NCBI GenBank assembly: GCA_947179485.1
Contig: OX359250.1
Location: 13,684,539-13,748,538 of the forward strand
Length of the DNA: 64,000 nt
From: Allacma fusca
Lineage: Eukaryota; Arthropoda; Collembola; Symphypleona; Sminthuridae
Direction of reading: 5' to 3'
A program made the position numbers and the translations under genes. Of the stretch, positions 1 to 64,000 are shown in pieces; positions within the stretch are counted from its first letter, which is position 1, and each line of letters starts with the position of its first letter. Below the pieces are notes generated by a model. That model was not told where the DNA came from. It was given only the letters and a program-made list of their open reading frames with translations, and did no database searches.

Positions 1-60
1 TTGATCCTCTCCCTCAAGTCTCACAATATCGCCTACGTTTACATCCCTGGCTTTAATTAC
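1..60 (-). CDS. Probable P-type ATPase exon, cut by the window edge
   Basis: Read on the minus strand, a good 3' splice site (TTCCTCAG, the AG at 62-61) is followed by an open frame of 20 residues that runs off the window. It contains KARDVNVGDIVRLEGED. In P-type ATPases the start of the actuator domain reads approximately W/V-x-D-(I/V)-x-V-G-D-I-V-x-L-x-x-x-(D/E), just ahead of a PAD motif, so the match is good but short. The gene would continue to the left of the window. A fragment this size could also be a chance open frame, and nothing upstream (61-900) shows another exon. Confidence 0.35.
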
Positions 61-437
61 CTGAGGAATTTAAATAAATTCTGGATGATTTACTAACAGA
101 TTTAAAAAAACGGGATAATCGTGGCCCACGTTGCGTCAGGCATTATTTCCCATTAAGCGTCTTGTCGCATACATAAGAGAATTGTATTACATGCGTTACT
201 GTAAATAGGGGTAAATTACAGATAAAAATTAACCCTTCAGGTTCGACATACCATTAATTTTTGGTCTCGAACCACACATACGGGTCGATTATTAACATTC
301 GCATCAGCTTTATGCCTTAGCCAGTCTTCGTAACCTTGTTTAATTGCAGTGGATAGGATAACAAATACGAGAGGTGCAGCGGCTGTATAAGGGTCCACGG
401 GGCTATCTATAACCATCTGTTTGAGGTATGAACAAGA

Positions 438-637
438 NNNNNNNNNNNNNNNNNNNNNNNNNNNNNNNNNNNNNNNNNNNNNNNNNNNNNNNNNNNNNNN
501 NNNNNNNNNNNNNNNNNNNNNNNNNNNNNNNNNNNNNNNNNNNNNNNNNNNNNNNNNNNNNNNNNNNNNNNNNNNNNNNNNNNNNNNNNNNNNNNNNNNN
601 NNNNNNNNNNNNNNNNNNNNNNNNNNNNNNNNNNNNN
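438..637. other. Assembly gap (200 N)
   Basis: A run of 200 undetermined bases, probably a scaffold join of fixed or estimated size. The flanks (61-437 and 638-925) show no gene, RNA or recognisable repeat. Confidence 0.95.
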
Positions 638-925
638 CTTCTCACTTTGAAACAGAGCAAGTAGGAAAAACAATGTTTTTCGAATACAATCGGGAGCAGG
701 TAGAAGTTTACTACTGACTGACCGAGTCTCATTCATTTTGAACTATAGAGCATTGCAGTTTATTTACTAAAGCAAGTCAATGTAATTAGCGAAATAAGAA
801 TACACGTAGTTTTTTTATTGTTTTTGTTATGATTTGGGTGCAACGAATTAGGAATCACAGTTACTATGGCAACTGCAATATAAGTTGCAGTGACTCCTGC
901 TGTCGTACAACCAACCCATGCGACG

Positions 926-1020
926 GAGGATAATCTCCAACTACAGGAGGGAATATATCCGGAGGGATTATCACCGGAGGGATTATGTACGGAGGGAAAA
1001 ATGTCGGAGGGCTTATCTCC
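926..1020. repeat. Short degenerate CGGAGGGATTAT array
   Basis: About eight imperfect copies of a 12-16 bp unit built on GGAGG followed by an A/T spacer (GGAGGGATTATCACC, GGAGGGATTATGTACG). It resembles one half of the terminal arrays described elsewhere in this window, but no matching second array or terminal inverted repeat was found. Confidence 0.5.
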
Positions 1021-1167
1021 ATACTCCATCAGTGACCAGTGATATGGAAATAGTATATTACCGGAAGGACCGGAGCATATCCCACAACTCTGGTGCGGTC
1101 AAAATCATGAATTCAGTTAACCTACATATTTTCCCACTACTATATTAGATATTATTATATACTACTA

Positions 1168-1200
1168 GTCCACAATCTCTCTAATAGAGAGGTTGTGGAC
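1168..1200. repeat. 33-bp palindrome flanked by TA
   Basis: Two 15-bp arms (GTCCACAATCTCTCT and AGAGAGGTTGTGGAC, one mismatch) surround a 3-nt loop, with TA directly on each side. A related single arm, CCCACAACCTCTCTATT, occurs near 12592. The shape is that of two transposon ends left head to head. Confidence 0.6.
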
Positions 1201-1550
1201 TATCGTTTTTTGAGGTTTCGGTGGAGGTTCCGGCAGTGAAAGTACTTTCACTTTGATGTGTACCGAAACTTGCCTGACAGAATCGGGCTACACTCTCACT
1301 AGGACGTAAAACCTGACTTTGCAGGCTGGCAGTGGCTGGGAACTTAGGCGATTTCTCGCTATGCCATACCAGCCGTACTATTACTTATCAATGCATTTCC
1401 ATGATGGAACTCTATGCTCTTGACTACCCGATTGAAAAAGCTGACAGTGTGCACTAGCTTTTGACCAAATAAGTTACAGGTCCTTATCAGTGCATGATTG
1501 TGTTAAATTTACTACTCTCGTTCAATCCCTTGAGCTCTGGTAATTGTAAC

Positions 1551-2780
1551 CAGTGCTGCGATCGGGTCAAGTAATTTCAAAACTTGACCATGAACTTGAC
1601 TTGACCCCGAAACTTCAAGTAAGTTTCAAGACACAACCAGAACTTGATAACTCGCGTTCGTGTAATTACTTGACTTGTCAAGTTCAAGTAATCAAGTAAC
1701 TTTATAAGACCCGAACTTGATCAAGTAGTTAAAGTTCCAAACTTGACTTGAACTTGACTTGACCATGACTTGAACGCGACTTGAACTTGATAATTCAAGT
1801 TAAGTATCACAAAAATTAAAACATGACCACAATAACTTGTCGAACTTGTTTCGGCAAATTATTTCCTTTAGACGGAAAACCAAAACGCATTCAGAAAACA
1901 ATTTTACTAAAATTGTTTATTTAAAACAATTCGAGGACAACTTTGAGCGCATATTGAATACAGTAAAAGATCGATATAATTGACTACAATTTATAAAGGA
2001 TTTTCCCTTATAAAAACGTCTAAAGCATTGTATAAATGAAAGTTGGGGTCAAACAAATGCATCCCTGATATCGATACATTCCTTATAAGCTGAGCCCTTA
2101 AAACGGACTTTCACTGTATATCTGACAAGTTTTATTTAATGTTCATATATGCATATACCTATTTGAGTATTACCAGTACTCTTAACTTAATATTTAATAA
2201 ACTAGTATTTACTTATTTATTAAACGCTTTTCGTAAAGGGCCATCCAAGTACATTTTATATTGTAATTTATTTACACAAGTTGAACTAATATTTCTAATT
2301 GTAAGCAACAATATGAATTATCAAGATAATTCTTTCTTTTCATGAAGAGGCCTCTGCAAAAACTAACAATAACGTCTGATAAACAAGACCTTCATAAAAC
2401 TGACTCTGATTTTGAACTTTGTCGCTTAATTTATGACAAAATACTCTGAACACGACATGAAATTGGATTGTGATTTTGAAATTGCGTCCGTCCTTTATGG
2501 CATGCGCAATCTAAAATTACTTGAACTTGACCATGAAATCTCAAGTTCATGGTCAAGTTTTTTCTTTCCATTACTTGACCCTGAACTTGACTTGAGGTTT
2601 AAGTAAATTTCCCTTACTTGTACTTGAACCTGACTTGTCTTAAAATGTCATGGTCAAGCCGAGTACGTACTTGAACTTGACCCGAAAGATTCAAGTAAAA
2701 AAATTTGCATACTTGAACTTGACCCGAACTTGAACTTGACTCGAAAACTCAAGTATTACTTGAACTTGTCCGCAGCACTG
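1551..2780. mobile_element. Non-autonomous hAT, ACTTGA array family, copy 1
   Basis: 1230 bp with ends CAGTGCTGCG / CGCAGCACTG and a perfect 8-bp target duplication ATTGTAAC (1543-1550 and 2781-2788). CAGTG-type ends with 8-bp duplications are characteristic of hAT transposons. Roughly 1560-1810 and 2515-2770 are dense arrays of ACTTGA / TCAAGT half-sites in both orientations. The ~700-bp core is AT-rich and has no transposase. It lies inside the MULE-like element. A second copy of the family is at 49798-51022. Confidence 0.88.
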
Positions 2781-2906
2781 ATTGTAACCGAAGAAACGAT
2801 AATCTGGGGAAATGTTCCAATGGTTCGATAATATACTGCGACGTGAACATTACTGTTACCCCGGTCTCGTTTCTTCGAATTGAATGCTGATGTCCTTTAT
2901 CGAAGG

Positions 2907-3509
2907 TAGAGCTTCCTTCGGGTTTCCGAAAACCGGAAGTTCCGTGTTCGGAAACGGAACGGAACAATTTCGGAACATACTTTTTGTTCCGTCATTGAAT
3001 CGGGACAAAACCGGAACATGAGAACTTGTACCGACGATATTGGGACCGGGACAGGTCACAGCATCGGTACGAAAACTGGCACATATAATTTATGTCAACG
3101 GAAAGCGGAATTGTTCTGTTCCGTTCCGTTCCGATCCCGGTACACTTTATGAAGTGTCCTTACTATTTTAAAATACAGAAAGGAAATATTTACAATCAAA
3201 TACCAAACTTGAACATAATTATTGTTGTAGAAATATTCTAGGTAGTGTAAATTGCATTTCATGTACATGTAATAAAACATTCCGGGATGCTTCGGAACGG
3301 AACGGGTTCGGAACAGAAAAACCAGCATAATCCGGAACGGAACACGAACTGTGACGGAAATAAAAAACTTGTTTGTTCCGAACGATTTCATTTAAATTAT
3401 TCCGATGTCCCGACAGTCGGAACGGAACCGGGAACAATATTATTGGTAGGTTTCGGAACGGAACGGAGTTTTCTACGGAACAAAAATGTTGAACACATTG
3501 GAAGCTCTA
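2907..3509. mobile_element. Non-autonomous hAT, GGAACGGAAC array family
   Basis: 603 bp, ends TAGAGCTTCC / GGAAGCTCTA, with a perfect 8-bp duplication ATCGAAGG (2899-2906 and 3510-3517). The terminal ~200 bp on each side are arrays of GGAAC/GTTCC half-sites (for example 2935-3060 and 3290-3480). The core has no coding capacity. It is nested in the MULE-like element. Confidence 0.87.
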
Positions 3510-3775
3510 ATCGAAGGTCACACGAGCCAACAAAGTAAACCTGGTGTTACTATCTGCTTCCATATTTCTACAGTTGTACTCCTGTTAATATGACCCATAA
3601 ATAAAGCTGACAGATCCTCACGAAGGAAATAGTAGGCTTCCAAATTTTCATTGAAATATGTATTCCTGCTTGTAAAAAAACCAATACAGTCAAACAAGTG
3701 GCAGTTTTTAAGACTACCCCATATTAGGGGCAATGGTCAAAATTTCAATTCACCTATATTTCAGCTTTTTCCGAA

Positions 3776-3968
3776 GGGCACCGCACAATCCTTACGAGAA
3801 TATGCCCCCTGTTCGATCTCGATAAGAAAATTCCTGGAGGGTGCACTGAAGAGTAGATCATTTTTGATAATTGGCCCAAAGAAATCGTAATGCAGGATTC
3901 GGAGATATCCCGGGTTAAAGTTAGTGAAAAATGAGGGGGGGCTCTTGGGGTACGAAAAATGGGCTCGT
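3776..3968. repeat. Fragment of the AAGGRCACCGCAC foldback element
   Basis: About 190 bp closely match the outer arm of the large palindrome at 53400-55573, starting at the same terminal GGGCACCGCACAATCC. Only one arm is present, so this is a truncated copy inside the MULE-like element. Short frames crossing it are not genes. Confidence 0.75.
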
Positions 3969-5580
3969 TCCATTTTGCGAAAAACAAAAAAAAATATGCA
4001 GCCGCTGTACCAACAATAAATTGTCGCCCAGCATCGTAGTAGTTAGCTCTTAACTAATGTTTACTATATTATAATTAATTAATCTTATTCTCTAAGTGTT
4101 TACTAATGAAAATATTATTGTGGTTCTGGTAAATTAAATACTTACATCGGAAATTCCTCGGACAAATGCACAAAATTACTGTAGAATAAAGAAACCCCTT
4201 ACGTAAAACAATTAAGACTACTTCATACAAACAGTTTAAGTTCAATTTAAGAAGAAAATTAATGAAAACAAGCCAAAACACTAAACTCAACTCAATTCGA
4301 AACTCCTTTGACGAAACGGAAAGATTCGCGCGAGACTAAATGCATCGATGATAGAAACATTGCAGTGTGAATCATCTTAACAATAAATTCAACATATTAT
4401 TTTCATTACGGTGCTTTTAATAAATTATTCATTTTAATCGTTTTAATACCATTATGTGTGAGAAATTAATTCTCATGTACATTATTAAGTACTCAAGGGA
4501 CCAGATAAGGACCAGTAACTTATTTGGTCAAAGGCTAGTGCACACTGTCAGCTTTTTCAATCGCGGAGTCAAGAGCATAGAGTTCCATCATGGAAATGCA
4601 TTGATAAGTAATAGTACGGCTGGTATGGCATAGCGAGAAATCGCCTAAGTTCCCAGCCACTGCCAGCCTGCAAAGTCAGGTTTTACGTCCTAGTCTACAC
4701 TCTCATGTACACCGGTTTAGTTTAGGGAAACAAGAATGCCTCTAATTGGATGAATTTGTTAGCGCTAAATTTCATAAGCGAAATCACGTGTATTTCTTCG
4801 GTGGACACATAGCTGTTCTAGTCTAGTCGGACTAGACTAGAAATGACTAGATTTGACTAGACTTTTGACATTATTTTTCGAAAATGATTAGACTAGACTG
4901 GACTAGAAAGACACGTGAGAATTTAGACTATGAGTAGACTAGACTTGAACTGCTAAAAATTCCTTGGAATAGACTTGGACTTGAATGTAAAAAAATAATT
5001 AATTCTATTCAAGTCCTCCTTTCAAAACCTTGAGTAAACCCATAACCCGAATACTAAACCCTGCGCCTCCATCACAACGTTCATGTATCTCGCTCAAATC
5101 AATCACATGCCAGGAAAACATACGTCTGTAGTAATTAATGTACAAGGATCGTTTGGGACACTTTGAGATGCCATTTTCACCATTCTTATTATTTCTAATG
5201 TTCGACCGTTTAATTATAAATAAGTATTATAAGCATTGATTGATTCATCTTATCACTAGGATAACCAATAAAACAAAATCTAGTTTTTGTGTTAAAATGA
5301 GTTCCCAAAACCAGAACGAAAATCTGCGCATACTTATTTCACTTACAATTAGAGTAAAACCACCGTCGAGAAAAATGCCGAATTAAAATGTGCCTAAAAT
5401 TGATAAACCAGCAATAATAATCCAGAACAGGTCACAAATACCTCCCAGAAACACATGACACACCTAGTGATAACAGCAAACAACGCGTTATTGCCAGTAC
5501 ATCAAACGATCCTCCTTTAATCGACTGAATTAGCCGTTCCATCAAACATTAGCGAATCTTCATCAGGAATGCTTGCTCAT

Positions 5581-5892
5581 ATGGCTTCAAAGAGCAAGCG
5601 TGCAGATGATGGAAATACTGTAAAGAAATTGAAACCTAGTCTTGTAAATGGTAAAAGTGACAATAGCAGTCCTGACGAAGTTTACAATTCAGAAAATCCC
5701 TTAGAAATGTACTAAAAAATAATTGTAAAATTCGGCTATAAAATTGCATGCAGGAGTAAAGATATTTTTACATTTGTTGGACATAAATTCGATTAAAATA
5801 ATCAAAATTGAATTGCTGCACTGTGCTTCTTGTGTAACGTGTATAGTAGCAGCGCTGCAGGAGGTTCTTCTAATCTGGTTCGACATTTTAAG
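5581..5892 (+). pseudogene. hAT transposase N-terminal remnant with BED-like zinc finger
   Basis: A 44-codon frame from ATG 5581 (MASKSKRADDGN..., polar) ends at TAA 5713-5715. Downstream an open stretch at 5815-5892 reads ALCFLCNVYSS...GGSSNLVRHFK and stops at a consensus 5' splice site AAG|GTAATT. The pattern C-x2-C ... SSNLxRH is the BED zinc finger at the N-terminus of hAT transposases, where it contacts transposon-end DNA. It sits inside a hAT with intact ends, so this is probably that element's own transposase, with the catalytic and hATC regions lost. How the two pieces join, and whether the first belongs, is inferred. Confidence 0.6.
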
Positions 5893-6154
5893 GTAATTAA
5901 TCTAAAAAGTAAAATGTATTTAATCGTATCCATATCTTTGGTTTACGTGGTTATTCTTTATTAAACAAGCTAAATTATATGTAATATAAAATGTATTTGT
6001 CCAATGTGAACTAACATGGCCTTAACCTCGGTCTTAAATTTCGGGATTTACCAAAATTTCTTCAAGGAACTACAAATCACTGGACATTTGGAACCTAAGA
6101 ATTGCTTGGAAATAATAAATTAGTGTGTAAAGACCCCCTTGTAACTACTTTTGT

Positions 6155-7597
6155 CAGGCACTCCGGAATAAGGGGGGACAGGAGGTACATTGTCCCTCCC
6201 AAAAAAAGTCAGGGAGGGACAGACTATACTGCTGTCCCCCCACTTTTAAGAATCAAATGAGCCTTTTCTTAACTTTTTGATTTCAAAAGTCCTATGAAGC
6301 TTCATTTTTTTAAAAAAATCCTCCACACACTGCTGTTAGGTGTATTTAAGAAACTCGCAACAAACTATCTCTTCTAAACAAAAATGTTTACTTAAATTAT
6401 AAATATATTTTATATCATTTATTATTTTTATCCCGGTTTATGCATGCATGTGAAGATCGGCTCATCTAGGTAACTACCAAAATTGAGTAGTGAAAGTAGT
6501 GGATAATACTGCAGCCCGAATTAAATTTTTTAAAGCAACCGTATTCATCCTTGAAAAAGATTTTGAACTTATTCAAACGATTTTATGCCAGTATTGCAAT
6601 ACTTTCAGGGTTGAAATTGTGTGATAGCGTGATTATTCAAATAGTAACTTAGGTATTCAAAGCAACGCTGCCCATCAACAAATTAGAGGATGTTTTTCTA
6701 TTTAACATTCTGTACTTTTGTTAAATTTAGAATGTTATTTCCCACTACATTTGCGGAACATATTGACCTCCCCTTGCCAGATTGATCCAGACCAAAATCT
6801 TGACCTGGATCAAAAGTTTGAACATTTTGAAACTTTTACTTTGAATTTCGTTCCAATTTCATGCCAGACCAATAAATCTTTTCCAAAATGTCGGACCAGA
6901 CATAATACCATTCCTGTATTACGAGCTTAACGGAAAATTTTCTAGAAGCAATTTATAAACTCAATAGGTTTCAGCGCGCCAATATTATTGAAAACAGTAC
7001 AAGTGAGTAATAAAACGTCACCCAAGGAGTTTATTTCAGAATATTAATAATTAACATGAAATATTGTCGTTTGGTGAAACATTTCAAAAAATTCACCGAC
7101 ACAAAATTTGGTCTGTTCCAACGGATGGAAAAGGCCATGCACTTCTAAACCAGCAAATCTACTGGAAAATGTTCCTTGGATGAAAATTGTGGAACAGATC
7201 TAGAGAAATGGTTCTACGCTTGGACACTTGGACCATGCCATACCAAAAATGAAAGAACAGATTGAACCATTCCCGGAAATAGATCACCAATTTGTTCAAT
7301 GATTCTTTGATCCCTCTTTTTGAAATCAGTAAAATTTTGATAGTATTAAGTATGTGTAAGAAAGTGTTTCTAGTACATGAGATTAGTTGGTGTCTTCTAT
7401 GAAAACTTGTTCTTTAAAAAAAATTGAAAAAACATTAAAATTTCTATATTTTGCATGCTTATATAAGCTAACAATAATATGTAACCCTATACATATGTAC
7501 ATACATACGTTTGTATGTGGCCAGTAGCAAAGTAACGAAAACTAATTTTAATATGTTGTCCCCCCCCCCACTTTTTTTGGACGTTCCGGAGTGCCTG
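6155..7597. mobile_element. Non-autonomous hAT nested in the 4808 element
   Basis: 1443 bp, ends CAGGCACTCCGGAA / TTCCGGAGTGCCTG, with a perfect duplication ACTTTTGT (6147-6154 and 7598-7605). Just inside the ends are GGGGGGACA / GTCCCTCCC runs (6170-6245 and 7558-7580), with a short right array. The interior is AT-rich and has no recognisable protein. Confidence 0.87.
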
Positions 7598-8339
7598 ACT
7601 TTTGTGTATTATGCATTTGGCATACATTTCCAATAGTGTTTCACTCAGTTATACCGATCTAGAAACATAAGTACGTGAATTCTAAGCAGCCCCTCTAATA
7701 TCACATATATTGTGGACTAGACTTGAGACTAGACTAGACTTGAATAGTGAGTGATCCTTGCTTGGCGCCAGACTCGAAAACACATAATTCTCGAATTCTC
7801 TCAAAAGCAAAACATTTAATTACAAAATTTAGGAGTCTGAAGCGCATTAAAATTTTAAAATAACATTTTACTCGAATCCTGATATTAACCTGTTTCCCTG
7901 GAGGACAAAAGCCGGAAGTTTTTACCACCCAAGTTGACGCAATCACAACTCAAAGTACACTTACGGGGAAATACATTCAGTGACATAAGGGTTTTGGAGA
8001 GTACTTCTTCGCATCAACTTAGCTGGTCCCTGGTTAAGACAGACGGTTGAGTCCGTAATAATAGATTTGGTAAACCAAATGCAGGAGTCTGACCAGGGGA
8101 TGCCTTAACGTGAGTAGCATCAAATTAAATTATTTCATCCGTGTATAGCAATCCTTCAGGAAAAAAAAATCTAAACCCACCTCCGAATTACAAAATTAAT
8201 CTAAACCTTACTGACTATTTTTAATTTTAATTACATGCGAGGGCCAACATTTTTACTCGAATTACTCCACCTGACGAAAGAAAACTTCTTGACCATCTAC
8301 CCCAACTCAATTACAATTTAAAGAATACCATCACCAGCC

Positions 8340-9050
8340 ATGGGAGGAAACAAAGCTCCAAACCAATCTAGCCAGTCATCAGGCTCATCGTCCAACAGAG
8401 ACGAAAGGGCTGAAAAGCGTGAATTTAAAGAATTCATGGATGACACAAAGAAGAGGCTAAAATTCCTGGAGGAAGAAAATAAATCTCTGAAGGAGGAAGT
8501 GGAGAGACTGAAAAAGCAATTAATCAACTCCAACAACGACAAAACGTACAATCAGAGTAATGAACGTAGAAACAATCTCATCATTTCAGGTCTGGATAAG
8601 ATCACGGAACAATCTAACGCTAACCAAGCGAAGGCAATTGTCAACAATTTCATTAAGGATAAGTTAAATATTACAGAAAACTTATCATTCTCGTGTGAAA
8701 TAATCGTTCCTAAGGTTAAGGCTAATGAACCAACAAAAAGGCCCTTAATTAAATGCAAGTTTAAAGACATTGCAGAATCAAACAAAGTCCGAAGTAAAAG
8801 AAAGGATCTACGGGAACGTAATGTGTGGATTAATGACGACCTTAACCCACATCAATTGAAGATCGTTAGCAAACTAATCGAAAAAAAGAGGGAAATAATC
8901 AACAAAAAACCCACGTACAAAGCCCACATCTATGCAAACAGATTCCTGATCATCCGGACCACTGGAGGAAAGGAGTCTTTCTATGAATCAGACGGAACTG
9001 ACACTGTCCAGATAAATACAATTCCTGGACTCCGACCTCAAAAAACCTGA
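8340..9050 (+). CDS. LINE ORF1 protein (coiled coil plus RRM-like region)
   Basis: 236 residues, intact. Residues ~18-65 are charged heptads (EFMDDTKKRLKFLEEENK, then further leucine and lysine heptads), a coiled coil expected to trimerise. After ~75 comes RRNNLIISGL, the opening strand of the RRM-like domain in ORF1 proteins of this type. It continues to a basic C-terminal region (KTNxxxxAHIYANRFLI-like). ORF1 proteins coat the element RNA and act as nucleic-acid chaperones in the LINE ribonucleoprotein. The start is the first ATG after the long leader. It ends in TGA at 9048-9050, and the frame continues open into ORF2 without a shift. Confidence 0.85.
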   Translation: MGGNKAPNQSSQSSGSSSNRDERAEKREFKEFMDDTKKRLKFLEEENKSLKEEVERLKKQLINSNNDKTYNQSNERRNNLIISGLDKITEQSNANQAKAIVNNFIKDKLNITENLSFSCEIIVPKVKANEPTKRPLIKCKFKDIAESNKVRSKRKDLRERNVWINDDLNPHQLKIVSKLIEKKREIINKKPTYKAHIYANRFLIIRTTGGKESFYESDGTDTVQINTIPGLRPQKT

Positions 9051-12000
9051 GAACTCGCCTCGCCCTTAACACAAGACTTCCGCATTTGCTTCTGGAACTG
9101 CGACGGAATCACAACACTGAGAAACTTAATCCCTAAGGAACTTGAAGAAATCGCATCAGAAATAATATGTATAAATGAAACGTGGTTAGAATGTGAAAAC
9201 CCCAAGTTGCAAAACATGATTAGGAATAATTATACGAATATAACTTCAAAGGCAAAAAGGTCTAACATCAAAGGGAGGGCAAGTGGAGGTCAGCTTATTT
9301 TAATCCAAAACACCATACTTGAAACATCGGAAATAATTCACAACGAGTTTGGCTTTATTGTATTAAATGTCCAGTTCAAAGAGAAAAGGATCCCAAAGTT
9401 AATTGTTGTTTTTGTGTACATTCCTCCAGGAAATGACTCCGAATACTTAGTGAACAGATTTCACGACATCTTAATTGATTTAAATAACAGATTATCCTCG
9501 TGTAATTTTATTATAGCAGGAGATTTCAATGCTAGAGTGGGACATCTTAATAATGCAGCAGAAATTAGCAATCCAAAACTTACAGACGTCCGAATATCCA
9601 TGGACTCTAAGGTAACAAAGAGGGGAAATCGTATCACCGAAATCTGCGAGGAAGCTGAATTAATTCTCTTGAATGGGCGGACCAAATCGGACACACCAGC
9701 TAAATACACTTTCGTTGCACCCCAGGGAAAGAGCGTCATAGATCTAGTTTGGGTAAATCACAAATGCAGCGAAAATGCAGTAGACTTTAAAGTAGAAAAC
9801 CTCGCACTTACTTCGGATTCCGTTGGAACCTTGCACCTAAACTGGACTAACAAAGAAAAATCGACGGTAGTGATGAGAGAGCAACTGAAGTGGGACCAGG
9901 ATGAAGCAGAAAACTACTATAATTACTCCAGTCAGATCAATAAGCTTGTAGGAAATAGCATCAACGAGCAATACGATCGCATCACAAATTGTATCTACAA
10001 AGCAGCTGAAAGTACCTTGAATATAAAAAGACCCACCTCAGACTAGTTAAGCAGAAGAAAAAGGAGGACTGGGAAAACACAAAAAGAAAGTTAAGAGAAA
10101 ATAAAAACACCTCACAATTCTGGACAACCATTAACAAGTTCCGAAAAGGCAAACCACCACCTAAACTCCTTAATGAAGAAGTTTGGGTTAAGTTCTACAA
10201 AGAAATCATGCCCCCAAAACTATTTGGCCCATGGGGAAACTTTAACAATACTGATGATTCCTTGGATGAAGCTATCACGTGGGAGGAGTTAAATACGGCT
10301 CTCGGCACTCTCAAAAGTAACAAAGCTCCCGGAACCGACCAAATCACCAATGAATTCCTGAGGAACTGCCACCCAAACACAACAAACGAAATACTCAAAT
10401 TATTCAATGATATAATGATTGCAGAAAGAACACCCACAAAATGGTCCGAAATTGAGCTAACAACATTATACAAAAAAGGAGACGACTCTCTTCCTATTAA
10501 CTACAGAGGAATTGCTCTAATCAACACAATGTCGAAATTATTTACAACAGTAATTCAAAACCGACTATACAAATGGTGTGAAGAAAAAACATCCTGCCAG
10601 AATCACAGGCAGGTTTCAGGAAGAAAAGGGGTTGTCAAGACCAGATTTTTTGTCTCAATGCACTTATCCAGTCCCGACTCTCACGAAACGCCAAGCTACA
10701 CGTCTTATTTGTGGACTTCAAACGAGCATTTGACTCTATTCGGCAGGAAATTTTGTGGGAAAAAATGAACAAGCTAGGTATTAGTGCCAAAATTATAAAC
10801 ATCCTCAGGAGTCTGTACGACAGCGCCAACCTAATCGTCAGATGTGAAGAAGGGCTTACAAAACCAATTCCTGTGACCATGGGGGTACTCCAAGGGGAAA
10901 TTTTAAGCCCACTACTCTTTTCTATTTATATCAGCGATCTTGATAAATATATGGAAGAAAACGGAGCCAGTCCGGTAAACATGGGAGGAAACAACAAAAT
11001 TAACCAACTTCTCTTTGCGGACGATACATGTATACCGGCAGACACCAAAAATGGACTTAATATAATGGAAGAAAATAGATATATTAAGCAAATACTGCCA
11101 AGAAATGAGTCTTGAAATAAACTTGTTGAAAACTAACGTGGTTGTCTTCTCCCCCAGGGGAATTATTCCGAAAAAGCTCAAATGGTTCCTTGAGGGACAG
11201 GAAATACAAAAGGTTAAAGAATACACATACCTGGGGGTCATTTTTCAATCGACTGGAACATTTAAGAAGCACTTCCATCATATAAAATCAAAAGCAAACG
11301 TAGCCTCAAATGCTCTAATATCAACATTGAATGAAGCTCCTATGGACTCATGGGATAGTATGGCAAAACTTCTTAATGCCACCATCTTGCCGATATACCA
11401 GTACGCATCACCAATATGGAGCCTGAACTTACTGGAGGAGGTGGAGATCATACAGCAATACTTCCTTAAGCGACTCCTATGGCTACCCCAATCTACACCA
11501 AGATACTGGATTAGAGCTGAGACGGGAAAAACAAACGCTACCGTACAAATTGTAAAACTGACTGTGTTGCTACTAGTAAAAATATTAAGTATGGACGAAA
11601 GTAGATACGTAAGACAGTGTTACGATAGATTGTTTGAATTGTCAAAACAGAAATTAGTAAATATGAAACACAATTGGGTCCATCAAACAAAAGCGCTGTT
11701 CTTAAACTTTAGACTTATTTCAATCTGGAATAGACAGTCCGCAGATATATTCTTAGAAAACCTAGATGATATTTTGAAAACAGTTCAGCTCCAATGCGAA
11801 GAAAAAGACATCCAAAGAATATTGAAGTCATCATACTCAAGTGATTTTAAATTTTACAAAACAGACATATGCTTCGAACTACCTAAGGGCTAATATCCCT
11901 CTAAGCGTATAAAGGCTAGTTGCCCAACTAAGAGTGAACCACCATACTATATATTATAAGAAATCTAAAATTAATTTTGACCATGAGAACTGTAAATTTT

Positions 12001-12206
12001 GTTCTCTAGATGAAGAAAATAACGCATACCATTTTTTTGTGAAGTGTACTTATCTAATTCCCCTTAGGGAAAAATTCCTGGCATATTATATAGCTAATAT
12101 AAGGATAGAGAATTTGTATGATCTGTTCAAAGTTCAGGATACAGAACATCTGTACAGCTTAGTAAATTTCATAAAAGAATGTTTACCATTACGTGCCACT
12201 AATTAG
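9051..12206 (+). pseudogene. LINE ORF2: endonuclease and reverse transcriptase, frameshifted
   Basis: Directly after the ORF1 stop and in the same frame the sequence encodes ICFWNCDGI, the start of an AP-like endonuclease. It continues with INETW, the asparagine motif AGDFNARVGH (near 9520) and TYTFVAPQG/VIDLVWV. After a frameshift near 10037 come the RT motifs: SNKAPGTDQITNEFL (10315-10360), YRGIALINTMSKLF, then (shift near 10610-10700) VDFKRAFDS, LQGEILSPLLF and LLFADD (11010-11030). Another shift near 11090 precedes EYTYLGV. A fourth shift near 11895 leads to a terminal C-x2-C...H-x4-C region (11995-12050). No in-frame ATG exists until inside the endonuclease. At least four frame breaks make it non-functional. 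Confidence 0.9.
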
Positions 12207-12437
12207 GAAAGTTTTTACGTGTTATGGGCGAGACCCGAATGACATGAATAAATTGAATTGAATTGAATTGAATTGACTTGAATAGTGAGTCACGTAAAAC
12301 TTTGGACTATGAATAGACTTGACTTGAACCGCTAAAAGTGATCTTGATTAGAATAGGACATGAATAGAGTTTTCCTTGTCTTATTAAGACTAGACTAGAC
12401 TGGACTTGGGGAGCTCGTGAACAGCTATGGGTGGACA

Positions 12438-13128
12438 GAACGTTCCAGATTTCCTTGCGAAATGATGGTTTAAACTCGGCGCCTTGTCCTAAACCTGTAC
12501 TGTATCCCGGCTTAACACAACGACATTTGCTATACCGAAACCAGTTACGGTACCACAATCCTTTTACCTTTACAGAAACCTAGTTTCAGTAGCCCACAAC
12601 CTCTCTATTTGTAGAAGAAATGCAAAACCTGCTGTCATTATCGAAGTTCTAGCAAAGTAATTTTTTTTACTACCGATTGTTCACGTTCGAAAAACTAAAC
12701 TAACCCATCACTACTGTAACACGTTTTAATGCTCGTGGTCAATGACCGAATTATAGAGAACTTAATTGATAAAATAACTAGCTTTTTCCGTTAAATTGCA
12801 GGATACTGACGCGCGTTGGCAGCACATCTGACTACGTCAAAACAGTTGCGCTTGGTATTCCTGTTCAATGTAAGGCTCTTTTTTCATATATTTGAGATAA
12901 TGAGATTGACGCATTTTTAAAAATGTTACAGTGCACTCTCGTTATAAGAACGTCCTGGAGTGTATCAAAATTCCTTTCTTATATTGTCTCTTGGCACCAT
13001 CTTCATCGGAGAATAATTAAAATTATATTGATGGGGAACGTGTCGAATTATTTGTTCCTAAAGAAAATGTGCACTATACTTTTGTGAGAGAGCATGTTAT
13101 TAAAACCAAATGTCTGTTAATTTTTCAG
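12438..13128. other. Intergenic, no gene seen
   Basis: AT-rich sequence between the hAT target duplication and the first probable exon of the next gene. It holds only a single 17-bp match (near 12592) to an arm of the palindrome at 1168-1200. Confidence 0.5.
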
Positions 13129-14596
13129 ATCATGGGAAGACCGGAATGGTATGTAAAATACAAAAGAAATAGATGACTAGTTTCATCGTTTCGAGTTTTT
13201 ATTTGTTATCTTTTTCACTCACGTTTAATAAGTCAGCTAGGCCATGGTTAGATGGATGCAAGACTTACGTCCCTTTCATACAGTCTAGAACGTTTTAAAA
13301 TTCGTTATAAGGGACCATTCGCAAAGGACCAGATATTCTTTCCCTTCATAAAAACAATCCCTTCTACGCCATTTCTTAAGCCTATGGGTAAATGGATGGC
13401 GAGGCATTGTAAATGCGTTCCTCATAATGAAAGCCCAAAAAACTTTAACGAGATTTGACTGCTGTTAAGTAGTATTTATAAATTATCACGTTGTCCCATG
13501 TACATAATTCTGACAATAGTATTTTTGTTGTTGTCCTTCAGCCTTTCCCATACCACGCGGATTGGTACGATTATTATCAACGTCATTACGAGAAAATGTC
13601 GTTTCGGTCGGTCGGAAACGGGAATAAGGCACATTTAGAGTACAGCGATGATTATGACAGCTGCATTCTAGCAAGCAAATCGGTGTTCGCACAACACTTT
13701 CGAGATGATATCAGTTTTGTTTCGAATAAAGTTTGTAAAATACCCGAGAGGGTGAGATGTGAAGCGGATGGAAACAAAAATAGTTTGATAGAATATGAAA
13801 ATGTTCGTCACCTTTCGGATCTTTGTTTCCCTTGTAACACGCAAGACAACGAATTCACCCGTGAGGCATTGAGAAGACTTATCAGGAGATCATATGTAAT
13901 TTACGTTTTGTTCCAACATCAGGTGAATTGTCTGTCATTCTGACTTTCAATTTGACTGCATACTCGGACCCTGGCGTCCAACCTCATCGTTGTTAAGGTT
14001 CATTCTGGTCCTTGTCCATGCGGTAGTTGGCTACGTCGTTATTGTGCTTTCTCGTGAGTTAAAGGAACAAAACGGGTCTTGTGAGTTGATTAATCCGGTA
14101 TATTCTTTGTTAAAGGCATTACTTTTTATTACAGTTGCAGCTGTCTTCATTTCAACAGCTTGCTTCGATATTGTGGTATATGCGCTGATTATAGTAATAT
14201 TGAGTCTCTTTATTTGGATTATCGCGATGGTTTTGCAAATTCTGACTGATTTCGATGGGAAGTTGCGACCATCTAGGAAATACTTTCCTGTGATTGAGGC
14301 AGTGGTAGTTCCGGAGAAAATGCCCTCAAAATTCGTACGCCTGACGCCTGACGCTACTGATGATTCTCATTGTAGTAACCCTAATTTGCATCTTCCTCAT
14401 GTCCATAAAGGGAAACTACATAGGAACAATTTTCAAGGACCCTTGCATGAACTGCATTTGGAAGTACGATGAAGTACTTATCAAGGACAGAAGCCAAAAG
14501 GTCTCAACAACCATTCCTATGTATGCTCATTTTAACTGTACAGTAAAGAACGGTACATGGGACAATTTGATAGCTATCCCGTTGGTTTACTTATAG
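13129..14596 (+). pseudogene. Multi-pass membrane protein gene, frame-broken
   Basis: A short first exon may start after TTTTTCAG (ATG at 13132, MGRPE) and a second lies near 13306-13392, both uncertain. A long exon begins at 13542 after a strong acceptor (TTGTTGTCCTTCAG). From there to TAG 14596 the coding potential is continuous but changes frame twice. At ~13928 TGTC is doubled, and at ~14343 CCTGACG is doubled; ignoring one copy of each restores a single frame. The product would have an N-terminal soluble part with several cysteines, about four hydrophobic helices (residues encoded near 13999-14050, 14110-14180, 14185-14240, 14345-14410) and a cysteine-bearing tail with N-glycosylation sites NCT and NGT. 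I do not recognise the family. Polyadenylation signals AATAAA follow at 14731 and 14811. Assembly error rather than true inactivation is possible. Confidence 0.55.
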
Positions 14597-15343
14597 GTAT
14601 ATAATATGTAGTCTAATTATTCTGAAGATAAATGTCTGGAAATACACTTTATAATTGTAGTTACTGATAATTGTTGAGGTTCTTGAGAACTGATGATTGA
14701 CTAGTTCGAATGTTAGAAACTTGCTCTAGAAATAAAATACTACTCTGGAATAGTTATGAGAGTTACTATAATATGTAATATTTAAATGAGTTTGGATAAT
14801 CTGTTTTGTGAATAAAGTTTAGATCGAACACAGCGTATTTGTAGACTCTCCGTGCCACCATGATTTCCCCTCTATATAATTGCAATAACAAAAGCAAAAG
14901 TCGATATAAACTCCAAAGGTATTAAGGATAGAATCAATAGTTATGCCGAATTCGGTTCGTATGATAACGGTAGTAATAATTGATAACCCCAAATCAAGTT
15001 TCGATTTTATTATACACGTTTTCAAATTTTTCCCGAGAATTTTTTCAAAAAACGAAATTTTGACCAAATTTTTTGTCAAAACTCCTTGACTTTTTGTATG
15101 TATTTGGCATATGGCGCAGTGCAATACCTCTTTCGAACTGTCAAGGTATACCCGAATAAAATTTTGGATTTTAATTTACGGGTTTTCAATATTTTGCCCG
15201 GGAAATTTTAAAAAATTCATACAAAAGAAAAAGCAATTTTGGCCCTAATGTGAAAGTTGAGAGCAGTACATATATGATTAGCTTTTTAATGAAACATTCT
15301 GACAGATTGAGTAGATTGGACATTCCAAAAAGTGACTTAATAA
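14597..15343. other. 3' intergenic region between convergent genes
   Basis: Contains two AATAAA signals (14731, 14811) for the plus-strand gene and two weakly similar ~150-bp blocks (about 14995-15080 and 15150-15230) that share TTTTCAAxxTTTTxCCCG. Nothing else was seen. Confidence 0.45.
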
Positions 15344-15982
15344 TCATTGGCACTTGGAATCTGTATTTTGTTGTGTAGATGAAGGAAGCTGGAATTTGGA
15401 GGTTGTTTTAAAGCTGGTTAATAATGTTAAAGCAATTAAATAAAATTTCCATGATGTTGGGGACCAAGAACATTCATGATTCAGTACTGCTGAAGCCTTT
15501 TGGCAGACGTCATCTTCACAAACCAGTCCTTCTGCGCATTCGAAACCTTTACTCGTACACGGCGTATGTAGCCCTGCTTTGCAACTATCATCTTTGGTCT
15601 TTGTAAACGTAAAATTTTTACGCGAGAGCTCAAGGCACCCACAGGTTTCTTCATCGGTTCCATTCGGAAGTGTCCTCCGCTTGCATTCAAGGGCTGCAGC
15701 GAAACATATCTCCTGGACTGTCGTTTTCAGAAGGGCTGTATCATTGATGGCATTCAGGTTTTGAAGCAAATTATCATAGAAAGTTCTTGCTTCCGCCAAT
15801 TTTCGGTCTGCAATTAAGCGATACATAGGGTGCACCGACGCGCGGTATGTTCTATACTTGCAGGGACCGCTGAAATTGGCAATGGTATCTTTGGTTAAGA
15901 AACCCGTGTTAACTAATCTTGCTACTGATGCAATGTAAAATACTATCAAAACGACTGCGACGCAACTTGTTGTTGCAAACAT
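15344..15982 (-). CDS. Secreted or membrane-anchored cysteine-rich protein
   Basis: A single open frame of 212 residues. It starts with a hydrophobic signal (FATTSCVAVVLIVFYIASVA), then a ~70-residue helical segment, then a cysteine-rich part (roughly residues 90-165). Within this, DSCKAGLHTPC...GFECAEGLVCEDDVC has the C-x5-C-x6-C-x5-C-x4-C spacing seen in EB-like modules of invertebrate secreted proteins. Potential N-glycosylation sites include NFS, NDT, NGT and NFT. A second hydrophobic segment (FYLIALTLLTSF, near residue 180) followed by a polar tail may be a transmembrane anchor or a weak GPI signal. It is convergent with the membrane-protein gene on its left. The gene has no introns in its coding region. 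Function is unknown; the extracellular location is inferred from the signal. Confidence 0.72.
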   Translation of the reverse strand: MFATTSCVAVVLIVFYIASVARLVNTGFLTKDTIANFSGPCKYRTYRASVHPMYRLIADRKLAEARTFYDNLLQNLNAINDTALLKTTVQEICFAAALECKRRTLPNGTDEETCGCLELSRKNFTFTKTKDDSCKAGLHTPCTSKGFECAEGLVCEDDVCQKASAVLNHECSWSPTSWKFYLIALTLLTSFKTTSKFQLPSSTQQNTDSKCQ

Positions 15983-16708
15983 GCTGAATAATTTCTAGGA
16001 TGCCTTCTTGAAGTTGTGTTCACGTGTAGCACATGGAAAGTATTGAGGAGTATGAGAATCAAAAATTTTAAAGAAGTCATTTATTTATAGTGGTTTTCGC
16101 TACAATTTGTATGGTTTTCAAAATGTCGGCTGGTGGACTCATCGGCCGAAACATAAAAACAAACCATCGTCAAACAAGAAATAATCGGGTAAAAACAAAT
16201 ATGTGTGACGACTGACGACCTTGTGTGGACTTATAGGGATTCAATAGAGCATTGAAAGCTGAACTGACTACGGCAACATTTATCAGATATTTACAACCAA
16301 ATTTAGACTTGCATAATTTCGTTGGGCTTTGAATTATTTTGGGAATTACTGGTGGTACTTAAATTCCTGTGCTTCAAAATGAGAACTTTGGAAACACCTA
16401 CTTCTTAATTTATTACGAACCCCATGTCATATTTTAAACCTCCTTTAACCCCCTGGTCTCTGAATTAACAAATAGATGCGCATTTTCTACCATGCTCAAA
16501 GAATTTGCCGGAGGAAGCTCAGAACGAATTCAATTGGATTCAGATTGATTGCGATTGCATCGCATCCTGAGTTAATCCCTCCGAGAATTTCCCGGCAGGG
16601 GTACCAACTGTATACTTGGTTTCAAATCAAGTTAAACTGGCACTCGTTATGCAAAATCCCGTATGGTGAACTAAGTATTATGTACATATATAAGAACAAT
16701 ATTAAATG
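15983..16708. other. Upstream region of the cysteine-rich gene, no gene seen
   Basis: Presumed promoter and leader of the minus-strand gene on its left. No repeat or further coding exon was recognised. Confidence 0.4.
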
Positions 16709-16790
16709 AGAATGGACTTAGCACCCACATATCCAGCACCCACACTAGCAATATTATAACTTGCAATTTTTCTCACGTCATGTCTTTTAA

Positions 16791-19349
16791 ACAAATGGGA
16801 ATTTCGGCAAAATGATTACATGGCCGAGTAGGTGTAGTCGTATGAAGTTAAAATAAACTATAATCAGCTTGGTGGAAACTACTTGGTACCAAAGTTGGAC
16901 TGAATTTTTTCGACTGGATTCACTAAAAATGTAATATCTTGTGAACAAATGGGAATTTCGGCAAAAGGATTACATGGCCGAGTAGGTGTGGTCGTATGAA
17001 GTTGAAATAAACTATAATCAGCTTAGTGCAAACTATTTGGTACCAAAGTTGGACTTTGAATTTTTTCGACTGGATTCACTAAAAATGTAATATCTTGTGA
17101 ACAAATGGGAATTTCGGCAAAATGATTACATGGCCAAATAGGTGTAGTCGTATGAAGTTGAAATAAACTATAATCAGCTTGGTGGAAACTACTTGGTACC
17201 AAAGTTGGACTTTGAATTTTTTCGACTGGATTCACTAAAAATGTAATATCTTGTGAACAAATGGGAATTTCGGCAAAATGATTACATGGCCGAGTAGGTG
17301 TAGTCGTATGAAGTTGAAATAAACTATAATCAGCTTGGTGGAAACTACTTGGTACCAAAGTTGGACTTTGAATTTTTTCGACTGGATTCACTAAAAATGT
17401 AATATCTTGTGAACAAATGGGAATTTCGGCAAAAGGATAACATGGCCGAGTAGGTGTAGTCGTATGAAGTTGAAATAAACTATAATCAGCTTGGTGGAAA
17501 CTACTTGGTACCAAAGTTGGACTGAATTTTTTCGACTGGGTTCACTAAAAATGTAATATCTTGTGAACAAATGGGAATTTCGGCAAAAGGATAACATGGC
17601 CGAGTAGGTGTAGTCGTATGAAGTTGAAATAAACTATAATCAGCTTGGTGGAAACTACGTGGTACCAAAGTTGGACTTTGAATTTTTTCGACTGGATTCA
17701 CTAAAAATGTAATATCTTGTGAACAAATGGGAATTTCGGCAAAATGATTACATGGCCGAGTAGGTGTAGTCGTATGAAGTTGAAATAAACTATAATCAGC
17801 TTGGTGGAAACTACTTGGTACCAAAGTTGGACTGAATTTTTTCGACTGGATTCACTAAAAATGTAATATCTTGTGAACAAATGGGAATTTCGGCAAAAGG
17901 ATTACATGGCCGAGTAGGTGTGGTCGTATGAAGTTGAAATAAACTATAATCAGCTTAGTGCAAACTATTTGGTACCAAAGTTGGACTTTGAATTTTTTCG
18001 ACTGGATTCACTAAAAATGTAATATCTTGTGAACAAATGGGAATTTCGGCAAAATGATTACATGGCCAAATAGGTGTAGTCGTATGAAGTTGAAATAAAC
18101 TATAATCAGCTTGGTGGAAACTACTTGGTACCAAAGTTGGACTTTGAATTTTTTCGACTGGATTCACTAAAAATGTAATATCTTGTGAACAAATGGGAAT
18201 TTCGGCAAAATGATTACATGGCCGAGTAGGTGTAGTCGTATGAAGTTGAAATAAACTATAATCAGCTTGGTGGAAACTACTTGGTACCAAAGTTGGACTT
18301 TGAATTTTTTCGACTGGATTCACGAAAAATGTAATATCTTGTGAACAAATGGGAATTTCGGCAAAAGGATAACATGGCCGAGTAGGTGTAGTCGTATGAA
18401 GTTGAAATAAACTATAATCAGCTTGGTGGAAACTACTTGGTACCAAAGTTGGACTGAATTTTTTCGACTGGGTTCACTAAAAATGTAATATCTTGTGAAC
18501 AAATGGGAATTTCGGCAAAAGGATAACATGGCCGAGTAGGTGTGGTCGTATGAAGTTGAAATAAACTATAATCAGCTTAGTGCAAACTACTTGGTACCAA
18601 AATTAGACTTTGAATTTTTTCGACTGGATTCACTAAAAATGTAATATCTTGTGAACAAATGGGAATTTCGGCAAAATGATTACATGGCGGAGTAGGTGTA
18701 GTCGTATGAAGTTGAAATAAACTATAATCAGCTTAGTGCAAACTACTTGGTACCAAAATTGGACTTTGAATTTTTTCGACTGGATTCACTAAAAATGTAA
18801 TATCTTGTGAACAAATGGGAATTTCGGCAAAATGATTACATGGCCGAGTAGGTGTAGTCGTATGAAGTTGAAATAAACTATAATCAGCTTGGTGGAAACT
18901 ACTTGGTACCAAAGTTGGACTGAATTTTTTCGACTGGATTCACTAAAAATGTAATATCTTGTGAACAAATGGGAATTTCGGCAAAATGATTACATGGCCG
19001 AGTAGGTGTAGTCGTATGAAGTTGAAATAAACTATAATCAGCTTGGTGGAAACTACTTGGTACCAAAGTTGGACTGAATTTTTTCGACTGGATTCACTAA
19101 AAATGTAATATCTTGTGAACAAATGGGAATTTCGGCAAAAGGATTACATGGCCGAGTAGGTGTGGTCGTATGAAGTTGAAATAAACTATAATCAGTTTAG
19201 TGCAAACTACTTGGTACCAAAGTTGGACTTTGAATTTTTTCGACTGGATTCACTAAAAATGTAATATCTTGTGAACAAATGGGAATTTCGGCAAAAGGAT
19301 TACATGGCCGAGTAGGTGTAGTCGTATGAAGTTGAAATAAACTATAATC
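16791..19349. repeat. 154-156 bp tandem array, 17 copies, six-monomer higher order
   Basis: Seventeen monomers, identified by the recurring ACAAATGGGAATTTCGGCAA. Most are 156 bp; some are 154 bp through loss of TT in GGACTTTGAAT. A block of six monomers (932 bp) is repeated: 17023-17514 and 17955-18446 translate almost identically on the minus strand. In 156-bp monomers the minus strand is open with a 52-codon period (SSFHQADYSLFQLHTTTP...); 154-bp monomers break the frame. The last monomer on the right lies next to the end of the PHD gene. Confidence 0.93.
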
Positions 19350-19434
19350 CACCATAGCAACTGCAAAACATTATAACTATGACAATCTTGTTTTCGAATG
19401 TAGTTCCAAACCCAAAACCGTTGAGGCAATGTTC

Positions 19435-21053
19435 TTACCGTGCCGTGAACTTCAAGGGAGAACCTGTGTTGTTCCGCTTACACTGCATGATAAAATGCAT
19501 GCATTTAAGATGCTTGCAGTGTCCCTGTGTGTATATGTAGGATTCTGTACTTGTCGGAGTGAAACGAGTCTTTTTGAAAACAAGAACACAGAACTTATTC
19601 ACGGCAGCGAAGGCTTCGTTGACAAAATCCGTCCATCCGCGCAGTAACTTATCCTTCCCATCGGCGAATCCAACGAAACGACCCCAACCTACGTTGTCAA
19701 CTTCAAAGTTGTAGACAATCACAGCCACGTCGGTCCCATGAACATCCTATACGTATACATTGACATACGTTACATGCAAGACTGATGCATCGGAGCAGCA
19801 TGGAAAACTATGCTCAGTAATGCAGAATTACCGTAGTGTTCATCTTGTGAATTTGTTCGTAGTGACTCACTGGAAAAGATCCTGTCCTTGCGCTGATCTT
19901 GGGCCGAAACTCACAATCAGAGCATTCCGATGGATGGTTGCTGCTCACATCGTCAGTAAAGAACCAGTCCTGTTCCAAGTAACGAAAAGCTTGTAGATCA
20001 TCACATTGAACTTCGTTGGCATTGATGCAATGATCCAGTTTGGGTTCTGCATCTGACACGTTCGGTTCACGATCTTCAGAGGGTTCCCGCGAGGAATCTG
20101 TTTGCGAATGATTTAATGCTAGAATAAAGTCATACATTTCTTCATGGTCTAACAGTGCGAACATGCATATCATACCACTCGATGAAATGGTTAAAATCCT
20201 TGATCGTTTCCGGTATAGCCTCGGCGAGGAACACCCGACCAACGGGCCAAGCATGCTTCGCTTGGTCTTTTCCAATTCCTGCTCGAGGAATTCAGTGCAC
20301 TTGTTCTTAGTCGCGTTGACTTCGGCATGGCCTACAATGGCACTAATTTCCTCCGGTGCCATACGACGAACTATAACAACAACAACCTTACATCGTGTTT
20401 TAACATGTCAATGTAAGGATACATAGGGGAGAGTAAACAACGTGGAATAGAACCTGAGACGGATTTCAGAACACGAGATGGTAATGAAACAAATGATGTT
20501 CCGCAGCATGTAGGACACATCCAATCAGCCAAAGCAACCTTGCGCAAATCTACTCTAACGCACAGGACGTGATACCATTGCGAGCACTGCGTACATTCGA
20601 CCCAGCCACCCTCAGCATGGCCCAAGCAGTGCCCACAACGTTCGCTGCTGGGCACAGGTGGTTTTGGAGTAGAATGGGCTACAGGAGATGGCAGCATCCC
20701 CGTAATTTCATGCAGTTGACGTAAATACGCCGTCTGCAACATTACAAAACATGGATATACAATGGTATGAGAAAAGTGGTCCCATGTTTGTAAACACATG
20801 AGAAATAACCGAATGTAGCGCCTACCCTAAGTCCGTCCCGATTTTCCCGATACATAGTCCATAAGATCTGACGGTCCACATCCGATGCCGTGAGATAAAA
20901 CGTCCGAACCAGTTGATCATACACCCCCTTTTGTTTCCGGTATGACGCCGTCATCCAGTCATTAGGAACGGAAGAGATGCTAACCATATCATCCACTAAA
21001 GCCCTTAATGGAACTTTCTCCTGACTCCATTTCTGTTTCCTTGGTCTACCCAT
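19435..21053 (-). CDS. PHD-finger protein, multi-exon, probably transposon-related
   Basis: Exon 1 (21053-20826) starts MGRPRKQKW, an AT-hook-like start, and ends at AGG|GTAGGC. Exon 2 (from 20733, after GTTGCAG) carries a C4HC3 PHD finger: CGHC, CTQC, WYHVLC, CPTC. PHD fingers read histone H3 tails. Exon 3 (about 20370-19871) is acidic and ends at CCA|GTGAGT. Exon 4 (19746-19435) joins in phase and encodes GWGRFVGF..., GWTDFVNEAF...CVLVFKK and a cysteine module GHCKHLKCMHF. The last part resembles the N-terminal cysteine module of some MULE/ZSWIM-type transposases; the middle part has a faint B3-like look. The exon 2-3 join is unresolved: one candidate 5' site (T|GTTTAC near 20440) keeps the frame, otherwise a frameshift must be assumed. 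It stops at TAA 19437-19435, which overlaps a possible splice donor CG|GTAAGA. Confidence 0.6.
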
Positions 21054-21099
21054 GCTGTGAATAATGATGCAAGAAGAAAATGAACGCTAAGTGCATAGA

Positions 21100-22317
21100 A
21101 ATCACTCCGAAGTACAAATCCTAACAAAATATATCTACGCACACAGTCGAATCATACAAAATCATAACAACCAAACATAACCTCTTACAGTTAATACATG
21201 ACTAAGCTATAGACGGTGGGAATTACAACAAATACAAAAATATACAAATGACACCAATATAACACAAATAGTTCCTAGTCAAGTAAATATTACACTAGCA
21301 ATGAACAGTTTCAGCCATTGGATGGCACCTGCAAGAGGTTTTTGCCCTGGAAAGGCACTGTAAATTGAAAGTTTGTTCGACCATTTCAAGTCCTATGTAC
21401 GGTGGCTTTTATGCGTATTACCTATTTACCCATACCAAGTCAACGTTAAGCGCACTCAAGCGACAACAGTTGCTTAACAATAACTTATTTTTATAAAATG
21501 TGACTGTGGTAATTTACTAGACTTGACTACTGAACCAGCTGCAGAATCAAGAGTATGACTACACTTGACTATTAGTACAACCAAAACTCGGAATAAAAGC
21601 AGTATCTTAATGGTCGTATTTTTGCACTTTTCACCAAACCACAAAACAAAAACAAACGTACAAATTACAGCGGCCAAAGTTCACAACTTATTTGATACTA
21701 CGGATAGATACATAATTTTGTAACTAATTAAGACACTATTGTCGATTGACATCCCTTCGAAATCTTGTTACTTTTGGTTTGTGCTTACACACGGCCCAAG
21801 CCCACTCGGGATCGGAATGAAATTTTGTGGGAGATTAGGTACCTGGCCCAATGACCCAGCGAGAGCAAAAGTTTGTGCCATCTCGCCCTGGTTTGCGCGG
21901 GAAATCGTACAAAAGGTTTAAATTGTAATGCGTGAACACAGGGTCCCCCTCTCCAACTTAAATTTTGTTAAATCCCATGAGAGAACTCCATTTGCAAATT
22001 TCACGGAAAAAATAAAAATGCATCAAAGCTTGTTAATGGCCCTGATAGCACAACATTAGCATGTATGCAAACTTGATTCGGGCCATCACGCCCAAGTTTC
22101 CAGCGGAAACCTGATTTACATTACAATTTTTTAAGATACAAGGGTCCCCAAACATCCATTGGCTTTCTGAGGAGCTAATCAGCAGGTCTCTACGTTGCGA
22201 AAATTCAAATGAACATACTCACTCCCTATAATATAAGATTTGCTGTAAAAATAATATTGAGTAGATCAAGAATCCAAGATTTGGTTTAGGAAAAGGTAGT
22301 ATCGGAAATACATGTCA
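21100..22317. other. Non-coding stretch upstream of the PHD gene
   Basis: AT-rich, with short ACTTGACT remnants near 21515-21570. I see no gene or clear repeat boundary; presumably it includes the PHD gene's promoter. Confidence 0.4.
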
Positions 22318-22326
22318 ATAATCAAC

Positions 22327-22873
22327 ACTAGGACGTAAAAACAGCACCTGGTTTCTTGAGTGGGAGCTAGAGTTTATAATAATTCTGATCTCCTCTGCTC
22401 TTCAATTTACCAAGCAAGTTTGTCATTAAAGTGTTGCTTACTGTACTCTATGGCAACCCATCTTCATGGACTCACCATCTCTCACTGCTCGTGCATATTT
22501 GAATATTTCTAGCCGTAAATACTAATTAAAGGACTGAGCTAATGTAGCATAGACCCAAGGAATGACAATCATCTCAGTAGACATATTTAATCAAATTCCA
22601 TCCATAAATGTGTGCTTTGATTTTTTGGTAATTGTTCTTTTACATGTTATTTACGTTTCCTTAATAATTTATAGCTTCTACTAGCATTCACATGCATGAG
22701 CTGTGAGAGATGGGATTGGTTGCCCTAGAGTACAGTAAGCAGCATTGTCATGATAAACTATCTTGTTTGGTAAAGTGCAGAGCAGAGGAGAGTAAAAATA
22801 TTATAATTAATACATAAAATATATAATTATAAAAATACCCTGGAGCAACCAGGTTCTGTTTTTACATCCTAGT
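22327..22873. mobile_element. MULE-like foldback MITE
   Basis: 547 bp with ends ACTAGGACGTAAAAACAG / complementary TGTTTTTACATCCTAGT and a perfect 9-bp duplication ATAATCAAC (22318-22326 and 22874-22882). Nearly the whole element is a long imperfect hairpin: 22388-22500 pairs with 22690-22800 (GCAGAGGAG, TACAGTAAGCA, GGTTGCC, GTGAGAGATG blocks). Its end sequence is shared with the 3.4-kb element at 1298-4694, so both probably use one transposase. Confidence 0.88.
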
Positions 22874-22882
22874 ATAATCAAC

Positions 22883-23704
22883 AGTATTATGTATTGCATA
22901 TATTATATTATAAAAACCGGATACGAATTTTGCTACAAAATTACGGAATCTAATATGTTTTTCAGTAACTTATTTGTAATAAGGGCTAATGAGGCAGTGA
23001 ACGTTGATGCCGTATACATGGCACAGATTAATAACCACGCTGTATTGGTCAACAAAAAAACCACAAATACAATTTGATTCAGGATTTCGCCACCTTTTAA
23101 ATCCAACCTAACTAAAATGGAATAAGCATGTGTGCGATATAAAATATTTAAAATTATTCATAAACGAATAAGATGATTGCAATGGAATCCTTAAGGAATA
23201 TTTGAACATTACTACAATACTTGACATTTGAACATAAAAGAGTGCATACAAAAGAGCTGATTGTGAGTAAAAAAGAATCCGTGGAATGCGATAAGTGATG
23301 ACTTTTGGCATCCCGTATTGGAAAACCATATTTGTTTCTTTAACATTTTTTCAGGCTCGTGATCCGTTTCGTATTTTGAACAATTGTTCATCAATACCAA
23401 AACAGTAGGTAAATTCAAACACCCACTAATTAAACATTGTCACAAGATTTTTCCAGCATAATTTAATATAGGTTTACTTAATTTACTGTATCAGTGATTA
23501 TCATGCAAGTCGTGAAGTTTGATTGCACGATTAATTTTATTACAAATTGAAATATTAGTTACAACAAATCCTTGAGAATCTTAAAAGATGGACCTGGGTA
23601 CAGGTCGAATCAATTATTATTATTATTCTATTACTTTTTATTAGAATAGTTTTACTTACATCGGACAGCAATTGTTGAATCCTACTGTAGATTGACAAAA
23701 CACC
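22883..23704. other. No gene or element recognised
   Basis: AT-rich, with only short frames lacking recognisable features; no boundaries or repeat matches were seen. Confidence 0.4.
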
Positions 23705-24147
23705 GTCGGTACAATGAAGATTAATTTGTAGAAATATTTAAAATCCAGTTTAAGATGAAAATGAGTGAAAACCAGTCAAAGTAGCAAACTCAACTCGAGT
23801 CGATACTCTTTTTCACGAAAGGAAAAGATTCGCGCGATGCGAAATGCATCGACATTAGAATCATTGCAGTGTGCGTCATTTTAATAATGTTTTAACCATT
23901 CAAATGAATAAGTCATTTTGGCTATTGTGTTTTTAATTAATTATTTATTTTAATCAGTTTAATACCAGTTGGTTTGAAAAATTTATTCTCAATAGTACTC
24001 AAGGGACCCGATAAGGACCTGGAATAGATTTCATCAAAGGCTAGTGAACACTGCAAGCCTTTACAAAGGCAGTCTTGAGCATCTGAGCATAGAGTTTCGT
24101 CGTGGAAATGCATTAAGTTATAGAACGGCTGGTATGGCATAGCGAGG
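23705..24147. mobile_element. Truncated copy of the 1298-4694 MULE-like element (right half)
   Basis: Matches 4205-4640 of the complete element in the same orientation. Shared blocks include AAAGATTCGCGCGA, ATGCATCGA, TTGCAGTGTG, TACTCAAGGGACC and GGCTGGTATGGCATAGCGAG. It stops abruptly at 24147, about 50 bp short of the expected terminus, where unrelated sequence and then the 24170-24208 repeat begin. Confidence 0.8.
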
Positions 24148-24208
24148 AAGATTACGACAAGTGCTTGGAAGTGTGGGTGCTGGGATATGTGGGTGCTAAG
24201 TCCATTCT

Positions 24209-25609
24209 TATGGCATTTAGGGTGGTTCAAAAGTTCATTACTGATGAGGATATGTATTTTGTATGGCCATATTTGCAATCAATTAACTTCAAGATATGGA
24301 CAAATTACATAACATATACTTTAACTTTACCATCCCCACCCCCCGGGTTATTATATTTACGTATTAAATACAACCGTGATATTCGGATGTAAGCCTCTAT
24401 TCTTTTTTGTGCCGTGTTGTATATATGGTCATTCATTGGTAATGGTAGGTTAGAGAAGCCAACGTATAGTGCACACAAATACTAAAATTAAACGGCAAAA
24501 AAAGCTGAATGATAAGTTGCTTTACCCCCTTAAGTTCTAGTTTGTATAAAATTACTATTGAATTAAATTATAATGTAATAATTCTTCGAATAACAAAAAT
24601 AGTGTTATATTATTTAGCGGCCGAAAAATAAAAACAAGAAGATTATACTATTACATTTTCATTAATAATTTTGATATTGCCATGAGAATGAAAAAGCATA
24701 TTATTTAGTTGCATCAATAATAAATAAAACACTCTACTGCAATGGTAGTTATAAGTTTGCAGTAGCAAAAATAATAATAAAATTGGAACATGCTCAAACT
24801 GCTTTCAGTCTCAATTAAATGTTTCCAATTTTAATTCAGCAAAAGTAAATTTTTACAATAGCAATAGATTGTATCACTGTAGTTTTGTCTCATTGATGGA
24901 ACATTTTGCTTTCTTCCCTAATTCCCCCAATTGTATTGTTACCTTCTTCTGTGTGTCTTTCTTCTTTCAGGTTTAAATGTGTGTACTTATATTACGATGA
25001 AATACCCTTGAAGTTTTAATAACATTGCCGTTTAGTATTCCTATAGGTACTTACGTTCCCATGCATATTTTTAATAAGGCTTAAAAATCTGCCCTTACAG
25101 AACTCTATCAAGTGCATGCATCTCACTTTGGAAAGTGCTGTATTTTAAAATTGATTTTTTTAACATCGTATCATTGACAATTGCTGGGATGGGGGACTGT
25201 GCAAAACAATAAATTGTGTTACCGAAATCTGGATGCATAGAAGCGTAAGTATAAATAAGTGTCAAATCCCTCACAGCATTCACTCATTGCTCATACTTTG
25301 GTAGTCGAAGGAATGAAAACTAGAGCAAGTCTAGCCACAGTGTCAATTAAATTATAAAAGCTGAGCTTGAAATTTATTCCTTGTGTGGTCGCTGGTTTAA
25401 TGCCGTAGTTTTTCTACACACGTATAGAATAAATGTTTATATGGATTTGAGCAGCTTCTGAAATTAATACAAAGAGATAATCAGTACAGGCTCATATGCC
25501 AAATATTTAGGCTTTTTTACTGCTGATAGATATTCCGTGAATAGGGTATTAATAATCTGACCTGAATTGCACCTTTTGTATAAGTTGTTCACTGGTTGAA
25601 TGTGATTAC
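24209..25609. other. No gene recognised
   Basis: AT-rich intergenic DNA with short frames only; no repeat boundary was identified. Confidence 0.4.
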
Positions 25610-26286
25610 ACCTCTAAACGCATAAAAGCTAAACGTATAACAGCTAAACGTATAAGCTCAATACGCATAATCAGCTAAACGTATAGGCTATCTAAAAGTA
25701 TAATCATCTATACGTATAGGGTATCTAAACGCATAATTACCTATACGTATAGGGTATCTAAACGCATAAGGTAGCAAAATATATAATAATGTACATGTAT
25801 ATATTGACATTCGTTTGAATAAGGCTAGTATTTTAATTCGGGGATCAAAACAATATTTAGCGTTCTACACATTCCCTTGCAGCAGCACCGTCGTTAAAGG
25901 GATCAAATTGTCTATTGTATATTAAACCCACGTCTACAAGTAATTTAAATAAAAGGAATATATACTAATATTTAATAATAATAGTCTAAGTACAGGCAAT
26001 GTGTTCAGGCAAGTCCTCTAACTCTAATAGTCCCAAGTAAGTAGCATTCTAACATTCTGTCAGTGCACTCACAATCAGTCGTGTAGTAACCATGCAGGGT
26101 TCCCACTTTTTTGAAACGTCATTCCGGTACAAAATATTTTTTAAACTTTTATGTATACATTATTCCTAATTGTATTTTTTAGGCTTTTTGGAATCTAATA
26201 ACATTTTCTTGTTTTCTGGTTCGTTTAAAAGAAAAAAAACGCAACATGAAAAGGGCATATTAAACCTGACTTGAAGCTCTGCCTTC

Positions 26287-27747
26287 CAGTGCTCGGACTG
26301 GGTACAGAAACCGTGTACCCGTACCCATACCCGTACCCGAATATCGGGTACTACAAAATGCTGTACCTATACCCGTACCCATACCCGAGTACCCGGGTAA
26401 ATTATTTCAGTACCCGTACCCGTACCTGAAAATACAATGTAGTACCTGTACCCACAATTTACCCGTACCCGTAATGTACCCAAAACCTGTACCCGTACCC
26501 GAGTATCTATTGTGTGTACCCGGGTATTACTCGGGTACTGGAAGTTAGGGCGATTTAATATCCCCGACGACATTAGCCTGTCCAGCTGAAAAATATTAAT
26601 TTGTCAATTTTTTGACCTCCATCAAAAGTATCCGGGATTTTGGGAATTTTCCCTAGGCGTTAAAGACATCCTATTTAAATTTTTTGCAAAAAATATTTAA
26701 GGCATTTTGTGGTTTTTTTAATAAACACTGACGAAATTCAAATCCTACTACCCCAAAATAATAACTTGCTGAATTAAATGAAATGTGTTCTCGCTAATTG
26801 GAATTGGGACGGATTCTTTAATACTAAACTCTCCATAACTTGCTTTTCAACTTGGAGAACAAGAAACATTTTTTTCCCGGCTAATCGTTTACTTAAGTTC
26901 TTTTAACATCAAAATTATCAAGATTAATCAAAGGGACTGAAATATAAATATTGCGTGCAAGGAATGATATTTTTCATTCTAAAATGTTATAAATATTCAC
27001 CTCAATAAATACTCAAAGTGTCATAACTACCCAGAATTGAAAATGCTCAAATTGCCTGCATAAAATCCTTTCCGTTTTCAAATGGGCAATCCTGGGTACT
27101 TGTAACGTTAAGAAATGGATCTGCTAATAAATGTATATTTATTCCGATCTTATCTCGTAATACGTCTTCAAATAATTGTAATGTTACGCTCCCAATGAAG
27201 CTAATTAAATTGAACCTCCCCCTTGAAATTCTTCGTTGATGAGCTTCACTATTTAAGTCGATAAACAGATGATTTCACTGACTCTATACACTCTATTTCT
27301 TTATTAGATTCCTTGGATGAATTATTACAAGCGTTAGATTGCAACTACCACGTAATCATAAATGAGACGAAGCCACTTGGCTCTGTCACTAACGGAAGTA
27401 TCTGTATACTACGAAATAAGCAACTCCACGGTTGGTAGGTCTTATTGTTAGCCATAGTAATCCATCCCATCAGGAATCCTTGAAGTACCCAAAAATACTC
27501 GGGTACAGCACCCATGGGTACAGGCATTTTACATAGTGATACCCGTACCCATTGGGTACTACCCGATTGCCACTGAGTGAGAACCCATACCCGTACCCGT
27601 ACCTGTACCCACTTTATTGCCTAAAATCAAGAGTACCCGGGCAGTACCCGCGTACTTGCGAGTACGCAACTTCTGTACCCGGGTAGTACCCATACCTGTA
27701 CCCGTACCCATTTACCCGAGTATTACCCGTACCCAGTCCGAGCACTG
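26287..27747. mobile_element. Non-autonomous hAT, GGGTACCC array family
   Basis: 1461 bp, ends CAGTGCTCGGACTGGGTAC / GTACCCAGTCCGAGCACTG, with a perfect duplication CTGCCTTC (26279-26286 and 27748-27755). Arrays of GTACCC/GGGTAC, including full GGGTACCC-type palindromes, occupy about 26300-26540 and 27490-27745. No transposase remains inside. Confidence 0.92.
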
Positions 27748-27749
27748 CT

Positions 27750-28420
27750 GCCTTCACAAGTTCCGTTGACATTACGTTTCTCTCTGATGTATAAACTTTC
27801 TTCATTAGGCTGAAAAACCATTCTGCAAACGCGTTGCTAACATTACTTCGACTTGAATTGACAGTACGAACGATACAAGCTTGAATAGTTCAGGACATTG
27901 TTCTTTCTTAAAAAACTCTCGCAAAAACCAGTTTCCACCAACCGATCTAATCACAACCAAAAACTCATAACTTTGACGTAGTAAGCAAAATTTATTGTAC
28001 AGCTTGTCCTCATTTAATTTAATACCGAGTTCACCGGCAAGATTTAGTAAGTAAGCCATGGATACTGAGGCTTCCTTTGATTTGGTGGGTTCAAACCCCC
28101 AGTCGGTGCAGCCAATCCAAATTATTGTAACTGATTGTGCTGAACATAAAGATTAATGCTTGCAACTTCTTTTTTTAATAACTTGTAAATCGTCTCCAGA
28201 TTTTTGGGTTTGAAAGGAATTCAAACCGTTTTTTAGTTTCAGCAGCTCCTTTCACTAGGTTTTCATGTTTGGAACTTTCCTTGTGAGATTTAAGAGACCC
28301 AAATCCTTCATACTTCACAGCGAAAGTCGTTTTAGACACTAAACACGTGGAAATTTGTTCATCTTTACCATTTCGACGTTACCAATTTTTGGTATTGCCA
28401 TCCTCTTTGCATTTAAAATT
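27750..28420 (-). pseudogene. hAT transposase remnant (zinc finger and hATC region)
   Basis: Minus strand, in order. At 28410-28240 a cysteine pair, an in-frame stop, then CLVSKTTFAVKYEGFGSLK with SHKESSKH fit the TTF/BED-like finger of one hAT transposase group. At 28059-27870 comes MAYLLNLAGELGIKLNED...ELFKLVSFVLSI. After a frame change near 27860 follows SNAFAEWFFSLMKK...ERNVMSTEL, an excellent match to the hATC dimerisation motif (S-N-x-x-x-E-R/W-x-F-S-x-M ... R-N). The catalytic core is deleted. The target duplication of the 26287-27747 element falls right after the hATC codons, so insertion removed the C-terminus. Confidence 0.8.
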
Positions 28421-29959
28421 GTAAAACGTGGACCTTTTTAATGATCTCCTCGGTCGAGTTCTATTCAAATCAGCTAAATACAAAAAAAAATTAGATTTCA
28501 TTATTTAAAAACACATTAAAAATGAGTATATGTACAACAACATGTATATTTACAAATTGTGAACTGTTCAAAACTGCATTATTTAATTGTTAATTAATTT
28601 TGAAATAACTTTGTGATTAATCAATAACACACCAAACCAAAAGACTGCATGCATTTCCTTCACATTCTTCACCACTTCTTTCACGACAACTACAGTAGAG
28701 CGTGCCATGACAATCAATGAGGCACGGACAATCCAATGTATTGTAGTATGCCAACAATATGCGTTAGAATGTAATTTTATTATGACTAATTTATTACAAA
28801 CAAAGTATATTTAAATTAATTATTGTTTACACAGCTCATTATATTTTGTCGGCAAAAGCAAAATCAGCTACTGCAATATAAGATGAAAACGCAAACGATT
28901 TCCTGCTGCTTAAACGATTTTATTACGTTTGTAATCGCATTTTTATGGTTTTATTAGTTTTATGTAGATGGCACACGATGCCCTCGTTTGAATTTTGTAG
29001 AAAGAAATATTTTATTTTTCTTAAAAACTCATAATTTTAATAACGTTTTGAGCTTGACATTTCCGGGACATTTACGTGTCGGGATAATTAGTGTCATTCC
29101 GGGACTGTCCTGGGCATTCCGGGACGTCTGGGAACCCTATCCATGCGTTAGTCCCTATCAGTCTCAGTCCTAGCAAAAATCTCAATCAGTCCATTATGTA
29201 TTTCGTATGCATTTAAGTCCAGAAGAGTACCACGTGTTGAGCATACACGTCTTCAAGGACTCGACTCAATGTCGACAATTTTATTAATTCTCGAACTCAC
29301 CAGTTGCAATAATTTTTTTACATTCAGTGTACTAGTTATTTGATAAATAATTATGGAAAGAAAAAGGTTTAGCACATATTGGCTAAAATTCTAAATAATG
29401 GAAAAAATACTGGTCGAATAATAAAAAATTTCCAGATTTTCCGAAAATGCCCGCAACTCAAATACTTTATCACGTTGTCAAACATTTCAGATCCTACAAC
29501 CTTAATTTTGGACAAAATTTTTCCCTTACCGCATTTCTTTTAATTTGGCTCCCGATAGAGTTTTTCGTCTTTTTTGTTTCATATTTTTGCTGGCGTCTCA
29601 AAATACAATACTATTACAGGGATCGTCTAATATATGTGCAAACTGTCATTGAAATTTTCTAGAACCAAGCGCCAAAATGACTTTTTTCAACAACTCTTTT
29701 TCTAACAGTTTTAGGATAATAACAAATATAATTTCGAATTTCCTTTGCAACACGTTTTTGACACCTGCATTTGCAAATATAAAGCTCTGCAAAACACCTA
29801 TTTTGATTGTAAGCTACACGAATTAAGTTAATGATCTTATTTATTTATTATCCTGCTTCAATGACGTCACCGGAGCCAAAAACGTAACGCAAGGTTTAAT
29901 TTTTTTAATATTCAGTTTTTTTTACGAACTAAACTTTACAGAAAATCGGGTCATCAATA

Positions 29960-30735
29960 TTTTCGGACTCACACCCGAACCCGTTCCCGAAATACTGGGA
30001 TCAGGTGCATAAAAACCCAGATTTTAAATATGCTTGAATCGTTCATCTCAAACCCGATCCCGAACCCGATATCAGATAAAATTTGCTCCCAATCCCGATC
30101 CCGAATCCCTTGAACCCGGACTCGTTCCCGGGACCAGTGCAGTTAGTGTAAATCAATTTTTTTCTTCATATTTTTATTGATTTAGCTATACTTATGCATG
30201 CGTACCATGCAACAATAGATTTAGGCACTATTTAAAATGGTCATCAAACTAAACGTCTGGTCTGCGTTGCCGAAAAAGCTGCCGGAAGACTGCTTAAACG
30301 ATTCCCACTATGAGTTTTACAATGACTTTCATCTTGCAAGTTAGAGTAGGCGGAAATCGCTACTATGCGATGCCAACTGACAATATGCGAAACAAGTCGC
30401 TTACGTAAAATTATTATCTCTTTAACGATGGAAGCCGTGCATGTTTTGTATTTTTTTCTCCGCTAGATGGATGCGTAGTTCCCGAGAACGTGAATCGTGT
30501 AACGGGTGTGGGAACGAAGATGTTCCCGGTTCCCGACGGGAACACAAATACCTTTATCAAGCTTGAACTCGTTCCCAAACCCGGTCCCGATCCCGAAATC
30601 CCGGGTCTGCTGAGCATGTTCCTGAACCTGGTCCCAAAGTATTTGGGAACATTAATTAGACACCCGAACTCGAACCCGTTCCCGATCCCGAACCCAATTC
30701 CCGGGTGTATCCCGATCCCAAAAGTAGCTCTACCG
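29960..30735. repeat. CCCGAACCCGTTCCCGATCCC arrays
   Basis: Two arrays (about 29965-30140 and 30480-30730) of CCCGA/CCCGT hexamer-like units, separated by ~330 bp. A possible hAT end, GGACCAGTG, lies at 30133. Most units in both arrays read in the same orientation and no matching target duplication was found, so this is a rearranged or partial element within the larger hAT. Confidence 0.6.
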
Positions 30736-31430
30736 GAAATATAGTCAGGCAAAAATCAGTAACTGGCGTAAATACTGATTTTTACGGGGTCATCAACCGC
30801 TCCTGATAAACAGTGGGATTCAAACTATTTGCGTGGGTTTTACCTGTACGCGTTGCCTGTACGTAGACTATTTTCCTTTTATTGAAATTACATGTAGACG
30901 TTGGTTGAATATGCATGAGACAATTTGGTCTCTTTAGCGACGATGGTCTTGCAAGGACATGTATTAAATGTACATGTAAATGATTTTAAATAACTTATGC
31001 GTTTGGCCGATTATACGTTTTTAAAGCCTATACGTTTAGACGATTATATGTTTAGATACCTTATAAGTATAGACGATTATGCGTTTAGATACCTTATTCG
31101 TTTAGCTGATTATGCGTATAACTCTATGCGTTTAGCTGTTCTACGTTTAGTTCTTTACGCGTTTAGCTAGGATACCAATTATGTACAACTGGAGTACGGC
31201 AATGTTGAGACTGCATGGGAACACCTGGAAATTCATTTGCATAATTTTAAACAGAGGAAAAAGAATTGAGTGAATATTATGAAAGCACTCATTAATTATT
31301 ATTCAAGGCCTGGCTTTCCTATACACAAGATTCATAGCTATTTTTCAATGTACTATCTTAATACATAATACACAGAGCCAGAAGTAATGTATACTAGAGC
31401 AAAAAAGTAAATTAGGTAAAGCTATTGAAA

Positions 31431-34400
31431 CTATATCACAATTGCTGTCATTCCCGTCAATCTATGAGGCATGCTGGCAATGCGGGAAGAAGACCGGTTC
31501 GTTTCTGTGTTGTAGATCTCGACGGTGTTGAGAGGCTCCATTGTGTCCGAACTGACGCCTCCCATTATGAGGAAGTGTTTTCCTTTGAAACAATTTTTAG
31601 AATTTATTTGAATTGTTTTAAGAGACAATTAATCAAATGAAATTTTTAAATAATAATTACAATAATAACAAATTACAAACAATTATTACGAGTTTAGTTT
31701 ATCTAATCAGCTCTAATAATTTTATAAAAGCAATTTAGTTCAAGCTCTAGAAATAAAATATAAAGTGCAATTTACCGATATTGACCATCGTATGTCCATG
31801 TCGGGGCTTCTTCAAAACGCCCACTGTTTCCCACTCACCATCCTCATAAACACAGACATCCTTCAAGCTCCGTGTACTGTCTTCCCTCCCCTCCCTCCCA
31901 GCCCCACCAACTAAATACAATTGGTCATAGTGACTTCCGAGCTGAGCATAACAGCGTCCAAACTCAAGGGGAATATCCCTTGTCCAAGTGTCATTTTGAG
32001 GCTCGTAGATAAAAACTTCACTTGCAATGGGTAACTTTGCCCCTTTCCCAACCCCACCAACCACGAATATACTATTGCCGAATTTTGAAACAGCCATGCT
32101 CATACATGGCATGGGTAAGGAAGAGAAGTTCTCCCAAATATCTTCCTCCACACGGTACCTCTCACAAGTTGAAAGAGCTTTACCAGAAATACCTTTCCCC
32201 CCGAAAGCATAAATGTTTCCTCGGAAGTTACAGAAGCCGAAATTTGTTCTGGGGATGTTCATGGGAGATAATTCTTTCCATTTACCATTCAAAGGATTCA
32301 AACTCCATGTTTTTCCTGAGGGCAGTTTCCTTCCGTGGGATGTTCCTTTCCTTGGATCATCGCCCCCAAAGATGTAAATCATATTTTGCTCAAAAACTAC
32401 TCCACAATGACTCCGGGGTTCAGGGAGACGGCCCAGATCACTCCAGGAATTGTTTTGAGGGTCAAACTGGTAAATACATTGAGAGTTGTTGCGTGAACTA
32501 TCGTAAGGCTCGATGGGATCCATTCCCCCAAAGAGCAGAACTACTTCACGACCCGGGATTAGTAATGCTTTGGTTCGCATTAAATCCAATGTCCGGTTTC
32601 GGTTCCCGGTTGCGATTTCGCGTTGAGAATTCGTCCTAAAATCTTCTACTCGCTTCCGGGTCAAATGTCCTCTGAAGTGGCATTGAATCCGAGTTGCTGC
32701 TTCGTGATGTTTTTCTAGATAGTCACCTTCGGGAGAAGCATAGTTGAATTCTGGGGTTTCTGGCTCCGGCTTAGAACAACACAAACTTGCGGGTACTTCA
32801 CATTCCATTTCCAGCAGCCCAGTGACAGTTTTTGTATTCTCTTTGAGCTTGGTTTGGAAAGTATCCTAAATACATTCTTGGTGTATTAATCTGAGGGGTG
32901 ATTTGACGTTTAGTATTTTGAAATTAAATTATTGGTTTTTGAAGAATCAAATACTTTGGCTGCTTCTTGGTCATTGTCACTGGCAAACTGATTGTGCTTC
33001 CTTTTGGAACTGGATCCGGGAGATTTTTCTTCAAATCTACGTATATTAAATAGTATATTAATTACTTAATCTGTAGGAGTATTAAAAATATCAGTTGATT
33101 ACTTTTCTTTTCTGGAGTCCCCACTCTTTCGAGATAATTGTGAAATTTTTGAAACAGATCTTCTGGATTTCTGAAAGCAATCATTTTCGGGAGGTGTTGT
33201 GCTGTCATTAGGTACACTTGGTTGAAAATCATCTTCAATGAAATCGGGATAGCCATCCACTGGCATCTTTGATGGTAATGGCTGCGCGAGGTGATAGAAA
33301 ATTAATATTCAGGTGTTAGAAATAAGAACAATACGCTTAACTTGTTTAACAGGTTAGTGTTTATTGCTACTGCAAAACGCACGAACAAAATAAGAGGAAA
33401 AAAATTCTCTTTAGAGGTTGAGGTTGAAGGAAATGTGAGAACTAGAAGTGTAAAACTAGATCGGGAAATGACACTTTCCTATTAAACCAATTTACGCTAA
33501 AACTTTGCAGAATACAAAACAATTTAATTTAACATGAAAAACTTTAAACAAATTGTTTTTCGGGGGAATGGGAGAAATCCAACATTCCATTTAACTCCAG
33601 ATTTTAATTATCTGACGTCATTTCAACCCAACTTTTTCGACAACTGGCTTAACATTAGACATGCGAAAGTTAAATTTTTCAGTGACTTACAATCATGTCA
33701 GCTGAATCCAGGTTGTACCTTGGACGGGGAGCGCTGACCTTGCTCCAGTCAACCCATTTGTTAAACTCTCCTGGTCGAGTTTTGTAGTTTTCTCGCAGTA
33801 TGGAAAATCTGTCCAGAACTTCCAGCAATTGGTCATTCATGTCACAGTCATACATAGACATTTGTACGTTGCATAAGATTGTGTTAAAAGAAATTCTGCG
33901 TAATTACTTAGCACAGTGCAAGCGTAAACTTACGTTAGCCCATCTTGTAGCATCTTCTTAATTTCTGGAATGCAGTAGATTTTGCAATAATCAGGAGTAT
34001 TAGCAGCTTCAGCACAATGCTGAATTTGTGTGAGTTGCAGGGGAGACAATAAACCAAACCGAACGCAGTGCATTACAACGATGGCGAATTCAGAGCGGAC
34101 GTTCCAGTCATAAAGTAACCATCGAAGCGCCGTATCATAGATTTGTAGCTCGCTATATATGTGTCATAGTAAATGTTTATCACTAAGGTATTTAAAAATT
34201 TATGTTGTTTGTATTTATACCTTTGTATCTTCACTTCGTCTGAATCAATGAGGGTCATTAATTCCTGCGGACCTTCAAAACGTATGAAAAGCGTTGTTAA
34301 TTTTTAAAATGTTGGTACGATGATTTACATAGTACTGTATGTGAATTTTTCATGTCTAACCTAATTTCAAAAATTGTTTCGATTTGTAAACCATAGGAAA

Positions 34401-37155
34401 CAACTGCACGAGCTTAGCTCCCAAAAGTCCAATAATGTCTTTACAGTTGATCTTCCCACATGCCTCTTCATACATTTGTAAAATTGAAGGATCTCCTGAT
34501 CGAATCTTCTCTGTGATGTAGCCCAGGCAGTGCTCTTTTAAACCTGCAGTTTGACTTTATTATTGTTGCGGAAATGAAATTACATAATTACATTTACATC
34601 TGTGTAAACCAATGTGTACAGGTATCATACGTTTTGAAGACAGGGAAACAGCTTACCCGGTATTCCGAGGTACTGTGCCGCCGAATACAAGGACAGTACA
34701 TTGCAATGACTTATAATCATGGGCTTAGAGGCATCGTCGAGCAAAATCCAATCCATTAGGTTAGGAAAGTCTTCTGGGCTGATAAAATTCTAGAGCCAAG
34801 CAGAAGTCACTTCAACATTTAATTCTCATTAAAAATTGTGGCTTTCAAACATAACATCTTACTTTCGGTAGATTAATCTTCTGCACTAGTTCTTTTGGCC
34901 TTTTTATACAGTCAAAGAATTTTGAGTATGCTTGCAATGCTATGGAATGGCATGGAAATTCTTGGTTGTCGATCACAACTTTCATGTCATAGTGGCTGAA
35001 ATAATTCATCAGATTAAGATAATGGCATTGATTTATGTAGCACATATAATTATTTACTTAGGATTTCCACCTTATATTTCAATGATTGGGCTTACATGGC
35101 CCCTCGTAATCTAACACGCAAGCTTTCGATGAAGTCTTTGGAGCTATGACACTGATTTTGAGTTCCAGAGTTACAACATTCGGGAATGTCCTGACTGGAA
35201 ATGTTAAATGGAAAATTGATTAAATGAAAACAAATTACTGAATTAAATATTTTAAATTATCTAACACATTCCAAAACAATTTTTAAAAAATCCAAAACGT
35301 ATGTTAAGAAGTGGAAGAAGTTTGGTCATTTACGGTGTATTCATAGTGGAGGTGAAACCAAATCCAGTTCTAGGTAGGTCCGATTCGCAGACTTCGAAGC
35401 GAGCAGCTCTTGGGGAGGTGGTTTGTGAAAAAAATGTACCAGTGGCAGTACTCCTTAAGGGTTTACTTCTGGAACTACAATAATTATTATCTCTCGGGCT
35501 CACATCTCTAGGACTGCAGTTCTTCCTGGGGCTCATTTCTCTAGGACTGTAGTTCTTCCTCGGGCTCACATCTCTAGGACTGTAGTTCTTCCTGGGGCTC
35601 ATATCTACAGGACTGCAGTTCTTCCTAGGGCTCACATCTGTAGGACTACAGTTCTTCCTGGGGCCCACCTCTCTGGGACTGCATGCACGTGACGGAGGGT
35701 TAGAGAATCCTTTGGGCATTGGAGGAACTGGAGGAGGACTTCTTGAATATGGATCTCTCCTCTGTTGAAAACACACTCGAGTTTTTGTGGGATCATCGAC
35801 CAATACTGCTACTTGTTTTGATTCGAAAGCAATCTAGAAATGCACAAAAATTCTAAGAAAGTGAAAATAAAAATTGTTATCATTCCACGCCTTTGATTTT
35901 AACTGTAATCGAACCATGTTAGTTTCAACCCTAAGATTTCCACTAGGGCCTCTCCGAAATGGAAACACATGATCGGAAGTTTTTTTAGATCGAGTCTTTT
36001 TTCGCTCACGGTTCTTTGCAGCCGACTTTTTAGCTTCTTTCGGACTTAAAAGTTGGTTCCTAGGATTAAAGCAAAACCTATCCCCAAACTGCGAATCGGA
36101 CTGTTGATACTCTTTATCATTATTCTCTTCTGAAACTTTCGGCTCCTCTCCAGTTGTTACTTCCTCCGAATCTGTTTCTTCTCTTGGTGATCCGGCCCTT
36201 ACCATAACTTCTTTGTGACAATCATTATCATCATTTCCCTCATCTTTTAAAACAGTTTCGAACATACCGGAAGCGGTGATGTTACTCCTGGCAGATCGAA
36301 GTTCTTGCTGGTCTTGGCTAAGATTTTGAATAAACTCATTGCAATAATCCTCCGATGGGAAATTTTCATCTTGAATAGGCTGGTATACTGGAAAGTTACG
36401 TGGGCAAGGTGTACTGAAACCTTGTGAGAATCCTTTGGCTATAGAGTAGTTGGAACAGGACTTTGAAGGGGGGTTGTACATTGGACCCCAATTGGTATTG
36501 CACGGGTTGTTCACTATTGCTGCGTTTCCCATTTCCTCTCTTTTGATTGTTTCGTTTTTCGCTGCGGGACGAATATGAATCGACAGGGACCGACTTCGGT
36601 GATGGTGTTTCCTGTGCTTTTCAGGCGTCTGAAACATTCAATCAAGCTTTTTTAAACCAAGGGATATAGCAAACATTATATCAGATTTAGATTAAAATGC
36701 AAAATTATTGTAAACAGAAGTATCCACACCTTTCGTCGAAAAGCTTTCCTACTGCATGGCTGCCGATAATGTAGCTCCATCCGTTCATTTGGGATTTTGC
36801 CAGGGTGACTTTGGCTAATAGTGGAATTGGCAGGAGTTATAAATATGTTTCCAGCTATTGTATTTATCCTGTAATGATCTTCGCGATTTTTGTGACGTTT
36901 TTCTTGTGTCTCACAAGGATCGTCGTTTTCGCTAGACTAAAAGAGAGAACAAAGTTATACACCAGCGTCATTTTAACATTTATTGGGAAAACCTCATTTG
37001 TTTTGCGAATAGAGCTTTGATGAGAGTATTTTGATGAAAATATTTTTGAAATACGTTTTACATTGTTTATTCTCAATGAAGCACATTCAAATATTATTTA
37101 AGTTATACAATACCTCATTTTGAGTAAAAAATTCTGTACTTTCACAATGATTCAT
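31431..37155 (-). CDS. BTB-BACK-IQ-kelch protein, 15 coding exons
   Basis: Exons (right to left): 37155-37114, 36936-36730, 36628-35915, 35833-35334, 35194-35096, 34995-34863, 34789-34657, 34543-34361, 34272-34221, 34152-33934, 33895-33691, 33281-33103, 33036-32955, 32865-31776, 31582-31431. They sum to 3990 nt (1329 residues plus TAG) with all phases agreeing. Residues 1-480 are disordered and basic/acidic, with six 11-residue SPR-rich repeats (~372-437). BTB is ~505-610 (YDMKVVIDNQEFPCHSIAL), BACK ~620-770 (ALRWLLYDW...FAIVVMHCVRFGLLS), IQ ~973-993 (RIQCHFRGHLTRKR). Six kelch blades (FGG/VGG/MGG doublets) run ~1005-1329. BTB-BACK-kelch proteins are usually CUL3 adaptors with the propeller binding substrate; the IQ motif should bind calmodulin or a light chain. 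The long N-terminal extension and the IQ insert are unusual. The exon 3 donor (ATG|GTTCGA) and the 38-nt intron 33896-33933 are the weakest points. Confidence 0.9.
35495..35695 (-). repeat. Coding 33-bp minisatellite (SPR-rich 11-mer repeats)
   Basis: Within exon 4 of the kelch gene, six 33-bp units encode CSPREVGPRKN-like peptides (CSPTDVSPRKN, YSPRDVSPRKN and similar). Each unit carries SPR/SPRK sites that proline-directed or basophilic kinases could use. Unit-to-unit similarity at DNA level (AGGACTGCAGTTCTTCCT on the plus strand) implies slippage-driven expansion. Confidence 0.85.
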
Positions 37156-37531
37156 GCTGAGCTGATTGCTCTTTGTAAGGCTTTCCAGAAATTTCTCTTT
37201 AAAAAACGTCGCGATTCAGGACATGGACACATTGGGTTTTTCGAAATAATCCAAATCCGAAGGGATCAGAATTTTCTGATCTAATGACAGAAATGTTTAC
37301 TGCATTTATATTCCTTTCACAAGATCCTACAAAAATGTTAACACATTTGATAAATTATATTGCCATTTTTTTCTCGGGTTCCGCGAACCAATCTCTGTCT
37401 TACAAAACACACAATAAATTATTGTGAGGAAGAAAAGTGGTTGCTGAAAAGTGTAAACTGAATCTTTGGACGGTAATATGACAAACCATGACAATTGAAC
37501 ATGTCATAACAATCATATTTTTCTAATCCAG
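37156..37531. promoter_or_regulatory. Putative shared promoter of a divergent gene pair
   Basis: The kelch gene's start codon (37155, minus) and the first recognised exon of the plus-strand gene (37532) are only 376 bp apart. The interval must hold the kelch leader and probably a 5' non-coding exon and intron for the other gene. No core promoter motif was confidently identified. Confidence 0.35.
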
Positions 37532-37555
37532 GTTGTTGGACATTACATTCCTACC

Positions 37556-38459
37556 ATGCATAGTCGGTCACAGATTGCTGGATTCAAGCTGGACCAATCC
37601 TCCCGAAAACCCTCAGAAATGAAGATAGTGAATGAAAGTGTGAGATATAAACTACCAAGAATCAATCATAAACAAGTCGATAAATCAAAAAAACCTAAAT
37701 CAGCGGGGAATGGTTCCAGAAAGGTAAAAAAGCACCATTATATTTTGGGATCATTTTGTCGCCCCGTTTCCACGTCTTCCATTGCCCCAAGTTGAATTAT
37801 GGTGTCGAAACCCGCAATACATACCTACAACAATAAAATTCAACTTGAAGTTATTAATCCACCAGTTCCTCTTTCGGGGACAGGATGGTCGGCGAACCAG
37901 TCATGAAAGTAAGCTCAGCTCGATAACTAGCAATGCTTATTATGGCCAGCGACTCCAATACTATGGATACCACACTGACCATTAAAAGCTCCTAAGTCCA
38001 TGAGTCAGAAAGAGCAATTGACCCAGAGTTCGAAAATCAAGTATCCAGGAGTGCATGAGTTCTACGGAAGTGCAAGGGGAAGAATTCCACCCCCCCAAAG
38101 TAAGTGACTGCTTTGAATGGTGTTCTTCCGAGAACCTCAACGGCTTAAATCAGGTCATAGGGGTAATTCTATTCCAGTAAGTTTTTGAATTGGAAAAATA
38201 AGTGTTACACTTATTCTGGAAAAATTCCCTATTGGATCTTGTATATGTTTAATATATGAATGCACACTAGAACAACAACTTGAAAACTAACGCACGCTGC
38301 ATATATTTTCAAAGGTTGCATCAAGTGCCAGCAGTTGCGTGGGTTGTAGAAATCTTCCTCAGTCCTCAGCACAGTCAGGAAGAGATATTCCAGTCGAAGA
38401 CGGCAAACTGGATTATCCTCACTCTTGGAATTATCTACCTATTGGCATTTGAACAATAA
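37556..38459 (+). CDS. Small basic protein with C-terminal hydrophobic helix, four exons
   Basis: Exons 37556-37723, 37884-37908, 37989-38099 and 38335-38459 join with consistent phases (429 nt, 142 residues plus TAA). Acceptors include TTTCGGGGACAG and the weaker TGCCAGCAG; donors are AAG|GTAAAA, AAA|GTAAGC and AAA|GTAAGT. An alternative last acceptor at 38325 would add three residues. The protein starts MHSRSQIAGFKLDQSSRKP, is lysine-rich in its first half (KKPKSAGNGSRK) and ends in a hydrophobic stretch WIILTLGIIYLLAFEQ, suggesting a tail-anchored membrane protein. The 25-nt exon is unusually small. A splice site just before the ATG (CTAATCCAG, 37531) suggests a non-coding first exon. I recognise no family. 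It lies head to head with the kelch gene. Confidence 0.55.
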
Positions 38460-39570
38460 TTTGAATTTTGCAATCACGTACTTACTTACACTCAAAAGGG
38501 GTGCTTCCGTGCATTCTTATGGTTAGATACAATTTATAGTATGCCTTTTTAAAATTTCAATTAAAATCAAGTAATAACTGGCAGATTATTCCAGCTAATG
38601 CAGATAAATCTCGAATTAGTGGACCCTCTGCGAGGACTACCGAATTTTATAAGCCTTCAAAACTATCCGTTATAAGAATAAAGTCTCTCTATGTAGTCAT
38701 ATCCTTTATAGCGCGATTCGCCTGTAGTACAACGTTTAGGGATTTATTATTAGATTATTATTTTGAACAATATTTTTTTAATGAGTTGTTGATTAATTTT
38801 ATAATAATTCCAGGTAGATTCACTCTGAACGGTCATCCTGGTCACACTCCAGTCAAGACAAAATTTTGCAGCGATTCCGCTCCAGTCACAAAATTGCCCT
38901 AGTGGTGTCCACCTTTTCCCTTAAATGGTCACTCGTCACACTTGGTTTAGTCATCACTCTTTTACTCATGAAAAGTAATTTTTAAAAATCTAAGAGCTAT
39001 TTTCTTTACTGTCAAAAGATTTTATTCTAATAAGTCAAAACCATCGTCAAAAATATTTTATGAATTTTTTGAAAAAGGAGTCCATGAAATAATAATCATC
39101 TGTACTTACTCGATAATCACTGCCAAAAGACTTTCACAATAAAGCATTCATGGAATGTGCCGTGTTGTTGTTTATTACCCGTTGAAATGCAAGTTGTTTG
39201 TGTTTCCAGTAATTATCCTCTCTTCTGATTTGAGCGAGTGGATAGTGACATACTGACGCTGACACTGATAGTGAAAGTGATGGTAAGAATCAAATATTCG
39301 CGCGCTCTAGACTCATCGACGACCATAGCACTGCGCTAGCTATTACGTGCAACTATTTACTGTCATCCCAAATTGCATTTGCCACATTATGTTGCCAGCA
39401 AGCTGGCTGTGCAGTGCTCGTTCGTTGTTAATTGCTATGGATTTGCATAACGGCTTGTTTAATGGGATCCGCTCGGAACTTAATCACTATACCAAAATAC
39501 CAAATGGGAAGCGAATTTTAATGGGAGCTGATTTGTGAATCGTACCTGAACAGACCTGCTTGCACGTCTC
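38460..39570. other. No gene recognised
   Basis: AT-rich DNA after the small gene, with short frames only; no element ends were identified. Confidence 0.4.
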
Positions 39571-40260
39571 AGGTAGTACCTGAGAAATACCCGTCGGGTC
39601 GGGTTAGAGTCAAGTTCGGGTCAGCTACAATAAAAGTACTTGTGATTCGTGTGTCAAATTAAGAAGCAGCACCTGAAAGCACAGGTCGGGTTGCAATCAA
39701 TTTCGGGTTTCAAAAATATACCCGAGCTCAATGTCAAGTACAAGAAGTGCCACGTCCAAACATACGTGTGACAGGTGCGAATATTAACTCCTGAGGGCCA
39801 AGTTGGGGTCGAAGAAAAAAATTAACTGATACATATTTCAGGTGCGGATACCTTCTGTGTGATACCGGTGAGCTGAACGTTGAATCGAACTTTTCGAACG
39901 GGTCGAACGGGTCGGAACTTTGAATCCAAGAGGAATTTTGAATCGGAGCTGGACTTTCAACCCGAACAGAGGATTGAATCGGAAATGAAAATTGAATCGT
40001 AGCTGAATTTAGAATTTATTGACTGAACTTTGATTGGAAGCGGATTTGAATAAATTGGAGCTGATTTGTGAATTGTGGCTGACTTTTAAATAGGAGCTGA
40101 TTTGTGAATCGTGCCTGCCCTTTAAATCGGGAGCTAAACTTTGAATAGGAGCTGAACTATGAATCCAAATGGAATTTTGAATAGGATATGAACAATGAAT
40201 CGGAGTTGGATTTTGAACCGAAGCTGATTGAATCATTGAATTGAAGCTGATGAATTAGTG
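39571..40260. repeat. CGGGTCGGGTT and GAATCGGAGCTG arrays, left set
   Basis: 39590-39720 holds CGGGTC/GACCCG-type units. From about 39870 to 40260 an array of GAATCGGAGCTGA-like units begins, which resumes at 40620-41000 and again at 42960-43190. The pieces look like one end-array broken by insertions, but its boundary and target duplication were not found. Confidence 0.5.
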
Positions 40261-40619
40261 TTGATTCAAGGGAGGTCAATTATGATTCCGGGTCGGAAAC
40301 TGGGCCACACTGTAGTTCCAAAAGTTACCTTTCCATCCCCTGAATCGTCACACTACCACCAAATGGGCACCCTTCCCCTCGTCCATTAGATTTGTTGACC
40401 ATTAGTTGGGCAACTTATCGTAGTTCGGAAAAATCACCCTTCGGCGGTTTTGGGACCAAAAAAAACTTCGAGAAAAGTAAGAGCAAAAATTGCTGATACC
40501 AACCAGCAAAGTATATGAATTGAGGGGAGTAACTCCAACTTACTACCAACGTTATTTTTATTTCTAAGGTATCTAGTTTCTGCATCTCAGCTCAGCTTTA
40601 GATAGTTGAACCGGTGCAG

Positions 40620-41005
40620 AACACCGGAGCTGATTTGTGAAAAAGAGCTGAACATTGAATGGAAGCGAAATTTCAATGCATGGAGATAATCTGTGAATCG
40701 TAGCTGAATTGCGAAGTGAATCTCAACTTTGAACCGGAACAAAACTTTAAGTGGGTGCAGAAGTTTAAATAGAAGCGGAACAATGAGGCGGGGCTCATTT
40801 GTGAATCGGAGCTGATTAGTGCAACGAATCTGATTAATGATTCGGAGCTGATTAGTGAATCGGAGCTGATTAGTGAATAGTGAATCGGAGCTGATTAGTG
40901 AATCGGAGCTAATTATTGAATCGGAGCTGATTAATGATTCGGAGCTGACTAATGATGCGGAGCTAATTAGTGAATCGGAGTTGATTAATGAATCTGAGCC
41001 GATTT
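40620..41005. repeat. GAATCGGAGCTGATTA array, middle block
   Basis: At least a dozen imperfect copies of the 15-18 bp unit GAATCGGAGCTGATTAGT. Most read in one orientation on the plus strand. The same unit returns at 42960-43190 beyond the 99-bp minisatellite and the hAT insertion. Confidence 0.8.
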
Positions 41006-41026
41006 TTGAATTGAAGGTAGGGATTC

Positions 41027-41284
41027 TAATTTGGACAATTTTGTTGTCTCGCAGATTATTCCGTCCCGTATCGAAATGGTACTGATAAAATCTAATCGGT
41101 CCTGAAATATCATGGGGACACAGATTTGTCCCGAAGCTAAAGTTGTCTCGCAGATTATTCCGTCCCGTATCGAAATGGTACTGATAAAATCTAATCGGTC
41201 CTGAAATATCATGGGGACACAGATTTGTCCCGAAGCTAAAGTTGTCTCGCAGATTATTCCGTCCCGTATCGAAATGGTACCGAT
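41027..41284. repeat. 99-bp minisatellite, left part (interrupted)
   Basis: Units of exactly 99 bp (GTCCCGTATCG recurs at 41063, 41162, 41261) encode a 33-codon open period on the minus strand (MIFQDRLDFISTISIRDG...). The array is cut by the hAT at 41285 and continues after 42563. Confidence 0.9.
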
Positions 41285-42563
41285 TAGGGATGCCAGTTAT
41301 CGCCATTCATCTCATATCGCAATTATCGTTCTCGGGTAAATCACATTTTACGATATATCGCCGATAGGCGATATATCGGACCTTAGCTTCATTAAAATTA
41401 GATATGCTAGCGAAATTTACAACGCACTAATTTCAAAGTGATTCTCTTAAATTTATATCAAAACAATGCAGTTAGCAATAAATTAATGAAAACAGCGGGT
41501 TATAAGGAAGCCTACTGCAAGCTTATGAAAGGTGAGTTTCTTGTAAATTAACAAATTAATCCTCTGCGCCAAATAATAGATCCGAGCAATCCTCAAAATC
41601 AGATTCTGCGGTGACGAAACTACCGTTCTCATTCAAGTGGGCATCGTCTGACACGTATAAATCTTGAACAATCGAATTCGGTGACTAATTTGATACTAAG
41701 CACTGTTTTGAGTTGGTATTTCGTATCGAAAGTTTTATTTTCTATAGTTGGTATAAGTACTGGATCTGTTTTGCACAGTTTACACAAAGCCTTAAATCAA
41801 TCGTTTCTTTTCAGAAAATATTTCCAAACCTGAGCTCTGTTTCCATATTTTCCCAGATATTTATAAATTTATTTTTATTAATCCTTCGAGTCAGGAGTGG
41901 ATTTACGGGGTGGCCCACCCTGACCCGGCCAGGGTAAAAAAAATTAGGGCCAGAGTAAAAACAATTGCCAAAGGCCCTCAGATTGCAAGTGGAAAGGCCC
42001 GCTTATCCGTTTTGAGGGTTAGGACCTGGGTAAAAACTATTTTATTAATCCACCCCTGAGTTCGAGTCATATACTTTGTTTATGAGATCTCATCTAGTTT
42101 TTTAATTCTATGCCTTTTACCGCCTCCATCGATTCCGTTATTTTCACTATTTATTATAAATGATTGCTGTTTCATTTATATACATTATTAAACCGGAAAT
42201 GCGTCGGTGAGAAATGAGATGAACCCACAATTATTGTTGATGGCGGTAACACATGTGCGCAATTGTGCATACTGTATAGATGGAATGTGCATACAAAGTA
42301 TGTTTCTAGTGAAGGAGCTTGCACAGGGAGCGCTGGTTAACCCAATAATGCTTGTAAGCCATGTAGACGGATCCCTTTGTATAATTCTCATTTAGTGCGC
42401 TATCGAAGGCACAGTAGAAACAGGCCCAATGTATGGAAATTGATATTTGCGAGACACCGATATTCTCGACACATTTGGCGATTTTTATCGCAAGTTATAT
42501 CGGTGGTAAAATGGCGATATTTCCGAGAATATCGTCTCGGCATTATCGTATTTGGCATCCCTA
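41285..42563. mobile_element. Non-autonomous hAT, CGATAT array family, inside a minisatellite
   Basis: 1279 bp, ends TAGGGATGCCA / TGGCATCCCTA, with a perfect duplication GTACCGAT (41277-41284 and 42564-42571). Removing the element and one duplication rejoins the 99-bp repeat in register. Terminal arrays of CGATATATCG-like palindromes lie at 41300-41385 and 42440-42550. A smaller hAT MITE sits inside at 41892-42058. Confidence 0.93.
41892..42058. mobile_element. Small hAT-like MITE
   Basis: 167 bp with ends CAGGAGTGGATTTA / TAATCCACCCCTG. Flanks share TTCGAGT (left CCTTCGAGT, right AGTTCGAGT), an imperfect duplication. Nested in the 41285-42563 element. It contains GGCCC/GGGCC-rich short repeats. 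Confidence 0.65.
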
Positions 42564-42940
42564 GTACCGATAAAATCTAATCGATCCTGAAATATCATGG
42601 GGACACAGATTTGTCCCGAAGCTAAAGTTGTCTCGCAGATTATTCCGTCCCGTATCGAAATGGTACTGATAAAATCTAATCGGTCCTGAAATATCATGGG
42701 GACACAGATTTGTCCCGAAGCTAAAGTTGTCTCGCAGATTATTCCGTCCCGTATCGAAATGGTACCGATAAAATCTAATCGATCCTGAAATATCATGGGG
42801 ACACAGATTTGTCCCGAAGCTAAAGTTGTCTCGCAGATTATTCCGTCCCGTATCGAAATGGTACTGATAAAATCTAATCGGTCCTGAAATATCATGGGGA
42901 CACAGATTTGTCCCGAAGCTGTCCCGGTCCTGATCCCGTC
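42564..42940. repeat. 99-bp minisatellite, right part
   Basis: Continuation of the 41027-41284 array; GTCCCGTATCG recurs at 42647, 42746 and 42845. The minus strand stays open across all copies with a 33-codon period. The array ends in GTCCCGGTCCTGATCCCGTCCCG and AGAAACCCTA. Confidence 0.9.
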
Positions 42941-42959
42941 CCGAACAGAAACCCTAATA

Positions 42960-43195
42960 GGAGCTAATTCGTGAAGTGAACAAGACTTTAGATTCGGAAC
43001 TTAAATGTGCGGGGAAGTCTAAATCGGAGCTGTTTAGTAAATCGGAGGTGATTAGTAAATCGGAGGTGATTAGTGAATCGGAGCTGATTAATGAGTCGGA
43101 GCTGATTGATGAATCGGAGCTGATTAATGAGTCGGATCTGATTAATGAGTCGGAGCTGATTAATGAGTCGGAGCTGATTAGCTAATCGTGACCTC
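42960..43195. repeat. GAATCGGAGCTGATTA array, right block
   Basis: About ten units of GAGTCGGAGCTGATTAAT type, the same motif as 40620-41005, in the same plus-strand orientation. Confidence 0.8.
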
Positions 43196-43226
43196 TTTGC
43201 TAGTCGGAACTAGTGATTATAATGGG

Positions 43227-44691
43227 TAGGGATTGTCGATTTGAAAATGCCATGGCATATTGGGCATCATGCCTTTCGGGCAAATACGTAGATTTTGGGC
43301 ATATTCGGCACGGGCATTTGGGGCATTTTTATTCCTGGGCATATTCCAGTGGTCGTCACGGGAACGGGTAAAACCCGGGTACATGGGAACGGGTACGGGA
43401 ACAAATATTTTGTTCCCAGCCAGTTTGGGTACGAGAACAGGAACACACTCAAGTGAACCCGGCCACCGGGAACCGGAACAGGAGTGGGAACAGGAACCGA
43501 GATTTTCATTTTGTTCCCGTTCCCACCGGGAACGGGTACAGTCTACGCATTATCCCGTTCCCATACCTGTTGTTCTCGGGATCGAATGGGTACATATTGA
43601 CTGCTTTTATTTTCAAAATAGAGGGTTTGGTGGTTACAGAAATCCTTATAATAATTTTTACCGCACTAATTGTAAGTACAATACAACTTGGACCCGGGAA
43701 CAGGACCGCGAACATCAGCTGTGGGAACGGGTATGGGTCCAGAAAATTCTTAATTTCTGGGTACGGGAACAGGAACGGGTCTGGGTCCGATGTTTTATTA
43801 AATTCATGGGAACGGGTACCTAAAATACTGTTCCCATCATAACGGGAACGGGTCCGGGTACGGGAACACTTAAAGGGAGTACCCATTCAGTGGGAACAGG
43901 AACGGGAACAAACTTTTTATACCCATGACGACCACTGGCATGTTCGGCATTTTGGGCATATTCAGTTCAAATTTTCGGGTCGATTACCTTTTCCAGACGT
44001 TATTGGTCGCTGCTACTACTTCCACTTTCTACTACTGCACACTACCCCGCTCACATCGTTGTAACTAAAAACCATTACTCGACGGTTTTAGCACATAGGT
44101 AAATAAATCTGGTTAGTAGACAATTGTAGGAGTTGCAGTTTTTAAAACGTCTAACCATTGTTACTACTGGACAAAACTCACATTTTGGAATGAAATAAAC
44201 TATGCCAACCTCGAAGCACTGGTCAGAAAATTTGAGAAATTTTATTTACGCTGGAGGCGGAGCAACTGCTACAGAGGATGAAAGTTATACAAATCAAAGT
44301 TCTGATGGGGAGGATTTGTTGATGACGTATTTATCAATCCAGTCCTCTGATGAACTTTATACAAAATGCAACAAAATTGCATTCGTCAATAATTTAATAT
44401 GAAGTGTCTGTATTATACACGTCGAGTATCTTTTGAAATATAATACATTTAAACAAAATTACCATGTACGCCTTCAATAGGATTTCATTTTAATAGTGAA
44501 GTAGTGGCATTTTCGGCTCGAATATTCCCGGCTGAAAATGCCTAAAATGTCGAATATGCCCAAAATACCCAAATTCAGGGCATTTTCCCAATGTGCCAAT
44601 ATGCCCAAAAATATGGCACGTGGGCGGGCATTTTGGGCATATTCAGCTTGGCAGGCATATATGCGAGGGCATTTTCAATCGACATTCCCTA
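43227..44691. mobile_element. hAT, GGGCAT array family, copy 1
   Basis: Ends TAGGGATTGTCGATTTGAAA / TTTTCAATCGACATTCCCTA match those of the element at 48294-49131. GGGCAT/ATGCCC arrays lie at 43240-43346 plus 43938-43990 and at 44510-44680. No 8-bp duplication was seen (left ATAATGGG, right GTAACAGT), so it may be chimeric or its flank rearranged. A younger hAT (43347-43937) lies inside its left array. A 66-codon acidic frame at 44202-44402 could be a coding remnant. Confidence 0.75.
43347..43937. mobile_element. Non-autonomous hAT, GTTCCCGTACCC array family
   Basis: 591 bp, ends CAGTGGTCGTCACGGG / CCCATGACGACCACTG, flanked by GCATATTC and GCATGTTC (one mismatch in 8). Arrays of GGGAACGGGTACGGG-like units fill about 43360-43590 and 43690-43920, leaving a core of only ~100 bp. 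Confidence 0.88.
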
Positions 44692-44947
44692 GTAACAGTT
44701 CCACAAAATCACGATAAAGTTTAGAAAAACGTCTATTTTGTGTCTTCTGTGTATTTGAGTCATAAGACAACGTCCTCCCTTAAACCGTTCATCATTCGCG
44801 TAACCCATTTTTAGTAAATGTTCCCTCAACCTTCGCGAAAAAGACAGCCTACATTCCTTATTCCTTCATTCGGTTTAAAAAATCGACCTTTCTTGAAGGC
44901 TACCCCTGGAACTGTGAACATATCTGGAATTGACTAGTCTTCAATGT

Positions 44948-45207
44948 AGTTCCACGGTATCACATCAACATTTGATACGCCCCATCTTTTTTTATTTTCA
45001 TACGTTTGATACCTAGACGAAGGGACAGGCTAAAAACTGGTGGGAGGCAAGCACTACGGAACTTGTATGATAGTATTTTTAAATGGGTATCACTTTTTGA
45101 TACCGCCTCCCAAGCTCGACCCCTTGCTGACCATTTATACCGAGGTATCAAAAGTATCAAAATAAACAAGATGGGGCACATCAAGTTTTGTTGCGATACC
45201 GTGGAAC
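44948..45207. mobile_element. Inverted-repeat MITE, AGTTCCACGGTATC ends
   Basis: About 260 bp with 40-bp imperfect inverted ends (AGTTCCACGGTATC... and ...GATACCGTGGAAC). The hAT at 45208 inserted at its extreme right end, using the terminal CGTGGAAC as target. The final T of this MITE therefore lies beyond the hAT, at 49751. No own duplication was identified. Confidence 0.7.
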
Positions 45208-45392
45208 TATAGCTCCTTATCGAGTTCGAGTATACCGGCGAGTATCGAGTACGAGTACGAGTTCGAGTCGAGTACGGTCAAATTTTTGTGAATACTCGAT
45301 ACTTGAAATGGGTTTCGAGTACGGGTAACGATTTTTCACATACTTACGAGTACGAGTATTAAACGAGTACGAGTCCAATAAAAATACTCATA

Positions 45393-47116
45393 AGGGGCCA
45401 TTCAAGTAATTCATAACGCAAAATTGGTCAAAATTTCACCCCCACCCACATGGTGTAACGCTAGGGTAACGCTGACTAAACTACCACCTACCCGACATAA
45501 CGCGTTACATGTTTATTAAATGCAGCTTTAGGAAATACATTAGATTAAATATATGTATGACTGCTTAAAGACTACGGTTCGTCCGGTAAAACTAGGTTAA
45601 TTCAATTTGTGGCTTCAGCCTCACATTCAACAATGGACTTTTTAACCGGTCAGAAATACTTGCAATAAATTCAATGTCACTGTCTTCATCATCACTGTCT
45701 GCAAACCCTTGTACAACACATTCAATAATGTCCTGCATTTTCTTTCAATTGCTTGAACAAATGACGTCAGGCAGAATTTATTAAGTAAATTTCCACAGCT
45801 TAAAGCTACAGCGTGATAATCACTTCCTTGATCCCCCTCCGGGATAACCCGAAGTGGTTCGAAACATGCTCCACATGCAATAAATTGTGCCATTTAAAAT
45901 TTTCTAATTAATTCAATAAATGATGTACAATACTTGAAATCTTTAAGGCGAATTTGGCTTTTCCATGGACAAATGTTTTCAACGATAAATGTTCAAAAAC
46001 GTATATGTATGAAATTTACGTTACGTATAATTATATATAATACAAGGATGGTAAATCGGAAAATATGAATTATTCTAATTCGAATTAAAATATTCAAGGT
46101 GAAGAATTCCGATTTAAAATACTTAAAGCAATACTGAAAAATATGAATTCTAATACGGATTTAAATATCCTCGAGTATTCGTTCATTAGGATTTCCGATT
46201 TGAATATTTATTTGAATACTCCTAGTATACTGAAAATACAAAGAATTTAATTATGGAAAAAATTCAACCTTAGAAACATGATATCATCAATATTTTGGGA
46301 AGATAGTTACCCCCGCAGGTCATTAAGTATAAATATAAGTGTTGAAAAATACGTTCAACTGATACTTGAATTCCAAAATCACTAATTGTGTTTCGGCCCA
46401 TTTGTAGTTACCTAAAAAAAATTTTAGTGACCTGAAAAAATCTTTAGTTTTATAAAAAAATCTTTAGTTAATAGTTTAGTATCAACGATTTAAATTACTT
46501 GAGTAAATAACGATTAGGACAAACAATAGTTTTGAGCACAACCGTTAAAAGATTACGACAAGTAAAAATAATTCGCTTTTATTTTAAGTAGAATGCGGAA
46601 GCATGTTCATTTCGAATGAAGAACACGTTCGCCAATGCTCTTTGATTAGCTTTACGTTGTAAGTAAAAATTGTGACAATTTAAGCATGTACACAGAAAAA
46701 TTAGAATGTGCCATTGAAAACAATACTTTTTTTTAATCGGAAATTAAAAAATATTTGAATACCAATTATTCCGATTAAAAAAATTATTGTGAATGCAATT
46801 TTAAATTAAAATACTTCCTGGGAATTATTTGGGATTCCAATATGAATTAAAATCTTCAAATTTTCGAATATAATTCCGATTCCGATTCGGATACCGATTC
46901 CGATTCCCATCCTTGCTATAATAGGACCACCAACTCGTCGTAAACTTCGAAGCTTTAAAGGCCGAGTCATTTAATTTTCAGAGGTAAGAAGGATCATCAA
47001 AACATTGCGTTACGTACGAAGGTGATCTACGACCCCCCGATGTGCGTAACAAAGCATAACGTTAGTTTGCTAGGCCACCCACTACCCCTTCGTTATGAAT
47101 TACTTGAACGGCCCCT
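45393..47116. mobile_element. Inverted-repeat element, AGGGGCCRTTCAAGTAATTC ends
   Basis: A 26-bp terminal inverted repeat (AGGGGCCATTCAAGTAATTC... and its complement, one mismatch) bounds 1724 bp. A second CGTTACGYAC/CTACCACCTACCC-like match lies just inside. The superfamily was not determined: flanks give no clear duplication (left CTCATA, right AAGGGT). It contains the 873-bp hAT at 46043-46915. Confidence 0.75.
46043..46915. mobile_element. Non-autonomous hAT, GATTCCGATT array family
   Basis: 873 bp, ends CAAGGATGGTAA / GGGAATCCATCC-like CCCATCCTTG, flanked by ATATAATA and CTATAATA (one mismatch). AT-rich arrays of GAATT/CGGAAT/GATTCCGATT units lie at 46060-46250 and 46740-46910. Confidence 0.8.
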
Positions 47117-48293
47117 AAGGGTTATCGAGTTCGAGTTCGAGTACCACATGCTCAATATACGAGTACGCGTACACGTGCACACAAGTGTTGCAAACTTTTG
47201 AATTTCCAGTAAAGAGACGAAGGCGCTAGCTAATATGAAACTAGTAAAAGCCCCGTGCTTCGCACAGGAGCAATTACTTGTGTAAATAAATAGTGTAAAT
47301 AATAAAAGTGTAAATGGCAATAGATCTCGTATCAAGGCCTGTCGAGAAGGCTTAATATTAATATCCCGCTTCGCCAGGCAAAGTAATCTCATATAAGACG
47401 TGAACTATTAACTGTAAGACTAACAATTCGTTTTTATATAGGTAGTTGGCAATTCATATTATTTATAATATTAATAATATATATTATATATATAATATAA
47501 TTATTTTATTTATTCATTCAAAATATTATGGGGCAACAGCTTCCGGCCCAGTAAAGTTTTCTCTCAAACTCAATATTTGGCTATACACGTGGAATTTAAC
47601 TAATCGCTTGATCAATTTAATACCAACGTCGTTATTAAACCTTGCTGTTGCATCACTGTATGGTGCTTCACCCCTTAGTGGATCAGCACAACGTGCTGAT
47701 CAAATATGATTTTTATGTTATTATAATTTGTATATAGATCCGTTGTACCGCAATATTGTAACTGAAGCCTCAGACACTGGACGCACTGATTATTTAAAAT
47801 AGAAAAAATGAAAGGATTTCATATTAGCGCAGCACATTTAACTTGCTATAGTTACTAAAGTCCATGGTTCCTACAATGCCTACAAATCAATCCTTACTTC
47901 CTAATGATATTTTTAGGGATATAAAGATCAAAACTCTGGATGCTAAGGCTTGTAATTATTCTTCCTATTTAATAAGAATCCCACACGAATGTGAACTAAG
48001 TTCAGCCATTAAAATTCTCCTCTTATCAAATTATTCAGTGCTGTAACCGAACGTAGTTTTTCTCACTACGTCTTAATTTAATCCAAATCTGCTGATTTAT
48101 GTCTAATGTTTATAATAATTATGATTAGCGTTTTTAAGTGATAATCTAAAATGGCGTAATATTGCGAGCTATCAGTATGCTGCAAGCAGTTGGTATATGC
48201 CGAGAAGATCAGCGAGCTGAGCGAGCTGAAAAACCTCTCCACTGCGACAGAGTTTCAGCTTTCAGCCCGCTCTACTTCTCGGCTTGTTGTATA

Positions 48294-49131
48294 TAGGGTA
48301 TGTCGATTTGAAAATGCCCGGCATTTTGGGCAACTCGCCCGCCCAAAATGCCAGGGCATTTTGGGCATTTTCATTTCAGGGCGAGGGCGGCATAATAGGG
48401 CATATTGGGCAAGGGCATGTTGGGCATTTTCATTGAGGGCAAATTGGGCATTTTGGGCAGAATCGTGCAATATAATAGAACAATCTATACAATTTGACAA
48501 TGAATTTGAAAATTTCTTTGTAATTTTGGAGAAAAAGCGTTCAAAATTATCTTGAAAATTTTATTCTGTATGTCATTATTTTGACAAAGTTAATTCAACC
48601 GGTGATGAAATACGTTTGGATATCACAGGTCATATTGAACATTACAATTTGTGAAACACCTGTACAGTACACGATACGGCTATAAATTAAAATATTCTAG
48701 GAACTATTTTTCCAAACTGCAGACGATGTTCAATGAACGATTTATTTCATATTATTGTTTACGCAGAAATTTATTTTCGTAGAATAAATAAATGATATCA
48801 CCTCATGTCAATGAAATTAAATTGATTTGACTGTTTTTGCCATTAAAATATACACGAAGAAGCGAATTACCAGACATTCACATTTGTAACTTACCCTTGG
48901 CTGGGCTTTCATGCATTTGGAGGGATATTCTGAATACAAGTATGCTAGTAACCCAATTTTGGTGCCATGAAAATGCCCAAAATGCCCAACTTGCCCTGCC
49001 CAAAATGCCCAAAATCAGGGCATTTTCAAAAGCTGCCCACATGCCCAGTTTTTGGTCATGTGGGCAGGTATTTTGGGCATTTTCAGCTGGGCGGGCAAAT
49101 ACTGCAGGGCATTTTCAATCGACATACCCTA
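48294..49131. mobile_element. Non-autonomous hAT, GGGCAT array family, copy 2
   Basis: 838 bp, ends TAGGGTATGTCGATTTGAAA / TTTTCAATCGACATACCCTA, with a perfect duplication GTTGTATA (48286-48293 and 49132-49139). GGGCATTTTGGGCA arrays lie at 48310-48465 and 48965-49115. Frames crossing the arrays (proline/cysteine-rich) are artefacts of the repeat. Confidence 0.93.
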
Positions 49132-49797
49132 GTTGTATATACCACCGACTTGCTTGGCTATATAGTGAAATAATATAGTACATACCGGCTTGGCTTGCTA
49201 TATAGTGAAATAAGCCGGGAAGGTTTGAATTCGTGAAATAAGCCGGGAAGGTTTGAATTGTACTACAAACGCGCGAAGGTTTAAATCAACAGAAGTGCTC
49301 AATAATAATAAAGGATGGCTGAACATATTAACACAAACTCTTCGACAGGCGTAGTTGAATTGATTGAAAATTTACAGAGACACTTTAACAACTGCATGTT
49401 CAATTTAAAATTTTTGGGGAATTATTTGTGAGAAATTAAATGAATCTAAAAAAAATCACTGTTCAATTGTGGTCTTGTTATTATTAAATACTCGAGTATG
49501 AAGACTCGAGTCACGGCACGAGTACGAGTACGGGATTTCGGTATTTACAGTTCCGTACTCGCGAGTATTAAACAAGTTCGGGTTCTGAACTGGAACTCGG
49601 TCGCTTATTTCAAGTATTTTCCTGAGTACTCGTATATGTGGCGAGTACGAGTACCTTGGATTGGAGTCCATACTCGATGCTTCGATTTCGAGTACGAGTT
49701 CGAGTACGGTTCCGCAAGGTAATCACTCAATAAGGAGCTATACGTGGAACTCAGGACTTCACAAGGAAAAGCATGCGTGGAATGACTAGGACTAGAT

Positions 49798-51022
49798 CAG
49801 AGCTGCGTTCAAGTCAAGTTATTTTAGACAACTTGACTTGAACTTGACTTGAACTTGAAAAAATTGTCTAAGCGAGGTATCCACACTTGTACTTGATGAA
49901 TCAAGTTTCTCAAGCAACTTGACTATTCAAGTACTCGATTTTCAAGTTCATTTTATTGAACTTGAACTTGATCGTAACTTGACGTTCAAGTTGGGCACAT
50001 AACTTGACTTGAACGTGAACTTGAACTTGTACTTGAACTTGATTATTCAAGTAATTTTTTCGTGAATGAATAAACAATACTAAAAATTTCGTCCACAACT
50101 ATTATAGCATAGCTAATAATGGCTAGGTCGTGATTAGGATAAACTAAACGGCACGCAGTTGATATTCTTTACTTTAAAATTGCTAAAAAATTTAAAATAC
50201 TCGATCAAATAACTGTAAACATTGTAGTCCAATCTAATTTACTAATTTGCACTATTAAGAGTTTAGAAATCACATTACTGGCCTGCTCACATTAGTGTTG
50301 CACTCATCTGGTGAGTGTAACCAGCAGTTATATTCATAAATATTTGTCGTCGTTAATTTTATTTAACCAATGTTGATTTATAAGGTTGTTCGTCTGCGCC
50401 ATCATGTTTAATATCAGCAAAAACTATTTTTACATGAAATTATGAATTACTCTTAAACCTCCTCTTAGCTTCAGAACAGGTGAAGTGAACAATCACTTCA
50501 TTTTTATAATGGAACAAGAACCCCGAGTATCAAGAACATCTTCATAAAACAATAAGACGGAAATTTTAATTATTCAAAATTCAAGGTTTGGAAACAGGAC
50601 ACAAGAATTATTCTCGATCACTGGCCATCGTGGCTACTTTAATGTCGTTGGAATGAAAACAAATACAAAGATGTCATTATTATGATGATTGACGCCCAAT
50701 TTTATTTTTAGTGGGATGCAATGATGCCACTAATTAGGCATTACTTACATTGCTTTTCAGTGACAAAAACTCAAGTTATACTCAAGTTTTATTCAAGTAC
50801 TTCCATTCATTGTACTTGAACTTGACTTGATTTTACAATCAAGTAATAAATTATTAACTTGAACTTGATCGAACTTGAACTTGAAAATTCAAGTTAAAAT
50901 TATAGTTTCACTTGAACTTGATGTTCAAGTTTCAAGTTACAAAATTGTCTGCACTTGACTTGACTTGAACTTGATACGCACTTGAACTATTCAAGTTATA
51001 CTTGAACTTGAACGCAGCTCTG
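49798..51022. mobile_element. Non-autonomous hAT, ACTTGA array family, copy 2
   Basis: 1225 bp, ends CAGAGCTGCGTTCAAGT / ACTTGAACGCAGCTCTG, with a perfect duplication GACTAGAT (49790-49797 and 51023-51030). TCAAGT/ACTTGA arrays lie at 49805-50060 and 50765-51015. Size, end sequence and motif match the element at 1551-2780. Confidence 0.93.
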
Positions 51023-51084
51023 GACTAGATTAAGCTATTCCCGTGGAAAGGTATGACAGACTTCACTGGACCATTTGCAAAAGT

Positions 51085-51925
51085 AAAAAATCGGGTCGGG
51101 CCTCGGCCCGACCCGCCCGTGCGGGTTATGGGTGGGTTCGGGCTTAATATTTTTTTGTGTTGCAAGTTGCGGTTCGGGCTGGGTTGCTATCGTATTTCAA
51201 TGGGTCGGGTCGGGTCGTACTCTATGCACGTTGTGCGGGTGGGTTCGGGCTGGATCTAAATATTTGCGTGGCCCGCAAGTAGCCCGCAAACCGTTTAAAT
51301 TTCAATCAACGATGTTTAGGATTTTTCCACTAGAATTATTGCTTCCATTTGTACTTGCTCACATGAATGTGCATTTGTAAGTGCTGGCCGTTTATATTCT
51401 TGTTTCATCGTTTTCTCGCTAATCATAGTGTGACTTGTCATAGCGTTTTAAAGTTTCTTCTCTCAACTTAAAAATGTGTATATTAATTAATTTTATTAAT
51501 TAAATTATTATCTTATTATTAAAATATCTTACATTTGGCGTATTAAGTCTTACTTTATGAATTTGCTGAACCTTGACGTACTCAACTTTCCCTCGGTAGC
51601 TGCTCGTATTGTTACAAGTTGTACTACAATACTACAAATAATAAAATTCCATGTTCTTCGATCTTCCAGATGAACGGTCAGTAATAATTTTAAATACATT
51701 AAAATGCTATAAAACGCTTGCGGGTCCCCGCGGGGGCCCGCAAGCTGGGTTGGGCCGTCTCAACTGAAACCTGGCAGGCTGCGGTCTGGTGCGGGCCTAA
51801 AAAAATATTGTCGGGACGTGGCGGGCTGATGTTTCAGAAATTGACTTTCGGGTCGGGCGGGTCCGGGCTCCCCATTTGCGGGAAAGACTCGGGTTGGGTT
51901 GGGAAATTACCTGCGGGCCACACCT
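51085..51925. repeat. GCGGGTCGGG paired arrays (probable hAT, ends unresolved)
   Basis: Two GC-rich arrays of CGGGT/GCCCG units (51090-51290 and 51715-51925) enclose a ~400-bp AT-rich core, the same design as the verified hATs. The candidate right end is CCACACCTTTAC; I found no matching left terminus or duplication. Confidence 0.6.
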
Positions 51926-52627
51926 TTACTCAGAAGATGGTTCAAGCATTCACCTAAAAACAAGAAATCCTCTGACAAACAAGCATGTATTCGGCGACGG
52001 AGTATATTTGTTATTTACGGTATTTATTTTCGGCAGGAAAACAATTTTTTTTGAGTTTTTGAATCAAAAATCATTTGCTGTCTAAAACTCTTCTCGGGTA
52101 AACTAAGTTTTACCCATTATACTTTTTTGTTTTGATATTAAGTAGATATATTTAATGGCACGTTAAATTGCCTAACTCAATTTAAATCAACTTCAAGTCA
52201 ATTTCAATTCAACTTCAATTTGTACGAATATTACAACTTCAAATTGCCAACTTCAAATAATGAAGCCATAAGTTGGTTACCGGAAATTGACTGTCAATTA
52301 AAAAATTGATTTGCAATTGGTCAAATACAACTATGAGACCGAAATTGAGTTGAAAATTCAATTTCAAGTTCAAATAACGTGATCACTTGAGTTGTGAGGA
52401 GCCCTACTTGCCAGCGTTTTTCAGAATCTGTTTTTTGCGATTCTCGTTCTCGAAGATGTTAATCTTCTTACTCGGGGCTTCCCCAATTCATTCGATTGAA
52501 ATCAGACTCCGACATTAAAACCTGCCTTCTGCGTTCCATTTTTGACTTGTATGTTTACCCAGGTGAAACGTATGTACGTACATATAAAATGGTATAAAAA
52601 CCAGCAACAAAACGCAGTACTTGTACC

Positions 52628-55600
52628 TAGGCATTGGCATATCGGTCATTTTTTAAATATCGTTAATATCGTTATCGTTCATCCTAAAAATGACGATAAC
52701 GATATCGAAGGACGATATAACGATATTTATTTCAATTTGAAACGCAAAGGTTAATAATGGAAAATGCAAAAATAATAGACCAAAAACTGCCAAAGTATTG
52801 ATGATTAGTTAAGTACTCACTTCATTACTACTGTTTACGACAAAAATAGCCACAAAAATTCATTGTTCGAAACATTATCAAAGAACTTTGCTTTTTACTG
52901 ATCCCGTTCCAAAGAGACTATAGTTGGTATTAACTGAATGAAAACTGGTGCTGATAATGAGGATTTACGTAAGGCAAACCAAGTATATTTTATCCCCACC
53001 AACAACATAATTGGTATTCATTTTTCTGAAACTGGTGAGCAGGGTTGCACAAATGAAAATGCCCTAGGTTTTATGCCTGCCCTCCTGAAAATGCCCAAAA
53101 CGCCGAAAATGTCGAAAATGCCCGGAATTTTGGGCATTTTGGGCATTTTTACAGAAACTTATACACTATGACCATTAGCGAATATAAGTGAGGTATTCAT
53201 AGCATAATCAAACCCATCAAGTTTTAGAAAATGTTATAGTTGATTTAAAAAAATATTTCGTCTAATTCGTTACTAATGGCCAGTGGTTATTTCAATAATC
53301 TTAAAAAAATTTAAGCCCCAACGGAGTTGCAAACATTCAACGCTGTACGTTATAAAAAACTTTGGGATTTGGAAAGAACAATTTGCACAGTAGTTTGCAA
53401 AGGACACCGCACAATCCTTACGAGAATATGCCCCCTGTTCGATCTCGATAAGAAAATTACTGGAGGGTGCACCTTGAAGAGTAGATCATTTTTGATAATT
53501 GGCCTAAAGAAATCGTAATGCAGGATTCGGAGATATCCCGGGTTAAAGTTACCGAAAAATGAGGGGGGGGGCTCAAGGGGTACCAAAAATTTCAAACCGT
53601 GAAAATTAGCAATATAACTTCAAAAATGACAAGAATAAAAATTAAATAACGTGTACAAAAAATTTCAGCGAGATATGACCTCAACTTTCCAAGATATTGA
53701 CCTCAAGAGGTCAAAGAACGTCAATACCGGTTTCATACTCTAAACTCGGATAAAACTGTTCCAGATTAGAACTAGGGCTTTCATTAGACATATATTCAAC
53801 TTGTGCCGAGGTTGGTTCCAGTTTGTGACACGATGACCCAGCTGTGACCTCCGAGGTCAATACCTTACCCATACCGGATTTGTTGCCTTAAAATCCTTCG
53901 AATTGCCCGCAAATAGACTAGAACTTTTAGTTTGAGCCCAGATAAGTTGCCTGTCTAGTTTGGTTCCATTTAGTGACACGATGACCCAGCTGTGACCTCC
54001 GAGGTCAATACCTTACCCATACCGGATTTGGTGCCTTAAAATCATTCGAATTGCCCGCAAATAGACTAGAACTTTTAGTTTAAGCCCAGATAAGTTGCCT
54101 GTCAAGTTTGGTTCCATTTAGTGACACGATGACCTAGCTGTGACCTCCGAAGTCAATACCTTATCCATACCGGATTTAGTGCCTAAAAATCATTCGAATT
54201 GCCCGAAAATAGACTAGATTTTTTAGTTTAAGTCCGGAGCTTTAAATAACAGTGTTATGCGTTTTGGGATGTTTGGAATAAACACCTAACACAGCCATTA
54301 GGGTTTCCAATAATAATAACTGCGGAGATAAATATGTATATATACACACATTGTTCGTTCCCTTTATATTCGTGGTAATTTTTTAGTTGTACTGATGGGG
54401 TACCGATCTTATTGTATTCAATAAAACCTCAATAGCTATTAACGTGAAATTAGCAGAAATAGAATTATAATTCAGATTCGTAATGACCGTTGTTAGCCAC
54501 CAGTGAGGACTATTGGATCTAATTTCCTTACTGTTTGTATTACATTCTACTACTTTATTCTAAAACACCATGAATTTCTCTTTAAACATTGCATTTTTGG
54601 GTAGAGGCAGTGGTATCTGGCTGAGTTAACACACATTTAGAGAGTAGAGTAGAGTTAGAGTAGCGCCAATAACTTTAACACATAATTGAATAAAATAATT
54701 GCTAGCAACTCAGCTAATCGTAATAGCTGTAGAGCTCGTTTATTCTATCCAAAACCGCTGGAAGAGTATAGTGTGATAGTAGAGGCACCCGTGGAAAATA
54801 TATAAATAAATATAAGTATAATAGAATAGAGCTTGCTGAAATGCCCGTCACTGCTGTTGTGAGGAAATAAATGCATTTCACAAATTTTCAGTTACCAAAA
54901 GTTCTAGAATATTTACGGGCAATTATAATGATTTTTAGACACCAAATCCGGTATGGATGTGATATTGACCTCCGACGCCACAGCTGGGTCATCGTGTCAC
55001 TAAATGGAACCAAACTTGACAGGCAACTTATCTGGGCTCAAACTAAAAGTTCTAGTCTATTTGCGGGCAATTCGAATGATTTTAAGGCACCAAATCCGGT
55101 ATGGGTAAAGTATTGACCTCGGAGGTCATAGCTGGGTCATCGTGTCACAAACTGGAACCAAACTCGGCACACGTTGAATATATGTCTAATGAAAGCCCTA
55201 GTTCTAATCTGGGACAGTTTCATCAGCGTTTAGAGTATGAAACCGGTATTGACGTTCTTTGACCTCTTGAGGTCAATATCTTGGAAAGTTGAGGTAATAT
55301 CTCGCTGAAATTTTTTGTACACGTTATTTAATTTTTATTCTTGTCATTTTTGAAGTTATATTACTAATTTTCCAGGTTTGAAATTTTTGGTACCCCTTGA
55401 GCCCCCCCCTCATTTTTCGGTAACTTTAACCCGGGATATCTCCGAATCCTGCATTACGATTTCTTTAGGCCAATTATCAAAAATGATCTACTCTTCAAGG
55501 TGCACCCTCCAGTAATTTTCTTATCGAGATCGAACAGGGGGCATATTCTCGTAAGGATTGTGCGGTGTCCTTCCGTATTTTGATAATGGCTTGTAAAGTA

Positions 55601-56537
55601 TAGACAATTTTACACTTTCATTAGATACATAAGATGCGAGCGTTATAATATATGTGAAAACTTGGAGCTTCCGTAGCAAATTTTGTGTCGACTTTGAAAA
55701 TTGCATTTAGCCCTAGTAAACCAGTGTAATAATTCCAGGAGTCCAAAATGTAACAATATATTGTATAAAAATATAATATAATAAATATATTTATGTAGAT
55801 GATGACGAGTTTTGAAGCTCACAAACAAAGATATTTTAAATCTTTTAACAACTGTTTTATCTTTTTGTGTCGCATCTTTACCCGAATAAGTTTGTTCTTG
55901 AAGTATAAATAATTACAGACACGGTGTACAAGCGAATTTTTACAACAAAATAAGTAAAATAGAATTATTATTATTTTTCCATAAATATGTCTATATCAAC
56001 TTTCTCCAGGTTTCAACCGTTTGTTTCTATAATTTTATCATGTAATCCAGTTGAATATTAAAATTATTTGCAATATACTTTTTTGTGACATATTTTGCAA
56101 AATTAGCAGGCAGCTAAAACCATATATTTAAAAAATTAGAGCGAATATGCCTAAAATGCCTGCTCTAGGCTGAATATGACCAAAATGCCACCAAGTTTGC
56201 TTTGATTCCAGCAGAAACAAACTTTGAATTAATTTAAAAAAAAACTGGTTCTGACAATGAGCAATCCCGTAAGCTACAGCTAGTATAGTAATTTACATGG
56301 TATTATTATGAGCTGACTGAATGTTTTGAATTAGTGAACAGACATTACAATTTTGGGGGTGAATTAGTATTTGGGTAGTATAGTGTACTGTTTTTGGAAA
56401 CTGGACCACGTATTTACGATATGGAAACTGACCGATAGATCGTTCTAAGTTTACGATAATTATCGTTCAATATCGTTTCCAAAAATGTACGATATGGACG
56501 ATAATATCGTATGGCTATATCGGTATGCCAACGCCTA
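52628..56537. mobile_element. hAT, CGATAACGATAT array family, carrying a large palindrome
   Basis: 3910 bp, ends TAGGCATTGGCATATCGG / CCGATATAGCCATACGA-side CGGTATGCCAACGCCTA, with a perfect duplication CTTGTACC (52620-52627 and 56538-56545). Arrays of CGATAT/CGTTAT palindromes lie at 52650-52735 and 56410-56520. Between them are fragments of the GGGCAT family (53060-53150 and 56145-56195) and the 2.2-kb palindrome. Confidence 0.85.
53400..55573. mobile_element. Foldback element: 2.2-kb palindrome with 148-bp repeats
   Basis: Starts GGACACCGCACAATCC and ends with its complement. Left arm about 53400-54240 pairs with right arm about 54880-55573 around a ~600-bp AT-rich centre. Each arm contains 148-bp units (GTGACACGATGACC recurs at 53825, 53973 and 54121; at least two inverted units on the right). 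A single-arm fragment is at 3776-3968. No target duplication was visible. Confidence 0.85.
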
Positions 56538-56599
56538 CTTGTACCCAATACCTTTTAATTCTCATGTAACTAAAATGATTTTAAGCTACCCAATTACAT

Positions 56600-57078
56600 T
56601 AGTGTTTCTGTTCGGTATCGGGAATTCCCGAGGTTCCGGTACGGTTTCGGGTCAACGTTTTAAAGAACCGTTACATTTCGGTTCGGTTTCGGGTCATCGG
56701 TTTATGAACCGTCAAATTTCGGTCCGGTTTCGGGTACAAAAATCAAAACCGAAAGTTTTCGGGAATGGTTTGTTAAAGCTGCCGTTTTGGATGAAAACGC
56801 GAAACTTGCATTTGGCCAGCAGTTGTCAACTATCATTTGAAAAGGCGATATAATTTTAGCTTCCATAAAAATGAATCATATTTTTTTTTCTGTCTATTCG
56901 GAAAGGAACCGGAACCGGTTCGGGAACCGCTTTTATTTTCCGGATCGGTTCCGGGAAGCCAAAAATGTCCCGGACTCGAAAATATCGGTTCCGGTTTTGG
57001 GAACAGAATTGGGATTTTTTTCGGTTCGGGAAAACAAGTCGGGTCGAGTCCATGTTTTGGTACCGTTCAGAAACACTA
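56600..57078. mobile_element. Non-autonomous hAT, GGTTCGGTTTCGGG array family
   Basis: 479 bp, ends TAGTGTTTCTGTTCGGTA / TACCGTTCAGAAACACTA, with a perfect duplication AATTACAT (56592-56599 and 57079-57086). GGTTCGG/CCGAAACC arrays nearly meet in the middle (56625-56780 and 56890-57060). Confidence 0.93.
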
Positions 57079-57086
57079 AATTACAT

Positions 57087-57828
57087 GCATTGCGGATGAA
57101 GTAATTTTTTATGGGTAATAGAGTGGTCAATCATAATTTAAAATAAATGTATTCAAAATATTAAGCAAACATCTGAAAAGTAGCTGGTTTTTTTGAATGT
57201 TTTGATATTTTAAGTTTAGTTATAGTCGGCTTAACTCTAAATTATACATATCCATGAAGATTTAAAAATATATTATTTTCAGTCGTCGATCGTACTTTTG
57301 AGGCCTACGTCCATTAATTGTTCAGACCTTTAAAATATGATTGGGCATTCCAGCCGGTGTTATTATATTTAGATATTCAATTGGATGATAGCTGGAATCA
57401 TCCCGGGTTGCACACGCACAGTCAAAGCGCTTTTGTAAACTGTTCCGACACTCGGAATTAATTAAACGGCAATCTATACTCTACGAGCAGCATAGCCACC
57501 GCCTGCGTCGGTGGAAGCATGCTATGTAATGTAATGGGAGAGGACGCGGAGCGGCAATTCTATAGCTAAACCCACAGCGTGCTGTGTTGCGTGCCGTGTG
57601 CTTGTACATTGCATTACTTAAAGCAAAAGCGCTTTATGGCATTGTGTACTCGCAAGCCTAAAAAGCGCGTTGAGGAGGGAGCGAAGATTTAAAAATGTCC
57701 CCTCTTCTGTCATCATCTTCAAATTAAAGTATTTAGATGTGAGTTTCAGCTTTCCCCAATCCGCAACAGGCTTTTCCACTAACATTTTTAAGATCCATGA
57801 ACACAAAACACCGCAGCCATTAGGAATA
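57087..57828. other. No gene recognised between two hAT insertions
   Basis: Includes a GC-richer block (57470-57620). A minus-strand open stretch near 57700-57833 (EKPVADWGKLKLTSKYFNLK) could be a coding fossil but matches nothing I know. Confidence 0.35.
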
Positions 57829-57836
57829 GACATGTA

Positions 57837-58636
57837 AACTACGATATCGTAGTACGGTAATACCGTAATTACCGTAAAAAATTTAGGTACGGTTTAGGTA
57901 CGATAATTCTCGGCTTTTTGAAGCGATATCGTAACTCCATACGATATCGTCAGTCTAGCGGAAGGCTCATAAAACTGTGGTGTTACACACTCGAATTTTC
58001 ATTAAAAAGTGTTAAACTCAAAAATGAAAGGAATTCGTTCGACAATAAAGATTGTGTGTAGTGTCAATATGGAAAAAAATTAATCGAACTGATTATTAAG
58101 AATCTAAACCAAGTCGTGCGTCTAGTAGTTCAAGTGTTTGGATACATTTTTTGAGTCGGTCTGATGGCATGATGGCACTTCACCTGTTATGAGAAAGAGA
58201 TGGGAAGTCACTTCCTAAATTAATATAAGTACGACCAAATTTGGTAAAGATTTAGTTTAGGAAAAATTACTAGAAGATAGATCGAAGAATTCGGTATCGT
58301 TTTCTACATTTTATGATTTTCATATTTTTCATACGAATGTTAAAAAGGAAATTTGATTTTGTTTCGAACTAGCTTAGTTTTTAAGGAATTTCTGCACAAT
58401 AAATACTCTCACATTAATTGACATCAAAGACGCTAAACTGATTGTTGAATAAATGATGTTGGATTTTTTACTTCATATCTTTACTAACATACCATAAAAA
58501 TCAACTTATATTCGTGTTTTTTTACCAAAATCTGATAAATTTACGATACCGTACCTTAAAAATATTACCGGAGTTTTTCCACTTTACGGTAACGGTAATT
58601 ACGGTATTTTAAACAAGAACGGTATGAACATGTCTA
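57837..58636. mobile_element. Non-autonomous hAT, TACGGTAATTACCGTA array family
   Basis: 800 bp, ends TAGACATGTAAAC / GAACATGTCTA, with a perfect duplication ATTAGGAA (57829-57836 and 58637-58644). Palindromic TACGGTAATACCGTAATTAC arrays lie at 57845-57965 and 58545-58625. Confidence 0.92.
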
Positions 58637-58847
58637 ATTAGGAACACTAGAACAAATAATCAATAGCATAATGAGTATTTATGTGTAGTTATGAACGAAA
58701 CAAAGCATTTCCGGGACAAACTCAAAGATGTAGCTATTGTAATAACATTTTAATAAAAAAATTACCCGTGTTGCATATTTGAATGCAAAGAATTTGATTT
58801 GATCGTCAGTTTTGTAATTCCATATCCACTTTTTGTTAATTCAGAAA

Positions 58848-59365
58848 TCAAGTATCTGAAAGTCTGAATATGTCGAATTGTTTGTCATTTATACGATTGT
58901 CAAAATAAATAACAACATTCGTTGCCAAGTCAACGCCAATTACGGCTACGTGTGAGTAACAGAGCATCTTATCCTTCTCACATTTTGTGTAAGTAACATT
59001 TTCATCTTCAAAAATTATAGGGATTATAATTTTCAAAGTCTTCAGAGGAATGTGAAAGTTAACTGGAAATATTCTGAAAGCTTGCAATTTTCTTGCGGAA
59101 TTACCGCGTACAACCTTTTTACAAAAATATGCGAGAAAAAGTAATTTTGAAAATAAAATAATGATACAAATATTAGTAGTACAATGATTAAATAGCATTG
59201 GTAATTTCAATATTATGTTTAATACGAATACCCTTTTAAGTTTGAATTTAAAACTTCAATCTCCGCTATCAAGACTTTGGCTTCAATTTTTGTACAAAAA
59301 TTTCGATGTCAGCGTCGAAAGTTCTTTCAAAATAGATTTTTTTCTCCATTTTCGATTGATTTAAA
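58848..59365 (-). pseudogene. Possible coding fossil of unknown family
   Basis: On the minus strand a frame from ATG near 59351 (MEKKIYFERTFDADIEIFVQ) stays coding-like for ~25 residues, is broken at TCTTGATAG, and resumes in another frame (LIAEIEVLNSNLKG). A second stretch to 58848 reads CEKDKMLCYSHVAVIGVDLATNVV...DIFRLSDT. The composition is protein-like, but no domain is recognised and splicing does not resolve the breaks. Confidence 0.25.
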
Positions 59366-59968
59366 GGATCCAGTACATGGTCGAATAAACAGATCAAAGT
59401 GGAATGAACATACATGAAATGACAAGGATTGGCGTTACGGATGATTTAGCATTTTTTTATAAATTGTAATACGCTCGCTATTCGTATTTACAATAATAAT
59501 ATTGTCTTACTTAATATTATTAACAACACAATGTATGAGTATGTAGCCATGAAAGCACCCGAGATGCTTTTTTTATTGATTATAATTTTAATTTCTTCCA
59601 TAATTCTCTAGTTTCTTACTTTTAAGAGCATAAAAGCATCTTCGTGTTGGTTTTTTAAAACCGTGTTTATTCTAGAGTTTTATAAATTACAAGAATTAAA
59701 TATAAATAAATATCAAAATAAAAATAAATCAAAAGAATAATTGGGTTTAAGCTGGTCCTGTAACATACCTCTGAATAATATTCGTTATGCAAAAACTAAG
59801 GATACTAGACTTCATATTAGTGTTCATACAAATGCAATGGCTCATTTAGAAGACATTAAATCTCTACATATTTGTCCAAGATGAAAATATTTTAATAATT
59901 GTAACTATTTTTACATTAAAATTTCAATGATAAGAATAATTGAATTTAAGCCGGTCCTGTACCATACC

Positions 59969-60366
59969 CAGGGTTGGCAAGTGGCAAGAAATGGCCTGGT
60001 CAATATTGGTTAAAATCCGGTTCTAACCGGCTTGGACCTTTTGTATGCGTTGGTATAAAATGGTCTTAATTAATATTATCCAAATAAATCCACTATCCAA
60101 TAAAAACCGGTTTTAACCAAAATGTGCCACCGGCTTGGTTAAAATTAGGCATGCATGAACACAGGGTTGTCAAATGATCAGACATGGCCTGGTCGTTATT
60201 GGTTAAAATCGGTTCTAACCGGCCTGCACCTGTTGAATAGGTTGGTACAAAACGGCCAAAATTAATATTATCCAAATAAATCCACTATCCAATAAAAACC
60301 AGTTGTTGCCATTTCTTGCCACTGGCTTGGCCTTTACTAATAAAATCCAGTTTTTTGCCAACCCTG
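59969..60366. mobile_element. hAT MITE in satellite, unit 1 (AACCGG array family)
   Basis: 398 bp, ends CAGGGTTGGCAA / TTGCCAACCCTG, with a perfect duplication ACCATACC (59961-59968 and 60367-60374) that is part of the satellite monomer. GGTTAAAATCCGGTTCTAACC palindromic units fill both halves. It is internally duplicated: 60005-60110 and 60185-60300 are alike. Confidence 0.93.
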
Positions 60367-60573
60367 ACCATACCTCTGAATAATATTCGTTATGCAAAAA
60401 CTAAGGATACTAGACTTCATATTAGTGTTCATACAAATGCAATGGCTCATTTAGAAGACATTAAATCTCTACATATTTGTCCAAGATGAAAATATTTTAA
60501 TAATTGTAACTATTTTTACATTAAAATTTCAATGATAAGAATAATTGAATTTAAGCCGGTCCTGTACCATACC

Positions 60574-60971
60574 CAGGGTTGGCAAGTGGCAAGAAATGGC
60601 CTGGTCAATATTGGTTAAAATCCGGTTCTAACCGGCTTGGACCTTTTGTATGCGTTGGTATAAAATGGTCTTAATTAATATTATCCAAATAAATCCACTA
60701 TCCAATAAAAACCGGTTTTAACCAAAATGTGCCACCGGCTTGGTTAAAATTAGGCATGCATGAACACAGGGTTGTCAAATGATCAGACATGGCCTGGTCG
60801 TTATTGGTTAAAATCGGTTCTAACCGGCCTGCACCTGTTGAATAGGTTGGTACAAAACGGCCAAAATTAATATTATCCAAATAAATCCACTATCCAATAA
60901 AAACCAGTTGTTGCCATTTCTTGCCACTGGCTTGGCCTTTACTAATAAAATCCAGTTTTTTGCCAACCCTG
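60574..60971. mobile_element. hAT MITE in satellite, unit 2
   Basis: Copy of 59969-60366 at exactly +605, with the same flanking ACCATACC. Same site and orientation imply co-amplification with the satellite, not a new insertion. Confidence 0.93.
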
Positions 60972-61178
60972 ACCATACCTCTGAATAATATTCGTTATGC
61001 AAAAACTAAGGATACTAGACTTCATATTAGTGTTCATACAAATGCAATGGCTCATTTAGAAGACATTAAATCTCTACATATTTGTCCAAGATGAAAATAT
61101 TTTAATAATTGTAACTATTTTTACATTAAAATTTCAATGATAAGAATAATTGAATTTAAGCCGGTCCTGTACCATACC

Positions 61179-61576
61179 CAGGGTTGGCAAGTGGCAAGAA
61201 ATGGCCTGGTCAATATTGGTTAAAATCCGGTTCTAACCGGCTTGGACCTTTTGTATGCGTTGGTATAAAATGGTCTTAATTAATATTATCCAAATAAATC
61301 CACTATCCAATAAAAACCGGTTTTAACCAAAATGTGCCACCGGCTTGGTTAAAATTAGGCATGCATGAACACAGGGTTGTCAAATGATCAGACATGGCCT
61401 GGTCGTTATTGGTTAAAATCGGTTCTAACCGGCCTGCACCTGTTGAATAGGTTGGTACAAAACGGCCAAAATTAATATTATCCAAATAAATCCACTATCC
61501 AATAAAAACCAGTTGTTGCCATTTCTTGCCACTGGCTTGGCCTTTACTAATAAAATCCAGTTTTTTGCCAACCCTG
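61179..61576. mobile_element. hAT MITE in satellite, unit 3
   Basis: Third copy at +1210. The next monomer to the right (from 61577) lacks a MITE. Confidence 0.93.
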
Positions 61577-62724
61577 ACCATACCTCTGAATAATATTCGT
61601 TATGCAAAAACTAAGGATACTAGACTTCATATTAGTGTTCATACAAATGCAATGGCTCATTTAGAAGACATTAAATCTCTACATATTTGTCCAAGATGAA
61701 AATATTTTAATAATTGTAACTATTTTTACATTAAAATTTCAATGATAAGAATAATTGAATTTAAGCCGGTCCTGTACCATACCTCTGAATAATATTCGTT
61801 ATGCAAAAACTAAAGATACTGGACTTCATATTAGTTTTCATACGAATGCAATGGCTCATTTAAAAGACAAAATAAATCTATATATTTGTCCAAGATAAAA
61901 ACATTTTCATAATTACAACTATTTTTACATTATAATTTTAATCATAACAATAATTGAATTTAAGCCGGTCCTGTACCATACCTTTGAATAGTAATCGTGA
62001 CGTAAAAACTAAGGATACTAGACTTAATATTAGTGTTCATACGAATGCAATGGCTCATTTAAAAGACAAATTAAATTTCTATATATTTGTCCAAGATAAA
62101 AACATTTTCATAATTACAACTATTTTTACATTTTAATTTCAATAATAAGAATAATTGAATTTAAGCCGGTCCTGTACCATACCTTTGAATAATAATCGTG
62201 ACGTAAAAACTAAGGATACTAGACTTCATATTAGTGTTCATACGAATGCAATGGCTCATTTAAAAGACAAATTAAATCTCTATATTTGTCCAAGATAAAA
62301 ACATTTTCATAATTACAACCATTTTTACATTAAAATTTAAATCATAGGAATAATTGAATTTAAGCCGGTCCTGTACTATAACTTTGAAAAATAATCGTTA
62401 CGTAAAAACTAAGGATACTAGACTTCATAGAGTTCATACGAATGCAATATCTCATTTAAAAGACATTAAATGTCTATATTTTTGTCCAGGATGAAAACAT
62501 TTCAGCAATTACTAACTATTTTTGCATTATAATTTCAATCATAATCAATAAACTAAGGATATCTTGATTTTGTATTTATTAAAATAAACTATTTAGATGA
62601 AACAAAACAAAGACTTGGTAAATAATTCCAATATAATGTTTAAATGATTTCCCCTTCCTCCATTTCAAGGTTCAGCCACAATCAGAATGGATTCCAACCG
62701 CGTCATGTAGTTCATCAGTGTCTT

Positions 62725-63385
62725 CGTCAATTTTGACAAAGAACTGAATAGCTATGACAAATGTACTTTCTTGTCACCATAGATACGGTTGCTGTCTTCG
62801 ATGTCTTGTTTGGAAGTACTGGAAGATATTGCGATTTTGCCGAAATGGGCTCCATAATTCTCTTTGTAACAACATACTTCATCACACTGATCTTTGCTCG
62901 ACCTCCACTTTTACAAATGCCTTATGTTATTTCTCCAATCATTGTATCCCACTTTTCCTACTCTCGATACAATGTAACTGCCAAGCCTCTCGTCTAATAT
63001 TTTCTTTAAAGGCCATACGTCCTTTCCTCAGTTTTGCTGGCTTTTTACCCCTCTTTACTTGCTTGGACTTTGCTAGCACTGCAACGTTATCACTTGTACG
63101 CAATTCTGTGGCACGATCTATGATCAATAACTTTGTGAATAATAATTATACTTTTAACAAGTTCCTGCAATAATTATTTCACAACATACCTTACATTTTA
63201 CTACCAGAATAATTTTTAAACTTGTACCACCGTTATCACTGGGTGGTAAATCATAATTCGAAATCAGGTTGTAACGTTTACTGGAAGATTCTTCTAGGTC
63301 ATACAATCGATCCTGGAAGAGTAGGCATCCCATCTCCGGAAAGAGGGCATTAGATGTTTCTCTTAAAGAAGGAGTTCCGAAGCAC
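62725..63385 (-). CDS. Partial multi-exon gene of unknown family
   Basis: Minus strand. An exon at about 63375-63173, after TGTACATTTTAG, encodes ILCFGTPSLRETSNALFPEM...LPPSDNGGTSLKIIL and ends at AAG|GTATGT. The next exon (from 63137, after TTATTCACAAAG) joins in phase as LLIIDRATELRTSDN... with a basic segment KRGKKPAKLRKGRMAFK. A further open stretch 62914-62735 (KYVVTKRIMEPISAKSQYLP...CHSYSVLCQN) ends in TGA and may be a third exon, with a tiny (~41 nt) intron. No domain was recognised. The neighbouring fragment at 63420 looks transposase-derived, so this may be too. Confidence 0.4.
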
Positions 63386-63419
63386 AAGATACTAAAATGT
63401 ACAGCATGAACATTCGAAT

Positions 63420-63638
63420 GTGACAACTCCAATGTCGTTGATCACTAACCAGGATTTAGTGAACATTGCTAAGAGGTGTGACGTCTCCAGTGACTACATA
63501 TTACATCATAACGATGCTGAGAGCATGCACCATAAGTACATGCAGCTGAAGGAATCTGGATATACTAGGATTTTCTTCTACAAACCATTCGGCGAAGTCT
63601 CTAGAGGTTACCCAAGGAATTTACAACGGCATACCTGA
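63420..63638 (+). pseudogene. Fragment resembling MULE/ZSWIM-type transposase N-terminus
   Basis: An open stretch, NQDLVNIAKRCDVSSDYILH followed by HNDAESMHHKY and ending IFFYKPFGEVS. In MULE-like transposases and their ZSWIM-related derivatives a segment D-L-x-N-I ... H-x-N-D-A-x-S ... F-Y-K-P-x-G precedes the catalytic domain, and this matches that pattern from memory of the family. Nothing catalytic follows before the window ends. The start codon is not certain. Confidence 0.4.
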
Positions 63639-64000
63639 ATCACGGTAAGGAGCATATGCTGAGTACGCAAAGAAAGGAAACCATATGCATTAGCAGGTCA
63701 CCTTAACGCTTGTATGTAGCGTTTTTTCATACGTCGAAATCACAAGAAACCTAAATTAATTTTCCCACCGCATTAAACATCGAATTGACACAATTAAAAC
63801 ATCCACATTTTATAATTAACGACGAACCTGCGTTCTATAATGCATGGTAGCGGTTATGGGAAATGTAGATAGAAAATTATTGTGTTCATGACACGCTCTC
63901 AGATATTGGAACAAGAAAATGACAGAGATATACACGGTTCACTCTCTCTAGGCTGTAAGCTGCATGCTGTGCTCTACGAGCTTAATTTGCAAGATTTTGG
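63639..64000. other. Right edge, no gene seen
   Basis: No coding exon, RNA gene or repeat boundary was recognised. Confidence 0.4.

Follow-up and report, generated by a model that had tools for sequence, protein, structure and literature searches.

Subterminal arrays of family-specific short words in hAT elements of Allacma fusca, and their orientation at the two ends

Most of the hAT elements examined here in the genome of the collembolan Allacma fusca carry, inside both ends, arrays of a short word that differs from family to family, mostly confined to a narrow subterminal zone and in many families ordered in orientation. The arrays are probably docking sites for the BED finger of the element's own transposase, with a layout that is conserved and a word that can be replaced, as judged from the sequences compared below. 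The wider question is how two ends are located and distinguished among look-alike elements by a transposase that has a single small finger.

Subterminal arrays in the window

The window is a stretch of 64,000 nucleotides (contig OX359250.1, positions 13,684,539 to 13,748,538), in which units were delimited by a search for duplications and inverted ends. The first-pass annotation had listed 15 hAT insertions with 8-bp duplications (TSDs). The search recovered 13 of these places, 12 with an exact 8-bp TSD (1551, 2907, 4808, 26287, 41285, 45208, 48294, 49798, 52628, 56600, 57827 and 59969) and 43347 with one mismatch. As 46043 also has one mismatch, the claim stands for 12 exact and two imperfect duplications, and falls for 43227, where inverted ends are present and a TSD was looked for and none was found. 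At 59969 the TSD recurs within a three-copy tandem array and is ambiguous.

Features of the window (unstranded unless a strand is given)
1551..2780: hAT unit; TIR CAGTGCTGCG, TSD ATTGTAAC; ACTTGA at both ends, arrays extending inward from the tips for about 298 and 262 bp
2907..3509: hAT unit; TIR TAGAGCTTCC, TSD ATCGAAGG; word CGGAAC
4808..12429, plus strand: composite hAT unit; TIR CATAGCTGTTC, TSD GGTGGACA; word GACTA/CTAGTC
26287..27747: hAT unit; 16-bp perfect TIR CAGTGCTCGGACTGGG, TSD CTGCCTTC; word TACCCG/GGGTAC
41285..42563: hAT unit inside a 99-bp tandem array; TIR TAGGGATGCCA, TSD GTACCGAT; word ATATCG
43227..44691: unit with inverted ends TAGGGAWTGTCGATT; word GGGCAT; interrupted by unit 43347
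43347..43937: hAT unit; TIR CAGTGGTCGTCA, TSD GCATATTC/GCATGTTC; word GGGAAC
45208..49742: hAT unit; TIR TATAGCTCCTTAT, TSD CGTGGAAC; word CGAGTA; units 46043 and 48294 nested inside
46043..46915: unit with inverted ends CAAGGATGG; TSD matching at 7 of 8 letters; word ATTCCG
48294..49131: hAT unit; TIR TAGGGTATGTCGATT, TSD GTTGTATA; word AAATGCCC
49798..51022: hAT unit; 16-bp perfect TIR CAGAGCTGCGTTCAAG, TSD GACTAGAT; ACTTGA 44 times in the ends
52628..56537: hAT unit; TIR TAGGCATTGGCATA, TSD CTTGTACC; word ACGATA
56600..57078: hAT unit; TIR TAGTGTTTCTG, TSD AATTACAT; word CGGTTC
57827..58636: hAT unit; TIR TAGACATGT, TSD ATTAGGAA; weak array (P=0.076)
59969..61576: tandem unit copies; ends CAGGGTTGGCAA, flank ACCATACC; array non-significant (P=0.146)

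Fourteen units of the window, 13 flanked by exact 8-bp duplications and one by a duplication with a mismatch, were compared with 300 dinucleotide shuffles. The arrays of family-specific short words described in the annotation proved to be real, as 11 of these units (1551, 2907, 4808, 26287, 41285, 43347, 45208, 48294, 49798, 52628 and 56600) gave P=0.003, the floor of the test. The array was not significant in 57827 (0.076), in 61179, the final member of the tandem array at 59969 (0.146), or in 6155 (0.203), a unit tested here that is absent from the places listed previously. When the word was picked at one end and its copies were counted at the opposite one, 11 of the 14 units reached P<=0.010 in one direction or both, and 4808, 6155 and 61179 did so in neither. 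Two further units were only counted: ATTCCG is present 5 times in the ends of 46043 and 0 times in its interior, and GGGCAT 11 times in the ends of 43227 and once in its interior.

The density of each word per kb was far higher in its own ends than in the sequence outside the listed ends: 68.9 vs 0.68 for ACTTGA, 49.8 vs 0.18 for GGGTAC, 36.5 vs 0.48 for CGAGTA, 33.2 vs 0.42 for CGGAAC, 32.1 vs 0.46 for GGGAAC, 23.3 vs 0.36 for GGGCAT, 17.4 vs 0.14 for CGATAT and 16.6 vs 0.30 for CTAGAC. As a check for arrays away from hAT ends, which by the annotation would speak against its reading, the window was scanned for stretches in which a 6-mer occurs at least 7 times per 250 bp; of 26 such merged stretches, 17 lie in listed units and 9 outside them. 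The latter comprise four made of AT-rich words, one 18-bp tandem repeat and four (25501, 30401, 30926 and 52076) that may be the ends of further, non-delimited elements. Pairwise alignment, used to look for array turnover within a word class, gave 0.79 and 0.84 for the matching ends of 1551 and 49798, 0.84 for one crossed pair and 0.69-0.74 for shuffled sequence over all pairs, and so no firm sign of turnover. A longer relative of unit 2907 was seen at L009 7551-8531.

Transposase-bearing elements elsewhere in the genome

Elements elsewhere in the genome were chosen by PF05699 matches, and 28 places were fetched, as a non-random sample in which some came from the top of the match list and others were picked for long frames. 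TSD-bounded, transposase-bearing hAT elements were found at 17 of these 28 places, 15 with an exact 8-bp TSD and 2 with one mismatch. Subterminal arrays were present in all 17, and 16 of them reached P<=0.010 in the cross-end test. Short TIRs of the form YA..G are the hAT form, and they were detected at element ends both in the window, where the search did not demand this form, and at the loci, where it did. The hAT identity given to the window units is supported by these TSD-bounded elements of the same build, which encode hAT dimerisation domains.

In L029, a single frame holds both zf-BED and the hAT dimerisation domain (PF05699, E=2e-12), and it matches Hermes chains (E=4e-11 overall), with i-E=0.008 for the core block and i-E=0.0003 for the dimer block, whereas the block with RWN is not significant. 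The zf-BED domain was clear in L029 and in the L027 peptide, whereas the fingers of L014 and L010 gave no zf-BED match and that of L018 fell below the cut-off (E=0.22); L015 and L026 were left out of this test, and the remaining fingers were assigned from a sequence pattern, with a profile derived from such pattern matches, or on inspection by eye. A tblastn search with the locus frames of at least 100 aa revealed no transposase match within the window units. The only window family linked to a finger is that of unit 4808, which has a decayed BED finger near 5740-5900 and an end with 95% identity to L042, whose finger is AAGGSSNLVRHFKV. The arrays of the other window families would presumably work in the same way.

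The sister elements L013, L028, L031 and L033, together with L009 7551-8531, were also counted in the array test and are absent from the orientation, word-correlation and flip analyses. Five loci were excluded: L037 and L043, where the arrays near BED exons belong to small nested elements, L039 and L040, which had no usable pair, and L035, where the array overlaps the gene. The left end of L014 holds tandem copies.

Zone and orientation of the words

The zone and the neighbouring pairs were analysed in 21 of 28 elements selected for clear words, with some 5-mers chosen by hand. In successive 50-bp bins from the tip, words per 100 bp numbered 9.0, 5.7, 5.1, 3.8 and 3.4, then 0.7 and 0.1-0.4, and the arrays thus fade near 250 bp from the tips. 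Each end holds 4 to 24 copies of a word of 5-6 bp, mostly less than 250 bp from the tip. Neighbouring sites were direct in 338 of 492 pairs, concentrating at 5-6 and 11-12 bp spacing, and inverted in only 154. Therefore, the palindromic half-sites by which the arrays had been described are not the main pattern; read from the tips, the two ends differ in their majority strand, and an ordered flip is seen in many families.

For the orientation, tip/deep and shuffle analyses, words were picked automatically. With 5-mers, and reading from the tips, 23 of 28 elements had opposite majority orientations at their two ends, 1 had the same orientation at both and 4 were tied; with 6-mers the figures were 20, 4 and 4. 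Dinucleotide-shuffled ends gave a mean of 11.2 opposite, with a maximum of 16 in 100 rounds; the figures for inner segments were 3, 6 and 8 of 17. In the 12 gene-oriented families (selected for clear words, forward being set by the 5' end, and some 5-mers chosen by hand), the ratio was 101:30 at the 5' end and 119:18 at the 3' end, with agreement in 12 of 12.

Beside the 5' TIR, counted in 12 plus 8 selected clear-word elements, again with some 5-mers chosen by hand, the ratio was 15:18 at 10-40 bp vs 24:3 at 40-80 bp. Sites at the tips were the same in 19 cases and opposite in 9, compared to 3 and 23 for deeper sites (Fisher P=2.7e-5), the tip sites taken alone not being significant (P=0.087). 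By eye, a flip after a few TIR-adjacent sites, at one end only, was seen in 16 of the 28 elements (14, plus 2 at the gene's 3' side), and the other 12 did not fit this layout cleanly; L041 showed no strand bias. The annotation had proposed a runaway expansion of binding sites; the common fade near 250 bp, like the ordering of orientations, points to a layout that is bounded.

In 11 of the 12 gene-oriented families, at least 3 of the 5 letters of the coding-strand word are purines, the array strands are purine-rich (0.558), and the spacers of L010, L011 and L018 remain so, all of which would suit an orientation rule that followed from strand composition or transcription, with a purine-rich coding strand, rather than from a signal distinguishing the ends. 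This origin is unlikely, however, as spacers average 0.519 vs 0.517 in interiors, the composition-keeping shuffles never exceeded 16 against the 23 observed, and the rule is absent beside the 5' TIR. Composition was rejected as a sufficient cause by itself on account of the shuffles and spacers, though 3 of the 12 families keep purine-rich spacers.

The spacing of direct neighbours is that expected from short tandem duplication, and together with the tandem copies of L014 it could fit arrays that were mere by-products, in which slippage or post-excision repair multiplied near-end words that were tolerated and unbound, each family fixing a word already present. Such an origin is quite improbable, because the same word appears independently at both ends (11 of 14 and 16 of 17 in the cross-end tests), its orientation differs between them by rule, and words follow the finger helix, as described below.

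We favour instead a docking model, in which the hAT transposase would read the 5-6 bp word with an N-terminal zinc finger of BED type, and the layout would be independent of that word in many families. One end, usually at the gene's 5' side, would have one to three TIR-adjacent sites facing one way and the rest facing the other, and the other end would keep the first orientation throughout. The two ends would then differ in handedness even though their TIRs are mirror images, so that a multimeric transposase could tell left from right.

Comparison with known systems

Known hAT elements had been credited in the annotation with only a few binding sites, which is wrong, since Ac and Hermes are known to have subterminal repeats to which their transposases bind. 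Hermes, a hAT element of Musca domestica, has ends of 449 and 464 bp that hold 17 and 14 AAG(T/C) sites, and its BED domain binds its subterminal repeats (PMC10368747). In Ac, multiple AAACGG repeats are cooperatively bound and about 200 bp are needed per end; the repeats are thought to give specificity, though only three copies were shown to be required (PMC3260210).

The elements of A. fusca resemble Hermes in their short repeats inside both TIRs and in the probable N-terminal BED finger that would read them. According to the report on Hermes, STR1 of the left end runs one way and STR2-7 the other, STR1-5 of the right end are uniform, and activity needs unequal ends (PMC10368747). This left-end flip and uniform right end are like the layout seen by eye in many elements here, if "sense" in Hermes is read from each tip, as we interpret it. 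In the same study, binding to the right-end repeats was not seen, activity was not greatly reduced by mutating the inner sites of the left end, left/left donors were not rescued by asymmetry restored in the first 50 bp, and an assembly containing a left end together with a right end proved impossible to resolve (PMC10368747). Unlike Hermes, which is one family with one word, the A. fusca elements use many words, an end may hold as many as 24 copies, and several families have one layout in common. They share multiple repeats near each end with Ac/Ds of maize, which, like Hermes, has one word.

Tol2 requires 200 bp of one end and 150 bp of the other, and mutation of its subterminal repeats lowers excision (cited in PMC10368747). 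Most hAT-derived CGG-binding proteins have their own DNA preference, and the PBM motifs of 4 of 4 hAT-encoded DNA-binding regions match the subterminal sequence of their own elements (PMC8097297). That study treats proteins across species by PBM and contains neither array layout nor TIR comparison, both of which are examined here. Galileo, of the P superfamily, has multiple THAP sites in long TIRs (PMC3688188), and is thus similar in having many near-end sites for a zinc-coordinating transposase domain, but belongs to another superfamily with another finger.

Words, fingers and TIRs

Words tended to be alike where the recognition helices of the fingers were alike (Mantel r=0.52, P=5e-5, n=20), also after partialling on the dimer domain (r=0.47, P=1e-4, n=13), L012 entering the word correlations with its 3' array only. 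As words also track the TIR, though less closely than the helix (r=0.37, P=0.0003, n=15), and the dimer domain (r=0.62, and still 0.35 given the helix), shared ancestry explains part of this association.

Near-identical TIRs had unrelated words in 5 of 8 pairs, and even identical 12-bp TIRs can bear unrelated words. The evidence on independent assortment of word and TIR, which by the annotation would speak against its reading, is thus mixed: they correlate overall, yet come apart in these pairs. The private finger specificity that the annotation proposed for each family agrees with families having their own words, whose similarity follows the BED-type helix, and less well with L027 and L044, whose helices differ at 1 of 8 residues and whose words are unrelated. 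L042 and L044 have similar helices and the same word with different ends, and in L030/L034 and L011/L012, with a helix value of 0.75, the words share little.

The BED-finger host proteins BEAF-32 and DREF bind CGATA and TATCGATA, and the CGATA words of units 41285 and 52628 would suit proteins like these; published work on BEAF, CGATA and BED fingers exists. It is nevertheless highly improbable that the arrays are sites for host factors, such as promoter, insulator or silencing proteins, captured by the elements, since the words vary by family and occupy both ends, including the one away from the gene start, and a single host factor would not be expected to track the recognition helix of the transposase itself.

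Under transposase docking, the TIR would be read by the catalytic part and change more slowly, and finger and array word would change together, so that a family could keep its TIR yet stop sharing substrates with its relatives. More tentatively, and with somewhat less than even confidence, we suggest an address of two layers, in which the shared layout (sites at the tip, a flip at one end, and then one strand kept through both ends) marks left versus right and the replaceable word names the family. New families would arise by joint replacement of finger and word with TIR and catalysis kept, so that one genome would hold numerous hAT systems deaf to one another despite almost identical TIRs. 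If so, this genome would be a natural catalogue for reading off DNA recognition by BED fingers. Families within one genome whose TIRs agree and whose words differ provide natural experiments on BED-finger specificity, end handedness and loss of cross-mobilisation, and could yield orthogonal vector pairs for laboratory gene transfer.

By eye, a possible common word form, NNARNG, was seen opposite an invariant Asn, a residue absent from L010.

Subterminal arrays in the window and elsewhere in the genome

The window is a piece of a 393-Mb eukaryotic assembly, and its units were located by a search for 8-bp target site duplications (TSDs) adjoining inverted ends. The first-pass annotation had named hAT insertions at 15 places, with a private motif (word) arrayed inside both termini and read as a transposase-binding site. 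Thirteen were recovered by this search (12 with an exact TSD, 43347 with one mismatch), and the others were located afterwards: 46043 with a TSD of 7/8 letters, but 43227 without a duplication. The arrays were assayed by comparing the commonest 6-mer within 260 bp inside both ends with 300 dinucleotide shuffles. They held in 11 of 14 window units at the floor of P=0.003, whereas 57827 and 61179, the latter being the last copy of the 59969 array, were not significant. Also below significance was a TSD-bounded unit of similar build outside the named places (6155-7597; CAGGCACTCCGGAA, TSD ACTTTTGT). When the word was picked in one end and counted in the other, P was ≤0.010 in at least one direction in 11/14 units. 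Word density in the own ends was about 55 to 280 times that outside the listed ends.

The hAT dimerisation domain was matched 150 times or more across the genome, with 150 of 860 candidates scored. Among 28 matching places fetched (20 + 8), 17 presented duplication-bounded ends around the gene (10/20 + 7/8; L030 and L034 with one mismatch), and the 11 that gave no such ends were left out as elements. All 17 carried arrays in the shuffle test (P=0.003 in 16, 0.010 in L034); in interior stretches the best 6-mer averaged 3.6 to 5.7 copies per element, one L013 stretch having 12. The 642-aa frame of L029 contained zf-BED (E=2e-6) and Dimer_Tnp_hAT (E=2e-12) domains and matched Hermes chains (overall E=4e-11).

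Array words of transposase-bearing elements
CCTATA: L010
CTCTAC: L011, L013
GAAGG(A/C): L014, L015, L026
CCCTCA: L018, L028
CGTTAC: L024
CGGATA: L025, L031, L032, L033
CAACAA: L029
CACTAC: L030
GTACAA: L036

Subterminal arrays are an already known hAT trait. Subterminal repeats are bound by the Ac transposase (PMC3260210) and by the Hermes BED domain (PMC10368747). For four hAT DNA-binding regions, the motifs obtained on protein-binding microarrays (PBM) correspond to subterminal sequence of the respective element (PMC8097297).

Orientation of the word at the two ends

In successive 50-bp bins, words per 100 bp were 9.0, 5.7, 5.1, 3.8 and 3.4, then 0.7 and 0.1-0.4 (21/28 elements pooled). Individual ends held 4 to 24 copies in an array of 54 to 359 bp. 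Adjacent sites were direct in 338/492 pairs, with spacing peaks for direct neighbours at 5-6 and 11-12 bp. Across the 12 families with known gene direction, the purine fraction averaged 0.519 in spacers versus 0.517 in interiors; the spacers of L010, L011 and L018 remained purine-rich.

With each end read from its tip, the prevailing 5-mer orientation was reversed between the two ends in 23 of 28 elements, shared in 1 and tied in 4 (sign test 3e-6); with 6-mers the figures were 20, 4 and 4 (P=0.0015), and after hand-merging of sister elements 19 versus 1 with 3 ties (binomial P=4e-5). As controls, inner segments of 17 long elements gave 3 opposite, 6 same and 8 ties, and shuffled ends a mean of 11.2 opposite (maximum 16). 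In the 12 families with known gene direction, coding-strand counts of the word, with the forward sense defined by the 5' end, came to 101:30 in 5' ends and 119:18 in 3' ends, in agreement in 12/12. Such a layout would confer handedness on the two ends.

One-ended flip near the tip

In several elements the sites closest to one tip were inverted.

Sites read from the tip inward
L011: 5' <<>>>>>>>>>>>>; 3' <<<><<<<<
L024: 5' <<>>>>>>>>>>; 3' <<<<><<<><<<
L015: 5' <<<>>>>>><; 3' <<<<><<<<<<<
L029: 5' <<<>>>>>>>>>; 3' sixteen times <
Window unit 4808: <<>>>>>>>>; <<<

The flip appeared with more exceptions in L014, L018, L026, L036, L014 7341-8148 and window units 1551, 2907, 26287 and 49798, and on the 3' side of the gene in L025 and L030. 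Scored by eye, 14 + 2 (3'-side flip) of 28 elements had this layout and 12 gave no clean fit. The first site within 60 bp faced the same way at the two ends of 19 of the 28 elements and opposite ways in the other 9 (P=0.087 by itself), whereas deeper sites were opposite in 23 and the same in 3 (tip-versus-deep contrast, Fisher P=2.7e-5).

Hermes is described in the same terms (PMC10368747): an inverted STR1/STR2 pair at the left end only, and a need for unequal ends. This likeness takes 'sense' in that text to mean read from each tip. The same paper reports that binding to right-end repeats was not seen, that activity was not strongly lowered when inner left-end sites were mutated, and that left/left donors were not rescued by asymmetry restored within the first 50 bp. 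Apart from this description, no cross-family orientation rule was found in the open-licence literature searched.

Word, finger helix and terminal inverted repeat

For 20 loci, the word spectrum was paired with the eight residues preceding the first helix His of the BED-type finger, the helices being hand-aligned. Helix and word similarity were correlated (Mantel r=0.52, P=5e-5), with the caveat that the families do not form independent samples. In the 15 loci with a terminal inverted repeat (TIR), the word correlated with the helix at r=0.67 and with the TIR at r=0.37 (P=0.0003). Therefore, motif and TIR are not independent; independent assortment is what the first-pass annotation had held would count against it, and 5/8 near-equal-TIR pairs do differ in word. 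The TIR is a weaker predictor of the word than the helix. With the dimer domain as a measure of relatedness in 13 elements, dimer-word and helix-word correlations were 0.62 and 0.68; the partial values were 0.47 for helix-word given dimer (P=1e-4) and 0.35 for dimer-word given helix.

Among the 8 pairs with at least 10/12 TIR positions equal, 3 had a common word, all with helix identity ≥0.75; in 4 of the remaining 5, helix identity was ≤0.25. L029 and L036 had identical TIRs, unshared words and helix identity 0.75, with Asp/Lys beside the His. Conversely, L042 and L044, whose ends were set by eye without a TSD, carried one word, CTAGTC, and had similar helices but different ends (CATAGCTGTTC, CAGTGCTGCCC). 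As a counter-example, L027 and L044 had unrelated words although their helices differ at 1/8 residues.

Genome-wide, TAGTGCTGTAAT was followed within 30 bp by TTGTAC in 531 match lines and by TTGTTG in 67, and CAGAGATGCGC by GCCTTC in 1007 and by CGTTAC in 386, where match lines are not elements and several may come from one end; controls, reversed patterns only, gave 0, 1, 1 and 0. Unrelated words behind one TIR were not found in the open-licence literature searched.

The simplest reading is that many families here use predicted transposase binding of the Ac/Hermes type, in which finger and array word would be swapped together while the layout of the array is retained. The runaway expansion of binding sites proposed in the first-pass annotation received no direct support. 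Within the window units, tblastn with the locus frames gave no transposase match. A decayed finger (9.6 bits) survives in unit 4808, whose end shares 95% identity with the end of the finger-bearing locus L042. The words of the other window families may be tied to a finger by analogy, because no transposase was found for them.

Neighbouring stretches in the window

25614-25769 and 30995-31165: mirrored CTAAACGYATA arrays, about 5.3 kb apart, enclosing unit 26287
30480-30735: rich in GGGAAC, resembling the ends of unit 43347; no TSD found
52160-52410: CAATTTCAACTTCAA words abundant in both orientations
53037-53155: short GGGCAT-type stretch within unit 52628
16783-19349, 40789-41284, 42564-43180 and 61573-62544: satellite-like tandem arrays (units 156, 18 and 99, about 199 bp)

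Both CTAAACGYATA arrays read CTAAACG from outside inward. They may mark the termini of an older, different kind of element whose layout rule is opposite to that of the hATs. The 52160-52410 stretch is possibly an additional small element. The CGATA/ATATCG words of units 41285-42563 and 52628-56537 resemble the sites of BEAF-32 and DREF, two host proteins with BED fingers. Unit 41285 is located inside the 99-bp tandem array.
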